From an uncultured Clostridium sp. (GTDB lineage: Bacteria; Bacillota; Clostridia; Lachnospirales; Lachnospiraceae): a stretch of DNA of 64,000 nt. The stretch covers positions 110,161 through 174,160 of the forward strand of contig UPYT01000002.1 of assembly GCA_900538475.1 (NCBI GenBank), read 5' to 3'. The notes beneath the pieces were generated by a model that worked only from the letters and a program-made list of their open reading frames with translations, was not told the DNA's origin and made no database searches. This document shows positions 1 to 64,000 of the stretch, piece by piece. A program made the translations under genes and the position numbers. Position 1 is the stretch's first letter. Every line of letters starts with the position of its first letter.

Positions 1-227
1 TTTCTTGATAAAAGGTATTATTTTTGGAAAATTAATGTGAGAAAGGATAAAAGCAAGAATAAAAAACAAAATTTCCCATTTCGTGGTACGAACATAAAAT
101 AATTTTCCATTTGTCTTCATGATACGTTGTTTATGTACAAAAGTCAATACAATTTTTTTATAAAAAGTTTATGATTTTTTTATATTGTTTAAGATTTTGT
201 TGATTTTGTGAAGAAATTTGCAGTATT

Positions 228-257
228 GATATCAGGTAACTGAACTGTTACGATATC
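228..257. promoter_or_regulatory. Palindrome upstream of tad promoters, possible operator
   Basis: GATATC-AG-GTAAC is followed by a 6-base spacer and then GTTAC-GATATC. Apart from a 2-base bulge in the left arm, the arms are perfectly complementary over 11 bases. It lies about 30 bases upstream of the first -35 box, where an activator or repressor could bind. It has no U tract, so it is unlikely to be a terminator. The regulator is unknown. Confidence 0.4.
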
Positions 258-289
258 AGAGGATTGATTCTCTGGAGGGGTGTCGAAAT

Positions 290-346
290 TTGACGATCGA
301 AAAACGGTTTGATAGAATTGACATCCGGGTTATTTTTGGGTATGAT
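290..346 (+). promoter_or_regulatory. Tandem sigma-A-type promoters of the tad operon
   Basis: Promoter 1 is TTGACG (290-295), a 17-base spacer and TAGAAT (313-318). Promoter 2 is a perfect TTGACA (318-323), a 17-base spacer and TATGAT (341-346). The -10 of the first ends on the base where the -35 of the second begins, so they may exclude each other. Transcription from promoter 2 would start near 353 and read into the prepilin peptidase gene. The assignment rests on consensus match and spacing only. Confidence 0.6.
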
Positions 347-531
347 TAGTGTACAGTCAACGCCAGTTCAGGCGGTGTGATTCAATTTCATTTATGCTTC
401 TGTGTCGGATCTGTTGATTCGAAAAAGAAAGCATCAGCCAATCGGCAAAATATTTTCAACACAGTTTTATGAGAAAGATTTAGAAGAGAGGAGGGGAAGG
501 TCTGTCTGAGGAATTATTTTCCAGATGCATC

Positions 532-1029
532 TTGTGTATCGTTCTGACAGGCGCAGGAATTACGGATCTGAGGGACGGAAAGGTGTATAACTGGTGGCTT
601 GTTTTAGGCCTGTCTGCAGGTGTTTTATGCAGAGGGGCTGCATTTTTTACCGGAGCTGTATTTTTTCTGATACCATCCTTTTTGCTGTTTTGTTTCCGCA
701 TGATTGGAGCTGGAGACGGAAAACTGGCAGCTGTTACAGGAGGGTTTCTGGGAATTCAGGACGGTCTGTTCGTGATAATGATCGGGCTGTTTCTGGGAGC
801 TTTGTGGTCAGTGGGGCGTATGTGGAGAGACAGAAGCTTTGGACTGCGTATGGGGTATTTGCTTCACTATGCAGAGAGTCTGATGGGACAGAGAACCTGT
901 TTCAGTTACGATGATTTAACAGGGCTGGAGGCCAGACACAGAATTCCTCTGGCAGCGTGTCTGTCAGCTGGGGGATATTTGTATCTGCTTGGTTCAGCGG
1001 CAGTCAGATTGGGAGGATGTGTTTTATGA
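532..1029 (+). CDS. TadV/CpaA-type prepilin peptidase (A24 family)
   Basis: An integral membrane aspartic protease that would cleave Flp prepilin leader peptides. The two catalytic Asp motifs of the A24 family are visible: the Asp in TDLRDGKVYN near the N-terminus and the GAGDGK motif (GxGD) around residue 60, between hydrophobic helices. At about 165 residues it is a minimal CpaA/TadV enzyme without the N-methyltransferase domain. The start is uncertain. TTG at 532 has no ribosome site. An in-frame CTG at 502 lies 6 bases after AGGAGG-like sequence and would complete the first membrane helix. It is the first gene of the operon, and its stop overlaps the next ATG (ATGA). Confidence 0.85.
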   Translation: MCIVLTGAGITDLRDGKVYNWWLVLGLSAGVLCRGAAFFTGAVFFLIPSFLLFCFRMIGAGDGKLAAVTGGFLGIQDGLFVIMIGLFLGALWSVGRMWRDRSFGLRMGYLLHYAESLMGQRTCFSYDDLTGLEARHRIPLAACLSAGGYLYLLGSAAVRLGGCVL

Positions 1030-2033
1030 AACGGATTATGGCAGTGTATGATGCAGATCCATTTTATGCAGATCGCTTTGCAGAATTTGTAAATCAGAAG
1101 GAGGCGGCGTTTCATGCTGTGGCATTTACCAGTCTGGCCCGTCTTCGGGCATTTTCTGAACAGCAGAGAATAGAGATGCTTCTGGTTGGTGATGAGGTGG
1201 AGGAGGAAGCTTTGGAAGGAATACGGGCGGAGCAGCTTATTCGTCTCGGAGAAACAGGGTTTCCGGGAAAGGAGGCGAAAACAGTTTACAAATATCAGGC
1301 CACAGACAGTGTCCTGAGAGAGGTTATGTCCTGCTATCAGGTGAAGGAACAGCCGGTACGGATGGTAACTGGAAGCCAGAAGAGCAGGATAATCGGCGTT
1401 TATTCTCCTGTAGGCAGATGCGGCAAGACAGCGTTTGCATTTACACTGGGACAGGATTTGTCTCGAAGCAGCAAGACGCTTTTTTTGACACTGGAGGAGT
1501 GCTGTGCATTGTCTGTGCTTACAGGAACGGAATATGAAGCTGGTCTGTCGGAGCTGCTTTATTATTACCGGCAGGGAGAATACAGCCATCTTCGCCTGCG
1601 GGGAGTAACATACAGCTGGGGAGAGCTGGATTATGTTCCTCCTGCAGAATATCCAGAAGATTTGGCGCAGATGAAAGGAGAGGAACTGGCTAGTTTGATT
1701 GATTTGATTGCTTCAGAAGGGCTTTATGAGACGATTGTTGTAGATCTAGGACATTTTTTCTGGGGGACGGAACTGTTTTTGTCCTTGTGCGATGTGGTTT
1801 ACACACCAGTCCAGGAGGATCCGGTATCTCTGGTAAAGCTGGAGCAATGGCAAAAATATATAGAAGTCTCTGGATATGGAGGGCTTTTGGAGCGGATTCG
1901 AAGGATTCGCCTGCCATATCAGAAAAATCTCGTCCAGCAGGGACATTATCTGGAGCAATTGTTATGGGGAGAGATGGGGGACTTTGTGCGGAGTCTCACC
2001 GGACGGGGAGAATCAGGAAAGGAGGAAGCTTAA
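1026..2033 (+). CDS. tadZ: TadZ/CpaE-like pilus-localisation ATPase
   Basis: A ParA/MinD-like protein of 335 residues that in Tad systems places the pilus machine. The first 100 residues look like the receiver-like N-terminal domain of CpaE. Around residues 124-136 is a deviant Walker A stretch, YSPVGRCGKTAF, and further on IVVDLGHFF resembles the Walker B/switch II segment. The start at 1026 is chosen because its ATG overlaps the stop of the previous gene (ATGA); a longer frame from 957 would overlap the peptidase. It lies directly before the secretion ATPase, as in other clostridial tad operons. Confidence 0.8.
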   Translation: MKRIMAVYDADPFYADRFAEFVNQKEAAFHAVAFTSLARLRAFSEQQRIEMLLVGDEVEEEALEGIRAEQLIRLGETGFPGKEAKTVYKYQATDSVLREVMSCYQVKEQPVRMVTGSQKSRIIGVYSPVGRCGKTAFAFTLGQDLSRSSKTLFLTLEECCALSVLTGTEYEAGLSELLYYYRQGEYSHLRLRGVTYSWGELDYVPPAEYPEDLAQMKGEELASLIDLIASEGLYETIVVDLGHFFWGTELFLSLCDVVYTPVQEDPVSLVKLEQWQKYIEVSGYGGLLERIRRIRLPYQKNLVQQGHYLEQLLWGEMGDFVRSLTGRGESGKEEA

Positions 2034-2051
2034 CTGCAGATATTACCAAGA

Positions 2052-3302
2052 ATGGAAAAAGACGGGCAGAAAGAAAGCAGGACAGTGCAGGAGCGTCTGA
2101 AGCAGGAGATTCGTATGGAGCTTCAGGGGATCAGCCAGATAGAGGAGGAAAATCTGCAGGAGTGTATTGATCGGGCAATTCGCAGGGAAGGCCAGAGACA
2201 ATATCTGCCTTTGCAGCGGCGGCTGGAATTAAAAACACGGCTGTACGACAGCTTTCGCCGGCTTGATATTCTTCAGGAGCTGGTAGATGATCCAGAAGTG
2301 ACGGAGATTATGGTCAATGGAAAAGATCGGATTTTTGTGGAGAAAAAAGGGAGAATCAGCCAATGGGAACGGACATTTGACCAGGTGGAGGAGCTGGAGG
2401 ATTTGATTCAGCAGATTGTCAGCCGTATTAACCGGTCTGTGAATGTTGCGCATCCTATTGCAGATGCAAGACTGGAGGATGGTTCCAGAGTTCATGTGGT
2501 CTTGCCGCCGGTTGCCCTGGATGGTCCGGTTGTGACAATCCGAAAATTTCCGGATCCGATTACAGCAGAGAAGCTGGTTTCCATAGGTTCTTTAACAGAG
2601 GAAGCTGCACAGTTTTTGAAAAATCTGGTACAGGCAGGATACAATCTGTTTATCTGCGGCGGAACTGGTTCCGGCAAGACAACCTTTCTCAATGCTATGT
2701 CAGGATTTATTCCGAACACAGAGCGTGTCATTACGATAGAGGATTCAGCGGAGCTGCAGATTCGCCAGGTTCCGAATCTGGTTCGCCTGGAAACTCGTAA
2801 CGCCAATGGAGAGGGAGAGGGGGCCATTGAAATCAGCGATTTGATTCGGGCAGCTTTGCGGATGAGGCCGGATCGGATTATTGTAGGAGAGGTGAGGGGG
2901 AAGGAGTGTCTCGATATGCTTCAGGCGTTAAATACCGGACATGCAGGCAGTTTGTCTACAGGACATGGAAACAGTCCCAGAGATATGCTTTCCAGGCTGG
3001 AAACTATGACGCTTATGGGGGCGGATTTGCCCTTAGCAGCAGTGCGGAGCCAAATTTCCTCAGCGATTGATATTCTGGTGCATTTGGGACGTCTGCGGGA
3101 TAAAAGCCGTCGGGTTCTGGAGATTGCTGAAGTAGGGGCAGTGGAAGAAGGAATCATCCAGTTGAATTCTCTGTTCCGTTTTCAGGAAGAGGAGGGAAGT
3201 GTCGATGAGGAAAGGAAAACAGGGCGGCTCAGGGGGCATCTTATCAAAACAGGAACTCTGCAGTCAGTGGAAAAACTCAAAGCAGCAGGTTATCCAGTAT
3301 GA
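2052..3302 (+). CDS. tadA: TadA/CpaF pilus assembly ATPase
   Basis: A hexameric secretion ATPase (GspE/VirB11 superfamily) that powers Flp pilus assembly from the cytoplasmic face. Visible motifs are the Walker A CGGTGSGKTTF around residues 202-212, an Asp box with TIEDSAEL, a Walker B region with DRIIVGEVRG, and the His box STGHGNSP. Its length (416 residues) is normal for the family. The ATG at 2052 has no ribosome site close by. CTG at 2034 lies 8 bases after GGAGG and would add six residues, so the true start may be there. The 3' end overlaps tadB by about 98 bases. Confidence 0.92.
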   Translation: MEKDGQKESRTVQERLKQEIRMELQGISQIEEENLQECIDRAIRREGQRQYLPLQRRLELKTRLYDSFRRLDILQELVDDPEVTEIMVNGKDRIFVEKKGRISQWERTFDQVEELEDLIQQIVSRINRSVNVAHPIADARLEDGSRVHVVLPPVALDGPVVTIRKFPDPITAEKLVSIGSLTEEAAQFLKNLVQAGYNLFICGGTGSGKTTFLNAMSGFIPNTERVITIEDSAELQIRQVPNLVRLETRNANGEGEGAIEISDLIRAALRMRPDRIIVGEVRGKECLDMLQALNTGHAGSLSTGHGNSPRDMLSRLETMTLMGADLPLAAVRSQISSAIDILVHLGRLRDKSRRVLEIAEVGAVEEGIIQLNSLFRFQEEEGSVDEERKTGRLRGHLIKTGTLQSVEKLKAAGYPV

Positions 3303-4032
3303 GAAATACAGGATGACGACGGCAGAACTGCTTCAGGCAGTGGGAAAGGGGGTGGCTGCCTGCGGACTGTTTGCGACAGTGTTTTACAGAAGCATGAAGG
3401 CATTCTGGATGATGATTCCTGTTGGGGTGACGGTGGCTCTTGTTTCGGAAAGAAAAAGACTGAAAAACAGGAGATGGAATCTTTTGGCTGTTCAGTTTAA
3501 GGAGAGCATGGTGATTCTGGCATCGGCTTTAAGTTCTGGATATGCCATGGAAAACGCATTGGCAGTGAGCAGGGAGGAACTGTCTATGCTTTATGGGGAA
3601 GATGGACTGATTACAAGAGAATTTTCCTATATGATCGCTCAGCTGAAAACAAACAGAACCGTAGAGGAGGTGCTGAATGATTTTGCAGAGAGAAGCGGTT
3701 TGGAGGATGTGAAAAATTTTTCTGAGGTATTTTCTGTAGCCAAGCGCAGCGGTGGAGATTTAAGCGGGATTATGCGTCATACGGCAGAAGTGATTCGGGA
3801 CAAAATGCAGGTGAGGGAGGAAATCCGGACAATGACAGCATCGCGGCAGTTCGAACAGAAAATTATGGGAATGATACCATTTCTGATTGCATTTTATGTG
3901 GAAGGTTCTTCACCAGGTTTTTTTTCACAGATGTATGAAACAGGACTGGGAAGAATTTTGATGACCGGATGTATGGCAGGATATCTGATCTCAGTGGTTT
4001 TATCCAGAAGAATTCTGGATATCCGCATATAG
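3205..4032 (+). CDS. tadB: TadB-like pilus platform protein (T2SS F domain)
   Basis: An inner-membrane platform protein of the Tad pilus, carrying the helical GspF/TadB domain, with two hydrophobic segments near residues 45-75 and a further pair at the C-terminus. The signature stretch FKESMVILASALSSGYAMENAL is typical of clostridial TadB. The ATG at 3205 is preferred over GTG 3199 because GAGGAGGG lies 8 bases upstream. This leaves an unusually long overlap with tadA (98 bases, different frame), which suggests tight translational coupling. Later Met codons would cut into the conserved YEKYRM segment. Confidence 0.82.
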   Translation: MRKGKQGGSGGILSKQELCSQWKNSKQQVIQYEKYRMTTAELLQAVGKGVAACGLFATVFYRSMKAFWMMIPVGVTVALVSERKRLKNRRWNLLAVQFKESMVILASALSSGYAMENALAVSREELSMLYGEDGLITREFSYMIAQLKTNRTVEEVLNDFAERSGLEDVKNFSEVFSVAKRSGGDLSGIMRHTAEVIRDKMQVREEIRTMTASRQFEQKIMGMIPFLIAFYVEGSSPGFFSQMYETGLGRILMTGCMAGYLISVVLSRRILDIRI

Positions 4033-4061
4033 GCTGCCTGAAAAAGGAGGGATGGGGACTT

Positions 4062-5285
4062 TTGATTACTAGAAAAAGTCAGTGGATTTTGCCGGCAGTT
4101 TGTATAGTCGGAAGTATGGCGCTTTATGGAGTCCTGGAAATTTCTAACAGCAGTTCATCAGAAAGCCTGCCGGGAAACAGAATTCTTCGAGATGGATATG
4201 CAGGACTTGAGGAGCAGTATGAGCTGCTGGTAGACGGAGTGGCTCAGAAAGCGGTTCCTGTTACGGTACAGGTCAGTCCCAGAGCGTATACTCAGGAAGA
4301 AGCTATGGAGGCCTTTTATCATCTGATGGATGATATTGAAAACAGAATCCGGGGAGAAAACCGTTCTCTGACGGAGGTGGAATCGGATTTAGAATTGATT
4401 TCCAGGGATAAAGAAACAGGGATTTCTATTCGGTGGCAGTCTTCAGAACCGGAGCTGCTTTCTTCTATGGGAAAAATTATGAAATCAACAGAAACGCCCA
4501 GACAGGTGATTCTCTCTGCAAGATTGACTGTGGATGGTTATCATGCAGATTTCCAGGTTCCTATTCGTCTGGTTCCCAGAACGCTTTCTCCAGATGAGCA
4601 GCTTTTGGCAGGACTTCAGCAGGAGATAGAGAAAAGGAATGAGGAACAGAAGACGGATGAGTATCTGGTTCTTCCGGAGCGTGTGGATGGCAGAACAATT
4701 TCCTACCGCAGGGAAAAGAAAGAGAATTATTTTGCGCTGCCTTTTTTAGGAATTTTTCTTGCATTCTTACTGGTAATCCGGGAGAGGGAGGCAGAAAAGG
4801 TAAGGGAGAAACGTCGGGAGAAGGAATTGCTTCTGGACTATGCAGAACTGGTATCAAAGCTGATGATCCTGGTTGGAGCAGGAATGACGATTCGCAGCGC
4901 GTGGGAACGAATGGTAAAGGACTATGAACACGCAAGAGAAATGGGAAAGCAGAAGCAGCAGGCGGCAGGAGAGGAAATGTGCCGTACATATTACCAGCTG
5001 GTAAATGGAATGCCGGAGGGGACTGCTTACCGGGAATTTGGCCGCAGATGTAAGCTTCAGCCTTACCTGAAGCTGAGCAGCGTATTGGAGCAGAACAGAA
5101 AGGCGGGAACAAAAAATTTAAGAGCCATACTCAGAACAGAGATGGAGGATGCTTTTGAAATGAGAAAAAACCTGGCCCGCCGTATGGGAGAGGAGGCAGG
5201 AACAAAGCTGCTTGCGCCGCTGTTTTTGATGCTTGGCATTGTAATGGTAATGATCATGGCTCCGGCCATGATGACGATGGGATAA
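4062..5285 (+). CDS. tadC: TadC-like platform protein with extra extracytoplasmic Ig-like region
   Basis: The C-terminal 180 residues form a GspF/TadC domain ending in a strongly hydrophobic helix with many Met (LMLGIVMVMIMAPAMM). In front of it is an unusual half: a first membrane helix (WILPAVCIVGSMALYG), about 190 polar residues, then a second helix (ALPFLGIFLAFLLVI, around residue 225). The polar part has the I-W-S-S...G-hydrophobic pattern of degenerate bacterial Ig-like domains (around residues 105-175) and would sit outside the membrane. The start is TTG 4062, 10-11 bases after AAGGAGGG. The longer frame from 3969 overlaps tadB and is unlikely. Confidence 0.8.
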   Translation: MITRKSQWILPAVCIVGSMALYGVLEISNSSSSESLPGNRILRDGYAGLEEQYELLVDGVAQKAVPVTVQVSPRAYTQEEAMEAFYHLMDDIENRIRGENRSLTEVESDLELISRDKETGISIRWQSSEPELLSSMGKIMKSTETPRQVILSARLTVDGYHADFQVPIRLVPRTLSPDEQLLAGLQQEIEKRNEEQKTDEYLVLPERVDGRTISYRREKKENYFALPFLGIFLAFLLVIREREAEKVREKRREKELLLDYAELVSKLMILVGAGMTIRSAWERMVKDYEHAREMGKQKQQAAGEEMCRTYYQLVNGMPEGTAYREFGRRCKLQPYLKLSSVLEQNRKAGTKNLRAILRTEMEDAFEMRKNLARRMGEEAGTKLLAPLFLMLGIVMVMIMAPAMMTMG

Positions 5286-5298
5286 GGAGGATATCGAT

Positions 5299-5394
5299 AT
5301 GTTGAGAAATGAAATCTGTGAATTTTTCCATCAGGAGGATGGAGTTGGCGTAATTGAGATCGTTTTGATTCTGGTGGGAATATTTACCCCCTAA
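5299..5394 (+). pseudogene. Flp-type pilin gene, truncated in its hydrophobic helix
   Basis: ATG 5299 follows GGAGG with good spacing, 13 bases after tadC. The 31-residue product has a short charged leader, then GVGVIEIVLILV, the processing site and helix start of a clostridial Flp pilin (Gly before the cleavage point, Glu at +5-like position). Flp pilins continue for some 25-30 further residues. This one loses all similarity after ILV and stops at TAA. The sequence after it is AT-rich and unrelated. I infer that an insertion or deletion joined foreign DNA at about 5385-5395. Whether the short product has a function is unknown. Confidence 0.65.
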
Positions 5395-5464
5395 TTCACG
5401 CTATATATTATGTAGATACAGTGGAAATAGTGGAAATAGAGAAACAGTATAAACAGGAGTGTGT

Positions 5465-5743
5465 ATGAAGTACAGTGATGATTGCAAGGTGTATAGAATC
5501 AGATATTATAATGTATGGTTCTATTTATTTGCGAAAACAGAGATGGATGAGTATAAGATTAATATATTAGGCGAGCGTATAGGTATGGGAGATTCGATGA
5601 TGATGAAGGATATTCATTGCTGGTGCACCAGACAAAATATAAGGTATAGAACAAAGTTCAAGTATCGAAAAGATTATCCAATATTAGCCAACATCTGGAA
5701 TCTGTACTCGTATTGTCGCTTTAGGTGTGATCTTAAAAGGTAA
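5465..5743 (+). CDS. Hypothetical protein, 92 residues, at the element's left end
   Basis: I do not recognise this product. ATG 5465 has AGGAG about 6 bases upstream. The protein is rich in Tyr, Arg, Lys and Cys (several CxC and WCTR-like patches) and has no clear membrane segment. It is bounded by the broken pilin gene on the left and a terminator hairpin on the right. The codon use is AT-rich and unlike the tad genes. It could be a remnant of a larger gene or not be translated at all. Confidence 0.3.
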   Translation: MKYSDDCKVYRIRYYNVWFYLFAKTEMDEYKINILGERIGMGDSMMMKDIHCWCTRQNIRYRTKFKYRKDYPILANIWNLYSYCRFRCDLKR

Positions 5744-5825
5744 GTCTGGACAACCTTGTGGATAAATCATAAGGAGAAAAAGATTTAAGGGGATAACTGG
5801 TATTTATATATTTAGAAGCAGATGA

Positions 5826-5865
5826 GCCAATCATGTTTTATTTACTAGAACATGGTTGGCTTTTT
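5826..5865 (+). terminator. Rho-independent terminator
   Basis: GCCAATCATGTT (5826-5837) pairs with AACATGGTTGGC (5849-5860) in a 12-bp stem with one G-U pair and an 11-base loop, followed at once by five T. It closes whatever is transcribed through 5465-5743 before the next gene. Confidence 0.8.
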
Positions 5866-5902
5866 GGCGTTAAAAAGTTCAAAGAAAAGGGGAGTGTGGT
5901 AA

Positions 5903-6178
5903 TTGAAGAAAATGGATGAAAAAAAGCTAAAAGAAGATTCGGGCTTTCCTTATGGATGGAATAAGGGAGATACCTGTGTGATGATCACAAACAAAACAAA
6001 AAAAAGTACCTGCGAATATACGGTAGAGAGTTATGACGGGAGGTATTTTGGAGTACGAAGTCATACTGGACTTTATCATCGAGTTTCACCGTGGAGAATG
6101 TTTCGTACAAGGGAGGAGGCGGTTGAAACATTATTAGAATCAAAAGAACAAGGATATGGAGGAATGACATTAGGGTAG
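5903..6178 (+). CDS. Small hypothetical protein of the element
   Basis: A 91-residue soluble protein with no family I can name with certainty. It has a compact beta-rich look (CVMITNKTKKSTCEYTVESYDGRYFGVRSH) and ends with a short helix containing TREEAVETLL. The start TTG 5903 follows GGGGAG at 8 bases; ATG 5912 is an alternative. It opens the accessory block of the element and is followed 32 bases later by the next gene, so probably co-transcribed. Confidence 0.6.
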   Translation: MKKMDEKKLKEDSGFPYGWNKGDTCVMITNKTKKSTCEYTVESYDGRYFGVRSHTGLYHRVSPWRMFRTREEAVETLLESKEQGYGGMTLG

Positions 6179-6210
6179 AAGAAATTGAGATATTGAGGAG
6201 GTAGGAGACA

Positions 6211-6867
6211 ATGATTCGATTTATGAGTGATACACGTTATGCTGGGCTGGAAAAGGAAATGCAGCATATACCAGGATTTCGTCCAAGAAGGAGCGGAATG
6301 GTTATCAGTCACCTTTCTGGTTGTCTGGAAAATCAGAGAAGCCCGTGTGAACGCCGTGTTACCGATTGTGTCCCGTTTTATGAGCTTCTGGAGGTGTTGG
6401 CAGAGGAAGTGGCTGTCAGCACCTTTGTAAGCCGCGTGTGCCGTCTGACAGGGAGAAGAAATCCGTGCTTTTTTCAAAGTGGTCATAGAGAACGGTTTTT
6501 GGCTATGGGAGAGAAGTGTAACAGAGCCATTGAAGAAGCAGCGACCTGTTCTGCGGTCTATCTTCTTTCCGCAGATCGATTTTTGTGTAGCAGAGCTTTA
6601 GCGGCAATTGACCAGGAGGGGATTCATTTTTCCAAAATTCATATCCACGGTGTTGATTTGGATGGCTACGTTTTGTTTCATATGGCAAGGGATCTGTATC
6701 AGGGAAGCAGTCATATTCGTTTATCAGAACTTACAGATCCAGAGTTGGTGAGCGACCGAGTATTTGAATGGATTATGACGGCCTGTGTGATTCGCAGGCA
6801 TGGAAGCAGAGTTTTACGAGAGGAGGAAAGAAGTATTGACAGGAGTAAAATCGGACAGCATCAGTGA
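6211..6867 (+). CDS. Hypothetical accessory protein, DUF6075-like pattern
   Basis: A 218-residue soluble protein. The C-terminal two thirds has the layout of DUF6075-type proteins seen in clostridial mobile elements: FxSGHRERF, a segment AVYLLSADRFLCSRA, and a GVDLDGYVLFHMARDLY stretch. I name the family only as a resemblance. A strong site, TGAGGAGG, lies about 12 bases before ATG 6211. The 3' end overlaps the start of the next gene by 32 bases, so the two are probably translated together. Function unknown. Confidence 0.65.
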   Translation: MIRFMSDTRYAGLEKEMQHIPGFRPRRSGMVISHLSGCLENQRSPCERRVTDCVPFYELLEVLAEEVAVSTFVSRVCRLTGRRNPCFFQSGHRERFLAMGEKCNRAIEEAATCSAVYLLSADRFLCSRALAAIDQEGIHFSKIHIHGVDLDGYVLFHMARDLYQGSSHIRLSELTDPELVSDRVFEWIMTACVIRRHGSRVLREEERSIDRSKIGQHQ

Positions 6868-7399
6868 AAAAACAACGGAGCGTTCTGTACTTCGGTTTTT
6901 CAGTCCTTTGATAGCTACCATGTATACAAAAGATGACTGGGGAAATTTGGAGGAATACGGAGAGGAGGTATTTCCAGCTGAGTTGTGCAGCTATGAGACG
7001 GAGATCCTGAAACGGATTGCAGAGGAAAATCTTGAGGAAGAAGGAGATAGGGGGCTGGCGGTCTATCTGGATGATCCAAAGTTAGAAGAAAAAATTTACA
7101 GTATGAAGCCTACCGTGGAAGTCTGGCGGGGGGAACTATGGGGAGTTCTGGAAGTAGAAAGTCATAACCAGCTTTCTGAAAGGGAGATTGAAGCAGTAAA
7201 GGAGTACTGGGAAGGTCAGGAAAGTGATGGGTGGGGAGAAGGATTTGAACAGCGGGGAATCAAAATTCCAGAGGGAGAACTGTATGTCAGCTTTTGGAAC
7301 AGTGGAGATGAATTCTTTCTGACCACAGAAGAAGGTTTGAAAGGAGAAGAGCAGGAACCAGCCGTTCAGAAAGGAGGGATTGTTTTTGGAGCATTATGA
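6836..7399 (+). CDS. Acidic accessory protein, DUF6329-like
   Basis: A 187-residue acidic protein. The N-terminal LRFFSPLIATMY block, the middle YxxELWGVLEVES block and the C-terminal GELYVSFWNSGDEFFLTTEE block recur in the first part of the next protein (LRLFSPIEGEIY, YEGRLWSVLQADS, GELMVFLGNEGLDYFVCPEE). The two are therefore related by duplication, and I link both to the DUF6329 type found beside ArdA genes. TTG 6836 is chosen because GGAGG lies 9 bases upstream. ATG 6800 is possible but overlaps the previous gene further. Confidence 0.7.
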   Translation: MTGVKSDSISEKTTERSVLRFFSPLIATMYTKDDWGNLEEYGEEVFPAELCSYETEILKRIAEENLEEEGDRGLAVYLDDPKLEEKIYSMKPTVEVWRGELWGVLEVESHNQLSEREIEAVKEYWEGQESDGWGEGFEQRGIKIPEGELYVSFWNSGDEFFLTTEEGLKGEEQEPAVQKGGIVFGAL

Positions 7400-9059
7400 T
7401 GGAGAATTTTATACCCTTCGATTGTTCAGCCCCATAGAAGGAGAGATATATTCTCTGAATAGTACAGAGGAAGGTATTCATCTGACCGCTTATGAGATGG
7501 AAAACTATTCGTCTTTTATACGCGACCATATGGAAGGTGTAGGATTGTTGGGAAAAAGAAATCAGAAATTGATGACATACTTTAATAATGCAAAGAGGCT
7601 GCATAAGCCGGTTAGCCTATCACTGGATCTGGAAGCTTATGAGGGAAGATTATGGAGTGTACTGCAGGCAGACTCACAGGATAAACTGACACATGAGGAG
7701 GTTCAGAGTTTAGCAGAAACATGGGGAATGATTGCTGCTGGAGGCTTTATCAGAGAAATGCAAGAGACAAGGATCCTGGTACCAGATGGAGAACTTATGG
7801 TTTTTCTTGGAAATGAGGGACTGGATTACTTTGTATGTCCGGAAGAGGTTTTGAAAGGGACGGCACATACATTAAAACCAGCCCTGGATGTTGCCATTTA
7901 TTCAGAAGCATATTTCCCAGAGCGGAGTTATCAAGGGGCGAAGCTGAGGCTTCCAGCAGAACCCGCTTTTTTGAAGGATGCAAAGATGAGAGCCTTTATT
8001 CATGAAAATGAGCCTTACCGGATTGAACTTCTGGGGAACTGGCCATCTTTTCTTAAGAATATATTGGAAAAGGCAGCGTCTGTTACCTTAGAAGAAGTCA
8101 ATGTATTAGCTTGTCTGGTTACTCATATGGACTCCAGTCAGATAGAAACTTATGAAGCCGCCATTCAGATGCGTCAGGAAGAAAATATAGATGTTCCAGT
8201 TGGGATAAAAGAGTTACTCAATCTTTGTTATAACCTGGAGTGCTTTAAATTCCTCCGAGGCATTATAGATGACAGGAAACTGGGAGAATTCTACCTAGAG
8301 GAAGACAGATTAGAGTGGATCCATATGCTTGAAGTGGATATAAGAGAATTATTGGATCCGCAAAGAGTGGGGATGGATCAGCGTAAGGAGGAAATGGGCA
8401 TATTTACCTCAAAAGGTTATGTATTTGAGAATGCTCTTTCGTATCAAGATATTTATGATGGAATTCACCTTCCCGATATTGACGGAGTGGCCGGAGGGAT
8501 TTTTTCTCTTCGCCTGGTCGGATCTCAATATCCAGAAGAACAGGGAACCTGGTTGGAACTTCCAACTACAGATTTGGGGTTTCAGTGGGCGCTGAACAGA
8601 TTAAACGAGAGAACTTTTGATGACTGTATCATTACGGAGAGCATCAGCACAGTGCATGGATTATCCGTTAAGCAGACAGATGACATTGAGACATTGAATG
8701 AACTGGCAAGACAGCTTCAGGAATTTCCTGATGATAGAACGCTTTGCAAATTCAAGGCAGCTTTGGAACTAGAGCAATGCGATAGCTTGGAACAGGCTCT
8801 TCGGATTGCGGAAAACCTGGATTGTTATTCCTATGATCCACAGATGTATTCCATGGCTTCGTATGCAAGGTATCTGTTTCGGGAATTGGAGTTCAATATT
8901 GATGATCCAGCATTTGCTACATTTGATTTTCAAGGATATGGGGAACGTCAGCTTGGGCTGTTGGAAAGTGTGCAGACAACCTACGGAATGATTACCCGTA
9001 ATGAAGATTTTCCAATACAGACACAGCAGAACACAGAACAGGGAATGAAAATGCAGTAA
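7386..9059 (+). CDS. ardA: ArdA-like antirestriction protein with DUF6329-type N-terminus
   Basis: About 557 residues. Residues 1-160 repeat the domain of the preceding protein. The rest contains two ArdA-like stretches, ending in LNELARQLQEF...YDPQMYSMASYARYLF...FDFQGYGERQL, typical of clostridial ArdA. ArdA proteins are acidic DNA mimics that block type I restriction and help an incoming element establish. The start TTG 7386 lies 8 bases after AAGGAGGG and overlaps the previous gene by 14 bases. The protein is about three times longer than Tn916 ArdA, which fits a multidomain fusion. Confidence 0.75.
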   Translation: MEHYDGEFYTLRLFSPIEGEIYSLNSTEEGIHLTAYEMENYSSFIRDHMEGVGLLGKRNQKLMTYFNNAKRLHKPVSLSLDLEAYEGRLWSVLQADSQDKLTHEEVQSLAETWGMIAAGGFIREMQETRILVPDGELMVFLGNEGLDYFVCPEEVLKGTAHTLKPALDVAIYSEAYFPERSYQGAKLRLPAEPAFLKDAKMRAFIHENEPYRIELLGNWPSFLKNILEKAASVTLEEVNVLACLVTHMDSSQIETYEAAIQMRQEENIDVPVGIKELLNLCYNLECFKFLRGIIDDRKLGEFYLEEDRLEWIHMLEVDIRELLDPQRVGMDQRKEEMGIFTSKGYVFENALSYQDIYDGIHLPDIDGVAGGIFSLRLVGSQYPEEQGTWLELPTTDLGFQWALNRLNERTFDDCIITESISTVHGLSVKQTDDIETLNELARQLQEFPDDRTLCKFKAALELEQCDSLEQALRIAENLDCYSYDPQMYSMASYARYLFRELEFNIDDPAFATFDFQGYGERQLGLLESVQTTYGMITRNEDFPIQTQQNTEQGMKMQ

Positions 9060-9131
9060 GGGAAGCGTTGAACGTGCTTGATGATCAAATGGAGGAAACT
9101 AATAAGAATGAGGTGTGAAGGAGAATAGAAA

Positions 9132-10124
9132 ATGACATATGAAGAATTTTTGAAATTAACAAAAAAGAATTTAAAACGATTTTTTCCGGAATCTTTTCAG
9201 GAAAGAAAAGTGGAAATCATGGAGGTGTTAAAAAATAACAACATCAAATTGCAGGGAGTATACCTTCCAGGCACTAAAAGCTATACATCCGTTCCGCTTT
9301 TATATCTGGAATCCTATTATCAGGAACTTGAGGATGGAAAGAAACTGGAGGATGTGTGGCAGAAAATTGCTCAGGATTATCAGAAGTGCCAGGAAGCAGA
9401 GATAAGCATAGATGGCATTTCAAGCAGGGAATGGGATTATGAAACGATAAAGAAGAGTCTGACCGTCTATGTCCGCAACGCACAGGAAAATATAGATTTT
9501 CTGGCAAGCTGTCCTCATGAAATACGAGAGGATCTGGCACTGGTTTATGGATTTCATGTGTTGGTGGATGGAGAAAAGGCCGGAAGTGCCATTATTAATT
9601 ATGACAGGCTGAGGTGGTTGGGAGTCAGTGAGGAGCAGTTAAAGCAGGATGCCTGGGAAAACATGAAGCAGAGCAATCCTCCTTGTTTTTTGGATTTACA
9701 GGATATGCTGGCAAAAATGTATTCTGATGAACTGGGAGATGTAAAAGCAGGTAGTTTGGAATATTTAGAGGATGTGGATCCCAATGCAATGATGTATGTT
9801 CTGACGAATTCAAATTAGGTCAATGGGGCGGTTTATATGTGTGACGAAGAAGTGATGTCTCTTATTGCAGAAAAGCTGGGATCAGATTTGATCGTGATTC
9901 CGTCATCGATTCATGAAACGATTATTCTAAAAGAAACAGAGAATGTAAGCGTAACTGAACTGAATGCGATGGTTGAAGCTGTAAATGAGGAAGCCGTGAC
10001 CCCACAGGAGAAGTTGGGGAATTCAGTTTATCGATTTGATAGGGAAGCCCAAAGACTGGAAAAGGCAGTAGAACAGGCAGAGAAGCTGGACTTTGAACCT
10101 GGGATGTCACCGGTATTTTCGTAG
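9132..10124 (+). pseudogene. DUF5688 family protein interrupted by an in-frame TAG
   Basis: The 5' part (9132-9818, 228 residues) and the 3' part (9837-10124) lie in the same reading frame and together match one DUF5688 protein. The N-terminal half has the GVYLPGTKSYTSVPLLYLESYY block and the C-terminal half the EKLGSDLIVIPSSIHETIIL and VYRFDREAQRLEKA blocks. They are separated only by TAG at 9816-9818, inside LTNSN-stop-VNGAVY, where homologs continue. A CAG or other codon may have mutated. Alternatively the ATG at 9837 restarts translation. DUF5688 genes are common in clostridial ICEs; their function is unknown. Confidence 0.75.
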
Positions 10125-10174
10125 GACTCAGTTATATGTTTCATGAGTATTGTGGATGTTAGGAGGGATGCAGA

Positions 10175-11155
10175 ATCAACAGTTTTATTTCATGGGTTGG
10201 CGGAAAGAAAGCACTCCGCAGCCTGATTTACACGATGTTTCCTGCAAGTTATGACCGGTACATTGAGGTGTTTGGCGGAGGTGGTTGGGTACTATTTGGA
10301 AAACCACCAGATGACCGGTGTATGGAGATTTATAATGATTATAACTCTAACTTGGCAAATCTGTTTTATTGCGTCAAGAACCGCACGGGGGCATTCCTTA
10401 AGGAACTCGGATTTCTTCCGTTAAACAGCAGGGATGAATTTACAGTAATCCGTAATTTTATTGAAAAGCAGGAACCGGATACCCGATTTTTAATTGAGGA
10501 GCTGGAGCTGGCAGAGAAGCATCTGATGCCGCCGGATTATGAGGAAGTGAAAAAAATCCTGCTGGAAAATGCAGAGGTAACCGATGTAAAACGGGCGGCT
10601 GCATTTTTTAAACTAATTCGGTACAGCTATGGAAGTGGCTGCACGTCCTTTGGCTGCCGTCCGTTTGATGTGAGAAACTGCTTTGACACCATTTGGCAGG
10701 CATCCCGCAGGCTGGCAGATACCGTAATAGAAAATAAAGACTTTGAGGCACTGATTCGGCAGTATGACCGGGATAGTGCCTTTTTTTATTGCGATCCGCC
10801 CTATTATGAGACGGAAGGTCATTATGCAGTGGTATTCCGAAAAGAGGATCACAAACGGCTCCGAGACACTCTGACAGGGAGCAGGGGGAAGTGGATGGTC
10901 AGTTACAATGACTGCGATTTCATCCGGGAACTGTATGCAGGATATTTTATTACAGCTGTTACCCGCATCAATAACCTGGCTCAGAGGTATGAGGGCGGTT
11001 GTGAGTTTCCAGAGGTCATTATTACCAATTATGATCCTGGTGAGAGGGAGCGGTCAAAACCAAGACAGCTGGATCTATTTGGAATGTGGGGAGATGGAGA
11101 AACGGATCATTATGAGATCCGGGAAGAAATCTGTCCGGAAAGAGAGGTGCTATGA
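10175..11155 (+). CDS. DNA adenine methyltransferase (D12/Dam class) with abnormal start
   Basis: An N6-adenine methylase that would protect the element from restriction. The SAM motif FISWVGGKKALR lies at the N-terminus, YIEVFGGGGWVLF follows, and the catalytic FFYCDPPYYET lies near residue 205. The conserved N-terminus lies upstream of the first in-frame ATG (10235). The codon at the usual Met position, 8 bases after AGGAGG, is ATC (10175). The nearby ATG 10168 is in another frame and reaches a stop quickly. So translation may begin at ATC, the enzyme may be truncated at 10235, or the start codon has been lost. The end overlaps the next gene by 4 bases. Confidence 0.75.
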   Translation: MNSFISWVGGKKALRSLIYTMFPASYDRYIEVFGGGGWVLFGKPPDDRCMEIYNDYNSNLANLFYCVKNRTGAFLKELGFLPLNSRDEFTVIRNFIEKQEPDTRFLIEELELAEKHLMPPDYEEVKKILLENAEVTDVKRAAAFFKLIRYSYGSGCTSFGCRPFDVRNCFDTIWQASRRLADTVIENKDFEALIRQYDRDSAFFYCDPPYYETEGHYAVVFRKEDHKRLRDTLTGSRGKWMVSYNDCDFIRELYAGYFITAVTRINNLAQRYEGGCEFPEVIITNYDPGERERSKPRQLDLFGMWGDGETDHYEIREEICPEREVL

Positions 11156-11412
11156 GAACAGAAAACAAGAGAAAAACAATGGTGCAAAAAAAGGAAAACG
11201 GTGTCCTTTCTGTGCCTAGTGAACTGTTACTGACGGCTGGGATTCCGCTTGATTGTGATTTGATGATAGAAACAGTCCCCGGAGTGATTCTGATTGGTAT
11301 TGAGGCTCCGGTACAGACGGTTTGCAAACCTTATCTGAAGGTGTTCGATGAACTGGGGATTGAACCCAATGAAGTGGAGGCATTGATGGGAAAGGAGAAA
11401 AGGACCAGATGA
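11152..11412 (+). CDS. AbrB/MazE-like small protein
   Basis: 86 residues. The pattern NGVLSVPSELLLTAGIPLDCDLMIETVPGVILI resembles the swapped-hairpin AbrB/SpoVT fold used by transition-state regulators and MazE-type antitoxins. It overlaps the methylase stop by 4 bases (ATGA) and in turn overlaps the next AbrB-like gene by 4 bases, so the two may work as a pair. I see no partner toxin next to it. The C-terminal YLKVFDELGIEPNEVEALMG is a helical tail. Confidence 0.65.
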   Translation: MRTENKRKTMVQKKENGVLSVPSELLLTAGIPLDCDLMIETVPGVILIGIEAPVQTVCKPYLKVFDELGIEPNEVEALMGKEKRTR

Positions 11413-11687
11413 GTAAACCGATGTATCGTTTAGTGGATGGAAAGGGACGTGTCCTGATTCCAAAATCTATGAGGGAAGCGGCAAAGCTGGAGTATGGGGA
11501 TATTGTTTGTCTGGGAATGGCGGGTGGAAAAATTACAGTTCGGAAGGTAGAGGTTATCGAGGTGGGAGATCAGTCTCCGGAGGCAGTGGAGGCATATGTC
11601 CGTACTGCATTTCAGTTTATGCCGGACAGCCTCCGACTGGATCTAATCGGAGAACTGAGCAGACTGCTGCAGAAAAAGGAGGGGTAA
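11409..11687 (+). CDS. AbrB/SpoVT-family DNA-binding regulator
   Basis: 92 residues. The N-terminal YRLVDGKGRVLIPKSMREAAKL followed by YGDIVCLGMAGGKITVRKVEVI is a clear AbrB-type swapped-hairpin domain (beta strand, GRVxIPK loop, helix, beta). The C-terminal part is helical and acidic. It probably binds DNA as a dimer and may control the element's transfer genes; the operator cannot be told from the sequence. Its stop is followed after 4 bases by the next gene. Confidence 0.8.
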   Translation: MSKPMYRLVDGKGRVLIPKSMREAAKLEYGDIVCLGMAGGKITVRKVEVIEVGDQSPEAVEAYVRTAFQFMPDSLRLDLIGELSRLLQKKEG

Positions 11688-11691
11688 GATC

Positions 11692-12252
11692 ATGCAGGAA
11701 TTCACAGAAAAGGATTGTATGCAGACAGAAAAGGAGGCATCTATCCAGAACCGGGTGGTGGTTCTTCCCTCAAAGGTATTACCAGAGCATTACACAGGGC
11801 AGCTTTTTTTCTGTACGAATATCCAGAAAACAGAAAATCCCAGACACTCCATTGCCCATCTGGTTTCCCTATCTACTGGGGAGGCATGGCACTGCTGGAA
11901 CAGGGATGTGGTTGGTGTGCTGCGGCCAGAACTGTTGGGGGAAAAGGAACGACTCCAGCTCTCCCAGATCCGTCCATTTGGGGCGCTGGATTTACATGGA
12001 CATTCCCCTGAATATTCTGGATACAGTTTTCTGCCGGATGGACGCTATGCGTCAGGGGTATGGCTGGTAAATCCAGAGGAAGTATGGAGCTATGTAATGA
12101 TGCAGAAGGACTACCAGTATCGGATTTTGATCTGCGACAGGGATGATTTTGCCGTACTGGAAATGTTAGAGGGAAGGATGATCTTTCCCGATGTGCAGAG
12201 TCTGGAACAGTTTCAACAGGTACAGAAGGACGGGGGGATGGAGATGATTTAG
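11692..12252 (+). CDS. Hypothetical accessory protein
   Basis: A 186-residue soluble protein, unrecognised. It has a mixed beta/alpha appearance, with RVVVLPSKVLPEHYTGQLFFCTN, a central GEAWHCWNRDVVGVLRPELL segment, and an acidic C-terminus. The start ATG 11692 follows AAAAAGGAGGGG. It belongs to the same co-directional run as the AbrB-like genes. No enzyme motif or membrane segment is visible. Confidence 0.65.
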   Translation: MQEFTEKDCMQTEKEASIQNRVVVLPSKVLPEHYTGQLFFCTNIQKTENPRHSIAHLVSLSTGEAWHCWNRDVVGVLRPELLGEKERLQLSQIRPFGALDLHGHSPEYSGYSFLPDGRYASGVWLVNPEEVWSYVMMQKDYQYRILICDRDDFAVLEMLEGRMIFPDVQSLEQFQQVQKDGGMEMI

Positions 12253-12268
12253 AAATGAGGGAAGGGAA

Positions 12269-12829
12269 ATGAAGCAGATTCAGATTGAAAATGGAGTGAT
12301 CCGGTATTATGGGAACCGGGTAGGTCGTGTGACGGAAGGATGTGCAGTAGTGGATCCCATGTTTCAGAATGAAGCATTAGAAAGCTTCCTGCGTAAGCAG
12401 AGGAATATCCAAAAAATTCAGTGGCAGGACGGGATCTACGACCGGTTGGCAAATAGCCAGCAAGATATGGAATCGGCAAAGGGGCTAAAAGATGTACGCA
12501 TCTGGCAACTGAGAGGAGATGTGGATGTGCATATGAAGTTCCTTGCACTTTTCCAGATGGAGCAGCAATATGGCTCCCCCAAGCCGGATTTTTATATCAA
12601 AGTCTATGAAGGGGCATCTGACACCAATGACCTGGAAGAACTCTATGATAAATTCCGGTATCATCCGCCGTCCGGTTATACAGGTCATGGGCTATCCATT
12701 AGTGATGTGCTGGAACTCTATGATGAAACAGGGAGTTCCTTTTTTTATGTGGATCGTTATGACTTTAAGAGAATTGATTTTACAGAGTCGCAACTGGCGG
12801 AGGAATTCATACACACCATGCAGTTTTAG
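12269..12829 (+). CDS. YodL-like domain protein
   Basis: 186 residues. The C-terminal half carries the YodL-like pattern: FYIKVYEGASDTNDLEELYDKF, HPPSGYTGHGLSISDVLELYD, then FFYVDRYDFKRIDF. YodL-like domains are frequent in accessory proteins of Firmicutes conjugative elements and phages; their role is unknown. The N-terminal third has charged and hydrophobic strands without a known motif. It is preceded by GAGGGAAGGG near the start and followed by an 87-base gap before spoVG. Confidence 0.8.
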   Translation: MKQIQIENGVIRYYGNRVGRVTEGCAVVDPMFQNEALESFLRKQRNIQKIQWQDGIYDRLANSQQDMESAKGLKDVRIWQLRGDVDVHMKFLALFQMEQQYGSPKPDFYIKVYEGASDTNDLEELYDKFRYHPPSGYTGHGLSISDVLELYDETGSSFFYVDRYDFKRIDFTESQLAEEFIHTMQF

Positions 12830-12916
12830 CATGCAGTTTTGTCTGTCTGCTTGACTGAAATAGATCCAGAAAGGAACGGTTTATGAGCAGAAAAAAACAA
12901 AGGAGGAAGAATCAGT

Positions 12917-13243
12917 ATGCCAGATTTAGACGTTCGGATTACATCTATGTATCCACCAGGAGTACAGGGCGGGATCAGAGCCTATGCATCCGCCACAATC
13001 GCCGGATGTTTTGCCGTCCGGGGAATCAAAATCGTCGAGGGAGGTAAGGATGGGCTCTTTATGTCTATGCCCAGCCGGAAAACACAGGATGGATACAAGG
13101 ATATCTGTTTTCCTGTGACGGAGGAATTCCGCAACGAGCTGAAACAGGCGGTATTGGGAGCTTATGGAGAGGCACTGTCCATGGCACAGGCATCTACCTT
13201 ACAGACAGCACCCCCTCAAAATCCAGGGCAGAACATGGTCTGA
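12917..13243 (+). CDS. spoVG: SpoVG-family protein
   Basis: 108 residues matching SpoVG over its whole core: VRITSMYPPG, GIRAYASATIAGCFAVRGIKIVEG, GLFMSMPSRKT and YKDICFPVTEEFR. SpoVG proteins bind nucleic acid and act as global regulators in Firmicutes; copies are common on conjugative elements. The start ATG 12917 lies after GGAGGAAG. The copy has an extra Gln/Pro-rich tail of about 15 residues. It precedes the pilin gene, which suggests a role in controlling the transfer operon, but this is inference. Confidence 0.85.
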   Translation: MPDLDVRITSMYPPGVQGGIRAYASATIAGCFAVRGIKIVEGGKDGLFMSMPSRKTQDGYKDICFPVTEEFRNELKQAVLGAYGEALSMAQASTLQTAPPQNPGQNMV

Positions 13244-13291
13244 TTTAAGGGGTACAGAGAACAAAAACAGAAAATCAATGGAGGAGATCAA

Positions 13292-13531
13292 ATGAAGAAT
13301 ATTAAAAGACAGCTGGTAAATTATCGAAATGCAATGGTTATGCATATGTGGAATGTAAAAAACAAGCTTCAGGATACATCCGGTGAGGGATATGTGGACA
13401 CAGCCATTAAGATCCTGATCGCAGTTGTGCTGGGAGCACTGCTTCTGGCAGGTCTTTATGCACTGTTTAATGATACCGTACTTCCTACACTGGTACGCAG
13501 GGTGCAGGAAATGTTTGACTATAGCGGTTGA
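13292..13531 (+). CDS. DUF6133-like pilin candidate
   Basis: A 79-residue protein. A basic leader of about 30 residues is followed by GEGYVDTAIKILIAVVLGALLLAGLYALF, one hydrophobic helix, and a short polar tail. The Gly-Glu-Gly-Tyr-Val-Asp motif directly before the helix recurs in the DUF4320 protein at 19276, as expected for substrates of one prepilin peptidase. The gene lies one base before that peptidase. It is therefore the best candidate for the major pilin of the element's Tad-like machine. A ribosome site, GGAGG, lies 6-8 bases before ATG. Confidence 0.75.
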   Translation: MKNIKRQLVNYRNAMVMHMWNVKNKLQDTSGEGYVDTAIKILIAVVLGALLLAGLYALFNDTVLPTLVRRVQEMFDYSG

Positions 13532-13532
13532 T

Positions 13533-13991
13533 ATGGAGATCAGGATATCGCTGCTTCAGGCGGTACAGGCAGTGCTTTTTTTCTCGCTGCTTATTGCGGT
13601 TTCTGCCTGGGATCTTCGGTACCGGATTATTCCGGACCGATTCCAGGCAGGGATTGCCCTGCTTTCCTTTCTGAACTTTGCCCCCGGACAGCTGCTTGGA
13701 GCTTTAGGGGCAGTGCCATACCTCATAGTTGCATTATTTTGCAAGAGGGAAGGTGGAATGGGCGGCGGTGATATCAAGCTGGCAGGAGCAACCGGCTTGG
13801 TACTGGGACTTCCGGCAAGCCTGACTGCTTCCTGTTTAGGACTGACAGGATTTGTGATGTATGGTTGTATGGTCTGCCTGTGGAATCGGTTCAAGGGAAA
13901 ACGAGATAAAGAAGCATTTCCTGTGGGACCGTTTCTGGCAGGAGGAGCGGCAGCTGTTTATTGTATGAGATTAGGAGGATGGATGATATGA
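13533..13991 (+). CDS. A24 prepilin peptidase of the element
   Basis: 152 residues with several membrane helices. Catalytic Asp sites are visible at AWDLRYRIIPD and in GGGDIKLAGATG (GxGD type). It would process the GEGYVD-containing pilin-like proteins of the element. The start ATG 13533 lies just after the stop of the pilin gene; the longer frame from 13425 runs inside the pilin gene and is rejected. Its stop overlaps the ATG of a tiny membrane peptide. The sequence differs from the chromosomal copy at 532. Confidence 0.85.
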   Translation: MEIRISLLQAVQAVLFFSLLIAVSAWDLRYRIIPDRFQAGIALLSFLNFAPGQLLGALGAVPYLIVALFCKREGGMGGGDIKLAGATGLVLGLPASLTASCLGLTGFVMYGCMVCLWNRFKGKRDKEAFPVGPFLAGGAAAVYCMRLGGWMI

Positions 13992-14071
13992 AGAAGAAAT
14001 TATGGATCATGGTTTGTGTTGCAGTGCCGCTTACAATGGTTGCGGCCATCGTATACCACAACAGAAAATAG
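13988..14071 (+). CDS. 27-residue single-helix membrane peptide
   Basis: ATG 13988 overlaps the peptidase stop by 4 bases. It encodes MKKKLWIMVCVAVPLTMVAA and a short basic end, that is, three Lys, one hydrophobic helix of about 18 residues, and a YHNRK tail. The overlap and the basic-hydrophobic-basic pattern argue for a translated microprotein inserted in the membrane. It sits in the pilus operon between the peptidase and the CpaB-like gene. Function unknown. Confidence 0.5.
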   Translation: MKKKLWIMVCVAVPLTMVAAIVYHNRK

Positions 14072-14140
14072 GAAGACAGCAGTCAGTGGAACACTGGTTA
14101 AAAAGGAATCAAAATAAGGAAAAGAGTTGGAGGAGATGAA

Positions 14141-15001
14141 ATGCGATTTTTGAAAAACAGGACTGTACTTGGTGTGCTTTGCATCGTGCTGTCTTTGATC
14201 ATCTGCTTTGCAGTTACACCATTGTTTAATAAGGCTATGAGTGAAAAGACGGAAATTGTCCGTGTAGTAAAACCAATTTCAGTGGGAGAAGAAATTACTT
14301 CTGACATGGTAAAGACCATAGAGGTTGGCAGTTATAACCTGCCGGATGATGTAGTAAAGCATTCGGATACTGTAGTTGGGGCATTTGCATCTGCAGATTT
14401 GGCGCCAGGAGATTACATCCTGACATCCAAGATTGCAGAAGAGCCGGCGGCAGAAAATGCCTATCTCTATCATCTGACAGGAGAAAAGCAGGCAATCTCT
14501 GTTACGGTTAAGGCATTTGCCAATGGATTGTCCGGAAAGCTAAAGAGCGGCGATATTGTGTCAGTCATAGCTCCAGATTATAGAAAGCAGGGAAAAACAG
14601 TAATTCCTGCGGAACTTCAGTATGTGGAGGTCATTGCTGTGACTGCAAACAGTGGATATGACGCAAATACGGGAGAAGAACTGGAAGATGGAGCGGATCG
14701 TGAGCTGCCTGGAACCGTTACCTTGCTGGTAACACCAGAGCAGTCAATGGTTTTGGCAGAACTGGAGGCAGATGGAAAACTGCATTTATCTCTGGTGTAT
14801 CGCGGGGATGAAAAGAGTGCAGGGCAGTTTTTGGAAGCGCAAAACCAGATGTTAACGGAACTGTATCCTCCAGAAGATATGGAAGGAGAAGCGGAAGAAA
14901 ACGAGGCACTGGATCATTCTGATAAGGAGCCAGAGGAAACCAAAGCAGAGGAGCAGGAGGAAACCAGACAGGGCGAAACAGAGGAAAGCGGGGTGGAGTA
15001 A
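14141..15001 (+). CDS. CpaB/RcpC-like protein with SAF domain
   Basis: 286 residues. One N-terminal membrane helix (VLGVLCIVLSLIICFAV) is followed by an SAF-type domain: VVKPISVGEEITSDMV, VVGAFASADLAPGDYIL, then KLKSGDIVSVIA. This matches the CpaB/RcpC component that stabilises Tad pili at the cell envelope. The last 50 residues are very rich in Glu and probably disordered. The ATG at 14141 follows GGAGG. It is followed 3 bases later by the TadZ-like gene. Confidence 0.8.
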   Translation: MRFLKNRTVLGVLCIVLSLIICFAVTPLFNKAMSEKTEIVRVVKPISVGEEITSDMVKTIEVGSYNLPDDVVKHSDTVVGAFASADLAPGDYILTSKIAEEPAAENAYLYHLTGEKQAISVTVKAFANGLSGKLKSGDIVSVIAPDYRKQGKTVIPAELQYVEVIAVTANSGYDANTGEELEDGADRELPGTVTLLVTPEQSMVLAELEADGKLHLSLVYRGDEKSAGQFLEAQNQMLTELYPPEDMEGEAEENEALDHSDKEPEETKAEEQEETRQGETEESGVE

Positions 15002-15004
15002 GCC

Positions 15005-15817
15005 TTGAATTTTCTAAAAAACAGTATTTTCAGCAGGGGAGCCGGGGACAGCTCTCCTGACTGGGAACCGGAAAATGAGAATCAAATGCTGGCAGTCTGG
15101 GGAAGTCCTGGATCTGGTAAAACCACGACAGCAGTGAAGCTGGCGGCGCGTCTTGCCATGCAGAAGAAGGATGTAGCTCTCCTTCTGTGTGATATGAATA
15201 CACCGATGCTTCCCTGTATCTGTCCTCCTGGAGACCTGGAAGAGGAGCATTCTCTGGGGAGTGTTCTGGCAGCAACCCATGTGTCGGAATCGTTGGTACG
15301 CCATAACTGTATTACTCATAAAAAAATACGCCATCTAACAATCCTTGGAATGAGGAAGGGGGAAAATGAATACACATACCCACCTTACGAGCGGCCACAG
15401 GCAGAGGAATTACTGCAGTGTTTGAGAAAGATCGCTCCCTATATCATCGTTGATTGTGGAAGCTGTATTGCCAATGACATTCTTTCGGCCATTGCCTTGA
15501 TGGAGGCAGATGCAGTGCTGCGGCTGGTAAACTGTGATCTGAAATCCATCAGTTATCTTTCCAGCCAGCTTCCGCTTCTTAAGGACAGTCAGTGGGATGC
15601 AGAAAAGCAGTATAAAGTGGCGAGCAATGTATATCCCAATGAGGCCAGCGAACACATTGAACGGGTGCTCGGCAATGTGGCATTCCAGATCCCTCATTCC
15701 GAGGAAGTAAAGGCACAGGTTCTGGAAGGGAACCTTCTGAAAGAACTGGTACTAAAGGACAGTAAAGGGTTTAGAAAAACCATGGAAGCAATCACAAAGG
15801 AGGTGTTCGGATGTTAG
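15005..15817 (+). CDS. TadZ/CpaE-like ParA-type ATPase of the element
   Basis: 270 residues. The Walker A motif WGSPGSGKTTTAVKLA lies around residues 32-47, and IIVDCGS serves as a Walker B-like segment. It lacks the long N-terminal receiver-like region of the chromosomal TadZ and uses a canonical P-loop, not a deviant one. It should position or regulate the pilus machine. The start TTG 15005 has only a weak ribosome site, so coupling to the gene before is likely. The 3' end overlaps cpaF by 7 bases. Confidence 0.78.
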   Translation: MNFLKNSIFSRGAGDSSPDWEPENENQMLAVWGSPGSGKTTTAVKLAARLAMQKKDVALLLCDMNTPMLPCICPPGDLEEEHSLGSVLAATHVSESLVRHNCITHKKIRHLTILGMRKGENEYTYPPYERPQAEELLQCLRKIAPYIIVDCGSCIANDILSAIALMEADAVLRLVNCDLKSISYLSSQLPLLKDSQWDAEKQYKVASNVYPNEASEHIERVLGNVAFQIPHSEEVKAQVLEGNLLKELVLKDSKGFRKTMEAITKEVFGC

Positions 15818-17457
15818 GGGAAAGACGCAGCAAAGCCGCGTTTTCTGCGGGTTTTCCCGAAGCTGTTCGGGAAGAAACACGACAGGATTCTGGACATCTT
15901 CCGGAGGAGATCATGGAAACGGAGGCTTCTTTGGATGGCTTGGATGGAGGGGAGGAGACAGAAGAAAACCTCCAAAATGATAGCCTGTCGGAACAGACTT
16001 GTGAAGGACAGATGCATGGAAAGGAGGATATCTGGTCAGAAGAGGAGGACATAGAGGATCCTCTGCGCACTCAAAAAACGGGAGGTCGTTCTCTCCGTAC
16101 CCATGACCTGTTTTTTGCATCGGAGGATGAAGGGCGTGACTTTCAGTCCGTGCTGCAGGAGATACAGGCGTATCTTTCCAAAGAATATAGTAATCTGGTA
16201 ACCGGAGATGGAAACGAAGAAATAAAAGCACAGATCCGCCGATTTGCCGGGAAGTATATTCAGGATAACCGTATACAAGTACCGGGAAAAACCACGGATG
16301 AGCTGATTGATGCGATTTATTCAGAAATGGCAGAGTTCGGTTTTCTCACAAAGTACATCTACGGGGAAGGAATCGAGGAGATCGATGTAAATGCCTGGGA
16401 TGATGTGGAGGTCCAGTATTCTGGTGGAGTGACAGAAAAATTGAAAGAGCATTTTGAAAGCCCCGAACATGCCATCAATGTCATTCGGCGTATGTTGCAT
16501 GTGTCTGGAATGGTGCTGGATGATGCGAGTCCAAGCGTTCTGGGACATTTAAGTAAAAATATCCGTATTGCTGTACTGAAGACACCTCTTGTTGATGAGG
16601 ATGTCGGGGTGGCAGCTTCGATCCGAATTGTGAATCCCCAGAGCATGAAGAAACAGGACTTTATAAAGGGAGGAACGGCAACCAGTCAGATGCTGGATTT
16701 TTTATCGGAGTGCATCCGGTATGGAATCTCTGTGTGTGTGGCGGGAGCCACAAGCTCCGGAAAAACCACACTGTTAGGCTGGCTTCTGACCACAATTCCG
16801 GACGGTAAGCGTATTTACAGTATTGAGAATGGTTCAAGGGAGCTGGCGTTGGTACGCAGAAAGGATGGGAGGGTAGTCAATTCCGTGATTCATACCTTGA
16901 CCCGTGACAGCGAGAATGAGAGGCAGAGAGTAGATCAGATTGCACTTCTTGATATGGCGCTACGCTTTAATCCGGATATTATTGTGGTAGGAGAAATGCG
17001 TGGACCAGAAGCGAATGCGGCACAGGAGGCAGCCAGAACCGGTGTTGCGGTTGTGACAACCATCCATTCCATGAGCTGTGAGGCAACCTACCGCCGCATG
17101 GTTTCCCTGTGTAAACGTGCTGTGGATATGAGCGATGAGACTTTGATGGGATTTGTAACGGAAGCCTATCCGATCATCGCATTTTGCAAACAGCTGGAAA
17201 ACAAGGAACGCCGTTTAATGGAAATCATGGAGTGTGAGATTCTGGCAGATGGAACCAGACGATACCGTCCGCTGTTTCAATATCAGATTACGGAAAACAG
17301 AGTGGAGGATGGAAAGTTTGTAATTGTGGGGCATCATAGACAAATCAACCCAATTTCGGACAGTCTGGCAAGACGGCTGATGGAGAATGGAATGCCGCAG
17401 GAAACGCTGGCAGGACTTTTGAATGTAAAAAAGGATAGAGAGGGGGAGAACGGATGA
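15811..17457 (+). CDS. CpaF/TadA secretion ATPase of the element
   Basis: 548 residues. The first 100 are an acidic extension that looks disordered, then a full CpaF core: VAGATSSGKTTLLGWLL (Walker A, around residues 309-325), SIENGSRELALV, IIVVGEMRGPEA (Walker B) and VVTTIHSMS (His box). It would drive pilus assembly. It is longer than the chromosomal TadA and distinct in sequence (ATSSGKT against GTGSGKT). Its stop overlaps the ATG of the TadB-like gene (ATGA). Confidence 0.9.
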   Translation: MLGERRSKAAFSAGFPEAVREETRQDSGHLPEEIMETEASLDGLDGGEETEENLQNDSLSEQTCEGQMHGKEDIWSEEEDIEDPLRTQKTGGRSLRTHDLFFASEDEGRDFQSVLQEIQAYLSKEYSNLVTGDGNEEIKAQIRRFAGKYIQDNRIQVPGKTTDELIDAIYSEMAEFGFLTKYIYGEGIEEIDVNAWDDVEVQYSGGVTEKLKEHFESPEHAINVIRRMLHVSGMVLDDASPSVLGHLSKNIRIAVLKTPLVDEDVGVAASIRIVNPQSMKKQDFIKGGTATSQMLDFLSECIRYGISVCVAGATSSGKTTLLGWLLTTIPDGKRIYSIENGSRELALVRRKDGRVVNSVIHTLTRDSENERQRVDQIALLDMALRFNPDIIVVGEMRGPEANAAQEAARTGVAVVTTIHSMSCEATYRRMVSLCKRAVDMSDETLMGFVTEAYPIIAFCKQLENKERRLMEIMECEILADGTRRYRPLFQYQITENRVEDGKFVIVGHHRQINPISDSLARRLMENGMPQETLAGLLNVKKDREGENG

Positions 17458-18383
17458 CGGCGATTCAGCTATTGGCGTGTGCAGGAATGATCGTGGGTGT
17501 ATTTTTACTGCTGGAAATGAAGCCAGTGGAGTTTACGGACAGCCTGTTTGGATTTTTATTGAATCCCAAACGAAGTCTGCGGGAAGACATCAGGGAATCA
17601 TCAGGAAGAAAAAAATCAGGGATTTTGCGCAGGGAACTGAAGGAAGCACAGAACATTCTTCAAATGACGGGCAGGGGGAACCGGTTTTCCTTCATCTGCG
17701 CAGTTGCTCTGGCACTGTTTTGCGCTGGGGGATCCATTGCCATTTTGTTAGGGAATTTTTTCCTGGCTCCGGTGATGGCAGTGGGTTTTTTATTTCTGCC
17801 ATTCTGGTATGTGAAACTGACTGCCAATCATTATAAAAGGGATGTGTCTGCAGAACTGGAAACGGCGCTTTCGGTCATTACCACAGCATATCTGAGGACA
17901 GAAGATATTGTGACGGCGGTGGAGGAGAATACAGCATATTTAAATCCTCCAGTGTCCAGAGTATTTCAGGATTTTCTCATCCAGATTAAAATGGTAAATC
18001 CGGATGTTCAGGCCGCCCTTCGGATTTTGCGGGGAAGGATTGATAATGAGGTGTTTCGGGAGTGGTGCGATGCGGTCAGTGACTGCCAGCATGACCGGAG
18101 CTTAAAGACTACACTGCCGCCCATCGTATCAAAGCTGTCGGATATGCGGAACGTGAACGCAGAACTGGAATACATGATCGCAGAACCAAGAAAAGAGTTT
18201 ATGATCATGGTTGTGTTTGTAGTAGGCAATATTCCTCTTATGTATCTGCTGAATCAGGATTGGTATGATGTACTGATGCATACGGTACTGGGACAGTGTA
18301 TTCTGGCTGCTACTGCAGCGGCTATTTTTATATCCGCTGGCTTTGTAGTGAAATTGACCCGTCCCATTGAATACAGGAGGTAG
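17454..18383 (+). CDS. TadB-like platform protein of the element
   Basis: 309 residues with membrane helices near residues 5-20, 80-115 and two at the C-terminus (MIMVVFVVGNIPLMYLL and ILAATAAAIFISAGFVV). The soluble part between them has the helical T2SS F-like character, including AELETALSVITTAYLRTEDIVTAVEE. The position between cpaF and the TadC-like gene supports the assignment. The sequence is too diverged for me to be certain from motifs alone. Confidence 0.72.
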   Translation: MTAIQLLACAGMIVGVFLLLEMKPVEFTDSLFGFLLNPKRSLREDIRESSGRKKSGILRRELKEAQNILQMTGRGNRFSFICAVALALFCAGGSIAILLGNFFLAPVMAVGFLFLPFWYVKLTANHYKRDVSAELETALSVITTAYLRTEDIVTAVEENTAYLNPPVSRVFQDFLIQIKMVNPDVQAALRILRGRIDNEVFREWCDAVSDCQHDRSLKTTLPPIVSKLSDMRNVNAELEYMIAEPRKEFMIMVVFVVGNIPLMYLLNQDWYDVLMHTVLGQCILAATAAAIFISAGFVVKLTRPIEYRR

Positions 18384-18385
18384 CT

Positions 18386-19258
18386 ATGGAAGGCTTGTTG
18401 TTTTTATTCGGGCTGTTTTTAGCTCTGGGACTTTTCTTTTTAACTGCGTCTGTTCTAAAGTTACCTACCATGGGTGCGGCGAAGGCCATGCTGGGTACGG
18501 TAAAACAGGAGCGGAAAGCGGCAAAGACATTGGAAACTTATTTTATGATCCTAGCAGTGCGACTGTCTGGTTTCATCCGGATGGATGCATATAAGAGAAG
18601 CAGGATGCAGAATGTGTTAAAAGCCAGTGGAATGAATATGACCCCGGAAGTGTATCAGGCGTATGCTCTGGTAAAATCAGGCGCAGTTCTTTTGGGAGCG
18701 ATTCCCTGCATATTTCTTTTTCCACTTCTAGTTCCTGTCGTGGTTGTGCTGGCCTTACTTCTTTACTTTAAGGAAAATCAGAAAGCGGATGAAACCTTAA
18801 AGGCAAAGCGGGAAGAGATAGAGGGGGAGCTTCCGAGAATGGTGGCGACTATGGAACAGGAACTGAAAGCAAGCCGTAATGTGATCGGTATGTTGGAGCG
18901 GTTCAAGGGGAATGCGGGACCAGCGCTGACTGGAGAGTTAGATATTCTTCTGGCGGATATGCGTTCCTCCAATTATGAAGCGGCGCTGACACGATTCGAG
19001 GCAAGACTGAACTCGCCCATGCTGTCCGATGTGGTACGTGGATTGATTGGTGTCCTTCGAGGGGATGACAGCACAGTGTATTTTCAGATGCTGGCTCATG
19101 ATTTTAAGCAGATCGAACTGCAGAGATTAAAAGCACAGGCACAGAAAATCCCTCCTAAGATCCGTGTTTCTTCCTTTGTCATGCTGGTATGTTTTCTGCT
19201 GACTTACCTGGCGATTATCTGCTATGTGGCATTGGAGAGCCTCGGAGGAATGTTTTAG
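18386..19258 (+). CDS. TadC-like platform protein of the element
   Basis: 290 residues. There is an N-terminal helix (LFLFGLFLALGLFFLTASVL), a central helical pair, and a C-terminal helix (VMLVCFLLTYLAIICYVAL). The core GELPRMVATMEQELKASRNVIGMLERF is the typical T2SS F/TadC segment. It starts 2 bases after the TadB-like stop with GGAGG in front. Unlike the chromosomal TadC at 4062 it has no extracytoplasmic Ig-like region. Confidence 0.75.
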   Translation: MEGLLFLFGLFLALGLFFLTASVLKLPTMGAAKAMLGTVKQERKAAKTLETYFMILAVRLSGFIRMDAYKRSRMQNVLKASGMNMTPEVYQAYALVKSGAVLLGAIPCIFLFPLLVPVVVVLALLLYFKENQKADETLKAKREEIEGELPRMVATMEQELKASRNVIGMLERFKGNAGPALTGELDILLADMRSSNYEAALTRFEARLNSPMLSDVVRGLIGVLRGDDSTVYFQMLAHDFKQIELQRLKAQAQKIPPKIRVSSFVMLVCFLLTYLAIICYVALESLGGMF

Positions 19259-19275
19259 ACAGGAAGGAGGAGAGG

Positions 19276-19686
19276 ATGAGGAGTCATCGTTTATGGAGAG
19301 CACTGTCAGAAAGACGGGGCGAAGGATATGTGGATGTGATCGTGTTGGTTTTGTGTGCGGTCATGGTGCTTGCCCTTGCCATGCGTGTGCTTCCGATTTT
19401 TATTCAGAAACAGCAGTTGGATACCTTCGCTACAGAACTGGTGCGTGAAGCAGAGGTAAGCGGGCGCGTAGGTACAGAGACAAGCCGCCGTGCCGCTGTG
19501 CTGTCAGAAAAAACAGGGCTTTATCCGGACATTTTATGGTCCAGTCATGGAAGAATCCAGTTAAATGAAGAGGTTACCGTTACCCTGACGATGGATACAA
19601 ATATCGGTCTGTTTGGCGAGTTTGCTTCTTTTCCGGTTACGCTTCGCGCACAGGCAGCTGGAAAATCAGAAGTTTACTGGAAATGA
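19276..19686 (+). CDS. DUF4320-like pseudopilin
   Basis: 136 residues. RRGEGYVDVIVLVLCAVMVLALAM near the N-terminus combines the GEGYVD motif seen in the pilin at 13292 with one hydrophobic helix. The C-terminal part is beta-rich (VTLTMDTNIGLF, FPVTLRAQAAGKSEVYW). This matches DUF4320 proteins of clostridial ICEs and looks like a TadE-type minor pilin. The ATG at 19276 follows AGGAGGAGAGG; the longer frame from 19189 overlaps the TadC-like gene and is rejected. Confidence 0.8.
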   Translation: MRSHRLWRALSERRGEGYVDVIVLVLCAVMVLALAMRVLPIFIQKQQLDTFATELVREAEVSGRVGTETSRRAAVLSEKTGLYPDILWSSHGRIQLNEEVTVTLTMDTNIGLFGEFASFPVTLRAQAAGKSEVYWK

Positions 19687-19696
19687 GGTGGAGGGA

Positions 19697-20254
19697 TTGC
19701 GGAAACGGATGAAAGAGATACTGAGAGACAGGCGAGCCTCCTCATTTCCCATGACCATCGGGATTGTTCTTTCGTTGATTATTCTGATGTGTGGGATTAG
19801 TGAGTATTTCCGGCTTCAAATTATTGCGGCAGGTGTGCGGGAAGCCGTGGAGGATGCTGTCATCTCCACAGTCAATGATAATTATGCAGGTGTGTATCAT
19901 GGAGTCAGGGAGGGATATTCTGGCAGTTATGTTCCTTTTGGAGAGGGAAGTTGGGAAGAAGATCTGAATGAAGGGGACATTTATGATTATCTGGATGAAA
20001 CCATAGGGACCCGATTGTCTGGCGGCAGGCATATAAAGTATGCGGATACTGGAACTGCAATGGAGTTTGCCATAGACAGCCTGCAAGTGACGCTTCGGAA
20101 TGCACCTCTGGCCCCATCAGATCCAGCCCATGCGCAGCGGTTTGAGGCAGATGCTATTGTTAGACTGGAGGTTCCGGTTCGGTTTGGCGGCCGGATTCTT
20201 CCATCCATGTGGATCACATTGAAGGTACAGGCTGGATATACAGAGGTGTTCTAG
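19697..20254 (+). CDS. Putative minor pilin or pilus-associated membrane protein
   Basis: About 185 residues. A basic start is followed by a helix (PMTIGIVLSLIILMCGISEYF), then a soluble part with LGPS-like beta strands. The layout is that of TadE/TadF minor pilins, though it lacks the GEGYVD motif. TTG 19697 lies very close to GGAGG; ATG 19709 is the alternative start. It lies between the DUF4320 and DUF6550-like genes, in the same operon. Confidence 0.65.
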   Translation: MRKRMKEILRDRRASSFPMTIGIVLSLIILMCGISEYFRLQIIAAGVREAVEDAVISTVNDNYAGVYHGVREGYSGSYVPFGEGSWEEDLNEGDIYDYLDETIGTRLSGGRHIKYADTGTAMEFAIDSLQVTLRNAPLAPSDPAHAQRFEADAIVRLEVPVRFGGRILPSMWITLKVQAGYTEVF

Positions 20255-20328
20255 GGAATGACCTGGACTTTGAGAGGATTGTATAGTATGTTGTGCATAA
20301 CAAAACAGGATAAAGGAGGAGCAGAATT

Positions 20329-20937
20329 ATGAAACTGACAGAGAAGATGAAAAAGAATCTGGCAATTTTGGGTGGCGTGCTCATAGGAATCGGCCTGATC
20401 GCTGCCATAGGAATGCAGTTTGGTTCGAAACCGTCAGGTAAAGATGTTCTGCCAGGAACAGGGGAAACGGAAACAGAATTGATTGTAGATCCTGGAGATT
20501 TTGAAAAGAAGGAAGAGGAAAGTAAAGTAGTGTCCAGAGAAGAAGAGAGCCTTGTGATTCATCAGGGAATCGGAGAAAATCAGGAAACAGACACTCAGGC
20601 GGTGGACAGTCGGGCGCCACAGACTGATCAGACAACGCAGAGTATCCAACCGAAACCAACCAAACCAGAACCGCCAAGCAAGGAGATCCTGACAGATCCA
20701 ACACAAAAACCGGATGGTACAAAGCAGGATACCCCTCCGGTTCCGGTGGATCATGAAGCGGTAGAAAAACCGTCCGAACCGGTAGCAGATCCGGAACAGC
20801 CGCAGGCAGGAGATACTTCCGGGAACCAGATCTATGTTCCAGGATTCGGCTGGGTAGAAAATCATGGAGGAGGAGGCTCTGGAACTGCAGCAGAAGATAT
20901 GTATGAAAACGGGAATAAGATTGGCATTATGGATTAA
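20329..20937 (+). CDS. DUF6550-like single-pass membrane protein
   Basis: 202 residues. The N-terminal helix (NLAILGGVLIGIGLIAAIGM) is followed by about 150 residues of low-complexity Pro/Glu/Thr/Gln-rich linker, ending in IYVPGFGWVENHGGGGSG. This is the DUF6550 layout in clostridial conjugative elements. The long Pro-rich part probably spans the cell wall. ATG 20329 follows AAAGGAGG. A terminator lies just after the stop. Confidence 0.75.
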   Translation: MKLTEKMKKNLAILGGVLIGIGLIAAIGMQFGSKPSGKDVLPGTGETETELIVDPGDFEKKEEESKVVSREEESLVIHQGIGENQETDTQAVDSRAPQTDQTTQSIQPKPTKPEPPSKEILTDPTQKPDGTKQDTPPVPVDHEAVEKPSEPVADPEQPQAGDTSGNQIYVPGFGWVENHGGGGSGTAAEDMYENGNKIGIMD

Positions 20938-20950
20938 GACAGAAAGAGGA

Positions 20951-20980
20951 AGCACCGCATCAATGTGGTGTTTTTTCTTT
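20951..20980 (+). terminator. Terminator after the Tad-like block
   Basis: CACCGCA (20953-20959) pairs with TGTGGTG (20964-20970) with one G-U pair and a TCAA tetraloop, extended by weak A-T/G-U pairs at the base and followed by TTTTTTCTTTTC. It could end or attenuate the pilus transcript before the surface-protein gene; the short stem suggests partial read-through. Confidence 0.65.
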
Positions 20981-21033
20981 TCCCAGAAACCAGGGAAGGA
21001 AACAAGGCTTCCCGTGGTTGGAAAGGAGGATAC

Positions 21034-22737
21034 TTGAAACAGAAGAAATATGTGTTTTTTACAGTCTCAATCTTACTGTCTTTGATACTCTCCATCCAGG
21101 TTTATGCGGTAGGGGACGGGAACCTGGATGGAGGTGGCGGAAGTATGGGACAGGGGACCATCCAGAATTCCTGGTCACCGGGAAATGAAGGAGTGCGGGT
21201 TACCGTAATCCGGGCAGAGAGCCATGATCCGGTAACAAGACCGATTGACTTAACAAATAAGCATCCCAATATTACCTACTCCTTTGGGAAAGTCAGTAAA
21301 ATGTCATATACCAAAGGAAGTGCCCTGATGATCGACACCAATCCGTATGAGTATGTGAATCCGGCACAGCCCCTACCAAGGATCATCAGCTCGAAAAGCT
21401 TGGGGCAAGCTAATATTGAGCAGATAAAAAGCTATTTTACAGATGAACAGGTGGTGCGTAGCATTGCCGGACTAACCGGAATGGACTTTGACACACTGGT
21501 GGGAGGGGAGTATAGGCTCTTATTGGAGCCGATCAGTTTCCTTAAATTTCAGGGAACCCTGATTGCGGTTACAGCAACAGAGGCAGCGCTCTATGATGAG
21601 ATGTTAAGTGGTGGGCTTCGTACTGTCCTTCCAACAGTGGCATTTCAGAACCTGCCGCTTTCCATGTTTTTGGAAACACCAGATCTGGGATATCCGGCCT
21701 GGGGCGGTCCGACATCGGGAGTCCGTTCCAACAGTGAAATAAAGAGTTCCTTGGGTCTTGGTATTGTACGGTTCCGGGATGTGCCTCCAGAAGAACCGGA
21801 AATCACGACTTATGATTATGAATATCGGACGAATACGGAAGTGATTACGGCAGTAGAGGTAAGCGGCGGGCAGAGTGATCCGGATCATCCGGTATCCGTA
21901 ACATTTTCCGTAGGGGGAAGAAGCTATGAGGTAGGGGAGGTATATTATCCGTCTGGCGACAGTCAGCTGGCTTGGATCCGCTGGACAACACCGGAGCAGC
22001 CTCAGACTATGACGATGACCGTCCGTGTGCGGGGCGGAGGAGGAACAAGTAAAGGAACTCTTCACATCAAGGTTGTGGATCTGGATGAAAATCCACCGCC
22101 AGATCCCAATGCGGATGACCGGAATGACGAGTTTACAAGACCTTCGGTTCCTTCCAATGCAGAAGTAACCTCTGCATCCTGGGGTGTGTGGAGACCATGG
22201 TGGAGGGAATACTGGGTATGGCACAGCGGGGATGAGGATGATGACGGGTACTGGTGTGACCATGGCTGGTGGGAGTTTGATCTGGACCGATATTCCGCAA
22301 GCCTGACTGCAGATATGAGAATTACAACCGATGAAAAGTCCCCTACTGCTACGGGAAGGACGATGAAATCCGGTTATGGATTCCAGGAAAAGGTAACAAC
22401 TCATGTCAGCACCAATCAGAGTTCTGCAGTGACATCTGCGCAGAATGCGGTGACTTATTTTCCGGAATTTCAGTATGAGAGGTTTTGGAGGCTTTTGGAG
22501 CGGATGAATGTCGGCTATGATATGACCCATGAGTTTAAGAAAAATGGTTACAGTACCTATGAGAGGAGAACGCATTTTACACCAATTTGGTATCCGGACG
22601 GAAGTTATACGCCATATACTTGGCTGCTGGATTGCTGGACACCGGCTGGAATGCTCTCCATGAATCTGAATGATTCTATTACCATTGATGGGAACTTGTG
22701 GAGTGACTGGCATATCGCACCACAGAAACCAGAGTAG
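21034..22737 (+). CDS. Large secreted/surface protein of the transfer operon
   Basis: 567 residues. A signal peptide (KKYVFFTVSILLSLILSIQVYA) is followed by a Gly-rich stretch and an extracellular body with beta-rich segments. Around residues 385-415 is a striking Trp/Asp-rich patch (WRPWWREYWVWHSGDEDDD, then a Trp-rich CDHGWW). No sortase motif or C-terminal anchor is visible. The start TTG 21034 lies after AAAGGAGG; the longer frame from 20965 would begin inside the terminator. Position suggests a surface component of the transfer machine, perhaps an adhesin, but this is inference. Confidence 0.7.
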   Translation: MKQKKYVFFTVSILLSLILSIQVYAVGDGNLDGGGGSMGQGTIQNSWSPGNEGVRVTVIRAESHDPVTRPIDLTNKHPNITYSFGKVSKMSYTKGSALMIDTNPYEYVNPAQPLPRIISSKSLGQANIEQIKSYFTDEQVVRSIAGLTGMDFDTLVGGEYRLLLEPISFLKFQGTLIAVTATEAALYDEMLSGGLRTVLPTVAFQNLPLSMFLETPDLGYPAWGGPTSGVRSNSEIKSSLGLGIVRFRDVPPEEPEITTYDYEYRTNTEVITAVEVSGGQSDPDHPVSVTFSVGGRSYEVGEVYYPSGDSQLAWIRWTTPEQPQTMTMTVRVRGGGGTSKGTLHIKVVDLDENPPPDPNADDRNDEFTRPSVPSNAEVTSASWGVWRPWWREYWVWHSGDEDDDGYWCDHGWWEFDLDRYSASLTADMRITTDEKSPTATGRTMKSGYGFQEKVTTHVSTNQSSAVTSAQNAVTYFPEFQYERFWRLLERMNVGYDMTHEFKKNGYSTYERRTHFTPIWYPDGSYTPYTWLLDCWTPAGMLSMNLNDSITIDGNLWSDWHIAPQKPE

Positions 22738-22745
22738 GAGGAAGT

Positions 22746-23216
22746 ATGTCATATCAACAGACGGAGAAACCAAAGGGATTTTTGTATCATTACACAACCC
22801 GTGACCATTTGGAAGATATTCTGCGGGATGGCAGGATACGAAGGATGGGTGATAAGGAGTGCTGGTTTTGTACATCTTTAGAGGATACACTGGAATTAAT
22901 GCAAAAGACAGTGATGATGGAAGGGAAGCCTTACTATGGAGTTGGAGGAGTATTAAGGTATTATCCTGTATTTGTTCCGGAATCCTATGTGATTTTGAGA
23001 TTGCAGCCACGTTTTCAAAATGGGGAATGGGTTCGGTGGAATCAGGAACTTCCACTAGATGCACCTACTTCTTTGCAGGAGGAGGCAAAGCGGTTTAGCA
23101 GTTTAAAAGTTGGCTTTCGGTGAGATCTAAAGTTTCAGGAACATCCGGATATTATCGAATTGGCTCCTCTTCTTGAAAGACAGCAAAGAATGGGGCTGAA
23201 ACTCACACAATCTTAG
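22746..23216 (+). pseudogene. ART-like small protein gene with an in-frame TGA
   Basis: The first 125 residues begin with GFLYHYTTRDHLEDILRDGRI, a pattern like the start of ADP-ribosyltransferase-fold proteins (YHYT...L..IL..G), then CWFCTSLEDTLELM. The frame stops with TGA at 23121-23123. The same frame continues for another 30 codons with normal coding character (EHPDIIELAPLLERQQRMG) to TAG at 23214. I infer a CGA-to-TGA type nonsense change that removes the C-terminus. A naturally shorter protein is possible. The ART link is only a resemblance. Confidence 0.5.
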
Positions 23217-23232
23217 TAGAAAGGAAAAATAA

Positions 23233-23565
23233 ATGAGAACAAAGAAAATTTCAGCAGTTATGTGCATGGTATTCGTACTGGTAGTTTTGTTCTGCGTTCC
23301 GGTATATGCATCGGGCGATGTAGCCGGTGCGATTGAGGGAACTTGGCAGACGGCATCCCAACAGATTAAAACAGTTGTCGATCATGTTGTATTTCCCGCT
23401 ATAGATCTGATCCTTGCCGTGTTCTTTTTTGGAAAACTGGGAACGGCATACTTTGATTATCGGAAGCACGGACAGTTTGAATGGGCAGCACCTGCAATTC
23501 TGTTTGCCTGTCTGGTATTTACCCTAACTGCACCGCTTTATATCTGGCAGATTCTCGGAATTTAG
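23233..23565 (+). CDS. DUF3852 protein, VirB2-like T4SS subunit candidate
   Basis: 110 residues. A signal peptide (MCMVFVLVVLFCVPVYA) is followed by two hydrophobic helices (FPAIDLILAVFFFGKLGTAYF and AAPAILFACLVFTLTAPLYIW). This layout is that of DUF3852 proteins, which take the place of VirB2-type subunits in clostridial type IV secretion operons. GAAAGGAAAAAT lies just before ATG 23233. It marks the switch from the Tad-like block to the T4SS block. Confidence 0.75.
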   Translation: MRTKKISAVMCMVFVLVVLFCVPVYASGDVAGAIEGTWQTASQQIKTVVDHVVFPAIDLILAVFFFGKLGTAYFDYRKHGQFEWAAPAILFACLVFTLTAPLYIWQILGI

Positions 23566-23575
23566 GAGGGATGTC

Positions 23576-24595
23576 ATGGGATGTTGGGGAATTACTGCGT
23601 TTGAGTCTGATACTGGGCTGGATGCCATTGGTCTTATACGGAACCATCTTCCGGAACAAGGAGATGTGAAGCTTCAGCAGATGATTGACTGGTTGAGGGC
23701 AGATTCTTGGAATGCCCCTCCGGAAGTGTCAGAAGGGGTGTCTCATACAAGCCCAATGGCAGTGGCAGAACTAATTGTAAAATTCCAGGAGAAGGATTTT
23801 TCTGCACTGGATGGAATCAGGGGGGATAAAAAGTTTTCCTCCCTGTCTTCTTTTACAGCATCAAAAGAATCCCTTCAGTGGGTAAGGGAATATCTGTCGG
23901 AAACTCTTTTTTACAGCCGTAAATGTGCAAAAGAGCAGGAGAAGTCGGGAGTTTTGTGGGGCGGTTGGTTTCAGGAACGGGATTGGAAGCACTGGCAGGC
24001 GCATATGGAAAGACTGATTGGAAGGATGGATGAACTGCTTACAAGAGAGGGAGAAACAGTTGCATTATGGACAGGAAGCGTTTGCCAGAAGGTGGAACCA
24101 GGAAAAATGGCAGGAAAGAAAGAAGGGGAAGAACGTGAGAACCCACATAGGTCGGAGGAGGAAAGCATGACGTTTTTTGAGAGAGAACTTAAAAAATTAT
24201 TTGGAACGGGAGCGAACTTTTCAGAACCAAGGTTTGTCGGGAATTGTTGTTATGGAAGGCTGACGGATCAGATCCGTGTCAAAATCAACTTTCAGACAGG
24301 CATGGTTGCGGATCATTATGACCGATTGAAAGTGACCCTTTTGAATCGGAATGAAGGAATGATCGACAGCATGGTTGTGAAATTTGGAGATGTGTGGGGG
24401 CTGAAAAAAACGACTAATCCCAATTTTCGCGACGGGGTAAATCCCCACATCTGGTCCTATGGAAAGGAGATCGGCTGGTATGTATATCAGCCCGGAAAAG
24501 AGGATTATAAAGTACTCAGCGAAGCGATAAAAACCTATCTGCAAGTGTTTCAGGAACCGGAGGAAACTATGCAAATGGGACAGAAGATGTGTTAA
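23576..24595 (+). CDS. DUF4259 domain fused to a conserved ICE protein
   Basis: 339 residues in two parts. Residues 1-130 match DUF4259: MGCWGITAFESDTGLDAI at the very start, then the helical PMAVAELIVKFQ region. After a charged linker, residues 198-339 form an independent domain (SMTFFERELKKLFG ... IRVKINFQTGMVADHYDRLKVTLLNR) that is usually its own small protein in such elements. ATG 24167 at this border has GGAGGAGG 6 bases upstream, so the second part may also be made separately. Confidence 0.75.
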   Translation: MGCWGITAFESDTGLDAIGLIRNHLPEQGDVKLQQMIDWLRADSWNAPPEVSEGVSHTSPMAVAELIVKFQEKDFSALDGIRGDKKFSSLSSFTASKESLQWVREYLSETLFYSRKCAKEQEKSGVLWGGWFQERDWKHWQAHMERLIGRMDELLTREGETVALWTGSVCQKVEPGKMAGKKEGEERENPHRSEEESMTFFERELKKLFGTGANFSEPRFVGNCCYGRLTDQIRVKINFQTGMVADHYDRLKVTLLNRNEGMIDSMVVKFGDVWGLKKTTNPNFRDGVNPHIWSYGKEIGWYVYQPGKEDYKVLSEAIKTYLQVFQEPEETMQMGQKMC

Positions 24596-24612
24596 GGGGA
24601 GGTGGTTAAAAC

Positions 24613-25515
24613 TTGTTTATCTGGGATTTTGTTGCAGACACGGTTCTGGGACAGATCATTGACTGGCTGTATGGTCAGATTGTTGGATTTCTGGGGGATT
24701 TTTTCATGCAGATGGGAAGCATGGGGGCTGAACTGTTTGAAATGAGCTGGGTACAGTCTGTTGTGCTTCTTTTTTATTATCTGGCATGGGCACTTTATGT
24801 GACGGGAATCGTAGTGGCAGCCTTTGAATGCGGAATTGAATATCAGAATGGCAGGGGAAGCATACGCGATACTGCCCTGAATGTAATCAAAGGATTCCTG
24901 GCAGCCAGCCTTTTTACGACTGTTCCAGTGGAACTTTATAAGCTCAGTATTTCACTTCAGGGGAGTTTTACAGCCGGTATTACAGGATTGGGAGAAGATA
25001 TTGGGACAGTTGCGGCAGGGATTGTGCAGTCTCTTCAGGATGCTGCTACCTGGCAAGAAGCTGCCACATCTGGAGTTTTTGGTGGAATCGGAAGTATCAG
25101 CAGCCCGATTTTTATGATTTTTCTCCTGATCCTCATGGGTTATGCGGTAATCAAAGTGTTCTTTGCGAACTTAAAACGGGGCGGGATCCTGCTGATCCAG
25201 ATTGCAGTAGGGAGCCTTTATTTATTCAGTGTGCCAAGGGGATATATTGATGGATTTGTTGGCTGGTGCAAGCAGGTAATCGGTCTGTGCCTGACCGCAT
25301 TTTTACAGGCGACGGTCCTGATCGCAGGTCTGATGGTCGTTAAGGATCAGGCACTGCTTGGTCTGGGACTTATGTTATCGGCAGGTGAGATTCCTCGGAT
25401 TGCGGGGCAGTTTGGGTTGGAAACGGGAACCAAAGCAAATGTGATGGGAGCAGTCTATGCAGCGCAGGGAGCTATGAACCTAACAAGGACGGTTGTGCAA
25501 GTGGTTTCTAAGTAG
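24613..25515 (+). CDS. TrbL/VirB6-like T4SS membrane protein
   Basis: 300 residues with about six hydrophobic segments (for example VVLLFYYLAWALYVTGIVVAAF, PIFMIFLLILMGYAVIKVFF, FLQATVLIAGLMVV). This is the polytopic VirB6/TrbL component that forms part of the inner-membrane channel. The start is TTG 24613 with GGGGAGGTGG about 10 bases before it. It follows DUF3852 and precedes the VirB3/VirB4 genes after an accessory insert. Confidence 0.85.
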   Translation: MFIWDFVADTVLGQIIDWLYGQIVGFLGDFFMQMGSMGAELFEMSWVQSVVLLFYYLAWALYVTGIVVAAFECGIEYQNGRGSIRDTALNVIKGFLAASLFTTVPVELYKLSISLQGSFTAGITGLGEDIGTVAAGIVQSLQDAATWQEAATSGVFGGIGSISSPIFMIFLLILMGYAVIKVFFANLKRGGILLIQIAVGSLYLFSVPRGYIDGFVGWCKQVIGLCLTAFLQATVLIAGLMVVKDQALLGLGLMLSAGEIPRIAGQFGLETGTKANVMGAVYAAQGAMNLTRTVVQVVSK

Positions 25516-25530
25516 AGAGGACGGTGAAGG

Positions 25531-25905
25531 ATGGAACACAACAAACTGGTGTATATTGCATCTCCGTATTCTGGAGATGTTGAGCGGAATGTAGCATTTG
25601 CAAAGGCAGCCTGTCGTTATGCCATGAACCAGGGGGTTACGCCAATTGCCTCCCATCTGTTATATCCGCAGATGCTGGATGATGGAGTCCCAGAAGAGAG
25701 GAAGCTGGGAACAGATATGGGGCTTCGGATTTTGAAGGTGTGTGAGGAAGTCTGGGTGTGTGGAAGTGAACTGTCTTCAGGAATGGAGCAGGAAATCCGT
25801 GCAGCAAGGCAGCTTCAGATTCCGCTTAGACGGGTCAGCGAACAGGAGATTGGATGGGAACTATGTGAAGTACCGATACAAAAGGGAATGGAGATGGGCG
25901 GATGA
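25531..25905 (+). CDS. DUF4406-like (nucleoside deoxyribosyltransferase fold) protein
   Basis: 124 residues. LVYIASPYSGDVERNVAFAKAACRYA, then PIASHLLYPQMLDDG and VCEEVWVCGSELSSGMEQEI, is the pattern of DUF4406 proteins, which share the Rossmann-like fold of nucleoside 2-deoxyribosyltransferases. It might act on nucleotides, but the substrate is unknown. It overlaps the cytosine methylase gene by 4 bases (ATGA), so the two are probably co-translated; a link to DNA modification is possible. Confidence 0.75.
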   Translation: MEHNKLVYIASPYSGDVERNVAFAKAACRYAMNQGVTPIASHLLYPQMLDDGVPEERKLGTDMGLRILKVCEEVWVCGSELSSGMEQEIRAARQLQIPLRRVSEQEIGWELCEVPIQKGMEMGG

Positions 25906-27623
25906 TGACACTGGGGAGTCTGTTTGACGGGATTGGAGGATTCCCTTTGGCGGCAGTTCACTGTGGAGGTGTACCGGTATGGGCCAGTGAGATAGAACCG
26001 TTTCCCATGAGGGTAACCAAACTCCGGTTTCCAGATATGATCCATGTAGGGGACATTACAAAACTGGATGGAGCAAAATTGCCGCCTGTGGATGTAATCT
26101 GCGGAGGCAGCCCCTGTCAGGATTTGTCAGTAGCCGGATTACGGAAAGGATTGGCAGGGGAGCGCTCCGGTCTGTTTATGGACCAGGTACGCATAGTAAA
26201 GGAGATGAGAGCAGAGGATGAAAGACGAGGGGTATCAGATGACTTTATTCGACCTCGATACCTCGTTTGGGAAAATGTCCCTGGAGCATTCAGTTCCGCA
26301 AATGGAGAAGATTTCCGGGCGGTCATCGAGGAGATTGTCCATATCAAGGACAGTACCTGTCATGTGCCTCGACCTGACACCGGGCGCTGGGAATCTGCTG
26401 GGGCTGCCATTTTGGGAGATCAATTCAGCCTGGCTTGGAGAGTCTTGGATGCTCAATACTGGGGAGTCGCCCAGCGCCGCCGTAGAATCTTCCTTGTCGC
26501 AGATTTTGGAGGACTCACCGCACCAAAGATATTATTTGAGCAGGAACGCCTGCCTGGGGATCCTGCGGAGGGCCAAGATCAGGGGAAAGGAGTTACCGCC
26601 GCAGCTGGAAACAGCTCTGCGGATTCAGGCGGGAGTAGAGTAGCAGAGGAAAAACAGGTGGATATTTTTGCGGTTCATATTGATCAGAGGGAAGAAACAA
26701 TCAACCTTAATGGAATATCCGGAGCTTTGATGGCAACGACCAATTTGCAGATGCAGACCTTTGTGGCAGGGGGGATGAGGAAGTTTGAAAGTGCAGAAAA
26801 AGAAGAGTGTCTGTGCCTCAATGACCAAGGAGGAGAGCGTATGGATGTTTCGGTCGATGTAACAGCAACCCTGCGGGCAGGGATGAGTGGTCATCCGCCT
26901 TTGGTGATGGGCATCCAGCAGGGGAGTGCTGGGGCAGAGGAAACTCCGGATCTAGCCCTTACAGAGGAGGCAGAAACCGGCGGGAACAATTACCAGATTC
27001 TGTTTGAGAATCACGGGATTGATGCCAGATATACAGGTCCGCATGAGGTGGCCCCTACCATGTCAGCCCGGTATGGAACAGGAGGAAACAATGTCCCACT
27101 GGTTTCAGATATGCCGGAGAGTTATTGTATTGCCGGAAATATCATTGATCGGGAAGTACAAAATGGAGGAAATGGTCTGGGATGCCAGCCGGATATATCC
27201 TATACTCTTACGAGCGCAGACCGTCATGCAGTGTTCAGCCGCCAGAGAAGTGATGAATTTCTGCAAAATCGGGTAACAGCGACTCAGAGTGCCAGACAGC
27301 ATAAGGATGCTACGGATCTGGTGTGTGAGCCGTATCAGAATACGGTAGGAACCATTGGATATACAGATCATAAGGGGATTAATAATCAATATGTCAGCGA
27401 AGATAAATGTATTGTTGAGAACCGGAAACTGATCCGGAGACTGACGCCTTTGGAGTGTGAACGGTTGCAGGGTTTTCCGGATCACTGGACAGATATCCCT
27501 GGTGCCTCGGACAGTGCCCGTTATAAAGCTCTTGGAAATAGCGTAGCGATACCGTGTGTGGATTTTGTTCTCCGTGGTATCGCTTATTTTTTGCGCAAGA
27601 TGAAGGAGGAGAAAGAACCATAA
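25902..27623 (+). CDS. C5 cytosine DNA methyltransferase
   Basis: 573 residues. Motif I SLFDGIGGFPLAA, motif IV GGSPCQDLS with the catalytic Cys near residue 71, motif VI WENVPGAFSS, motif VIII QRRRRIFLVADF, and the C-terminal motifs LTPLECERLQGFPD and ALGNSVAIPCV are all present. Between residues 210 and 500 is a very long variable region, with repeated NG.A.T type segments, that should hold the target-recognition domain. It probably shields the element from host restriction. No restriction endonuclease is adjacent. Part of the gene (26239-26643) also encodes a second protein in another frame. Confidence 0.9.
   Translation: MMTLGSLFDGIGGFPLAAVHCGGVPVWASEIEPFPMRVTKLRFPDMIHVGDITKLDGAKLPPVDVICGGSPCQDLSVAGLRKGLAGERSGLFMDQVRIVKEMRAEDERRGVSDDFIRPRYLVWENVPGAFSSANGEDFRAVIEEIVHIKDSTCHVPRPDTGRWESAGAAILGDQFSLAWRVLDAQYWGVAQRRRRIFLVADFGGLTAPKILFEQERLPGDPAEGQDQGKGVTAAAGNSSADSGGSRVAEEKQVDIFAVHIDQREETINLNGISGALMATTNLQMQTFVAGGMRKFESAEKEECLCLNDQGGERMDVSVDVTATLRAGMSGHPPLVMGIQQGSAGAEETPDLALTEEAETGGNNYQILFENHGIDARYTGPHEVAPTMSARYGTGGNNVPLVSDMPESYCIAGNIIDREVQNGGNGLGCQPDISYTLTSADRHAVFSRQRSDEFLQNRVTATQSARQHKDATDLVCEPYQNTVGTIGYTDHKGINNQYVSEDKCIVENRKLIRRLTPLECERLQGFPDHWTDIPGASDSARYKALGNSVAIPCVDFVLRGIAYFLRKMKEEKEP
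26239..26643 (+). CDS. Overlapping-frame gene inside the cytosine methylase
   Basis: A 134-residue product wholly inside the methylase gene, in the +1 frame. The sequence MTLFDLDTSFGKMSLEHS ... ARLGESWMLNT-like stretch, GESPSAAVESSLSQILED and RYYLSRNACLGILRRAKIRGKELPP matches a family of small proteins that I know from clostridial phages and mobile elements, often lying beside or within cytosine methylase genes. ATG 26239 has GAGGGG 6 bases upstream; ATG 26218 is an alternative. It is therefore probably a real dual-coding gene. Function unknown. Confidence 0.65.
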   Translation: MTLFDLDTSFGKMSLEHSVPQMEKISGRSSRRLSISRTVPVMCLDLTPGAGNLLGLPFWEINSAWLGESWMLNTGESPSAAVESSLSQILEDSPHQRYYLSRNACLGILRRAKIRGKELPPQLETALRIQAGVE

Positions 27624-27733
27624 GATTGGTAGTTCTGCTTCCGTTTTCAGGCAATCTTTGTTGGGTATCGTCATAGCTATCTCATCTCTTTATGGATATA
27701 CTTGGTTTGTAAAAACGAGGAAAGGAGAGTCAA

Positions 27734-28084
27734 ATGGAAGAGCGTAAGAAAAATTTATGCGCCATGATTCCAGAATCCCTGCATAAGAAAGTTCGGGAAG
27801 AACAGGAAGAATGGGGAATCAAGCTGAACGAGTATATGGAACGGATTCTAAAAGACCACTTTGAGAAGGGAGAAAGAGAGATGGCAAACGGAACCAGGAC
27901 ACTGGCATTTCAGGTATCAGAGGAGTTTTTTCAGAGGTTAAAAAAATACCTCAAAAAGACAGGACAGAGCCAGAAAGAATTTGTGATCGGACTGATTGAA
28001 GATGTACTTTCGCAGGAAGAACATGTAGTATCTGGAGAGATGCAGGAGACAGAGGGAAAGGCAGAACTTGAGGAAACTGAATAA
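27734..28084 (+). CDS. Small RHH-like protein with two repeats
   Basis: 116 residues. Two similar segments resemble ribbon-helix-helix units: KNLCAMIPESLHKKVREEQEEWGIKLNEYMERIL and TLAFQVSEEFFQRLKKYLKKTGQSQKEFVIGLIED. Each has a strand followed by two helices. The C-terminus is acidic. It may bind DNA as a repressor of the T4SS genes that follow, or serve in the relaxosome; this is inferred from the fold pattern only. AAAGGAG lies before the ATG. Confidence 0.65.
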   Translation: MEERKKNLCAMIPESLHKKVREEQEEWGIKLNEYMERILKDHFEKGEREMANGTRTLAFQVSEEFFQRLKKYLKKTGQSQKEFVIGLIEDVLSQEEHVVSGEMQETEGKAELEETE

Positions 28085-28101
28085 GAGGAAGGATCGAACA
28101 T

Positions 28102-28132
28102 ACCGCCGGCAGAGCTTCATCATGCCGGCGGT
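28102..28132 (+). terminator. Strong GC-rich hairpin between RHH gene and T4SS genes
   Basis: ACCGCCGGCA (28102-28111) and TGCCGGCGGT (28123-28132) are perfectly complementary over 10 bases with an 11-base loop. Only a weak TATTATTT follows, so it may be an attenuator or mRNA-processing/stability element and not a full terminator. It separates the RHH gene from the VirB3-like gene. Confidence 0.5.
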
Positions 28133-28152
28133 TATTATTTGGAGGTGATCGG

Positions 28153-28413
28153 TTGTATATTTATCCGGACCATTTGAAATCAAAAGCAACACTTTGGTTA
28201 TGGCAGCTTCGGGACATTGGGATTCTTGGTATTTGCGGATTGGTCTCCATTTTAGCAGCTACGCAGGCGGGATTTATGTTCCCTTGTGTTCTGACAGGGG
28301 TATATGGATTTCTGACGATCCGCTTTGAAGATACCAGCATTCTGGATTTTATCCGGTATGCCTGTGCGTATTTTTTTATGCGTCAGCAATTTTTTGAGTG
28401 GAGGTATGAATGA
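28153..28413 (+). CDS. VirB3/PrgI-like small T4SS membrane protein
   Basis: 86 residues with two close membrane helices (DIGILGICGLVSILAATQAGFMFPCVLTGVYGFL). Size, hydrophobicity and location directly before the VirB4 module match VirB3/PrgI/TcpE-type subunits. The start is TTG 28153 after TTGGAGGTGAT. The end overlaps the next ATG by 4 bases. Confidence 0.75.
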   Translation: MYIYPDHLKSKATLWLWQLRDIGILGICGLVSILAATQAGFMFPCVLTGVYGFLTIRFEDTSILDFIRYACAYFFMRQQFFEWRYE

Positions 28414-29009
28414 GCAGGGAGAAACGAAAAGCGAAAAAAGAGGCAGAGAAGCGCCTCTCCACACGGCAGTTCATTGGTGCAAAGGAGATTACAGACTACA
28501 GTCTGGTGACCTACGGACAGGGGGAGCTGGTGTATTTTATTGTAAAACCAACGAATATTTCTGTTTTGTCCGAATCTAGTGTCGGGGCAAGAATCTATGC
28601 TCTTATGACTGTACTAAAAGGAGTGGCAGAGATTGAGATGCTGTGTCTAAACAGCAGGGAAAGCTTTGAAGACAACAAGCGGTTTCTGAAAAGTCAGATG
28701 GAGCAGGAAGAGAATCCAGTCATACGCCGTCTTTTGGAACAGGATCAGACCCATCTGGACCGGATTCAGGTGCAGATGGCGACAGCCCGTGAATTTCTGA
28801 TTATGCTGCGGTTAAAAGATGAAAAGGAATCGGATATTTTTCCGTACCTTTCCAGGATTGAAAAATCCCTGAAGGAACAGAGTTTTTCTGTTAAACGGGC
28901 AGATAAAGAGGATATCAAACGTATCCTGGCTGTTTACTATGAGCAGAACGTGACCACAGAGAAGTTTGAAGACTTTGACGGGGAGCGGTGGATCATACCA
29001 GAGATTTAG
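28410..29009 (+). CDS. VirB4-associated conserved protein
   Basis: 199 soluble residues, basic at the N-terminus (REKRKAKKEAEKR). The middle (DYSLVTYGQGELVYFIVKPTNISVLSES) resembles the N-terminal segment of VirB4/PrgI-type proteins, and helices follow. In CD1110-type clostridial elements a protein of this type precedes VirB4. I infer that it forms a complex with VirB4 at the membrane. It is followed by VirB4 17 bases later with GAGGAGG in between. Confidence 0.65.
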   Translation: MSREKRKAKKEAEKRLSTRQFIGAKEITDYSLVTYGQGELVYFIVKPTNISVLSESSVGARIYALMTVLKGVAEIEMLCLNSRESFEDNKRFLKSQMEQEENPVIRRLLEQDQTHLDRIQVQMATAREFLIMLRLKDEKESDIFPYLSRIEKSLKEQSFSVKRADKEDIKRILAVYYEQNVTTEKFEDFDGERWIIPEI

Positions 29010-29026
29010 AGTGAGGAGGAGATGAC

Positions 29027-30856
29027 TTGAAAAAAGGAAGAACAGCAGTTGATGACAGGGAAGATAATGTGCGTATCCAGGAATTTCTGGATATGATTGC
29101 CCCGTCTGTCATTAAATTTGAAACAGATCATTTTATTTGCGGTAACACCTATCGTTGTGTCTGGGCACTGCGGGAGTACCCGACTGCTACGGAAGAGCAG
29201 GCAATTCTTTCACATTTAGGGGAGAAAGATGGTGTAACCTTGCGGATCTATACCCGTCATGTGACACCCGTTGAGGAGCGGAAGATCATCAGTAATGCAG
29301 CCAACAAAAACCGGATGGATCGGAGCAATACCAGTGATTTACAGCAGACTGTTTTGGCTGAAAGTAATTTACAGGATGTAACTACCATCGTAGCCCAGAT
29401 GCACCGTAACCGAGAACCCCTCCTCCATACGGCAGTATATCTGGAGTTGTGTGCCCATGATCTGGAGCATTTGAAGCTTCTTCAAACAGAAGTACTAACG
29501 GAACTGATCCGGTCAAAATTGAATGTAGACCGACTGATCCTCCGTCAACAACAGGGGTTCCGGTGTGTAATGCCAAGCGGTTATAACCTGTTTAAGGATC
29601 AGTTTGAGAGAGTGCTTCCGGCCAGCAGTGTGGCGAATCTGTATCCCTTTAACTATTCAGGAAAGACGGATCCTCATGGGTTCTATATTGGGAGAGATAA
29701 ATTTGGGAGTAATGTACTGGTGGATTTTAACCGGAGAGCAGATGATAAGACGAATGCCAATATCCTGATTCTGGGAAACAGCGGACAGGGAAAAAGCTAT
29801 CTGCTTAAATTGCTGCTGACGAATTTAAGGGAGTCCGGAATGCATATCTGCGCTCTGGATCCGGAAATGGAGTATGAAGATCTGACCAATAATCTGGGAG
29901 GGTGTTTTATCGACTTAATGAGTGGGGAGTTCATTATCAACCCTCTGGAACCGAAAACCTGGGACGAAGCGGGAAGCCCGGAGGATCTGGATGCACCTCA
30001 GACCTTTCGCATCCGGTCCAGATTATCCCAGCATATCAGTTTCTTAAAGGACTTTTTCCGAAGCTACAAGGATTTTTCCGACAGGGAAATCGATGTGATT
30101 GAGATCATGCTGCAGAAGTTATATACCAGATGGGGGATTACAGACGAAAGTGATTTTGAATGCCTGGCTGCGGAGGATTACCCAGTTCTCTCCGATCTTT
30201 ATGCGTTCATTGAGGAAGAATATCAGGGATTTGACGAAAACAGAAGACAGCTTTATACAGCAGAAATGATTCAGAGTATTCTTCTTGGGCTGAATTCTAT
30301 GTGTGTGGGAGCTGAGAGCAAGTTCTTTAATGGACATACCAATATCACCGATGATGGCTTCATTACCTTTGGGGTAAAAGGACTGTTACAGGCCAGCAGG
30401 AGCCTTAAAAATGCATTGCTTTTTAATGTGCTTTCGTTTATGAGCGATGTTCTTTTGACACAAGGCAATACGGCAGCCAGTCTGGATGAGTTTTATCTGT
30501 TCCTTTCCAACCTGACTGCAGTAGAGTATGTTAGAAATTTTATGAAGCGTGTGCGAAAAAAAGATTCTGCAGTTATCATAGCCAGCCAGAACCTAGAGGA
30601 TTTTAATCTGGATGGCGTGAGGGAGTATACCAAGCCGCTGTTTTCCATCCCGACGCATCAGTTTCTGTTCAATGCGGGGAGCATTGATGCCAAGTTTTAT
30701 ACGGATACCCTGCAGCTGGAGGATAGTGAGTATAACCTGATCCGGTATCCACAACGGGGAGTCTGCCTGTATAAATGTGGAAATGAGCGATATAACTTAA
30801 TGGTAAATGCCCCGGAACACAAAGCCAGACTGTTCGGAAAGGCAGGAGGACGCTAA
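29027..30856 (+). CDS. virB4: VirB4-like conjugation ATPase (CD1110 type)
   Basis: 609 residues. Walker A LGNSGQGKSYLLKLLL lies around residues 247-262, a CALDPEMEYEDL stretch follows, and LDEFYLFLSN serves as the Walker B region. IIASQNLEDF near the C-terminus is the typical sensor of VirB4/TraE ATPases. It powers substrate transfer and pilus assembly in type IV secretion. The start is TTG 29027. The family is known from clostridial ICEs such as the C. difficile CD1110 element. Confidence 0.9.
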   Translation: MKKGRTAVDDREDNVRIQEFLDMIAPSVIKFETDHFICGNTYRCVWALREYPTATEEQAILSHLGEKDGVTLRIYTRHVTPVEERKIISNAANKNRMDRSNTSDLQQTVLAESNLQDVTTIVAQMHRNREPLLHTAVYLELCAHDLEHLKLLQTEVLTELIRSKLNVDRLILRQQQGFRCVMPSGYNLFKDQFERVLPASSVANLYPFNYSGKTDPHGFYIGRDKFGSNVLVDFNRRADDKTNANILILGNSGQGKSYLLKLLLTNLRESGMHICALDPEMEYEDLTNNLGGCFIDLMSGEFIINPLEPKTWDEAGSPEDLDAPQTFRIRSRLSQHISFLKDFFRSYKDFSDREIDVIEIMLQKLYTRWGITDESDFECLAAEDYPVLSDLYAFIEEEYQGFDENRRQLYTAEMIQSILLGLNSMCVGAESKFFNGHTNITDDGFITFGVKGLLQASRSLKNALLFNVLSFMSDVLLTQGNTAASLDEFYLFLSNLTAVEYVRNFMKRVRKKDSAVIIASQNLEDFNLDGVREYTKPLFSIPTHQFLFNAGSIDAKFYTDTLQLEDSEYNLIRYPQRGVCLYKCGNERYNLMVNAPEHKARLFGKAGGR

Positions 30857-30871
30857 AAGGGGAGACTATGA

Positions 30872-31915
30872 ATGGAGTTAAAGGAGCAGAAATTTGGCAT
30901 TGAGATTGAGATGACCGGCATTACCCGTGCGAAAGCGGCTGAGGTAACGGCAGAGTATTTTGGAACTAGAGTCAAATATCTGGGAACCTATTACGATACC
31001 TATGCAGCCATTGACACGGAGGGGCGGCAGTGGAAGTTTATGAGTGATGGGAGTATAACAGCGCAGAAAAAATCGAATGGGAGAAAGATCAATGCAGGGA
31101 GAGAATATCAGACGGAGATGGTAAGTCCCATCTGTCGCTATGAGGATATTGTGACGATTCAGGAGATCATCCGGAAGCTGAAAGAGCATGGGGCACTGAC
31201 GAATGGAAGCTGCGGTATCCATGTGCATATCAATGCGGAACCGTTTGATGCCAGAACCCTTCGTAATATCACTAATATCATGGCAGCCAAGGAAGATCTG
31301 ATCTATAAAGCTCTGGGGGTGTCCGTGGATCGACAGCATCGGTGGTGTCAGCCAGTAGACACACGATTTTTGGAAGAATTAAACAGAAGAAAACCAAAGA
31401 GTATGGAGGCAGTGGAACGGATCTGGTATAACGGGGAGAGCCGCAGAGACCAGCATTATGATGATAGCCGCTATCATTGTCTGAACCTTCATTCTGTTTT
31501 TCAGAAAGGAACAGTGGAATTTCGTCTGTTCAATGGGACGCTTCATGCAGGCAAGATTAAGGCCTATATCCAGTTTTGTCTGGCGATTGGCGCCCAAGCG
31601 CTGAATCAGTCCTGCGCCAGCAGAAGAAAAACTCAGACCAGCAATGAGAAGTATACATTCCGCACTTGGCTTTTACGGCTAGGATTAAATGGGGAAGAAT
31701 TCGCCACAGCTCGTCAACATCTGCTGGCAAATCTGCCGGGCTGTATTGCCTGGAAGGATCCGGCTCAGGCGGAAGCACAAAAGGAAAGAATGCGACAGAA
31801 GCGGGAGAAGGAATTGGCAGAACGGATCCAGAGACAGGAAACCATTCATCCAATTGAGGAATTAGAATCAGCTGGGGAAGCACAGGAATCCCCGGCTTTT
31901 TGTATGCGAATGTGA
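30872..31915 (+). CDS. Amidoligase family enzyme
   Basis: 347 residues of the PF12224-type amidoligase fold (glutamine-synthetase/COOH-NH2 ligase related). FGIEIEMTGITRAKAA at the N-terminus, WKFMSDGSI, YQTEMVSPI, GIHVHINAEPFD and FRLFNGTLHAGK give the family's Glu/His metal and ATP positions. Such enzymes form amide bonds. Comparative work on prokaryotic amidoligases describes frequent pairing with AIG2-like cyclotransferases, as here. The gene lies inside the T4SS operon, 15 bases after virB4, so a modification of the cell wall or a pilus peptide is a reasonable guess. Confidence 0.85.
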   Translation: MELKEQKFGIEIEMTGITRAKAAEVTAEYFGTRVKYLGTYYDTYAAIDTEGRQWKFMSDGSITAQKKSNGRKINAGREYQTEMVSPICRYEDIVTIQEIIRKLKEHGALTNGSCGIHVHINAEPFDARTLRNITNIMAAKEDLIYKALGVSVDRQHRWCQPVDTRFLEELNRRKPKSMEAVERIWYNGESRRDQHYDDSRYHCLNLHSVFQKGTVEFRLFNGTLHAGKIKAYIQFCLAIGAQALNQSCASRRKTQTSNEKYTFRTWLLRLGLNGEEFATARQHLLANLPGCIAWKDPAQAEAQKERMRQKREKELAERIQRQETIHPIEELESAGEAQESPAFCMRM

Positions 31916-31929
31916 CAGGAGGAAGCAAA

Positions 31930-32451
31930 TTGAAAGGAAAACAAAGACTTTATATTGCCTATGGGAGCAATCTGAATCTGGAGCAGATGGCATTTCGTTG
32001 TCCGACTGCGAAGGTAGTAGGAAAGAGTGAATTAAAGGATTACGAACTGTTATTTCGGGGAGGCCGCAGGGGGGCTGTGGCAACCGTAGAACCTAAAGCA
32101 GGGAGTACTGTGCCGATACTGGTCTGGGAGATTCAGAAGAAAGACGAGGCATCGCTGGATCTTTATGAAGGGTATCCGAATTTCTATGATAAGCAGATGC
32201 TGGAGATTGAACTGGATGGAAAAATTGTTCCGGCCATGGTTTATGTGATGACACCAGGGCATTCATTTGGAATTCCCTCTGACTATTATTCCAATGTAAT
32301 CTGGCAAGGGTACGAAACGGCAGGGTTTGAAACCCAGTTTCTGGAGGACGCAATCGAACATGCTTATCAGCTTGTACAGAAACAGGAAAGAGAGGGAGAC
32401 TTCTATCAGCAGAGCCTGTTTCATATGGGGGGCTATGATGGAATGAAATAA
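31930..32451 (+). CDS. Gamma-glutamylcyclotransferase (AIG2-like)
   Basis: 173 residues. YIAYGSNLNLEQM at the N-terminus and the catalytic Glu in LDLYEGYPNFYDK are diagnostic of the GGCT/AIG2 fold, with VYVMTPGHSFGIPSDYY as the last conserved segment. It would release 5-oxoproline from gamma-glutamyl amides, so it could undo or trim the product of the amidoligase before it. The start TTG 31930 follows AGGAGGAAG; the frame from 31900 overlaps the amidoligase. Part of the same operon. Confidence 0.85.
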   Translation: MKGKQRLYIAYGSNLNLEQMAFRCPTAKVVGKSELKDYELLFRGGRRGAVATVEPKAGSTVPILVWEIQKKDEASLDLYEGYPNFYDKQMLEIELDGKIVPAMVYVMTPGHSFGIPSDYYSNVIWQGYETAGFETQFLEDAIEHAYQLVQKQEREGDFYQQSLFHMGGYDGMK

Positions 32452-32504
32452 ATCCTGATGCGTCAGATGAATATCTCGATAAAAAGTGTGGAAGGAGTGA
32501 TTTT

Positions 32505-33530
32505 ATGGCCGTCTCAGCTGCCGCTGTGACAGCAAAACTGGTAGCGCTTACCCTATCTGACCGGAATGGGCGGACTGTGGTTTTTTCTGTTATTGCAGCA
32601 TTAGTAACCCCTGTTATTTTAATTGCCACCATGATTATGTGCACGCTTTCTGGGACTGTAGACCATAACATTTCTGCTGTCCAGCTGTCCTTTCATGGAG
32701 GGTATTTGTCCTCAAAGGTGCCAGCAGAGTATCGGATGTACATCGAAAATATGCAGGACAGTTTTGAAAAACTGGATGGGGTGTTAAATGAAATTAATGG
32801 TATGGCAGAAGCCGAAGAAGTAGATCCCTACCAGGTAAAAGCGATTTTTTATGCCCTGTTTTTTGGTAAGGAGTACCCTCGGATGGATGAGGGGGACTAT
32901 CGGGCATTCGCAGATTGTTTTGTAGAGTATGAGGAGAGGGAGGATGAAGAGGGAGAAACCTATACAGTTGCAATTCCAATCCAAAGCCTGAATATGGTCT
33001 ACGGAAATCTTGCTGCAGAATTAAACCAGGAGGTTTCTCTGGAAGATAAAACGAATGTACAGCGCATCTATATGCTGGCAAAATACGGTGTGAGTGTACC
33101 AGGTGGAAATGGTCTTCCTCCCGGACAGGCTATGGGAGATGGGAGTTTTTCCGCGCTGATGGCAGAGGCAACCCGTTATATTGGTTATCCCTATGTATGG
33201 GGCGGTAGTTCTCCAGACACCAGTTTCGACTGCAGTGGATATATCTGTTGGGTCTACACGAGATCCGGGGTGTATCACCTTTCCCGAACAACAGCTCAGG
33301 GGATTTATGACCAGTGTGCGATTGTGTCAAGAGAGGAAGCTAGACCCGGAGATCTGGTGTTTTTTACGGGAACTTATGCATCTGCAGGGGCGGTCAGCCA
33401 TGTGGGGATTTATGTTGGAGGCTCTAGGATGCTGCATTGTGGTTCGCCTATTGGCTATGCGGACCTTACTTCTCCTTACTGGAACAGCCATCTGTATGCT
33501 TTTGGAAGGCTGGCAACTATTCCGGAATGA
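32505..33530 (+). CDS. NlpC/P60 cell-wall hydrolase of the T4SS
   Basis: 341 residues. One N-terminal membrane helix (VFSVIAALVTPVILIATMIM) and a spacer lead to a C40 peptidase domain from about residue 220. The catalytic Cys is in SFDCSGYICWVY (about residue 243), the His in AVSHVGIYVGGSRMLHC (about 297). It replaces VirB1-type muramidases by cutting peptide links, opening the wall for the transfer channel. AAGGAGTG precedes ATG 32505. Confidence 0.9.
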   Translation: MAVSAAAVTAKLVALTLSDRNGRTVVFSVIAALVTPVILIATMIMCTLSGTVDHNISAVQLSFHGGYLSSKVPAEYRMYIENMQDSFEKLDGVLNEINGMAEAEEVDPYQVKAIFYALFFGKEYPRMDEGDYRAFADCFVEYEEREDEEGETYTVAIPIQSLNMVYGNLAAELNQEVSLEDKTNVQRIYMLAKYGVSVPGGNGLPPGQAMGDGSFSALMAEATRYIGYPYVWGGSSPDTSFDCSGYICWVYTRSGVYHLSRTTAQGIYDQCAIVSREEARPGDLVFFTGTYASAGAVSHVGIYVGGSRMLHCGSPIGYADLTSPYWNSHLYAFGRLATIPE

Positions 33531-33643
33531 GGCAGCTAAAAATGAAATTTGTGCAGATTTGCCTGGACAGTTTATGGATATGTGATATCGACTTTTAGAA
33601 AAAAGTTCGGTATTGTGTGTGGCTGAAAGGAGGGAAGTAACCG

Positions 33644-33922
33644 ATGGATGAGATTATGGATCAGTTAAATCAGGTAATCGAAGAACGAGTTCTGGAGCTG
33701 AAGAGAAAAAGTGAAGAGGACAAGGTTCCCGCTTATTGCACAGAGACCAAGGAACATGTCCTCCGCATGGATCGAATTCTCAATAGCCTTTCAGAGGATG
33801 ACCGGCAATGGTTGGATGACCAGCTTATGGCTAAAATGGATATACCGGAACAGGAGCGTTTGAGGTATTATAAGGCGGGTCTTGCAGATGCCATTGAACT
33901 AATCCATTATTTAAGAACCTGA
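33644..33922 (+). CDS. Small helical protein, DUF6809-like
   Basis: 92 residues, highly charged and helical (MDEIMDQLNQVIEERVLELKR, then LSEDDRQWLDDQLMAK and a C-terminal AGLADAIELIHYL). The pattern resembles DUF6809-type accessory proteins of clostridial elements; I hold this loosely. AAAGGAGGGAAG lies before ATG 33644. A hairpin follows the stop. Confidence 0.65.
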   Translation: MDEIMDQLNQVIEERVLELKRKSEEDKVPAYCTETKEHVLRMDRILNSLSEDDRQWLDDQLMAKMDIPEQERLRYYKAGLADAIELIHYLRT

Positions 33923-33935
33923 TGAAACGAGATCG

Positions 33936-33957
33936 GGCGGCTGTGTGAGCAGCCGCC
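33936..33957 (+). terminator. GC-rich hairpin after the DUF6809-like gene
   Basis: GGCGGCTG (33936-33943) pairs perfectly with CAGCCGCC (33950-33957) around a TGTGAG loop; TGATTTGCTTTCT follows. The T-run is interrupted, so it may be a weak terminator or attenuator before the relaxosome genes. Confidence 0.55.
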
Positions 33958-33991
33958 TGATTTGCTTTCTGAAAGAAAAAGGAGATTTGAA

Positions 33992-34255
33992 ATGAGAAAT
34001 ACTACGATCAATGTCAGTTTTAACACAGAAAAATTGGATGCGTTAAAGTTCCACATGGAAAAAAGGGACACCGATCTTCAGGGGGAATTAAATGATACAG
34101 TACAGAAACTGTATGAAAAATATGTCCCGCAGGCTACCCGTGAATATATTGATGACAAGGTGGCAAGAGAAATATCCACCAGAGAACGTACCCGTAGAGC
34201 TGATCGGACTGTAAGACGGGAGGAGTCCCAGCTGGAAGAATCAGAAATCGTATGA
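33992..34255 (+). CDS. DUF6103-like protein
   Basis: 87 residues. MRNTTINVSFNTEKLDALKFHMEKRD, LQGELNDTVQKLYEKYVP and a very basic ERTRRADRTVRREE tail match DUF6103 proteins found beside relaxase genes. The strand-helix-helix look suggests a ribbon-helix-helix DNA binder. ATG 33992 has AAAGGAG upstream; the longer frame from 33962 begins within the hairpin region. It directly flanks the candidate oriT. Confidence 0.75.
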   Translation: MRNTTINVSFNTEKLDALKFHMEKRDTDLQGELNDTVQKLYEKYVPQATREYIDDKVAREISTRERTRRADRTVRREESQLEESEIV

Positions 34256-34660
34256 TAACCAGAATAAAGAAAACGGAATCCCCAGTCATCCATGACATCC
34301 CCGTGTAGCCCCCTGTGTGCCCCTGTGTCGGGCTTTGGACAGCTAGGTGGCATCGTGGTACCCATACGAGGATTTTAAGCGGTGTTGGGCAAATGTGAGA
34401 GAAGGTTATGGAAACAGCAAGAACACGGGGGATATGGGATTCCTGAGTGGTTGGCAGGGTCGAAACGTGTGCAGGTTAAAGGGGGTATGCTGCTTTTGGC
34501 AGCCTACCCCTGGAAAACACCGACCGGCAAAGCCGTTCGGGAAATCTGGTTTGAATACTTTTGGAAAAGGCGGTCGAAAGAATGGTGCTGGATTTTTGAA
34601 AGTGGCAGGATTTTGGAGGAAATGAGAGAGATTTTGTGAATACCTGGTAAGGAGGGAACG
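34256..34660. other. Non-coding region with candidate oriT
   Basis: A 405-base gap between two predicted DNA-binding relaxosome proteins. An imperfect inverted repeat, GGGGTATGCTGC (34482-34493) and GCAGCCTACCCC (34499-34510), has 11 of 12 positions paired around a TTTTG loop; its arms are rich in G and C runs like oriT hairpins. Two short frames cross the region (34347-34625 and 34382-34639) but lack ribosome sites and overlap each other. Location supports oriT; the nick site cannot be read from one sequence. Confidence 0.45.
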
Positions 34661-35074
34661 ATGGGGAGCGAAAATGCGAAAGTCCGTGTTGGGATTTATA
34701 TTGAAAAAGCTATATTAGAACAGGCAGACGGGTTGTTGGAGACTGCCAATGTGCGTTCCAGAAACGAATTTGTAGCAGAAGCACTTAAATTCTATATGGG
34801 GTATCTTCTTGCAGGAAAAGCAGAAAATTATTTTTTGCAGTCACTGGCTTCTGTGCTTACGGGAACCGTTCAGGATAGTGAGAACCGTCTGGCCAGGATG
34901 GACTTTAAGATAGCAGTGGAATTGTCCAAGCTCTCACAGGTAATTGCCTACACCCATGATGTGGATGAAGAATCTTTAAACAGGCTGCACGTAAAATGTG
35001 TTGATGAAGTGAGACGGATCAATGGAACTGTGAAGTTTGAAGATGCGTATCATTATCAAAAGCGGGATGTGTAG
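34661..35074 (+). CDS. RHH relaxosome accessory protein (MobC-like)
   Basis: 137 residues. KVRVGIYIEKAILEQADGLLETANVRSRNEFVAEALKFYM is a clear ribbon-helix-helix unit (strand, helix, turn, helix). The rest is helical with VDEESLNRLHVKCVDEVRRINGTVKFEDAY. It probably binds oriT and recruits the relaxase, like MobC/NikA-type proteins. The ATG at 34661 has TAAGGAGGG in front. The relaxase lies 2.3 kb downstream, separated by a cargo cassette. Confidence 0.75.
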   Translation: MGSENAKVRVGIYIEKAILEQADGLLETANVRSRNEFVAEALKFYMGYLLAGKAENYFLQSLASVLTGTVQDSENRLARMDFKIAVELSKLSQVIAYTHDVDEESLNRLHVKCVDEVRRINGTVKFEDAYHYQKRDV

Positions 35075-35170
35075 ATATTGTTGGAAAGGAAACGATGGAA
35101 AGAGAATTTATTTGTACTTCCCTCTAGTTGTGTGATGAATTTTCAGAAGAGATAAAAAATAGATTTGTCC

Positions 35171-35200
35171 TTTACGATGCAATAACTCATCGATTATAAT
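35171..35200 (+). promoter_or_regulatory. Promoter of the cargo cassette
   Basis: TTTACG (35171-35176), 18 bases, TATAAT (35195-35200), with TTG start 35231 about 25 bases after the expected transcription start. The -10 is perfect and the region AT-rich. It gives the SnoaL-like gene its own transcription apart from the transfer operon. Confidence 0.55.
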
Positions 35201-35230
35201 ATACTAAGAAATGAATCGAGGTGTAGAATT

Positions 35231-35650
35231 TTGAATGAGAGAGAACAAATCATTCAACTATGGTTCAAAATGTGGCTTACACAACAGGATCTTGGTATGG
35301 ATGACATTTTTGCGGAAGACGTGATTTATACTGAAAGCTGGAGTCCAAAATATAATAACCGTCAAGTTGTAAAACATTGGTTTAATGAATGGAATACACG
35401 TGGCAAGGTGATGGAGTGGAAGATCAAGCAGTTCTTTCATAAAGATAACCAGACGGTTGTAGAGTGGTATTTTAAAAATGAAATGAATAATGGGAATATA
35501 GAGGAATTTGACGGAATGTCCTTGATTGTATGGACAGCAGATAATAAAATAAAATCATTAAAGGAGTTTGGATGTAACTTAAACAATTATAATCCTTATG
35601 AGGATAGTGATACGCCTAAATTTAGAGATGAAAAGACTAGTTGGTTTTAA
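35231..35650 (+). CDS. SnoaL/NTF2-like protein
   Basis: 139 residues with the cone-shaped NTF2-like pattern: REQIIQLWFKMWL, DMDDIFAEDVIYTESW-type segment, VVKHWFNEWNTRGKVMEWKI, VVEWYFKNEM, and FDGMSLIVWTADNKIKSLKEF. Such proteins bind or convert small ligands. The start TTG 35231 follows GAGGTG at 7 bases. The gene is AT-rich compared with the transfer genes and looks like a passenger insertion between relaxosome genes. Confidence 0.8.
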   Translation: MNEREQIIQLWFKMWLTQQDLGMDDIFAEDVIYTESWSPKYNNRQVVKHWFNEWNTRGKVMEWKIKQFFHKDNQTVVEWYFKNEMNNGNIEEFDGMSLIVWTADNKIKSLKEFGCNLNNYNPYEDSDTPKFRDEKTSWF

Positions 35651-35718
35651 TCAGAAACAGAAAAATTATATGTGTTAATCTGGCCGAGGAGGCTTGATTA
35701 TAAAAGTAAAGATAAAAA

Positions 35719-35809
35719 CGCAACGTATGCAGTGATGCATACCAGAGCCGGTAGGTAGCCCGGCCGTCCTGCATATTAGGGTAAGTAACCTGCCCCTCCG
35801 GGTTGTCCA
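35719..35809 (+). ncRNA. yjdF riboswitch (azaaromatic-binding leader RNA)
   Basis: Upstream of a yjdF gene lies a structured leader. Stem GTATGCA/TGCATAC (35725-35731 and 35736-35742) has a GTGA loop, stem GCCGG/CCGGC (35747-35751 and 35760-35764) encloses TAGGTAG, and a GGGTAAGTAACC segment begins a third stem AACCTG/CGGGTT (35787-35792 and 35799-35804). The GGTAAGTAACC...GGTTG core and the location match the yjdF motif RNA, a riboswitch class shown to bind azaaromatic compounds and control yjdF translation. The ribosome site AAGGAGGG lies 25 bases downstream. Confidence 0.7.
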
Positions 35810-35845
35810 TTCTTTGCTCATTTCAATCATTAAGGAGGGATTGCC

Positions 35846-36262
35846 ATGAGTATAAGGACAGGCAAGCTGACAGTGTTTTTTGAGGAACCATTTTGGGTAG
35901 GTATTTTTGAGAGAGTTGAAAATGGGAAACTTTCCGTTTCCAAAGTAACATTTGGAACTGAACCAAAGGACTATGAGATTTGGGAGTTTGTGCTAAAGGA
36001 ATATGATCGTTTGCAATTTAGTCCATCTGTGGAGGTTACTGCAAAGGAACTAACAAAAAACCCAAAGAAGCTCCAGCGTGAAATTCATAAACAAATGTTG
36101 GATAGGGGCGTTGGAACAAAATCTCAGCAAGCACTAAAGCTGCAGCAGGAACAAAGGAAACAGCAGCGTAAGTCTAAAAGCCGGGAAGACAAATTGGCAG
36201 AAGAGAAAAAAATGTTTGATTTAAAACAAAAAAAGAAAAAAGAGAAACATCGAGGGCATTAA
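35846..36262 (+). CDS. yjdF: YjdF family protein (DUF2992)
   Basis: 138 residues. LTVFFEEPFWVGIFERVENGKLSVSKVTFGTEPKDYEIWEF is the YjdF signature, followed by EVTAKELTKNPKKLQREIHK and a very basic Lys/Arg/Gln tail ending in a Lys-rich stretch. Its biochemical function is not established. In Bacillus it is controlled by the yjdF riboswitch, and the same leader is seen here, so it probably answers to toxic azaaromatic compounds. The ATG at 35846 follows AAGGAGGG. Confidence 0.88.
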   Translation: MSIRTGKLTVFFEEPFWVGIFERVENGKLSVSKVTFGTEPKDYEIWEFVLKEYDRLQFSPSVEVTAKELTKNPKKLQREIHKQMLDRGVGTKSQQALKLQQEQRKQQRKSKSREDKLAEEKKMFDLKQKKKKEKHRGH

Positions 36263-36305
36263 GAATGTAATGTATTCTTACACAAAATTTGGTTTGAGGT
36301 AAACG

Positions 36306-36626
36306 ATGGCATCAAGTAAAAATTATTTACAATTTGTTTTAGAGCAGCTGTCCGAGTTGGATGAAATTACATATCGGACGATGATGGGAGAGTTTATTAT
36401 TTATTATCGTGGCAAGATTGTAGGAGGCATTTATGATGACAGACTGCTTGTAAAACCCACAAAGTCAGCAATTGCCTATATGACAGATCCGGTATATGAA
36501 GTACCTTATGAGGGAGCAAAAGAGATGCTGCTGGTAGAGGAGGTTGATCAGAAAGAATTTTTGACAGGACTGTTCCACGCGATGTATGATGAACTGCCGC
36601 TGCCCAAACCCAAAAAGAAAAAATAG
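36306..36626 (+). CDS. TfoX N-terminal domain protein
   Basis: 106 residues. EITYRTMMGEFIIYYRGKIVGGIYDDRLLVKPTKSA, then PYEGAKEMLLVEEV, and a PLPKPKKKK end are the pattern of stand-alone TfoX_N proteins in Firmicutes. Unlike Sxy/TfoX of Proteobacteria, these have no shown role in competence. GAGGT lies 6 bases before ATG 36306. It is in the cargo cassette behind yjdF. Confidence 0.8.
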   Translation: MASSKNYLQFVLEQLSELDEITYRTMMGEFIIYYRGKIVGGIYDDRLLVKPTKSAIAYMTDPVYEVPYEGAKEMLLVEEVDQKEFLTGLFHAMYDELPLPKPKKKK

Positions 36627-36650
36627 GTATTGCGAAGGGAAAACAAATAA

Positions 36651-37250
36651 ATGGACAAGGCAATTTTGTATATACATGGTAAAGGTGGAAATCCGAAAGA
36701 GGCAGAGTATTATAAAGCGCTCTTTGAAGAATATGATGTAATTGGTTTTGACTATTCCTCACAGTCACCTTGGGAAGCGAAAAAAGAGTTCCCCAGATTG
36801 TTTGATAACCTATGCGGAACATATGAAACGGTAACAGTGATTGCGAACAGCATTGGTGCTTTCTTTGCTATGAGTGCTTTGGCAGACAGCAAAATAGAGA
36901 AGGCATACTTTATTTCTCCGGTTGTAGACATGGAAAGATTGATTCGGAATATGATGCAGTGGGCGAATGTGACCGAAGATGACTTGCAGAAACAGAAAGA
37001 AATCCCGACATCCTTTGGGGAAACACTTTCCTGGGCTTATCTTTGTTATGTGAGGGAGCATCCTGTTACCTGGACTGTTCCAACGCACATTCTGTATGGA
37101 GAAAAGGATAACCTGACATCGTATGAAACAATAGCTGAGTTTGCAGATAGAATCGGAGCAACACTTACAGTTATGGAAAACGGGGAGCACTGGTTTCATA
37201 CGAAAGAGCAGATGGACTTTCTTTCTGACTGGATCAAGCAATGTACATGA
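36651..37250 (+). CDS. Small alpha/beta hydrolase
   Basis: 199 residues. The oxyanion segment ILYIHGKGGNPKE, the nucleophile elbow VIANSIGAFFA (Ser near residue 68, with Asn in place of the first Gly), and the C-terminal His in NGEHWFHTKEQ complete an alpha/beta hydrolase. THILYGEKDNLTS supplies the likely acid. The substrate is unknown. It is the last gene of the cargo cassette and is closed by a terminator. Confidence 0.82.
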   Translation: MDKAILYIHGKGGNPKEAEYYKALFEEYDVIGFDYSSQSPWEAKKEFPRLFDNLCGTYETVTVIANSIGAFFAMSALADSKIEKAYFISPVVDMERLIRNMMQWANVTEDDLQKQKEIPTSFGETLSWAYLCYVREHPVTWTVPTHILYGEKDNLTSYETIAEFADRIGATLTVMENGEHWFHTKEQMDFLSDWIKQCT

Positions 37251-37301
37251 TATGTTCAAATATTGAAACTATGTAACGGAAGAAGATGTGATAAAAAGTA
37301 A

Positions 37302-37340
37302 AAGGAGCCATGGTGTGTGATAAGCCATAGGTTCCTTTTT
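37302..37340 (+). terminator. Terminator closing the cargo cassette
   Basis: AAGGAGCCATGG (37302-37313) pairs, with one bulge and one mismatch, with CCATAGGTTCCTT (37325-37337); five T end the structure. It isolates the cassette from the relaxase gene that starts at 37361. Confidence 0.7.
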
Positions 37341-37360
37341 GCTTTCTAAAAAGGAGTAAC

Positions 37361-40237
37361 ATGACAAAACATATTTTTACTTCCCGATATTTAAAAGATG
37401 CAAAACCATCTCAGAAAGAAAATTATGTCCATTACATTGGAACGCGGAAAGGGGTAGAGAAAATTGATACAAGTAAAAAGCACCTCCCAGCAACGGTGAG
37501 TCAAAAGAAGTTAGTGCATCAGCTCCTGCAGGATTTTCCGGCGACAAAAGAAATGCTGGAGTATGAAGATTATCAAAGAAAACCAACAATCGAAAATGCC
37601 TCGGAATTTATTTTCTGTGCATTGGAACAAAATCTTGATATAGCAGCGACGCGAAAAAATTATGTGGATTATCTGGCGCATCGTCCCCGTGTAGAAAAGA
37701 TTGGTGAGCATGGTCTGTTTACAGATGAGGGAGAACCGGTGGTTCTTGGACAGGTGCAGAATCAAGTGGCAGATCACAAGGGAATTGTGTGGACCCATGT
37801 GATTTCCCTTCGGCGCGAGGATGCAGCCCGGTTAGGGTATGACAGTGCTGTTCAGTGGATGGCATTGCTGCGTTCCAAACGGGCAATGCTGTGTAAGCAT
37901 ATGAAAATTGACAGCGCCAATCTGAAATGGTACGCTGCATTTCATAATGAAAGCCATCATCCCCATGTTCATCTATTGGTGTACTCAGTAAAAGATGGAG
38001 AAGGGTATCTGACAAAGCAGTCGATTGAGGCCATGCGTTCTGAGCTGGCGCATGATATTTTCCGTCAGGATTTTGCAAATATTTATGAGGAACAGGCGCA
38101 GTCTCGTATGGATTTAAAGGAACGGTCGGAAGTTGTAATGAAGACATGGATAGATGAAATACGGGCGGGGACGCTTAAGAGTTCGGAAATTGAAACCAGT
38201 ATGATGCAGCTTTCTAAACGGCTGCAGAATACAGGTGGGAAAAAGGTTTATGGCTACCTGAAGAGAGATGTGAAGGATCTGGTCGATCACATCGTAGACG
38301 AGTTGGAGAAAGATGACCGGGTGTCTGCCCTGTACCGGGAATGGGGGCTATGGCAGGATGAGATTGTGAAGACCTACCGAAAACAGACGGAAGAATTACC
38401 GCCTTTATCAAAACAGCCTAAATTAAAAAGTATCAAAAATATGGTGATTGCAGAAGCATTGAGGCTTGGCAGTCATCATTTTTTGTTTGAAGAGAATGAA
38501 GATGGATACTCAGAACCAAAGGACGATTTTTTTATACAAGAACCAAATCCGGTAGCAGAGCTGACAGGGGAACTAGATTCGGACTATGCGGAGGAGGAAC
38601 TCAAGCAAGAGCTTTTTCCTAATGGCAGAAAAGAAAAATCCAGTTCCAACTGGTGGACAGATGGATATATACAGGCTAGGAATTATTTGTATGGCAGCGA
38701 TTCTACATTACAGGATTTTGAAAAGGCATATCAGAAGTTCCTTCAGGAAGCAGAGCAGGGGAATGGGTTTGCCATGCACGACCTTGGCCGGATGTTTGCG
38801 GATGGCTTGGGACGGGATGCGGATGTTGGGCTGGCACAGAAATGGTATGAGAAAGCATTGGAAGCATTTCTTGTAAGAGAAGAATCCGTAAAGAAAAAGG
38901 AGAAACCCTATCTGCAATATCGTATTGGGAAAATGTATGCTTCTGGTTTGGGAGCAGAACAAAATTATGAAAAGGCGGCACACTGGTTTTCTCAGGCGGC
39001 TGCAATGGATCATAAGTATGCCCAGTATTCGCTGGCTGGGCTTTACCGGCGGGGCCGGGGGGTGGAGCAAAATGATATACGGGCGTTTTCTCTATATATG
39101 AGTTCAGCAGAGCAGGGAAATCCTTATGCCAGCCTGGAACTGGCGAAGATGTATAGGGATGGTTTGGGTACAGAGCCGGATTTACAGCAGGCAGAGTGGA
39201 GATTTCAGAATGCGTATTCCGGTTTTGTGGTTCTGGAAGAAAAAAGTCATGATGATAAACTCCAGTACCGGATTGGTCAGATGCTTCATACTGGAACGGG
39301 AACCAGCAAAGATGATGAGGGGGCGGCCAGGTATTGGGAAAAGTCTGCAAAGCTGGGGAATATCAATGCTCAGTATGCACTTGGAACACTCTGGCTGGAA
39401 ACGGGAAGTGGAGACAGCGGCCAGGCAGTGGAATGGCTTACAAAAGCAGCAAATGCAGAGCACTCAGCTGCCCAGTATGTGTTGGGGAAATTATACCAGG
39501 ATGGTGTGTATTTTAATAAAGATATGGATCAGGCCATGAAATGGTTCCGCTCTGCAGCGGAACTTGGAAATGAATATGCTGCATATCGGATGGGATGTTT
39601 GTTGCTTTTGGGGGAGGAAATACCGAAGGATGTGGAAGCGGCTGTGAAGTGGCTCAGCCTGTCAGCGGAAAAAGGAAATCCGTATGCGCAGTATCGGCTT
39701 GGAATGCTATATCTCAAGGGGGAAGAGTATTCTCCTCAAGTGGAAGTGGCAATGAAATGGCTTCAACAGGCAGCGGAGCAGAAAAATGAATGGGCCTTTT
39801 ATCAGTTAGGGAAGTTATATCTTTCAGGAGAACATGTAACGAAAAATGTGGAAACAGCAGTACATTACCTAGGACTATGTGCGGAAAAAGGAAACCAGTA
39901 TGCCCAGTATGTATTGGGAAAGTTATATCTCTGTGGCAGAGATGTTTCCCGTGATCGGGAAAAGGCAGTGGAATATCTGACAGCATCGGCAGAACAAGGA
40001 AATCTGTATGCCAGTTTTTTACTGGAACATCTGGATGCATATCAGGATCCGTCCTTGTTTCTGGCAGCAACCAGACTGCTTCATCATCTGGAAAAGCTGT
40101 TTTGCGAAGAAGTACAGAGACCAATGGAAATGAAGCGGTATCAGATTGACCGGAAACGACGCAGGAAACTGTCAGAGAAAAAGCAGGCTCAAGGACATCA
40201 TAGGGATGATCAGGAGCCGGCACAAGGTATTTATTGA
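37361..40237 (+). CDS. MobP3-type relaxase with C-terminal Sel1 repeats
   Basis: 958 residues. The N-terminal third is a MobP-type relaxase: KGVEKIDTSKK at the start and the three-His metal motif in NESHHPHVHLLVYS around residues 197-210, after WTHVISLRREDA. From about residue 450 come roughly a dozen Sel1/TPR-like repeats of 35 residues (A..YQLGKLYLSG...AVHYLGLCAEKGNQYAQ). The relaxase nicks oriT and carries the strand to the recipient. The repeats may bind VirD4 or another partner. ATG 37361 follows AAAAAGGAG. Confidence 0.88.
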   Translation: MTKHIFTSRYLKDAKPSQKENYVHYIGTRKGVEKIDTSKKHLPATVSQKKLVHQLLQDFPATKEMLEYEDYQRKPTIENASEFIFCALEQNLDIAATRKNYVDYLAHRPRVEKIGEHGLFTDEGEPVVLGQVQNQVADHKGIVWTHVISLRREDAARLGYDSAVQWMALLRSKRAMLCKHMKIDSANLKWYAAFHNESHHPHVHLLVYSVKDGEGYLTKQSIEAMRSELAHDIFRQDFANIYEEQAQSRMDLKERSEVVMKTWIDEIRAGTLKSSEIETSMMQLSKRLQNTGGKKVYGYLKRDVKDLVDHIVDELEKDDRVSALYREWGLWQDEIVKTYRKQTEELPPLSKQPKLKSIKNMVIAEALRLGSHHFLFEENEDGYSEPKDDFFIQEPNPVAELTGELDSDYAEEELKQELFPNGRKEKSSSNWWTDGYIQARNYLYGSDSTLQDFEKAYQKFLQEAEQGNGFAMHDLGRMFADGLGRDADVGLAQKWYEKALEAFLVREESVKKKEKPYLQYRIGKMYASGLGAEQNYEKAAHWFSQAAAMDHKYAQYSLAGLYRRGRGVEQNDIRAFSLYMSSAEQGNPYASLELAKMYRDGLGTEPDLQQAEWRFQNAYSGFVVLEEKSHDDKLQYRIGQMLHTGTGTSKDDEGAARYWEKSAKLGNINAQYALGTLWLETGSGDSGQAVEWLTKAANAEHSAAQYVLGKLYQDGVYFNKDMDQAMKWFRSAAELGNEYAAYRMGCLLLLGEEIPKDVEAAVKWLSLSAEKGNPYAQYRLGMLYLKGEEYSPQVEVAMKWLQQAAEQKNEWAFYQLGKLYLSGEHVTKNVETAVHYLGLCAEKGNQYAQYVLGKLYLCGRDVSRDREKAVEYLTASAEQGNLYASFLLEHLDAYQDPSLFLAATRLLHHLEKLFCEEVQRPMEMKRYQIDRKRRRKLSEKKQAQGHHRDDQEPAQGIY

Positions 40238-40251
40238 CGAAGGAGGATGGC

Positions 40252-41190
40252 ATGGGAGAATTTGTTTATTTTACGGAAGAACAGAAACAGAGGGCCAATG
40301 CGGTGGATCTGGAAGATTTTCTTTCCAGGCAGGGGGAAAAGCTGCTTCGTTCTGGAAGAGAAAAGCGCCTGGCCAGTGATCACAGTATTACAGTGAGGGG
40401 AAATCGATGGTATGATCACGCGACAGAAAAGGGAGGCTGTGCCATTGACTTTGTGCGGATGTTTTATAACCAGAGCTTTCCGGATGCAGTTACAATGCTG
40501 CTTGGTGGAGAACAGGGAGTTGCATACCGGGAAAGCGTGAATCAGCAACTAGAACCGAAAAAGCCATTTGTACTTCCAGAGGCGAACCAGACCATGCACC
40601 GTGCTTTTGCGTATCTGATAAAGACAAGGTGTGTGGATCCTAAAGTAGTATCTGTATTTGCAGGAAAACACATGATTTATGAAGATGTTAAATATCATAA
40701 TGTTGTGTTTGTGGGTTTTGATTCAGATGGAATCCCACGCCATGCACATAAAAGGGGAACCTGTCAGAAGGGACAACCATTTAAGGGGAATGTAGAAGGA
40801 TGTGATCCAAGGTACAGTTTTCGTTGGGTTGGGAAGAGTAATACCGTGTATGTATTTGAGGCACCGATTGATATGCTGTCTTTTATTTCCATGTATCAAA
40901 AGGGGTGGATGGATCATAGTTATGTGGCACTCTGTGGGGTGGCAGAACATGCGTTGATGCAGCTTTTGAATGATGCACCGCACATCTCCCAAATTGCTTT
41001 ATGTCTGGATCATGATAAGGCGGGAATCCAGGCAAGGGAACGGATAAAGAAAAACCTGTCTGAGCGGGGATACCATATGGTATTCTCGCTTTTTTCAAAT
41101 CTTAAGGATTGGAATGAGGATCTTCAAGAGCTGAAGAAGCCACCGCCGGAATATATGAACAGACAGCAGACAGTTATACAGATGATGTGA
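40252..41190 (+). CDS. DUF3991/TOPRIM-domain protein
   Basis: 312 residues. A primase-like N-terminus with WYDHATEKGGCAIDFV (zinc-finger-like region without clear Cys pairs), a DUF3991 middle (AFAYLIKTRCVDPKVVSVFA), and a TOPRIM fold with VYVFEAPIDMLSF and IALCLDHDKAGIQARE (Glu and DxD positions). It probably works with the relaxase on single-stranded DNA. The ATG at 40252 is chosen over TTG 40234 because AAGGAGG lies 6-7 bases before it. Confidence 0.85.
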   Translation: MGEFVYFTEEQKQRANAVDLEDFLSRQGEKLLRSGREKRLASDHSITVRGNRWYDHATEKGGCAIDFVRMFYNQSFPDAVTMLLGGEQGVAYRESVNQQLEPKKPFVLPEANQTMHRAFAYLIKTRCVDPKVVSVFAGKHMIYEDVKYHNVVFVGFDSDGIPRHAHKRGTCQKGQPFKGNVEGCDPRYSFRWVGKSNTVYVFEAPIDMLSFISMYQKGWMDHSYVALCGVAEHALMQLLNDAPHISQIALCLDHDKAGIQARERIKKNLSERGYHMVFSLFSNLKDWNEDLQELKKPPPEYMNRQQTVIQMM

Positions 41191-41238
41191 GAGGAGGGGA
41201 GTAGGATACAGGGAGTCATTATATTTATTTGTATAGGT

Positions 41239-43023
41239 TTGGGGATGTTCGCTGTAATCGGCAGTCTGGTAATGATATCAAATCATTATACCTTAAACGG
41301 AATTAAATCGAGAACGGTAGGAGACGGGCAGTATGGAACTGCACGGTTTGCAACGGAAAAGGAAATACGGGAAACGTATGCTCATGTACCATATGAACCG
41401 GAGCAATGGAGAGCAGGAAAGCATCTACCAAAAGAGCAGGGGCTGGTAGTTGGATACAAAAAGAAAGGAAATTTTATCACAGCACTGGTAGACAGTGGAG
41501 ATATTCACTGTCTCATGATCGGGGCAGCAGGAGTGGGTAAGACCGCAAACTTCTTATACCCTAATATCGAATATGCCTGTGCTTCTGGAATGAGTTTCCT
41601 CACCACAGACACGAAGGGCGATCTGTTTCGTAATTATGCAGGTATAGCCAAGGAATATTATGGCTATCGGATTTCCATTCTGGATTTACGAAATCCCACC
41701 CGTTCTGATGGTAACAATATCCTGACGCTGGTTAATAAATACATGGATGAGTATTTAAAGAATCCTGAAAATCTGGCAGCAAAGGCAAGAGCAGAGAAGT
41801 ATGCGAAAATTACAGCTAAAACAATCATCTGCTCTGAAGGGGCTTCTGCCAGCAGTTATGGACAAAATGCTTTTTTCTATGATGCAGCAGAAGGTTTGCT
41901 GACTTCTGTGATTCTGTTGATTGCAGAGTATTGCCCGCCAGAGAAACGCCATATCATTTCTGTGTTCAAGCTGATTCAGGATCTTCTGGCGCCATCCCCA
42001 GTGAAGAACCGGAGCCTGTTCCAGTTACTTATGGATAAGCTGCCACCTATTCACAAGGCGAAGTGGTTTGCAGGAGCAGCTTTAAATTCTGCGGATCAGG
42101 CAATGGCCTCTGTGCTATCCACAACCATGTCCAGATTGAATGCGTTTCTGGATTCTGAAATGGAACAGATCCTGTGCTTTGAGAGTACCTTGGACACGGA
42201 AACATTCTGTAGGGAAAAGTCAGCAATTTTTATTGTGCTGCCGGAAGAGGATAACACGAAGTATTTTATGGTATCCCTGTTTTTACAGCAGCTTTACCGG
42301 GAAATGTTGACGATTGCAGATGAACATGGAGGAAAGCTACCCAACAGAGTCATGATGTTTGCGGATGAAATCGGAACCATACCAAAAATTGAATCCATGG
42401 AGATGATGTTTTCCGCAGGCCGTTCCAGACGGATCAGCATGGTTCCTATCATTCAAAGCTTTGCGCAGTTGGAAAAGAATTATGGAAAAGAAGGTTCCAG
42501 TATTATCATCGATAACTGCCAGGATATTTTGTTTGGAGGTTTTGCACCAAACTCAGAGAGCGCAGAAATTTTATCAAAAGCATTGGGAAACAGAACAGTG
42601 TTGTCTGGTTCTATATCCAGAGGAAAAAATGACCCCAGCCAGAGCCTGCAGATGATGAGCAGACCATTAATGGCGCCGGAGGAGTTAAAGACCTTGCCAA
42701 AAGGAAATTTCATTCTTGCTAAGACAGGGGTATGCCCTATGAAAACAAGGCTTCCTTTGTTTTTTAAATGGGGTATCCGGTTTGAGGAGGTTTATGAAGT
42801 CCCGGAACAGGCAGCAAGAGAGGTTGTATATGCTGACCGATTGGAATTGGAGGAGGAAATAGTAAGGCGGTCTGATTTTGATGAGGAAGACTTATGGAGG
42901 GGATCTGTTGAAAGCGGAAAGTTGGAGGAGGCTTCGTTTTTAGGGGGAAAGGCTCATGGAGAGACAGGGAAGGAAAAACAGCATAAGGCAGCTACTCGAA
43001 GACCACCTCTTAGAACCGATTAG
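41239..43023 (+). CDS. virD4: VirD4/TraG-type coupling protein
   Basis: 594 residues from TTG 41239. Walker A IGAAGVGKTANFLYPN lies near residue 94, Walker B MMFADEIGTIPKIES near 371, followed by FSAGRSRRISMVPIIQSFAQLE and the FVLAKTG-type end. It hands the relaxase-DNA complex to the channel. The first membrane helix starts before TTG 41239: the frame is open from 41191 and reads a hydrophobic VIIFICIGLGMFAVIG. The only codon with proper spacing (8 bases after GAGGAGG) is ATA 41206, so the true start is abnormal or the helix is shortened. The tail is charged and basic. Confidence 0.85.
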   Translation: MGMFAVIGSLVMISNHYTLNGIKSRTVGDGQYGTARFATEKEIRETYAHVPYEPEQWRAGKHLPKEQGLVVGYKKKGNFITALVDSGDIHCLMIGAAGVGKTANFLYPNIEYACASGMSFLTTDTKGDLFRNYAGIAKEYYGYRISILDLRNPTRSDGNNILTLVNKYMDEYLKNPENLAAKARAEKYAKITAKTIICSEGASASSYGQNAFFYDAAEGLLTSVILLIAEYCPPEKRHIISVFKLIQDLLAPSPVKNRSLFQLLMDKLPPIHKAKWFAGAALNSADQAMASVLSTTMSRLNAFLDSEMEQILCFESTLDTETFCREKSAIFIVLPEEDNTKYFMVSLFLQQLYREMLTIADEHGGKLPNRVMMFADEIGTIPKIESMEMMFSAGRSRRISMVPIIQSFAQLEKNYGKEGSSIIIDNCQDILFGGFAPNSESAEILSKALGNRTVLSGSISRGKNDPSQSLQMMSRPLMAPEELKTLPKGNFILAKTGVCPMKTRLPLFFKWGIRFEEVYEVPEQAAREVVYADRLELEEEIVRRSDFDEEDLWRGSVESGKLEEASFLGGKAHGETGKEKQHKAATRRPPLRTD

Positions 43024-43038
43024 CAGAGAGGAGAACAG

Positions 43039-43302
43039 ATGGCTTATTTTTCTAAAATTTATTCTTCAGATCTGCCTCATCGGGCTAAAGCTGTGTATAT
43101 GTATTTGAAGGATCGGAGTAATACAGACGGACAATGCTATCCTGCGATTGGCACTATCGCAAAGGAATTAAACCTATCACGGAGAACTGTAGAACGGGCG
43201 ATTCAGGATCTGGTAAAGGCTGGGCTTATAAAAAAGGAACAGAGGTGGCGTGAAAACGGAGGAAAAAGCAGTCTTTTATATACGCTGATAGACAGCAGCT
43301 AG
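43039..43302 (+). CDS. Winged helix-turn-helix protein
   Basis: 87 residues. YSSDLPHRAKAVYMYLKDRSN, CYPAIGTIAKELNLSRRTVERAIQDLVKAGLIKKEQRWRENGG is a winged HTH like the DNA-binding end of phage/plasmid replication initiators and GntR-like regulators. It ends the transfer operon. It may control replication or regulate transfer. ATG 43039 follows GAGAGGAG. Confidence 0.78.
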   Translation: MAYFSKIYSSDLPHRAKAVYMYLKDRSNTDGQCYPAIGTIAKELNLSRRTVERAIQDLVKAGLIKKEQRWRENGGKSSLLYTLIDSS

Positions 43303-43570
43303 AAGATACGCCACCAAGGGATCAGTTTGTTTTCTTGGTGGCATATGGGATATGGCAATATGACATATGAAGAGAAGGTATCACTTGAAGAACTATAATA
43401 ATCAGAGAAAAAATTAGACAGTTATTTATAAAAAAAGAAGGTGAGTGTGAGGTTAATGCGTATCAATTTTTGGTGAATATAAAACAACTTAGGGTAAGAA
43501 AAATATTTCCGAATAAAACAATATGTGGTATAATAAAAAACAATGCTATGTGAACAAAAAGGGTGCTGCG
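43303..43570. other. AT-rich intergenic region between conjugation genes and immunity array
   Basis: It begins with the perfect hairpin GCCACCAAG (43310-43318)/CTTGGTGGC (43334-43342), which lacks a T-run but may end the transfer operon. The rest is AT-rich without a gene on either strand until a promoter at 43506-43534. No repeated attachment-site sequence is recognisable from this single window. Confidence 0.6.
43506..43534 (+). promoter_or_regulatory. Extended -10 promoter ahead of the immunity array
   Basis: TGG-TATAAT (43526-43534) is a perfect -10 with the TGn extension; a weak TTTCCG (43506-43511) sits 17 bases upstream. The start would be near 43541, about 30 bases before ATG 43571. 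It is the only promoter-like signal I see before the gene array and may drive the whole run. Confidence 0.6.
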
Positions 43571-43741
43571 ATGAATCAATATATTGGACAGCAATTTGCT
43601 GCTTTAAGATACGAAAAAAATATTTTGGTTGTTGAAGAAACTACATCTGCTGGTGGATGCGGCTCCTTCAACGCGGCTTCTTCATGTCCTGCGTCAGCCT
43701 GTCTTTATGACAGTGCGGCGTGGGGCTTTTTTATTGCCTGA
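43571..43741 (+). CDS. 56-residue Cys-containing peptide at the array junction
   Basis: ATG 43571 is preceded by AAAAAGGGTGCTGCG and by the promoter at 43506. The first 26 residues are hydrophilic (MNQYIGQQFAALRYEKNI...VEE). After a Gly-Gly the product is rich in Ser, Ala and Cys: GGCGSFNAASSCPASACLYD, then SAAWGFFIA. The base composition shifts from AT-rich to GC-rich at about 43640, exactly at that border. Two readings are possible: a leader-core peptide (double-Gly cleavage type), or a chimera created where the foreign array was joined to an older gene. No peptide-modifying enzyme is visible nearby. Confidence 0.4.
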   Translation: MNQYIGQQFAALRYEKNILVVEETTSAGGCGSFNAASSCPASACLYDSAAWGFFIA

Positions 43742-43756
43742 AAGGAGTATGAGAAC

Positions 43757-44872
43757 ATGAGTCTGAAATATACCTGCCCCAGCTGTGGAACCCCCTTGGG
43801 TTATGAGGGATTGTGTTGGAAATGTAAGTGCGAGCAAGAACGGCAAGCTGCTCTTGCCTGGACGCCGGAACAAATCACGAAGAAACAGAAAAACCTGATC
43901 CAGAACATCCAGAGGCTGGCTGACATGGAGGACCCAGAGTTCGCCGACTTTTGGCAGCTGCTTGGCTACCATGATGCCATCACCTCGGAGATTCAGCGAG
44001 TGGCACTGGCCGCAGAGGTGTTCTGGCCCTGTGAGCTCTATTATCACGCTCCCGCCGATGTGCGGGATGGTCTGATCCATGCGCTGTTGTCCGCGGAATA
44101 TTCCAGCGCAGCCTCCAACCTGATGAGTTGCCTTGCTATGCAGGGAGATGACAAGGCAATGGAGACGCTGCTGGAGCTGGAGCGAAATCCCCGGCCCTGG
44201 CGCAAGGGCCTCTATGTGGACCCATCCAGCTATGCGCAGATCGGAGGCTGGACCTTCAACAAGGAGGGCCAGAAAATCCAACTCAACTTCGACACTTGCT
44301 ATCCTATGGTCAAAGGAACCACCGATGAGAAATCTCCCGTCCGCATTGGCCGGGCAAGGGAGGACACATGCCCCCACTGTGGCGGGCGCATGGTGGACAT
44401 GCTGGTATTGGACGGCCGGGATGAGCGGCTCCGGTTCCTGGGACTGGACGGCATCTTGACCGCCACCTGCTGCCCCAGCTGTGTGGGATTTCTCAAAGGC
44501 CCCGCCTTCAACCGGTTCACCCTGGATGGCGGCGTGGAGGTCTTCCCCTCCGAACTCTTTGACGGGGCGGAGAAGACGGATTGCTATGTCAGTCCCGAGG
44601 ACTACAAGGCCCTCACGGAAAATCCCTTTGTGCTGGGCGAAGCGCCTGTGCCCCTGTTTTACGGCGCGGCCTGCCAGGATGTGAACACCATCGGCGGCTT
44701 TGCCAACTGGGTGCAGGACGCGGAATATACCACCTGCCCCCACTGCGGCAAACCCATGAAGTATCTGGCTCAGATCCAGTGGGATACGGTGTTTGATTGT
44801 GCGGAGGGCACGCTCTATGTGGAGTTCTGCTCGGACTGCCAGATCGTATCCATGCAGCACCAGCAGACCTGA
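43757..44872 (+). CDS. Zinc-ribbon immunity-type protein
   Basis: 371 residues. An N-terminal zinc ribbon (CPSCGTPLGYEGLCWKCKC) is followed by a helical region, then a second CPHCGGRM site with CCPSC, and a third CPHCGKPMKYL with CSDC near the C-terminus. The end (NTIGGFANWVQDAEYTTCPHCGK ... WDTVFDCAEGTLYVEFC) resembles the last part of DUF1963-type immunity proteins. First large gene of the array; ATG 43757 follows AAAGGAGT. Confidence 0.65.
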   Translation: MSLKYTCPSCGTPLGYEGLCWKCKCEQERQAALAWTPEQITKKQKNLIQNIQRLADMEDPEFADFWQLLGYHDAITSEIQRVALAAEVFWPCELYYHAPADVRDGLIHALLSAEYSSAASNLMSCLAMQGDDKAMETLLELERNPRPWRKGLYVDPSSYAQIGGWTFNKEGQKIQLNFDTCYPMVKGTTDEKSPVRIGRAREDTCPHCGGRMVDMLVLDGRDERLRFLGLDGILTATCCPSCVGFLKGPAFNRFTLDGGVEVFPSELFDGAEKTDCYVSPEDYKALTENPFVLGEAPVPLFYGAACQDVNTIGGFANWVQDAEYTTCPHCGKPMKYLAQIQWDTVFDCAEGTLYVEFCSDCQIVSMQHQQT

Positions 44873-44886
44873 GAGGAGACCTTGCC

Positions 44887-46269
44887 ATGAGTTTACCAAA
44901 GCGTGACGGCGTACATGACCGCTACTATCTGATCCACAAGCCGGACACCTCCCCGGAGGTGCTGGCAGAGGCGGATCTCTGCATTCAGGATGTACTGAAT
45001 GGCACCGCCCGTGAAAATCACTCCGCCTACCCGACCGTAGTGCGAAATCACAACGGGACACCGTTTCTTCCCGATCAACTGCTGGAGCGGTATCTGACCG
45101 GTCTGCCGTTGAAGGAATTTCCCTGCGATGTTGCTGTTTCCCTATGCGATGCCATGCGGCGGCTGGTTGGCTGGGAAGAGATCCGCTATACATTGGAGAA
45201 GTACATAGAAAAGCAGGTGCAGGAGCGGTTCTTCCTTGTGGGAGAGCGGGATGATGGCTTTACCGTCTTCCCGCCCTGTACAGTACTGCCAGAATTGCAT
45301 CCGGAGGATGTGGATGAAGGTCTGCTGCGCTTTGCCTGCTATGTGGCGATCTGCCATACGGTGTATGGGCAGAGTTTTGAATCCCTCACCACTGAACACA
45401 TCCTTGGCCTGATTTCCCAGATTCGTCCTGACATGGTAAAGGAACTGAAAACCAATGGTAGCGGCAAATTGCCGCCTAATATCCAAAAGCGGAAAACAAA
45501 GCACCTGACCGCCTCGGCTAACGACGCTTTCGCCACCATCCGCATTACCGCCAGGGACTGCGGCGAGGGGGCCTGTGAGGAGGCTCTCAGCTATCTGATT
45601 GAGATTTTGGAGCAGCCGGAGTTCCCCCACAGCTACTCCATCGAGTTTCGCGGACCAGAGAAGATCTACCTGCCCATCCCCGGCCTGCCCAAGAAGGGTG
45701 TCCATCAGCTTTTTGCCTGTGCGGTGCGGTATCCCCGTCTCCATGTCCGGATGGAGAATTATGCTCGGCTGGCCATGCAGGAGGACGAGTGGTACAACAA
45801 CCTCTCTGATGAGTCCTGCGCCATGCCTGGCACCTTTGCCGTGTTTGCCCTGGGACTGGAAGGGCCGAAGTGGTGGCGGCTGGTGTGCGATTACCTGGAT
45901 CGCTGTGATGACGAGCACTCCTCTTTGCAAGAAAAGTTTATTCACACCTTTTTTAAGAAGTACGGGTTTACTGCTCAGTCCCTGCCGGTGCTGGTCCACG
46001 GTGTCCAGTCCATGCAGAATCTGAAGCCCGCAAAGGAGTTCCGCACCCTGATCGCCAATGAGGAGAGCCTGGATGCGCTACTGGAGATCAAGGGGCATCT
46101 GGAATATTACCTGTCGGAAGAATCCGGCAGCAATAAAAGGGCGCTGGCCTACCTGTGGCGTGATGTGCTCTGGGCCATCTGGGGCACAGCCTCTGAAAAC
46201 GGCGGCAGCAAGGTCATCAAGACGGCGCCCAAGGAACTGAAAGAGAAATACCAGCAGGTATTTGCGTGA
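44887..46269 (+). CDS. Large immunity-array protein, DUF6138-like
   Basis: 460 soluble residues. Segments such as EGLLRFACYVAICHTVYGQSFESL, HILGLISQIRPDMVKELKTNGSGKLP and HQLFACAVRYPRLHVRMENYARLAM give a helical protein resembling DUF6138; I am not certain. ATG 44887 lies 12 bases after the previous stop with GAGGAGA between. No enzyme motif seen. Confidence 0.6.
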   Translation: MSLPKRDGVHDRYYLIHKPDTSPEVLAEADLCIQDVLNGTARENHSAYPTVVRNHNGTPFLPDQLLERYLTGLPLKEFPCDVAVSLCDAMRRLVGWEEIRYTLEKYIEKQVQERFFLVGERDDGFTVFPPCTVLPELHPEDVDEGLLRFACYVAICHTVYGQSFESLTTEHILGLISQIRPDMVKELKTNGSGKLPPNIQKRKTKHLTASANDAFATIRITARDCGEGACEEALSYLIEILEQPEFPHSYSIEFRGPEKIYLPIPGLPKKGVHQLFACAVRYPRLHVRMENYARLAMQEDEWYNNLSDESCAMPGTFAVFALGLEGPKWWRLVCDYLDRCDDEHSSLQEKFIHTFFKKYGFTAQSLPVLVHGVQSMQNLKPAKEFRTLIANEESLDALLEIKGHLEYYLSEESGSNKRALAYLWRDVLWAIWGTASENGGSKVIKTAPKELKEKYQQVFA

Positions 46270-46281
46270 GGAGGAAGTAGA

Positions 46282-46515
46282 ATGAACAGCGAACAGGTCA
46301 CAGCATTTTTGCAAGAGCATTGGTATATTGCCTCGGTGCTCATCGGGGTCGTGATTTTAATTGGAGCGATCCGCAACTGGAACTGGCTCTGCAATCCCAC
46401 TGGTACGCGAGATGCCCACCGCCACAGCAGAGGATACCGGCGGGTGGTGTTCTTCCTGCTGGGTGTCCTCCTGATTGTGGTGAGCATCTGGGGATTTGTG
46501 CTGAAATTGAAGTAG
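46282..46515 (+). CDS. Imm17-like two-helix membrane immunity protein
   Basis: 77 residues with two helices (YIASVLIGVVILIGAI and VVFFLLGVLLIVVSIWGFVL) around NWNWLCNPTG...HRHSRGYRR. The GAIRNWNWLCNP block is typical of Imm17. Membrane immunity proteins of this size protect against pore-forming or envelope-acting toxins. GAGGAAG precedes ATG. Confidence 0.75.
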   Translation: MNSEQVTAFLQEHWYIASVLIGVVILIGAIRNWNWLCNPTGTRDAHRHSRGYRRVVFFLLGVLLIVVSIWGFVLKLK

Positions 46516-46528
46516 GAGGATCAAAGTC

Positions 46529-46741
46529 ATGACTCAAGAAGAACAGATCCGACTCTATCGGCTGATGGAAAAACTCAACTGGTTTTTCCACCAAGAGATG
46601 CACTACCTGAATAGAGATATTGCGGAAAAGACCGCACGGGAGTGTTACCCGGAGATTCGGGATTTTACATACGACATTTTATGGAACGACCTGCCCAAAG
46701 AGATCCAGAAGCAGCTCATGGACGAGGAGGAATCCCTATGA
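46529..46741 (+). CDS. Small helical hypothetical protein
   Basis: 70 residues, charged and helical (YRLMEKLNWFFHQEMHYLNRDIAEKTARE, then FTYDILWNDLPKEIQKQL). I do not recognise it. TAGGAGG lies about 11 bases before ATG; its stop overlaps the next start by 4 bases, so it is part of the array operon and presumably an immunity protein. Confidence 0.65.
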   Translation: MTQEEQIRLYRLMEKLNWFFHQEMHYLNRDIAEKTARECYPEIRDFTYDILWNDLPKEIQKQLMDEEESL

Positions 46742-47148
46742 GTACGCTGATTTGCTCTTTTGATGGTCTGCACGACAACAGAGTCCTGCGCTACTGCGCT
46801 GACTTTGAATCCCATTCCCTGCACATGGATACCCAGACTGAGGCCGGAGAGAAAGTATCCGTTCACTTCACCGGCCTGCTGGCCCACTGGTTCAAGAATG
46901 TGATCCAGGACAACATCCTCTTTGGCATGGACGAGATCACCGTGGACGGTTTTTTTGAACAGTATAAAGACCTGCTGGACGGTACCATCCCTTACGGCTT
47001 TCCCGCCTGTTGCGGCATCGAGGAGCTACGGGAGCGCATGGACCGGGAGCACATCCGGGTATTTGTCATTGACTCATCCCTTGGGCTGTGCGGATTTGTC
47101 CTGGCTAAGGAGGTGGAACTGCAATGTCAATCACTGCTTATAAAATAG
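46738..47148 (+). CDS. Unrecognised immunity-array protein
   Basis: 136 residues from ATG 46738, which overlaps the previous stop (ATGA); the longer frame from 46642 is inside that gene. It is acidic with ITVDGFFEQYKDLLDG and a C-terminal RVFVIDSSLGLCGFVLAKEVEL. No known family. The end overlaps the next gene by 25 bases. Confidence 0.6.
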   Translation: MSTLICSFDGLHDNRVLRYCADFESHSLHMDTQTEAGEKVSVHFTGLLAHWFKNVIQDNILFGMDEITVDGFFEQYKDLLDGTIPYGFPACCGIEELRERMDREHIRVFVIDSSLGLCGFVLAKEVELQCQSLLIK

Positions 47149-47711
47149 AAGCCGTCGGCCATGACCGAACCGGCAAGAACTTCGGCTATGTGAATATCAT
47201 GTATCGTTATGGCAACAAGCAATCCTTCCCCCGACCGGATCAGTGCGAAAAGATGGAAGTCATGTGGGCGAATGAGAGCGTCTATGGACCTCCTGCTCCC
47301 GGCAGCAAGGTGGGCGATTTTATACAGACATGGCTGATGGGCTCCCGGAACTGCGGCGTGTTTACCCACCGGGAGATCGCCCAGCGGCTGATGGATGCCT
47401 TCACTGGCCTGAAACTCAAGGAGCTGGAATGGTTCGAGAACCCCAGAGAAAAGACGCTGAAAAACGGAAAGCCCCGTGCGCACCAGGCCAAGTGGATGCC
47501 GGAGCGGGAGGTAGATCTGGTGTACCTCTACTCCGACCACTATCTTGACGCAAGAAATCCGACTCCCACCGAAACCGACTTCTTCACGGTTACAAGGATG
47601 GATGCCTGGGGCATGAGCACCTGGTTTATGTGTACCCCACAGGCCGCTGAAAAGCTGATCGCCATGGATTACGATAATCTGGCTATCCAGGAAACCACCA
47701 TTGTGGGATAA
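47124..47711 (+). CDS. Unrecognised immunity-array protein
   Basis: 195 residues, mixed alpha/beta, with FGYVNIMYRYGNKQSFPRPDQ at the start and CGVFTHREIAQRLMDAFTGLKLKELEWFENP in the middle. The ATG at 47124 follows AAGGAGGTG. No motif recognised; assigned to the array by overlap with its neighbour and shared codon use. Confidence 0.65.
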   Translation: MSITAYKIEAVGHDRTGKNFGYVNIMYRYGNKQSFPRPDQCEKMEVMWANESVYGPPAPGSKVGDFIQTWLMGSRNCGVFTHREIAQRLMDAFTGLKLKELEWFENPREKTLKNGKPRAHQAKWMPEREVDLVYLYSDHYLDARNPTPTETDFFTVTRMDAWGMSTWFMCTPQAAEKLIAMDYDNLAIQETTIVG

Positions 47712-47725
47712 GAGGAGAATGCGGC

Positions 47726-48067
47726 ATGATTGGGACAGATGAAAACCGGGCGGTGCTCCATGTGGAGGTCATCTTCTGGGGCGGCAAGAGAAAGGCTCCC
47801 CCCAGCCTGGTCAGCGGAAAGTATTGTCCCCATTTTGTGGTTATTGGAACTACGGAATATCTGGGGGTATGCTTTCTGGACGGAGACGAGTGTGCATTTG
47901 ATGAACCGGCTTTGGGAAATGCCCAGCCCCTCTATCCAGATACCATTGACTATGCTCCGCTGGAAAACAATGCGGAATTTTTGATCTATGAGGGAGCCAA
48001 TGCCGTTGGCAAAGGCCGGGTGCTGGGCCGGACCGTTCCCTATCAAGTGAAACAACAACGAAAGTAG
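47726..48067 (+). CDS. EF-Tu-like beta-barrel immunity protein
   Basis: 113 residues. VLHVEVIFWGGKRKAPPSLVSGKYCPHFVV, YLGVCFLDGDE and EFLIYEGANAVGKGRVL follow the pattern of small proteins built like the C-terminal barrel of EF-Tu. In toxin-immunity loci these may act as EF-Tu mimics or simply as immunity proteins; which is unknown. AGAGGAG precedes ATG 47726. Confidence 0.65.
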   Translation: MIGTDENRAVLHVEVIFWGGKRKAPPSLVSGKYCPHFVVIGTTEYLGVCFLDGDECAFDEPALGNAQPLYPDTIDYAPLENNAEFLIYEGANAVGKGRVLGRTVPYQVKQQRK

Positions 48068-48074
48068 GTGTCTT

Positions 48075-49154
48075 ATGTACCAAATTGCATATATTGGCCG
48101 CTGGGAGACAATCCCGGAAACGGCTGCCGCCATCTGTGACCATGACACTCCCAAGCTGGAGGCGCTGCTTCAAGGCGGTCTGGATTTAGATGTTCCCATC
48201 CAGCTCAGCGAATACATCAAGCTGATGCCATTGGAGATCGCGGTTTTTCGGAATGATGTGCCTATGATCCACTTCTTGCTGGAGCATGGAGCTGATCCCG
48301 GTTTGGCAGAGGAACAGCCCCTGCTGCTCACCGCCGCCCGCTGCTGCGGGCCGGAGGTTGTCTCCCTCTTTGCTGGACAGGCCGCAAAACTCAGCCCGAA
48401 GCAGAAAGAGCGGGCCTTCCAGGAAGTGCGCTGGGGCAAGCGCCCGGAGAATATCCAGGTGCTGGAGCAAGCCGGGATCACTGTGGACAAGTTTGGCAGC
48501 GAGGCATTCCGGGCGGCGGTGTCCGATGGACAGGCCGAGCTTGCCAAACTGCTGCTGGAAAAAGGGGCGGATATCAATTACCACAAGCCGGACATGGTGT
48601 TCCCTTACGCCTCCACCCCTGTCACCGAGGCCGCCCGCTCCAACAATTTCTCCATGGTGCGCTGGCTGGTGGAACAGGGAGCGGATATCACCATTGTTGA
48701 CAAATACGGCGACCGTCCCTACAGTGTGGCAGTTCAAAACAAGAATCAAGAGATGGCCGACTACCTGAAGGCGCTGGAGCCGGAGGAATGGCACAACGAG
48801 CAGGAAAAGATCCGGCAGCTCATGCCCTACAAGCTGCCTGCCAAGCTGGTGGAATACTTGAAGACTGGCCCCCTGCGGCTGGAGTTCCCGGAGCAGGAGT
48901 GGGTAAAGTGGGCAGAGCTGTATTCCTACATGGATGTGCAGGAGATGACCTGGAAACGGAAGAAGCTGCTCTCCCTGATGGTGCAGATGGACAACTACAG
49001 CGACTATCTGCTGCTGTGGAGCCCCAGGGACAAAAAGCTGTGGTATCTGGATATCGAGCATGAGGAATTCCACCCGCTGGCCAAATGGGATGACTTCATC
49101 GCAGACCCTGGCCGGTATTTGAACGGAATGATCGAGGGTGAGTTTGAGGAGTAA
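48075..49154 (+). CDS. Ankyrin-repeat protein with SUKH-like C-terminus
   Basis: 359 residues. At least three ankyrin units are visible (MPLEIAVFRNDVPMIHFLLEHGADPG, AFRAAVSDGQAELAKLLLEKGADIN, PVTEAARSNNFSMVRWLVEQGADI). The last 100 residues (DNYSDYLLLWSPRDKKLWYLDIEHEEFHPLAKWDDFI) look like the end of a SUKH/SMI1-type domain. Ankyrin proteins are common in immunity loci and can bind toxins directly. Confidence 0.75.
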   Translation: MYQIAYIGRWETIPETAAAICDHDTPKLEALLQGGLDLDVPIQLSEYIKLMPLEIAVFRNDVPMIHFLLEHGADPGLAEEQPLLLTAARCCGPEVVSLFAGQAAKLSPKQKERAFQEVRWGKRPENIQVLEQAGITVDKFGSEAFRAAVSDGQAELAKLLLEKGADINYHKPDMVFPYASTPVTEAARSNNFSMVRWLVEQGADITIVDKYGDRPYSVAVQNKNQEMADYLKALEPEEWHNEQEKIRQLMPYKLPAKLVEYLKTGPLRLEFPEQEWVKWAELYSYMDVQEMTWKRKKLLSLMVQMDNYSDYLLLWSPRDKKLWYLDIEHEEFHPLAKWDDFIADPGRYLNGMIEGEFEE

Positions 49155-49158
49155 AGCC

Positions 49159-49779
49159 ATGACATCAATAGACTTTCTGAACAAGGTACATAAAAGCCTG
49201 GACTCGCAGGAATATAGCCTTTCTTATTCTCCGGCCAAGTCCAAGAATTATATGCTGTACTGCAACGGCAACTTCATCGGCGGCCTGTTCGATGAGGAGC
49301 TGTGCTTCGTCTACGCCGACAGTGTGAGTGAGCTGCTGGGGCAGCCGGAACCCATCTACCGCGGCTACTCCAGCACCGCCCAGCACAGGATGCTGGTGAT
49401 CCCGGAGAAACACTGGGCAAAGGCGCTGAAACTGCTCTATGCTGAGAAATTCGACTGGAGCCGTTTGGTGTACGACATCACATACACCAGCATTGGTGCG
49501 GCTGTGGTGGAGGACTTCTACGACGAGAATGTGGTATTCCTGCGCTTCTGCTTTGAAAAGGAACTGCTGAAAAAGAATCCTCTGGACCGGCATGGCCGTA
49601 TCCTGCGGATGGTCTATCTCAATCAGGACCTGACAGAAGCGGGCAAATATCTGTTCCCCAGACTGCTGCAAAAGTTCCTTGTTTTTACAGATTGCAAAGG
49701 AAAAACCAGTCTGGAAACCATGCTGAATCGGTGGTACACTGCGCTGGAGAAGGAGTACCGCAGCCAAACAGCAGGATAA
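49159..49779 (+). CDS. Unrecognised protein with TfoX-like N-terminus
   Basis: 206 residues from ATG 49159. The N-terminal YSLSYSPAKSKNYMLYCNGNFIGGLFDEELCFVYADS has the strand-turn-strand layout of TfoX-N-like domains, though without the typical Met-Met-Gly. The rest is helical. No known immunity family named with confidence. Located 4 bases after the ankyrin gene. Confidence 0.6.
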   Translation: MTSIDFLNKVHKSLDSQEYSLSYSPAKSKNYMLYCNGNFIGGLFDEELCFVYADSVSELLGQPEPIYRGYSSTAQHRMLVIPEKHWAKALKLLYAEKFDWSRLVYDITYTSIGAAVVEDFYDENVVFLRFCFEKELLKKNPLDRHGRILRMVYLNQDLTEAGKYLFPRLLQKFLVFTDCKGKTSLETMLNRWYTALEKEYRSQTAG

Positions 49780-49791
49780 GGAGGCGGCAAC

Positions 49792-50382
49792 ATGACAGAA
49801 GAAAACAAAACCTACATCACCCATCTCAAGGTCACAGATGTCCCGTGGCACCGGCTCACCACCGCCTATGGCCGGGGGACGGATTTTCCCGCACACCTGA
49901 CAGTGTTGGAGCAGATGCGTGATTTGGCGTCCGTCAAAGAGTCCCTCTACGAGCTCACCACCAACATGGAACACCAGAGTACCCTCTGGCACACCACCCC
50001 CTTCGGCATGGTGTTTCTGAGCCGAATTCTGGAGAAGGCCCTCGCAGACAGCGAGCAGAACCCCGCAGCCCATTTCCTGGCCGGGGAACTGCTGGACTTC
50101 TTTGCCTGCATCCTCCAGTGCTTCCACGATGGAGATGAGATGGAGCACGCCGAGGCACTGCCGCAGTTCTCCGATCTGCTGAAAGAAGAATACCTGTGGT
50201 CGGAGGAATACGACGAGGAAGAAGATGAGATGCGCTACGAGGAGGACGAGGTCTTCCCCGATGACCTGTTCTACAGCTTCTATTACTACTCCTGGCAGGC
50301 GGTGCTGGCCTGCCGGGATATATTGGAGCAGGCCCCGGCGGAGTTTGCCGAGCCTGCCGCCGCAGTGCTGAAACTGCTGTAA
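49792..50382 (+). CDS. Acidic immunity-array protein
   Basis: 196 residues with a helical body (MRDLASVKESLYELTTNMEHQ) and a very acidic stretch (EEYDEEEDEMRYEEDEVFPDD). Strong acidity is common in immunity proteins that mask nucleases or DNA-binding toxins. No family recognised. AAGGAGGCGG precedes ATG 49792. Confidence 0.6.
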   Translation: MTEENKTYITHLKVTDVPWHRLTTAYGRGTDFPAHLTVLEQMRDLASVKESLYELTTNMEHQSTLWHTTPFGMVFLSRILEKALADSEQNPAAHFLAGELLDFFACILQCFHDGDEMEHAEALPQFSDLLKEEYLWSEEYDEEEDEMRYEEDEVFPDDLFYSFYYYSWQAVLACRDILEQAPAEFAEPAAAVLKLL

Positions 50383-50395
50383 AGGAGAATGATCT

Positions 50396-51235
50396 ATGTT
50401 TGAAGAATTTTATGAGATGTACGAGCCCGAGGAGCAGGAAGTGGTCGCTCTGATCAATCGCTGCATTGGAGGCGGATATAACCGGAAAGGAAACTTTTGG
50501 GAAATGACCGTTGTGACGCTGGGCGTGGTATTTTGTGACACCGGCAAGGTCAGCACCAAAGAGGAGCGGCTGGAGTGGCCGGTCACCGATGAGGAGCATA
50601 ACAGCGAAAAGGGCTGGGAACGCTTTCAAAACGAGCAGATCTGCCGCCTGAAGATCCGCCGGATGAAAGAGGAATGGGAAAAAGATCTGGTGGCATGGCC
50701 CTGGTGTATCTCCCAGGTGGTCAAGGCCCACGAGGACTGTCCGGAACTTCAAGCCGTTCTGGACGTGTACCACAAGCCAGTGGTGATCCAGGACCAGGTG
50801 CTGGGAGAACTGACACTGGACAAGGACTATGATGCCTTCGAGGGCGAAATCCAGTGGTGTGGAAAGGATGTGAGCCTTTCTCTGGAGGTCAATGCTGAGA
50901 GCAAGCCATCCTGGACCCGTGCCCGCAGCGCCGCCAAGAAGCTGCTGGCCAACTGTGAAACCTGGGACAAAGCCATGCGGGAGCTTGCAGCAAAGAACCT
51001 GACCGAACTGGCTAACAACTGGCTCTCCCAAGATGAAGAAAATCCCCGTGACCCGGAAACAGACCCCATCACAGAGGAAGAACTCACCCGGCGGATCAGC
51101 ATGACGAGCCTGTCCGTCACCTCCGGCGGCAGCTTCACCGCCTGGTTTGACTGCGACGAGATCTTCACCGACCATGCGGTAACGGTCTACGGCTCTTTGA
51201 AAAAGGGTCTCAAAACTGCCAACATTGAGGGGTAA
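50396..51235 (+). CDS. DUF2262 immunity-type protein
   Basis: 279 residues. VLGELTLDKDYDAFEGEIQWCGKDVSLSLEV, WDKAMRELAAKNLTELANNWL and FTAWFDCDEIFTDHAVTVYGSLKKGLKTANIEG form a full DUF2262 domain in the C-terminal half; the N-terminal 120 residues are specific. DUF2262 is a frequent member of poly-immunity loci. AAAGGAG lies before ATG 50396. Confidence 0.8.
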   Translation: MFEEFYEMYEPEEQEVVALINRCIGGGYNRKGNFWEMTVVTLGVVFCDTGKVSTKEERLEWPVTDEEHNSEKGWERFQNEQICRLKIRRMKEEWEKDLVAWPWCISQVVKAHEDCPELQAVLDVYHKPVVIQDQVLGELTLDKDYDAFEGEIQWCGKDVSLSLEVNAESKPSWTRARSAAKKLLANCETWDKAMRELAAKNLTELANNWLSQDEENPRDPETDPITEEELTRRISMTSLSVTSGGSFTAWFDCDEIFTDHAVTVYGSLKKGLKTANIEG

Positions 51236-51245
51236 GGAGGCGCCT

Positions 51246-51608
51246 ATGAAACTGCATGAGTACTGGCTTGGGTTGTATCCCCTTGATTGGGAATTTTGCT
51301 TTATGCCAGTGCAAACCTATAAAAACTTCATCACAGAGCAGTATCATAAAAACCCCGCTTTTTACAACATCTCAGCGGGTTCCATTGAGAAGGTATTGAC
51401 ACACATTGACGCCATTTTATCTGCGGCTATGGAGGATTGGAATAAAACCACGAACCATGCTGCCCTGCGTTGTCCTCCAATGATCTTTCCTCTCCCAAAG
51501 GGACAGGAGAGCAATATAGCGGAATTTGCTGTCATTCTCAAGATGGATAATGATGGAGATACAGTAGTCTATTCACCAATTCCATTGCCCCATCTGGAAA
51601 ACCAATGA
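51246..51608 (+). CDS. Small immunity-array protein
   Basis: 120 residues. HEYWLGLYPLDWEFCFMPVQTYKNFI at the start and FPLPKGQESNIAEFAVILKMDNDGDTVVYSP at the end; no family recognised. Its base composition is more AT-rich than its neighbours, which suggests a separate origin. TAAGGAGG lies before ATG 51246. Confidence 0.6.
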   Translation: MKLHEYWLGLYPLDWEFCFMPVQTYKNFITEQYHKNPAFYNISAGSIEKVLTHIDAILSAAMEDWNKTTNHAALRCPPMIFPLPKGQESNIAEFAVILKMDNDGDTVVYSPIPLPHLENQ

Positions 51609-51620
51609 GGAGGGATATCT

Positions 51621-52124
51621 ATGAAACTGAATTGTAAACGCATTGATTTTACATATACGCCCGGAGAGGAGATTTTCAACTTTCCCGAGGAATCGGGACT
51701 GCCCTTTCTTTTCGATGTAGAGGAAGAACTGACTGCTGATCCTGTTGCCATGGATGCGGTGGGAGAAATGCTGGATGAGGCGGAGAAACTGGCGGAAAAA
51801 GCCAAGGCCGCCATCAAAGCGGCGCTGGCGGACGAGGACAGCCCCTACCACGACGCTGTGACCTTTTTCATGGCGTTCCACCGGGACGATGTAGGCCCGG
51901 ATATTGCGGCAGATCTTTTTCCGGGAACCGACCCATCCAAGCTGTCCTTTGCCGAGATGGTGGACTTTTTGAAACTCAAGCGGTTCGGCAGTCTGGTGGA
52001 TAGCGAGATGAATCAGCAAGTTTTCATTCTGGATCTGTCCTTCAACCCGGAGATCACTGACGAGCTGATGGTAATCTACTTTGACATGAACAAGGAGATT
52101 TTCTGTATCACACATGAAAGCTGA
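51621..52124 (+). CDS. DUF2004-like immunity protein
   Basis: 167 residues, acidic. GEEIFNFPEESGLPFLFDVEEE, a helical AGMLDEAEKLAEKAKAAIKAAL-type region, then FHRDDVGPDIAADLFPG and VFILDLSFNPEITDELMVIYFD. The ending with ITDELMVIYFD is typical of DUF2004 proteins of immunity loci. GAGGAGGG lies before ATG 51621. Confidence 0.7.
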   Translation: MKLNCKRIDFTYTPGEEIFNFPEESGLPFLFDVEEELTADPVAMDAVGEMLDEAEKLAEKAKAAIKAALADEDSPYHDAVTFFMAFHRDDVGPDIAADLFPGTDPSKLSFAEMVDFLKLKRFGSLVDSEMNQQVFILDLSFNPEITDELMVIYFDMNKEIFCITHES

Positions 52125-52135
52125 GGTGGTACTCT

Positions 52136-52690
52136 ATGACGAAAGAACGCATCCCCATCTCCGGCGATCTCAAAAGCAAGGTCAAGCAACTGATGGAGTA
52201 CGCCGGATGGCAGGAAGGGCGAAAAGTGGACATTTCCATTGCGGAGAAGTATTACGCCGATCATGGTGTCCCGATGATGAAGACCACCCAGCGGTTTTAC
52301 CGCAAGTATTTCGGCCTGTGCTGCGAGTGGTATTTGGCGCAGAAAAAGCTGAAATGGGCGGCTGACTTTGAGTTTGCTTTGTTCCCGTACCTGGTCAATG
52401 GGATCAAAAACCATTTGGAAGAAGCCTATTTTCGGGATATGTCCGGCTGTGAACTGGCAGAGATTGAACAGGCTGTCGGTGAAAAATGCCAGCCAATCGG
52501 TCATATAGGCTACTACTACCCGGCGGAGGTTTGGATCTCGGAGTACGGGAAACTGTATGCGAAATATGAGTACCAGGACGAGATCGAGTGCTTTCCGGAT
52601 GTGTTTGCCCTGATCGAACGGGAACTGCGGCAGTGCAAATTTGATTCCGCTGCCATGAAAACGGTGGAGGCACTGGACGGAAAGATATGA
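52136..52690 (+). CDS. SUKH-3 family immunity protein
   Basis: 184 residues. LMEYAGWQEGRKVDISIAEKYYADHG, KYFGLCCEWYL and IGHIGYYYPAEVWISEYGKLYAKYEYQDEIECF match the SUKH-3 pattern (AGW.eGR near the start, fGxL-type strand, a late aromatic strand). SUKH proteins bind polymorphic nuclease toxins. ATG 52136 has GAGGTGG in front. Confidence 0.8.
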   Translation: MTKERIPISGDLKSKVKQLMEYAGWQEGRKVDISIAEKYYADHGVPMMKTTQRFYRKYFGLCCEWYLAQKKLKWAADFEFALFPYLVNGIKNHLEEAYFRDMSGCELAEIEQAVGEKCQPIGHIGYYYPAEVWISEYGKLYAKYEYQDEIECFPDVFALIERELRQCKFDSAAMKTVEALDGKI

Positions 52691-52714
52691 CGAAGCAACA
52701 AGGAGGAACTGATT

Positions 52715-53563
52715 ATGAACATGAAAGAAAAACTGGAGTCGTTGGGCAAAAACAGCATTCAGCTGAAAATTGCCAGAAAAGAAACATACAAACTGGGCGC
52801 TACCCGCTTCGGCGGGAAGCCGGATGTGCCGCCGGACTTCGTTTGGCCCACCTATGAGGGCGAGAGCTATGACCATGTGGTGAAGGATCGTCCTCTCACT
52901 TTCCTGGCTCAGTTCAACTGTGCGGAGCTGGCCCAGTTTGACAAAGAGCATCTTCTGCCCGATCACGGCCTGCTCTCCTTCTTCTATGAAACGGACACCC
53001 AGTGCTGGGGCTATGACCCCAAGAATCAGGGCTGTGCCCGCGTCTACTGGTTTGAGGACATGTCCGTGCTGTCCGCCGCTGACTTCCCGGCGGATATGGG
53101 AGAGGATTTCAAGTTTCCAATGGTCAAGATCAAGCTGGATGCCAAGACCTCCTATCCTTCCTGGCAGGACTTCAGCGAGATGTTCCCGGATGAAAAGGAT
53201 GACGACGCTTTCAACGATGCTTTGGATGAACTGACTGGCGAGGACCCCGAGAACCCGGATGATCGCTCCCAGCTGCTGGGCTGGCCCGATGTGATCCAGA
53301 ACAGCATGTTTGACGAGTGCGACCTGGTGACTCAGGGCTACTATCTGGGCAACGGCTGGCTCAATATCCCCAAGGAGGTCCGTCAGCGGGCGGAAGAAAC
53401 GGCCCGTGACCGCTGGATGTTGCTGTTCCAGCTGGATATCGTGGAGCTTGGCGACTTTGAGCTGATGTTTGGAGACTGCGGGCACATCTATTTCTACATT
53501 ACCAAAGAGGACCTGGCCGCCCGCCGCTTTGACCGGATCTGGCTGATCCTCCAGTGCTATTAA
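52715..53563 (+). CDS. DUF1963 (YwqG-like) immunity protein
   Basis: 282 residues. TYKLGATRFGGKPDVPPDFVWP, PLTFLAQFNCAELAQFD, GLLSFFYETDTQCWGYDPKNQGCARVYWFED and the C-terminal GDCGHIYFYITKEDLAARRFDRIWLILQCY are a complete DUF1963/YwqG domain. Such proteins recur in immunity loci of Firmicutes. AAGGAGG precedes ATG 52715. Confidence 0.85.
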   Translation: MNMKEKLESLGKNSIQLKIARKETYKLGATRFGGKPDVPPDFVWPTYEGESYDHVVKDRPLTFLAQFNCAELAQFDKEHLLPDHGLLSFFYETDTQCWGYDPKNQGCARVYWFEDMSVLSAADFPADMGEDFKFPMVKIKLDAKTSYPSWQDFSEMFPDEKDDDAFNDALDELTGEDPENPDDRSQLLGWPDVIQNSMFDECDLVTQGYYLGNGWLNIPKEVRQRAEETARDRWMLLFQLDIVELGDFELMFGDCGHIYFYITKEDLAARRFDRIWLILQCY

Positions 53564-53567
53564 AAAT

Positions 53568-53861
53568 ATGAAACAGGACTTTACTATTTGGCGCAATCAA
53601 ATATTGCAGAATCCGTGGGACATTTCACCGCTGAAATTCGGAATATCGCAGGATGAGGTCATAGAAATCTTCGGGAATCCCGATGCCGTTTCCACCATGA
53701 GAAGCGACGGGAAACCTTTGCTCCTCAAATACCATGACATTGAACTGCATTTCGATAGAAAGGCTCCTCATGGACTCTACTTAGTTTACAGCGACGATGA
53801 GATCGAGTTGAGCATGACTGCCGAGCACGAAGAAAGGAGAAATCACGATGAAAGCATTTGA
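53568..53861 (+). CDS. Small immunity-array protein
   Basis: 97 residues. WDISPLKFGISQDEVIEIFGNPDAVSTM, then LLKYHDIELHFDRKAPHGLYLVYSDDE: it resembles small SMI1-partner proteins that start with a LRFG/MSQxEV block. It has no clear ribosome site and lies 4 bases after the DUF1963 stop, so it is probably translated by coupling. The end overlaps the next gene by 14 bases. Confidence 0.65.
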   Translation: MKQDFTIWRNQILQNPWDISPLKFGISQDEVIEIFGNPDAVSTMRSDGKPLLLKYHDIELHFDRKAPHGLYLVYSDDEIELSMTAEHEERRNHDESI

Positions 53862-54174
53862 CCCCAATTACAAACTGCTGGACGAGATGTATCAGGACGA
53901 TTACTATCCTGCTTTTCTGGTGGACAAGGTAAAGGACGAGCTTCAGAAGGTTATCGACCTGCTGGAGAGCGGCGAAACCGATACCGAAGTGGTGCAGGAA
54001 ACGCTGGACGAGGCGGTCTGCGGCATCAATGATCTCCAGGAGGAGTTTGACGAGAACGACAGCGAGATCGAAACGGTGGCACGGGACTGCATCGGTGTAA
54101 CCGTGGACTACATTCTGGAGTGGTTTGGCATCCCCATTGACACCGAAGAGGCCATCCGAGAACGGGACTGGTGA
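53848..54174 (+). CDS. DUF5713 family protein
   Basis: 108 residues, strongly acidic and helical. KLLDEMYQDDYYPAFLVDKVKDEL, AVCGINDLQEEFDENDSEIETVARDCIG and IDTEEAIRERDW are the DUF5713 pattern, found in immunity loci. AAAGGAG lies 8 bases before ATG 53848. Confidence 0.8.
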   Translation: MKAFDPNYKLLDEMYQDDYYPAFLVDKVKDELQKVIDLLESGETDTEVVQETLDEAVCGINDLQEEFDENDSEIETVARDCIGVTVDYILEWFGIPIDTEEAIRERDW

Positions 54175-54179
54175 GCCCT

Positions 54180-54386
54180 ATGGCAGAAAAAGAACTGGCC
54201 CTTTGTGATGAGTGCGGCAGCCTGTTTTTCAAAGGCTCCTCACAGATGATGGGGCTGTGCCCGGAATGTGCCCATATTCTCTATGGCTACCCGAACTGTG
54301 CCCATCATTTCCGGAATGGCCGGTGTGTGAACTGCTATTGGGACGGCTCGGAGAGCGAGTACATCAAGTCACTGAAAAGAGATTGA
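54180..54386 (+). CDS. Small zinc-ribbon protein
   Basis: 68 residues. LCDECGSLFF, LCPECAHILYGYPNCAHHF and CVNCYWDG give four Cys pairs/His sites suited to one or two zinc ions. GTG 54171, which overlaps the previous stop, is an alternative start. No name for the family. Confidence 0.6.
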   Translation: MAEKELALCDECGSLFFKGSSQMMGLCPECAHILYGYPNCAHHFRNGRCVNCYWDGSESEYIKSLKRD

Positions 54387-54390
54387 TACT

Positions 54391-54627
54391 ATGCCTTGGA
54401 AATATGAAACCTTTGGCCCGGACGGTCAATGCAAATTGTTCGGTGTGAACATCTTTGACTACGACTGGCAACCTACCGGGAAACGAGTAAAAGTTCAAGA
54501 CCCGATCTATCACCAAGATCATACCTTCGAGGTCTGGCAGGTGGAGATTGACGGGCAGATCCACCGCTTTGCCGCAGGAGAGTTCTCCAACTGCGTGTGG
54601 GGATTTTATTTAGAGAAAGACGGATGA
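54391..54627 (+). CDS. Small immunity-array protein
   Basis: 78 residues, beta-rich: KLFGVNIFDYDWQPTGKRVKVQDPIYHQDHTFEVWQVEID and FAAGEFSNCVWGFYLE. Not recognised; presumably a single-domain immunity protein. It lies 4 bases after the zinc-ribbon gene. Confidence 0.6.
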   Translation: MPWKYETFGPDGQCKLFGVNIFDYDWQPTGKRVKVQDPIYHQDHTFEVWQVEIDGQIHRFAAGEFSNCVWGFYLEKDG

Positions 54628-54643
54628 GAGGAGCGTGTGGCGC

Positions 54644-55243
54644 ATGAGCCGAATCATTGATGAACCCTACTTTACATACAGTGCATACAACGCCCTGACC
54701 ACCGGCATCCAGGTGAAATGCCCCAAGTGCCACGGCGCAGGTATTGTAACAGCGGATGATGACAACGCCTATTTCCGGTGCCTGAGCTGCGGCCATCAGG
54801 AGACCCGCGACCGGACGATCTACCGCTACGATGTCCATAACCAATGCAAAAACTGCGGCAGGTACTACCGGGTGGATATTGAAGATGAGGAAAGGCAGCA
54901 CTTTCCTGTTCTCCATGTGGCCTGTCCCTACTGTGGGACAACCATGCCGGGAGAAGTTCATAAAACAGCGGAGGCTTTCTCCTACATTGCTGATATTCAG
55001 GGCGGACGAGAACCTTATTTCGGTCTGGAACTATGGTTTTTGATTTCATTTCAGGGAAAACCTGTATGGGCACTCAACCGAGAACATCTTGCCTATCTGA
55101 TCGGCTATCTCAGCGCCGACCTGCGGGAAAAGCCGATGGGAAGAGCGAAAATGACCCAGGCTGACCATCTCCCCACCTTCATGAAAACCGCAAAGAACCG
55201 GGAGCGGATCGTGAAGCTGCTGAGGCAAATGCAGGAGAAATGA
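54644..55243 (+). CDS. Zinc-ribbon protein of the immunity array
   Basis: 199 residues. Three Cys pairs sites are visible: CPKCHGAG with CLSCG, CKNCGRYY, and CPYCGTTM. The C-terminal half (AFSYIADIQGGREPYFGLELWFLISFQGKPVWALNREHLAYLIGYL) resembles a conserved domain in Firmicutes immunity proteins. The ATG at 54644 is preferred over GTG 54635. Function not known. Confidence 0.65.
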   Translation: MSRIIDEPYFTYSAYNALTTGIQVKCPKCHGAGIVTADDDNAYFRCLSCGHQETRDRTIYRYDVHNQCKNCGRYYRVDIEDEERQHFPVLHVACPYCGTTMPGEVHKTAEAFSYIADIQGGREPYFGLELWFLISFQGKPVWALNREHLAYLIGYLSADLREKPMGRAKMTQADHLPTFMKTAKNRERIVKLLRQMQEK

Positions 55244-55245
55244 GG

Positions 55246-55515
55246 ATGGAACAGAAAGTAATTTACAACGGCCAAATTCTTACTCTGACTCACTTTTGGG
55301 CAACGGGAGAGCCTTGCCTGTGGATCACCGACCCGGAGCAGATCGGGATGCCCAAAATGGAGTTTATGGGAGGCCACCCGGACGAATACTGCATTTTTCT
55401 GAAAAATCTGACGGAAACAGAGTTGGCACAGATCACATCCTTGGACGGCGCTCCACTGGATATGAAAGAAGAACGAAACGACATTGAAGGAGGTGAACAC
55501 CATGGAATCGATTAG
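55246..55515 (+). CDS. Small immunity-array protein
   Basis: 89 residues with a MPKMEFMGGHPDEYCIFLKNLTETELAQI segment and an acidic tail. Not recognised. ATG 55240 would overlap the previous stop and may be the real start. The end overlaps the DKNYY gene start by 14 bases. Confidence 0.6.
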   Translation: MEQKVIYNGQILTLTHFWATGEPCLWITDPEQIGMPKMEFMGGHPDEYCIFLKNLTETELAQITSLDGAPLDMKEERNDIEGGEHHGID

Positions 55516-56236
55516 AAACCCGCTTCCCAAGCCGCCAAAGTACATGGATGCGGACTATAGGACTTTGCCTGACATCGAAAGCAATCCGTTGTTCTATGAT
55601 GAAGACGCGCAGGAGATCCTGTGCTATTGGACGGACGGTAAAATGGTCTACTGGCGTTATTCCCCGGTGTCCAATGATGTAGAGCATTTTGTCTGGTTCA
55701 ATAATCACTTTGCTAAGGATAGCAAACACTGTTTTCTCCAGCGCAAAAAGCTGCGAAATGTGGATCACGCCTCATTCACGGCACTCAACAACTGCTATGC
55801 CAGGGATTGTAAAAGTGTCTGGACCACCGGCGGCCGGTTTGAACCAGAGGACATCAGCTCTTTCGTTGTTTGTGATGATGGAGTCAACCTGGTGGAAATG
55901 GTCCGGACCATGTCCGATGGTACACAGCGCCCCATCCGAGTGCGGATTCCCTACGGATATGCCAAGGACAGCAAGGCCGTGTACTATGAAAACTTTGCCG
56001 GTAAAATCAAGATACTGAAAAAAGCTGACCCTACCACCTTCGTTTCCAACAACGACGGCTATTTCGCATGGGATGCCAAGTCCATCTTCTGGGGCGGTTA
56101 TCTGCTGCCGAAAGCCGACCTGCAATCCTGGCGGATCGTGAATACAGAAATGGATCTCTCAAGGGATGACAAGCACTTCTATATCCTGAATAAACTGGTC
56201 ACAGAAGAAGAATGGAACCAGAAACTGCTCGAATAA
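55502..56236 (+). CDS. DKNYY-repeat immunity protein
   Basis: 244 residues. Repeated short units of the type HFAKDSKHCFLQ, CYARDCKSVWTTG, GYAKDSKAVYYEN, FAWDAKSIFWGG and LSRDDKHFYILN are variants of the DKNYY repeat. DKNYY proteins are common in immunity loci. AAGGAGGTG precedes ATG 55502. Confidence 0.8.
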   Translation: MESIRNPLPKPPKYMDADYRTLPDIESNPLFYDEDAQEILCYWTDGKMVYWRYSPVSNDVEHFVWFNNHFAKDSKHCFLQRKKLRNVDHASFTALNNCYARDCKSVWTTGGRFEPEDISSFVVCDDGVNLVEMVRTMSDGTQRPIRVRIPYGYAKDSKAVYYENFAGKIKILKKADPTTFVSNNDGYFAWDAKSIFWGGYLLPKADLQSWRIVNTEMDLSRDDKHFYILNKLVTEEEWNQKLLE

Positions 56237-56251
56237 GAAAGGACAAACCCT

Positions 56252-57121
56252 ATGGCTCTACAAGATAAGAAAATAATGCCTCCCCCTTGGCTGGCCCACC
56301 GGGAGATCGAGCGATACTCCATTGGCTGGCGCATGGGCTATGGGGAGGATTACATAGACCGATTTGGCGATTGGCTGGACACCCTCTCCCCGGAGGAGCG
56401 GACGGAATACCGCACCCTCTTTCCCGAGCCGGTGACCTGGAAGGGCTGGTGGGATGACGAGGACAGCAGCGAGGTACTGGAGCATGGTGACTTCTTGGTG
56501 GATGCGTGGCAGCCGGAAGGCCAGCCCAAGTACACCCGCCAGTGGCTCCAGCAGGAGTTTGCCGCCGGGCGGAAGCGGGAGCTGTGCCTGTTCTGGGGCC
56601 ATCAGCCTTCCGAGGACGGCCAGCTGACAAAAAGCTGCCTCAGCCAGTGGTGGATGGAGGACTTCTATACGACGGCTGACTCCTACCTCTGCATGGAGCA
56701 GTATATGATGGCTGCCAAGGCCGAGCTGTTCGGCGACAAAGAGATCCGGGACCAGATTTTGAAATGCAGCGACCAAAAGCAGATCAAGGCTCTGGGCCGC
56801 AAGGTGCGGGGCTTTGAGCAGAAGGTATGGGACAAGTTCAAGTACGCCATTGTGCTGCTTGGCAACTGGCACAAATTCAGCCAGAACCGCGACCTGCGCG
56901 AATTTCTTCTCTCCACCGGAGATAGTGTGCTGGTGGAGGCCAGCCCCTATGATGCCATCTGGGGTATCCGCCTCGCGGCCAGCTCCCCGGAGGCCCAGGA
57001 CCCCATGAAGTGGCGGGGACAAAACCTGCTGGGCTTTGCGCTGATGGAGGTGCGGGACGAGCTGCGCCGGGTGACACAGAATGAAATGCTTTGCGATTGG
57101 AGTATGGTATGGGAACAATGA
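56252..57121 (+). CDS. NADAR-domain protein
   Basis: 289 residues. After about 100 specific residues, a complete NADAR (YbiA-like) domain: LCLFWGHQPSEDG, YLCMEQYMMAAKAELFGD, KALGRKVRGFEQKVWD, LLGNWHKFSQN, VEASPYDAIWGIRLA and GQNLLGFALMEVRDEL. NADAR enzymes cleave N-glycosidic bonds of ADP-ribose-type substrates, and members are known to remove ADP-ribose placed on nucleic acid by toxins. In this array it would be an enzymatic immunity to ADP-ribosylating toxins (inference). Its stop overlaps the next ATG. Confidence 0.85.
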   Translation: MALQDKKIMPPPWLAHREIERYSIGWRMGYGEDYIDRFGDWLDTLSPEERTEYRTLFPEPVTWKGWWDDEDSSEVLEHGDFLVDAWQPEGQPKYTRQWLQQEFAAGRKRELCLFWGHQPSEDGQLTKSCLSQWWMEDFYTTADSYLCMEQYMMAAKAELFGDKEIRDQILKCSDQKQIKALGRKVRGFEQKVWDKFKYAIVLLGNWHKFSQNRDLREFLLSTGDSVLVEASPYDAIWGIRLAASSPEAQDPMKWRGQNLLGFALMEVRDELRRVTQNEMLCDWSMVWEQ

Positions 57122-57567
57122 AACTTTATGAACTGGTTAACCACTATCACATCGGTACGGAACTGACCTGCGCCGAGGCGATGTTTATGGCCTGTAACGA
57201 GTATTACCATCTGAATTTGTCTGAGGAGACCCGGAAGATGTTCTCCGTCATGGGGCTTGGAATGCAAACCGAACATTCCTGCTGCGGCGCCTTCACCGTT
57301 GCGGTAGGGATCATCGGTCTGATGACCGCCAAGGAGGGCCAGACCGATGTGGACAACATAGAAGGCTACCGGATGATTGATGAATTGACGGACTTTATGT
57401 TGGACTTTTACGGAACGCTCCATTGTGTCGAACTGCAACAACTGGAAATCGTAGGTTATGAAAACCCATGCCACGCCATTGTGGAGGCACTGGCCAAAAA
57501 GCTGGAGGAGCTGCTGGCGAACCGCAGGATCTTTTGCCCGGCAAACGGAGGACAACTGAGCTGCTGA
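57118..57567 (+). CDS. C_GCAxxG_C_C-like cysteine protein
   Basis: 149 residues. ELTCAEAMFMACNEYY, then SVMGLGMQTEHSCCGAFTVAVGIIGLM, and later LHCVELQ and ENPCHAIV give the spaced Cys of the C_GCAxxG_C_C redox-type family, with CCGAF in place of GCAxxG. ATG 57118 overlaps the NADAR stop (ATGA). A role in metal or redox chemistry is possible. Confidence 0.7.
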   Translation: MKLYELVNHYHIGTELTCAEAMFMACNEYYHLNLSEETRKMFSVMGLGMQTEHSCCGAFTVAVGIIGLMTAKEGQTDVDNIEGYRMIDELTDFMLDFYGTLHCVELQQLEIVGYENPCHAIVEALAKKLEELLANRRIFCPANGGQLSC

Positions 57568-57590
57568 TGTGCCGGAAAGCGAGGGATTAC

Positions 57591-58301
57591 ATGAAAGACT
57601 TTTCCCAATACGGAAACAGACCGGACGACCAGTGGGAAATGCTGCCCTGGATACCCGATCCGCGTCCGCCCTTCAAAATCTGGGTGAAGCCGGAGCAGAT
57701 TGCGCCATTCTTTCTCATTCCCCACCACCCCTATGCGCTCTCTCTTCTGCTTAAAATCAACGATGGATTCCGGACGGAAGAATTCCGTCGGCTGGGACTG
57801 ACTGGAAACAGCGGAGACTGGGAGCGGCTGGTCCGGGGCGTGATACGGGAGTTTGAGGAAAACAACAGCGGTGTGGGTCTGTTTCACTTCGACTCTGACG
57901 AGGATGTGTTCTGCGTGTATTCCCAATACATCGACGATTTGATGATGCTGGCCAAAATGATCCGAGCAGCCTGTGCTGATGAAAAAACGATGCGGACTTA
58001 TCTTGGCAAAATCGAGTACATCAAGCTCTTTTGGGAGGACGCACCGGAGGGAGAACCACCGGTCATCCTCTATGAAGTGGATACCGAGAATGAGCGTCTG
58101 GCCCTCCGCTCCATCGACATCTTTGCAGATGGACGCACCCGCAACATCCCTGACCTTTACGACGGCGCCATCGAGATTACGCCGATCCCTACGGTGGAGG
58201 AATTGAACGCCCATGTCTGGGGCGAGGAATTCCACGCCTGCGTCATAGAGAAAGCGGAATTTGAGGCCATCTGGGAAAGCCACACCTATAATGGAGCATG
58301 A
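57591..58301 (+). CDS. Imm51-like domain fused to DUF6881-like domain
   Basis: 236 residues. Residues 25-130 (FFLIPHHPYALSLLLKINDGFRTEEF, NSGDWERLV, GVGLFHFDSDEDVFCVYSQ) fit the Imm51 pattern. Residues 142-236 (YIKLFWEDAPEGEPPVILYEVDTENERLALRSIDIFADG, FEAIWESHTYNG) fit DUF6881. The two are usually separate genes, so this is a fusion. ATG 57591 follows GAGGG; ATG 57567, overlapping the previous stop, is the alternative. Confidence 0.75.
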   Translation: MKDFSQYGNRPDDQWEMLPWIPDPRPPFKIWVKPEQIAPFFLIPHHPYALSLLLKINDGFRTEEFRRLGLTGNSGDWERLVRGVIREFEENNSGVGLFHFDSDEDVFCVYSQYIDDLMMLAKMIRAACADEKTMRTYLGKIEYIKLFWEDAPEGEPPVILYEVDTENERLALRSIDIFADGRTRNIPDLYDGAIEITPIPTVEELNAHVWGEEFHACVIEKAEFEAIWESHTYNGA

Positions 58302-58322
58302 AAGGAACCAGGAGGAGACACT

Positions 58323-59273
58323 ATGAACAAACCTATAAAAGCCAAAAATCTGCCGTTGTTCCCCATCATTGACCTGGACCAGCTGCGCCGGGAAAACCAT
58401 CTGGAGGGCACAGAGGTGACAGACTTTTTCACGGCAAGGGATGGAAAAGTCTATCTTCTCATGGAACAGCCGACCGAAACACAGGGTAAGGACTGGCTCA
58501 GCACCCCTTCCACCTATACCGCAGTGGAAATCCAGCTGGATTGGGCGGAACAGCGGGTGCTGGAAACGACGCTGTTTCCTCTTGGCCTCTTGAAGTTCCA
58601 GTTCCATTATTTGCGGCCCGCAGGTGATCACTTCCTCCTGCTGGGGGCAAGATGCGCCTATCGGGAAAACGGCCCCGACCAGAACGCCTGGATCGTCAGC
58701 CGGGACGGAGCTGTGCTGTCCCGTTTCTGCCTGGGAGATGGCATTCAAGACTGCGTGGTAAAAAAAGATGGTACCATCATTACCAGCTACTTTGACGAAG
58801 GTGTATTTGGTAATTACGGTTGGGATGAACCTCTGGGCGCTTGCGGCCTGATTGCATGGACATCGGAGGGAACTCCTCTCTGGAAGAATGAGAAGTATTC
58901 CATCTATGACTGCTATGCCATCAGCCTGGACGAAGAAGAAAACCTGTGGTTTTATTATTATGATGAATTCCGGCTGGTGCGGACGAACTTCAAAGAGGAT
59001 CTTGTGTTTGAACTGCCAATCGAAGGAAGCGGAGCTTTTTCTGTTGCCCCGTCCGGCAATGCCTTCCTGTTTCAAGGCGGATACCAGCAACGGGACAAAT
59101 TCTACTTCCTTACCGCTCATGGGGATCGCCTTGGGCAAAAGCGGGAGGCGATTCCCACCTGTGACGGAAACAAGGTCGCTGTGGAGCAGTGCAGCCTGCT
59201 TTGCAGCCAGATGCTGTTCCTCGGGAAAAACGGCGTTCTCTATGGCGGGGTACTTGGTGAAAGCGAGGAATGA
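58323..59273 (+). CDS. Beta-propeller-like immunity-array protein
   Basis: 316 residues made of repeated strand units of 40-45 residues (TDFFTARDGKVYLLM, HFLLLGARCAYREN, CVVKKDGTIITSYFDEG, AISLDEEENLWFYYY, FSVAPSGNAFLFQGG, QMLFLGKNGVLYGG), consistent with a propeller. No catalytic motif. GGAGGAG lies before ATG 58323; the end overlaps the next gene by 4 bases. Confidence 0.65.
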   Translation: MNKPIKAKNLPLFPIIDLDQLRRENHLEGTEVTDFFTARDGKVYLLMEQPTETQGKDWLSTPSTYTAVEIQLDWAEQRVLETTLFPLGLLKFQFHYLRPAGDHFLLLGARCAYRENGPDQNAWIVSRDGAVLSRFCLGDGIQDCVVKKDGTIITSYFDEGVFGNYGWDEPLGACGLIAWTSEGTPLWKNEKYSIYDCYAISLDEEENLWFYYYDEFRLVRTNFKEDLVFELPIEGSGAFSVAPSGNAFLFQGGYQQRDKFYFLTAHGDRLGQKREAIPTCDGNKVAVEQCSLLCSQMLFLGKNGVLYGGVLGESEE

Positions 59274-59962
59274 CAATGGTTGAGATCAATCGTGTCTGGC
59301 TCAATGTGGATACAGACACCAACAAAATCACACTATTCAGCCGTCCCCGTGTATCCATCCGTGTAGAAGAGTACATTTGGAGTTTGATCGAAGAACATAT
59401 CGTGAAGCCCCATAAGCTCATGCGCAGTGAAAAGCACAAGTATCTGCTGAAAATTGCCTTTGGCCGGTTTGATTCGGTGCGGCACCGATATTATCCGCTT
59501 TCCCCGTACAACGGGCCGCTTCGGGAAGGCGTCAAGCCGGACAGCGCAAACGGATGGTATCCCCGTGAGGACTTTGCAGGCTCTGAGGAACGCACCACCT
59601 GGTTCTCTCCCGATAAAATCTGGACAAACTGCGGCAACAAGGTTCTGGATGTCAATATTGATGCCGCCAATGTGAGCGAGAGCATCACCCCCAGAGAATA
59701 CGCAGACTTGCTGTTCGATGGGATTGGGGCAGCATTGGTGTTTAACTTCAAAAGGCTCAAGCGCGAGGAGTTTGATGGGCTGAAACCCAAGATCGACTGG
59801 AGCGTGGTAGAAAGCTTCCCCTTCCCTGTATCCTTTGAGGAGCAGCAGTACATTGGGGACGAGGGCAAAATTCATGTGTATTCCTGGGATGGCCGACAGG
59901 AAACAACCCTTGTAGGTCCTTATTCCGTGCGGGAATTGTATCTGGAACATTTCGGAGAATAG
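59270..59962 (+). CDS. Unrecognised immunity-array protein
   Basis: 230 residues, soluble. KYLLKIAFGRFDSVRHRYYPLSPYNGP and ITPREYADLLFDGIGAALVFNFKRLKREEFDGLK are the most distinctive stretches. No family named. ATG 59270 overlaps the propeller gene's stop; ATG 59276 is the alternative. Confidence 0.6.
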   Translation: MTMVEINRVWLNVDTDTNKITLFSRPRVSIRVEEYIWSLIEEHIVKPHKLMRSEKHKYLLKIAFGRFDSVRHRYYPLSPYNGPLREGVKPDSANGWYPREDFAGSEERTTWFSPDKIWTNCGNKVLDVNIDAANVSESITPREYADLLFDGIGAALVFNFKRLKREEFDGLKPKIDWSVVESFPFPVSFEEQQYIGDEGKIHVYSWDGRQETTLVGPYSVRELYLEHFGE

Positions 59963-59974
59963 TGAGGTGAGCAC

Positions 59975-61105
59975 ATGGCAAAGGGCATTCGTGAACGCCT
60001 GCTGGAGCAGGCAGGAAAATTTCATCAGTGGCAGGAAATCACTTATCCCGGAAAAACCACCGAGGAGATTGGCGGTGCGTGGGAGGTCGATTACCCTGCG
60101 TGGAATGATATATTTGATGCCTTTTGCCATGTGTTGACCCAAATGGATGCAGAAATGGCAGACAGCTTTCTGCTGGATAAGATGGTCTATTTAATTGCCA
60201 GAGCCAACGAAGCGGAAGGATTTATACAGGAAACCACTTCCCATCCCAAATGGTTTGAGTGCCTCTGCCGCAGGGCCGCAGCCTCCAATGAGAGTGAGGC
60301 CAAGTGGCAGTTTGCCGCCTATCTGCCGGAATGCTCATGCAGCCAGGAAGTCAGGGATATGATTCTGGATTTCGCAAAGGACCCCAATGAATATGTGAGC
60401 CGTCGGGCGCTTTTGGCGATGCCCGCTCTGCGTCCTGACTGTGTGGAACAGTTCGCTCCGCTGTTTTGGGAGCGGAACTGTTACTCTCCTGAACTTCAGG
60501 AATACCAGCGGATCGCCGTTCTGGTCTCACTGGATGCCATCCATTCCGACCTGCTTCCTCAATACTTGGAGCAGGCCAAGCAGGATGGCCGGCGCTATCT
60601 GCTGGAACACGCAAAAAGGATTGAAGGAGAACTTACTATGAATGAAACTCTGACCTCCCCTGCCTACCACGGCTTCTTACCTCCCCATAGCCAAGAAAAG
60701 CAGATCGACCTCACTCCCAACCTATATACCCAGAGTGGCGAAAAGATTCACCTGGCTTTCCTGCCCCTTCGTCCGGACTATGGGAATGACCCACAATGGG
60801 AGGACTGGAACTGCTACCGCTCCATCCTCACCATTGGCTGGCCGGACTGTGAACAACTGCTGATTCCCACGCTGAAACAAATCTTTCCGGTTAAGGACCC
60901 CACCAATGGAGAAGTACAGGAGGAATTTGACCTCTGCTTTGACAACTGGATTGGGAAAGAGGACTGGGAACGCTGGATAGTCCTTGTCCGAGGTAACTTA
61001 TCGAGTATGGTCACAGAGGAATCAATCTTTCTTCAATCCATCTTGGAGTGGATTGAAACGGCATTGACCTATACCAGCGTAATCGTGGTAGAAGGAAACC
61101 TATAA
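59975..61105 (+). CDS. HEAT-like protein fused to a second immunity domain
   Basis: 376 residues in two parts. Residues 1-220 are helical with HEAT-like units (VRDMILDFAKDPNEYVSRRALLAMPALRPDCV). Residues 222-376 begin with MNETLTSPAYHGFL and contain YRSILTIGWPDCEQLLIPTL and WERWIVLVRGNLSSM, a separate domain. ATG 60638 at the border has AAGGAG 9 bases upstream, so two adjacent genes may have merged, or both long and short products are made. Confidence 0.65.
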   Translation: MAKGIRERLLEQAGKFHQWQEITYPGKTTEEIGGAWEVDYPAWNDIFDAFCHVLTQMDAEMADSFLLDKMVYLIARANEAEGFIQETTSHPKWFECLCRRAAASNESEAKWQFAAYLPECSCSQEVRDMILDFAKDPNEYVSRRALLAMPALRPDCVEQFAPLFWERNCYSPELQEYQRIAVLVSLDAIHSDLLPQYLEQAKQDGRRYLLEHAKRIEGELTMNETLTSPAYHGFLPPHSQEKQIDLTPNLYTQSGEKIHLAFLPLRPDYGNDPQWEDWNCYRSILTIGWPDCEQLLIPTLKQIFPVKDPTNGEVQEEFDLCFDNWIGKEDWERWIVLVRGNLSSMVTEESIFLQSILEWIETALTYTSVIVVEGNL

Positions 61106-61155
61106 ATAAAAACAATGATGGCTTTTCACCACTTTCAGATTGAGGAGGAAGCAAC

Positions 61156-62004
61156 ATGGATGTAATCAAACTACCAAAAAAATTTCGCATGGTCTGCTAT
61201 GAGATCATGGATGGCAAAGCAGGAGCCTTGGACACCCTGGAATCCTTTGCTGATAAATATCCCCATCAGGTAGCAGCGGTCAAGGCCGAGGTTGCCTATT
61301 TCAATCTGGACTATGAAAAGGCGCTGGCTTTGGATCTGACCATCCTTCCCTGGTTGGAGGAGTGGTATTACAGCAATGTGAGCGATGAACACATGATCGC
61401 CATGACAGTGGCCGCCATCCAGCTCCACCGTGAGCAGGAGCTGATTGAGGCGCTGACGAAAGAACAGGTGCGCATCCGGGCTGAGAATGGCCTCCCCCAG
61501 CGGGATCGTTTCTGTGACATCCTGATGGACTACCTCAAGCGGGGCGTTATGCCCTTTGCGGACAACGACAAGAACTACCCCTACCATGAACCGGAGGAAC
61601 CACAGACAAAGGAGCAGCTCTGGGCAAAGCTGGCGGAGCAGCATAAAAAGCTCTCGCCGGGCGATCCCGATGCCAGGCGGAAGCTCTACAACCATTGCTG
61701 TATGTTCGGAACTGCCAGGGATGCCGTAGATCTCTTCGAGGAGATTCAGGGCGTCCCCATGGCTGACTCCTCCTATCGGGACGCAATCGCCCGCTATCTC
61801 TATCTGGGCGAGCGGGAGAAGGCGCTCCAGACAGCGGAGCGGGTGGCAATATCGCGGCTGTGGGCGGTTGCCGGGCCGACGCAGGTGCGTCCCATGTCCT
61901 TCTTTGAGGACCCAAACCTGCGGGAGTTTTTGCTGGAGCCGGAATCCCTCCGGCGCATCCGGGAGGCTGCAATCATTGATGACGGGAGTTTGATCCGAAA
62001 GTAA
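61156..62004 (+). CDS. TPR-like helical protein of the immunity array
   Basis: 282 residues, helical, with tetratricopeptide-like pairs (HQVAAVKAEVAYFNLDYEKALALDL, HMIAMTVAAIQLHREQELIEAL, ARDAVDLFEEI). Not assigned to a named family. AGGAGGAAG precedes ATG 61156. Confidence 0.65.
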   Translation: MDVIKLPKKFRMVCYEIMDGKAGALDTLESFADKYPHQVAAVKAEVAYFNLDYEKALALDLTILPWLEEWYYSNVSDEHMIAMTVAAIQLHREQELIEALTKEQVRIRAENGLPQRDRFCDILMDYLKRGVMPFADNDKNYPYHEPEEPQTKEQLWAKLAEQHKKLSPGDPDARRKLYNHCCMFGTARDAVDLFEEIQGVPMADSSYRDAIARYLYLGEREKALQTAERVAISRLWAVAGPTQVRPMSFFEDPNLREFLLEPESLRRIREAAIIDDGSLIRK

Positions 62005-62029
62005 ATTACTTGGGAATGGAGGATTTAAC

Positions 62030-62380
62030 ATGAGTAAGGAACTTGAACTATATAAAGCATTTATTGACGGTCTTGTGGAGCGGAAAGATAGTATAACGGC
62101 CCGGTGGGTCAAGGGGGATGGTTTCCCCAAGACAGAGGACAACAAGGCAAAAAATGAACTTCTCGCCACACTGACCCCGGAGCAGAAAAGTGTGCTGGCC
62201 GAGATGCTTCAGGACGAACATATTGCGGGTATCCATACTACCCTTGCTTATATCAATAAAATGATGGACTTGGATGGATTGGAGCTTCATCAGGACGGTG
62301 AATCCTATCCCAACGACTATTTTGAGAGCCTGCACTATGACTTCATCAGCCGTTGCGACGGAGATGAGTGGCCGGAATAA
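62030..62380 (+). CDS. DUF6547 family protein
   Basis: 116 residues. YKAFIDGLVERKDSITARWVKGDGFPKTEDNKAKNELLATLTPEQKSVLAEMLQDEHIAGIHTTLAY and SLHYDFISRCDGDEWPE match DUF6547, a single-domain family of immunity loci. GGAGG lies before ATG 62030. Confidence 0.8.
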   Translation: MSKELELYKAFIDGLVERKDSITARWVKGDGFPKTEDNKAKNELLATLTPEQKSVLAEMLQDEHIAGIHTTLAYINKMMDLDGLELHQDGESYPNDYFESLHYDFISRCDGDEWPE

Positions 62381-62395
62381 CAGGAGGTGTGACAA

Positions 62396-63595
62396 ATGTA
62401 TAGCAAAGAATACTATAACCTCTTTGCCATTTACCTGCACTGGTGTATGGAGCATGACCTGATGGGCGAGGATTTTCTGAAAGAATATGGCGAAGTGTTC
62501 AAACAGGTCAAAGCCGACCCTGCCAGTGTGGATCTGCGGGCGTTTATTCGGGACGAACTGAACGGGCAGATTATGGTTCCGATGTTCAGTAAGATTGGGC
62601 GAGCATTCACTTCTTACTACTATGGCGAACCTGATAGTCCCAATTTTCCCCGTGACATTGAAAACTATGCCTTGGAATATCTCGGCCCAGAAAAGTATTA
62701 CTCCGATGAGTTCCAGTTTAAGGCCCCACTGTTCATCCCCTTTGACGAGGACTACTACCAGGCCATGGCAAAGGTGATCGAGAAACGCTTCACTAACTGG
62801 CAGGGACAGGAGTTCGACGAGGATACGCTGGAGCCCTCCGAAGTGGCTGAGGCTTTGATGGAGTATCTGGACTGTGAATGCACCTATTTCCCCTCCATGA
62901 AGGACGATGATCCCATTATGTCGGCATACAGCTACGCCAAACGGGAAAGTGTCAAAGAAGGCTTTGTGCCGGTGCTCATCCGGGCGGATGACGAAACGCT
63001 GTTGGAGTGTCTGGTGATGAACGCCGACCCGGAGAACGATGCGGACTTTTACGAATTTGACCTCAAAACGGTAGAGGAGTATCGAAAGAAGATGCTCTCC
63101 GCCCCCATCAAGGACGGAAAGGCGGTTTTGGAGGAATTGACCGGCCAGCGCAAGGAAGAAGCCGAGGATGACGATATGGACTGGGAGGAGGAAGTCCTGG
63201 GCGAGATGGAGGGCGGAGAACCAAACGACCGCTTCTCCAGCTACTGGGATGATGATACGGAAATGACCTATCCGCTCATCCTGGCCAAGATACCGGTGAA
63301 GAATCCCTGGGAGATCTTCGCCTACCTGCCCTTCGGAAACTGGAACGACTGCCCCAACACCCCGGAGCTGATGGCTGCGGCCAAATACTGGTTCGAGCAG
63401 TACGGCGCGGTTCCTGCCGCCATGAGCCATGATGAGCTGGAGTTCCTGCTTCCGGCCCCCGTCCCCAAGGAGAAGGCCATGGATGTGGCGGTGGAACAAT
63501 ACGGTTTTTGTCCTGATTTGGACCAAAATGCAAGTATTGGCACTTTGGCTGATACTATATACCAATCCACCGTCTGGTATTTCTGGTGGGATTGA
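62396..63595 (+). CDS. DUF4253-domain protein
   Basis: 399 residues. The C-terminal 110 residues (PVKNPWEIFAYLPFGNWNDCP, ELMAAAKYWFEQYGAVPAAMSHDELEFLLPAPV, KAMDVAVEQYGFCPDLDQ, TLADTIYQSTVWYFWWD) are a clear DUF4253 domain. The N-terminal 280 residues are array-specific and acidic, with an EEAEDDDMDWEEEV linker. CAGGAGGTG precedes ATG 62396. Confidence 0.8.
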   Translation: MYSKEYYNLFAIYLHWCMEHDLMGEDFLKEYGEVFKQVKADPASVDLRAFIRDELNGQIMVPMFSKIGRAFTSYYYGEPDSPNFPRDIENYALEYLGPEKYYSDEFQFKAPLFIPFDEDYYQAMAKVIEKRFTNWQGQEFDEDTLEPSEVAEALMEYLDCECTYFPSMKDDDPIMSAYSYAKRESVKEGFVPVLIRADDETLLECLVMNADPENDADFYEFDLKTVEEYRKKMLSAPIKDGKAVLEELTGQRKEEAEDDDMDWEEEVLGEMEGGEPNDRFSSYWDDDTEMTYPLILAKIPVKNPWEIFAYLPFGNWNDCPNTPELMAAAKYWFEQYGAVPAAMSHDELEFLLPAPVPKEKAMDVAVEQYGFCPDLDQNASIGTLADTIYQSTVWYFWWD

Positions 63596-63618
63596 TGTGG
63601 GAGGTGCCCTGGCAAGCG

Positions 63619-63885
63619 ATGAAAACCAAAACACTGACCATTCAACTGAATGATGAACAACTGCCCATCCTCCCAGTGGAACTGGAAGCCCACCTCTCCT
63701 TTACTACTCATGCCGATGGAAATGAATTGGAGTTAACGGGAAACCGGGCGGGGCTGCTTCTATTGGCGAAAGCTGCTTTGGGTATGGCAGAAACCGTGCG
63801 TGAGGACGGATTCCACATCCATCTGGACGACTTGTATAGCATCAACGCCGAAGGAAAAAGCATCCTAATCCGAAAGGAGGAATAA
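63619..63885 (+). CDS. Imm32-like immunity protein
   Basis: 88 residues. TLTIQLNDEQLPILPVELEAHLSF, then ELELTGNRAGLLLLAKAALGMAE and HIHLDDLYSINAEGKSILIRK follow the Imm32 pattern (GN..GL...A, late H.H). ATG 63595, overlapping the DUF4253 stop by one base, would add eight residues and is an alternative start. Confidence 0.72.
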   Translation: MKTKTLTIQLNDEQLPILPVELEAHLSFTTHADGNELELTGNRAGLLLLAKAALGMAETVREDGFHIHLDDLYSINAEGKSILIRKEE

Positions 63886-63893
63886 TCAAAACC

Positions 63894-64000
63894 ATGATTG
63901 AAAAAACCTTTATCAACCCCACTACAAATAAGCAGTGGCGGATTCAAATTGACGGATATACCATCCGAACCTGTTTGAATGGCGGGAAGGTCAAGGAGAC
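63894..64000 (+). CDS. Partial gene cut by the window end, WGR-like start
   Basis: Thirty-five codons are visible from ATG 63894, with AAGGAGG 14 bases before. FINPTTNKQWRIQIDGYTIR resembles the start of a WGR-type domain (NK.W.I...G). Too short for a firm call; it shows that the array continues beyond the window. Confidence 0.5.
   Translation, partial: MIEKTFINPTTNKQWRIQIDGYTIRTCLNGGKVKE

Follow-up and report, generated by a model that had tools for sequence, protein, structure and literature searches.

A probable poly-immunity locus in the cargo of a conjugative element of gut Clostridia

The window analyzed here, a stretch of 64,000 nucleotides from an uncultured Clostridium sp., ends in a long array of co-directional genes which very probably constitutes a heterogeneous poly-immunity locus borne in gut Clostridia by an integrative conjugative element (ICE) and coding for antidotes against incoming polymorphic toxins, mainly of the Rhs type. 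The poly-immunity reading, already advanced in the preliminary description of the DNA, is sustained by the immunity families of Pfam found in the array, by the adjacency of five array families to toxin genes elsewhere, and by a giant protein of a related array that combines several immunity domains. Most members of the array remain candidate antidotes.

The array (43757-64000) comprises 32 complete genes, from 43757 to 63885, plus the start of g33 at 63894, all on the forward strand (table 1). The run of about 20 kb with 33 tightly spaced genes reported earlier is thereby borne out: the 31 intergenic gaps have a median of 12 nt and a maximum of 50 nt, 7 of them being overlaps, and a GGAG, AGGA, or GAGG motif lies 5' of 27 of the 32 starts. 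The proteins measure 70-460 aa, nine of them exceeding 280 aa. Long open reading frames are present on the antisense strand, yet the forward genes score better in a codon model, which is not independent because these same genes formed its training set. The array extends beyond the window, since further families follow in its relatives, and g33 probably belongs to the 370-aa family found after g32 in the array of a Subdoligranulum plasmid.

Thirteen array genes have a Pfam match above the curated cut-off: DUF6138, Ank, DUF7021+DUF2262, SUKH-3, DUF1963, DUF5713, DKNYY, NADAR, C_GCAxxG_C_C, Imm51+DUF6881, DUF6547, DUF7832+DUF4253, and Imm32. Ten of the twelve families named in the preliminary description pass this cut-off, whereas Imm17 (g3) falls just under it, with 23.0 bits against 25, and DUF2004 (g13) has no Pfam match and takes its name from 2 homologues so called by NCBI among the 120 listed. 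The formal name of an immunity family is borne only by Imm17, Imm32, Imm51, and SUKH-3. In agreement with the earlier observation that neither toxin nor nuclease domains are visible, the Pfam scan of the 32 array proteins yielded no toxin domain, even if the unnamed ones could still hide one, and no nuclease or helicase domain above cut-off in the proteins scanned from this and other arrays. Internal paralogues are absent from the array at E 1e-3.

Table 1. Coordinates of the array genes, the preceding leader, and the conjugative backbone in the window
Feature	Position	Strand	Description
Conjugative backbone	5374..43302	+	upstream of array; Pfam matches
ArdA	7386	+	backbone
T2SSE ATPase	15811	+	backbone
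MOBL relaxase with Sel1 repeats	37361	+	MOBL E 3e-31
Toprim	40234	+	backbone
TraG-type coupling protein	41239	+	T4SS-DNA_transf E 1e-46
Array leader	43524..43756	+	directly precedes g1; conserved
-10-like TATAAT in leader	43529-43534	+	sequence
Leader ORF, 56 codons	43571-43741	+	sequence
Predicted intrinsic terminator in leader	hairpin from 43686, T-rich tail to 43735	+	tail end 21 nt before g1
g1	43757..44872	+	371 aa, several CxxC pairs, unnamed
g2	44887..46269	+	460 aa, DUF6138, Pfam E 5e-60
g3	46282..46515	+	77 aa, Imm17-like, below cut-off
g4	46529..46741	+	70 aa, unnamed
g5	46738..47148	+	136 aa, unnamed
g6	47124..47711	+	195 aa, unnamed; joined to g9 in metagenome protein P0351
g7	47726..48067	+	113 aa, unnamed
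g8	48075..49154	+	359 aa, ankyrin repeats; PADLOC candidate match
g9	49159..49779	+	206 aa, unnamed; AF2 model pLDDT 86
g10	49792..50382	+	196 aa, unnamed
g11	50396..51235	+	279 aa, DUF7021+DUF2262
g12	51246..51608	+	120 aa, unnamed
g13	51621..52124	+	167 aa; DUF2004 by homologue names
g14	52136..52690	+	184 aa, SUKH-3
g15	52715..53563	+	282 aa, DUF1963
g16	53568..53861	+	97 aa; N-terminal 90 aa of 334-aa DKNYY protein of other arrays
g17	53848..54174	+	108 aa, DUF5713
g18	54171..54386	+	71 aa, Zn-ribbon-like; N-terminal 66 aa of 315-aa DUF4241 protein of other arrays
g19	54391..54627	+	78 aa, unnamed
g20	54644..55243	+	199 aa, Zn ribbons below cut-offs
g21	55246..55515	+	89 aa, unnamed
g22	55502..56236	+	244 aa, DKNYY
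g23	56252..57121	+	289 aa, NADAR
g24	57109..57567	+	152 aa, C_GCAxxG_C_C
g25	57591..58301	+	236 aa, Imm51+DUF6881 fusion
g26	58323..59273	+	316 aa, unnamed
g27	59276..59962	+	228 aa, unnamed; extra 141-aa N-terminal part in many metagenome homologues
g28	59975..61105	+	376 aa; N part (1-232) and C part (222-376) separate or otherwise joined in other arrays
g29	61156..62004	+	282 aa, unnamed
g30	62030..62380	+	116 aa, DUF6547
g31	62396..63595	+	399 aa, DUF7832+DUF4253; C-terminal end of giant polyimmunity protein of other arrays
g32	63595..63885	+	96 aa, Imm32
g33	63894..64000	+	truncated by window end; DNA there 91.5% identical to Subdoligranulum plasmid array

The element upstream of the array encodes both a relaxase and a coupling protein, as expected of an ICE, besides ArdA, a T2SSE ATPase, and methylases. 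Moreover, 41,147 bp of it are 99.8% identical in the window and in the nearest genome, G001, which represents a second host with different flanks. These data support the view that the array is cargo of a conjugative element, very probably an ICE of gut Clostridia, in line with the conjugative context proposed at the outset. The two arrays have 16 whole-gene families in common, while 15 and 19 are private to the window and G001, respectively. In G001 the element lies inside a tad locus, apparently within a pilin gene, and at its right end a DUF6262 protein accompanies two Phage_integrase proteins; the right end of the window's element is beyond the window. The leader of the array recurs at 91-98% in G001, in another array carrier, G389, and in the Subdoligranulum plasmid, and a hairpin is also present in G335 (L106). 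Because the leader ends in a predicted terminator, transcription of the array would have to read through it; the array probably forms one operon downstream, and the conservation of this arrangement suggests attenuation.

Among 32 array loci compared, window included, 28 have at least 10 families of one ordered set, which exceeds what chance would give. This set encompasses 76 families in near-invariant order, with 11 of 5690 pair observations discordant against about 1850 in shuffles, and its genes are common to loci of 16 named genera regardless of host. Alignments tend to end at gene borders (87 of 129 distinct ends lie within 15 bp of one, vs. 7% of random points), and neighboring genes therefore stay intact; medians of dN/dS range from 0.06 to 0.37 in the 30 of 32 array genes that could be measured. 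The preliminary description had suggested comparing strains for the presence or absence of the whole array; in our comparison, which is between species rather than strains of one species, array content does vary. Some genes, namely g16, g18, g28, and g31, are shorter than their counterparts in other arrays, and fused genes also occur; 13 of 26 members of the g25 family are short (146-157 aa), having the DUF6881 part separate. The giant protein of G001 unites Imm68, Imm33, SUKH-1/6, SUFU, DUF4261, DUF7832, and DUF4253 domains in one chain, and the other two of the three giants scanned have part of this domain set, one of them being cut by the locus end. Imm-NTF2, SUKH, UPF0167, and KptA were found in further arrays.

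A search for array genes beside toxin genes of other gut Firmicutes had also been proposed. When 82 family HMMs were run against 131 stretches surrounding Rhs genes (683 kb in all, in part overlapping), five matched in other Clostridia: g19, DUF6881 (half of g25), g14, x61, and x46, four of them 2-19 bp past the Rhs stop and x46 at 1.1 kb from the Rhs gene. Two of the five adjoining toxins have a toxin domain named in Pfam, TNT next to g19 (E 7e-37) and Tox-ART-HYD1 next to DUF6881 (E 6e-39); the Rhs ends next to g14, x61, and x46 contain no Pfam-named domain. The g19 homologue (57% identity) follows an Rhs-TNT toxin by 2 bp in G279, a pairing that represents one locus: the 109 genomes gave 6 TNT matches, spread over 4 of them, and g19 lies beside this one alone; no TNT-like motif was seen beside g19 homologues in Rossellomorea and Fusobacterium. 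The homologue of g14, 11 bp past an Rhs gene in G169, is weak (E 2e-4). HYD1 ADP-ribosyltransferase toxins are directly followed by DUF6881 in three bacterial classes, the two genes overlapping on two plasmids, of Paraburkholderia and Microvirga; DUF6881 comes together with Imm53 and Imm8 in Rhizobium, and no annotated toxin adjoins it in Enterobacter (4 of 12 plasmid records inspected). Hence the claim that each unnamed gene is a candidate immunity family gains toxin adjacency for g19, at one locus, and for no other unnamed gene of the window. On a plasmid of Cytobacillus, a homologue of g26 lies 2.7 kb past an LXG/HNH/YrhA module; none of 12 LXG stretches holds an array family. Rhs genes are present in 118 of 391 Clostridia genomes sampled and LXG in 11 of 341; Rhs toxins rather than LXG are the likely selective pressure. 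Toxin genes of the same strain next to each member, or clear non-immunity functions for most products, had been named as evidence against a poly-immunity array. Neither was observed: the arrays yielded no toxin domain, and LXG, WXG100, and Rhs core matches are all absent from G001, a single contig rated as complete.

We envisage that every gene, and in fused genes every domain, would provide an antidote to the toxin domain at the C-terminus of a polymorphic toxin delivered from outside, so that the carrier would survive attack without making toxins. Most antidotes would bind their toxin; for NADAR, and for the KptA of other arrays, reversal of a modification is a possible alternative, judging from what is known of these families. 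Copies of the array would spread by conjugation and diverge via homologous exchange and whole-gene deletion, a route that would keep the order, place breakpoints at gene borders, and fuse some neighbors into two-domain antidotes. Other roles are known for C_GCAxxG_C_C, NADAR, and ankyrin proteins, and these count against this explanation together with the nine proteins above 280 aa, the absence of array families from the 12 LXG stretches, one Rhs gene of G389 that has no array family beside it, and the PADLOC models that match 3 of the 10 array proteins run. These matches, all bearing candidate-type names (g23 NADAR, E 5e-45; g8 Ank, E 4e-18; g20, E 1e-4), would fit an anti-phage island in which small defense systems have gathered on a mobile element, as would the methylases and ArdA of the ICE; such an island is nonetheless very improbable, considering that the other seven proteins run, from a total of 32, have no match at E 0.01, that no nuclease or helicase domain of the proteins scanned exceeded a Pfam cut-off, and that five array families adjoin Rhs toxins.

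Could the array instead serve self-protection, the toxins being those of the host or of the ICE itself? In polymorphic toxin systems a toxin gene normally has its cognate immunity gene beside it, according to PMC3482391, and G389 does possess an Rhs gene. Nevertheless, the G001 genome, rated complete, lacks the three toxin carriers searched, the arrays of 16 genera have common genes whatever the host, and no toxin domain was found in them, leaving self-protection highly improbable. The shortened and fused genes might also reflect unselected hitch-hiking cargo decaying by deletion, a reading already disfavored and rendered extremely improbable by the dN/dS medians, by alignment ends that leave neighbors intact, and by 5679 of 5690 pair observations agreeing in order.

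Within the poly-immunity explanation, a bolder version is conceivable, though we consider it doubtful: a class-wide, order-locked immunity library, in which single antidote genes or domains would be traded between elements of unrelated genera by homologous recombination at fixed positions, with neighbors fused up to a giant polyimmunity protein of 2 kaa, and in which the leader would switch the bank on when translation is disturbed by an entered toxin. In that case the array would amount to an immunity bank, inducible and updated horizontally, against Rhs-armed neighbors, and each of its unnamed families would be a novel family of antidotes, with g19 directed at TNT NADases and DUF6881 at HYD1 ADP-ribosyltransferases. 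Orphan immunity arrays have so far been worked out mainly in Bacteroidales; here similar armor appears, on DNA transferable by conjugation, in numerous genera of gut Clostridia, which also make up a large part of the gut community. Function-less families acquire testable partners (DUF6881, g19, x61, and x46, with dozens more listed), and the fixed order combined with whole-gene turnover makes the growth of polyimmunity loci testable from sequence.

With regard to known systems, the tet(M) leader of Tn916 acts by attenuation, its ORF overlapping a terminator directly 5' of a mobile cargo gene. The leader described here likewise has an ORF overlapping a predicted terminator immediately before mobile cargo, which in this case is an immunity array, its attenuation being suggested by sequence. 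The array would also work like the AID/rAID systems of Bacteroidales, consisting of mobile, co-oriented orphan immunity genes, SUKH included, in several species of gut bacteria, yet it departs from rAID in three features tested. No tyrosine recombinase was found directly 5' of the array, where an HTH protein and conjugation genes lie instead, the phage-integrase-family proteins of G001 being past the opposite end; comparison of exact 8-mers found no conserved intergenic motif of rAID type, only Shine-Dalgarno-type 8-mers recurring near starts; and the G+C content is 53.2% (43.3% in the lowest gene) vs. less than 41% in rAID. The hosts, furthermore, are Clostridia rather than Bacteroidales, and the cognate toxins are so far linked to Rhs rather than T6SS.

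T7SS immunity strings are also immunity arrays of Firmicutes shaped by homologous recombination, but contain, in the part of PMC9484751 considered here, non-identical copies of one family, esaG, whereas our array is devoid of paralogues. The closest likeness is with the heterogeneous polyimmunity loci of Zhang et al. (2012; PMC3482391), who in the available text also describe polyimmunity proteins joining as many as 10 domains, the example being from Clostridium sp. L2-50, and indicate that loci and proteins might not co-occur in the same bacteria. As in those loci, small co-oriented genes stand in tandem with tiny gaps, no toxin is interleaved, content varies among close relatives, and many immunity families are structurally unrelated (here Imm32, Imm51, and SUKH-3 above cut-off and Imm17 just below, plus DUFs). 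The differences from what that text presents are 33 genes vs. 19 in its Bacteroides example, the recurrence of one ordered set in many genera, and a giant polyimmunity protein within extended loci, besides ICE or plasmid carriage and the conserved leader terminator, which we did not find in the portion cited. As far as the loci compared indicate, what is new here is a broad-host Clostridia version of the poly-immunity array, with 76 families in near-fixed order, whole-gene gain and loss, and occasional fusion.

The array of small genes that begins at 43757 is a real, functional-looking and mobile polyimmunity locus. The thirty-three co-directional genes with tiny gaps noticed in the preliminary description were recovered as 32 complete genes plus the start of a 33rd at the window end (g1 to g33), every one on the + strand, with a median intergenic gap of 12 nt. 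A ribosome site precedes 27 of the 32, 13 genes are above the curated Pfam cut-off, and no similarity was found between any two array proteins at E 1e-3. The G+C content of the array (53.2%; 66% at third positions) differs from that of the conjugative backbone (45.4%; 46% at third positions, from seven genes) and of the host flank (46.3%; 49%), hence the array has its own history.

The conjugative context proposed earlier is borne out by the region upstream, which encodes a MOBL relaxase with Sel1 repeats, a Toprim protein, a TraG-type coupling protein, ArdA, methylases and a T2SSE ATPase, on an element common to two hosts. Window 5374-46520 matches the nearest genome, G001, with 99.8% identity across 41,147 bp, as far as the end of g3. 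The flank (1-5373) matches G001 in one place only, a 68% stretch within a T2SSE gene, which we take to be tadA of the tad locus; the hosts therefore differ. In both, the element starts within a tad-locus gene that apparently encodes a Flp pilin, which may disrupt pilus formation; about 83 kb on, the far end in G001 presents the rest of this gene, two phage-integrase-family proteins and a DUF6262 protein. We read the element as an integrative conjugative element (ICE), presumably with a type of integration like that of Tn554.

Features of the carrying element and of related loci
Feature	Location	Remark
Host T2SSE gene	window 2052-3302	additional to ICE copy
Apparent Flp pilin gene (element start)	window 5250-5480	
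T2SSE-type ATPase	window 15811-17457	the ICE's own
Amidoligase_2 gene	window 30872-31915	ICE backbone; adjoins HerA/TraG-like ATPase
Azaaromatic (yjdF) riboswitch	window 35702-36262	73.8 bits; conjugative backbone, immediately 5' of DUF2992 gene
MOBL relaxase	window 37361-40237	one 958-aa protein; eight C-terminal Sel1 repeats
Right end of element, G001	near C1:2142400 (L011)	
g26 homologue, Rhizobium rhizogenes	L077 5818-6714	
Macro-domain gene	L169 2017-2481	

A leader of ~230 bp before the array retains 91-98% identity with G001, G389 and a Subdoligranulum variabile plasmid, in which the first gene past it is g1, g3 and g2, respectively; a fifth copy, in G335, lies ahead of a gene starting like g2. 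It contains a -10-like box, a 56-codon ORF and a predicted terminator hairpin (-25.9 kcal/mol), which in G335 keeps a similar energy despite sequence changes. A consensus scan of 43000-44000, which missed this hairpin too, found no promoter-like site. Because the T-rich tail of the terminator ends 21 nt before g1, and a promoter would not fit into so short a distance, the array should, judging from the sequence, be transcribed through the predicted terminator, presumably under attenuation as in Tn916 tet(M).

The array is present in G001, the Subdoligranulum plasmid, G389 and genome contigs reached via g28 (40 loci, 29 retained; 16 named genera, including Faecalibacterium, Flavonifractor, Oscillibacter, Anaerotruncus, Emergencia and Enterocloster, and a few unnamed). 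At least 10 array families occur in 25 of the 29 retained loci and three to nine in L028, L039, L043 and L044, the other 11 of the 40 loci having little beyond a distant C part of g28, or a different array. In Anaerotruncus colihominis DSM 17241, one chromosome bears two arrays that differ in gene content (L026, L040). One of the 29 is a Sutterella (Pseudomonadota) MAG contig (L038) with array families in rearranged order, reflecting either cross-phylum transfer or mis-binning. On a rumen Lachnospiraceae contig (L058), 25 small genes of one orientation stand in a row; a homologue of the g28 C part is the only array family detected among them, and they may form another kind of polyimmunity array.

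For the 76 families found in at least two of 32 loci, the majority order is concordant in 5679 pair observations and discordant in 11 once a duplicate and the Sutterella MAG with its rearranged order are set aside (6108 and 90 with them); 50 shuffles gave a mean of 1854 discordant pairs and a minimum of 1762. Gene content differs strongly among arrays: the arrays of the window and of G001, whose elements are nearly identical, have 16 whole-gene families in common and 15 and 19 private, respectively; with partial matches counted, a counterpart exists for 19 of the 32 genes of the window. When the window array is aligned with others, 87 of 129 distinct alignment ends fall no more than 15 bp from a gene border (7% for random points), and the recurrent exceptions lie inside g25 and g28, fusions of genes separate elsewhere (Imm51 with DUF6881, and an N with a C part). 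A DUF4241 protein of 315 aa resembles a fusion of g18 and a 243-aa gene in which the gene lying between has been lost, and g6-g9, g9-g20 and g11-g9 chimeras, possibly assembly artefacts, occur among metagenome proteins. Median dN/dS values of 0.06-0.37 in the 30 genes, of 32, that have data indicate purifying selection and, together with the border-placed ends, imply that genes are gained or lost whole while those remaining are kept intact; neutral decay of the array is disfavoured.

The search for array genes next to toxins, suggested earlier, succeeded for Rhs proteins but not for LXG proteins, which are rare in the class (11 of 341 genomes) and have an array family in none of 12 stretches. 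Of 391 genomes, 118 contain the Rhs core. The regions around Rhs genes that were scanned, 131 among the matches listed and in some cases overlapping, gave hits for 5 of 82 family HMMs. With gene starts set at the first ATG, a g19 homologue (57% identity) starts 2 bp past an Rhs gene with a TNT end at one locus, and a DUF6881 gene 19 bp past one with a Tox-ART-HYD1 end, followed by a Macro-domain gene, possibly a second, enzymatic antidote. A weak SUKH-3 match to g14 (E 2e-4) starts 11 bp past what we take for an Rhs gene whose end, without a Pfam hit, resembles a deaminase; x61, weakly Imm30-like, starts 11 bp past another Rhs gene, and x46 follows a third at a distance of 1.1 kb. Among the four of 12 plasmid DUF6881 records inspected, the gene overlaps the end of an annotated HYD1 toxin gene by 4 bp in Paraburkholderia and Microvirga, is accompanied by Imm53 and Imm8 genes in Rhizobium, and has no annotated toxin adjoining in Enterobacter. 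Several array families are therefore probably immunity genes elsewhere, with two new candidate toxin-immunity pairings, DUF6881-HYD1 (three loci, three classes) and g19-TNT (one locus).

Could the array guard against its host's own toxins? G001 shows no match to LXG, WXG100 or the Rhs core, so array families there stand without those toxin carriers; in G233 neither WXG100 nor Rhs was matched, and G389, without WXG100, has a single Rhs gene that no array family adjoins. Judged by these three toxin carriers, self-immunity is disfavoured. Single members may have an antiphage role, PADLOC candidate-type models matching 3 of the 10 array proteins compared. In Rhizobium rhizogenes, a homologue of g26 comes immediately after a gene of the rtcB family and next to rtcR, a hint of some connection with RNA damage.

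At the position of g31, other arrays have a single protein, 1.1-2.4 kaa long, with 22 members, a number of them truncated at contig ends, besides a 280-aa piece in L041. Among the three scanned for domains, that of G001 reads Imm68, Imm33, TPR (weak), SUKH, DUF4261, SUFU, DUF7832 and DUF4253, g31 being its final two domains; that of L026 is without a SUKH match and has DUF4259, just under cut-off, at its start, and that of L035, cut by the locus end, shows DUF4261, SUFU and DUF7832. The giant is a polyimmunity protein as defined by Zhang et al. (2012; PMC3482391), who report one of up to 10 domains in Clostridium sp. L2-50 and suggest that polyimmunity proteins and extended polyimmunity loci might not share bacteria; here, in contrast, both lie together in one locus.

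The searchable part of the literature yielded no description of such an array in Clostridia and no mention of DUF6881. As to the suggested Firmicutes counterpart of Bacteroidales poly-immunity loci, a mobile polyimmunity locus does exist in many Clostridia genera, yet it is not a member of the rAID arrays, three tested features of which it lacks; in its presumed mode of working, it is a Clostridia counterpart of the Bacteroidales AID.
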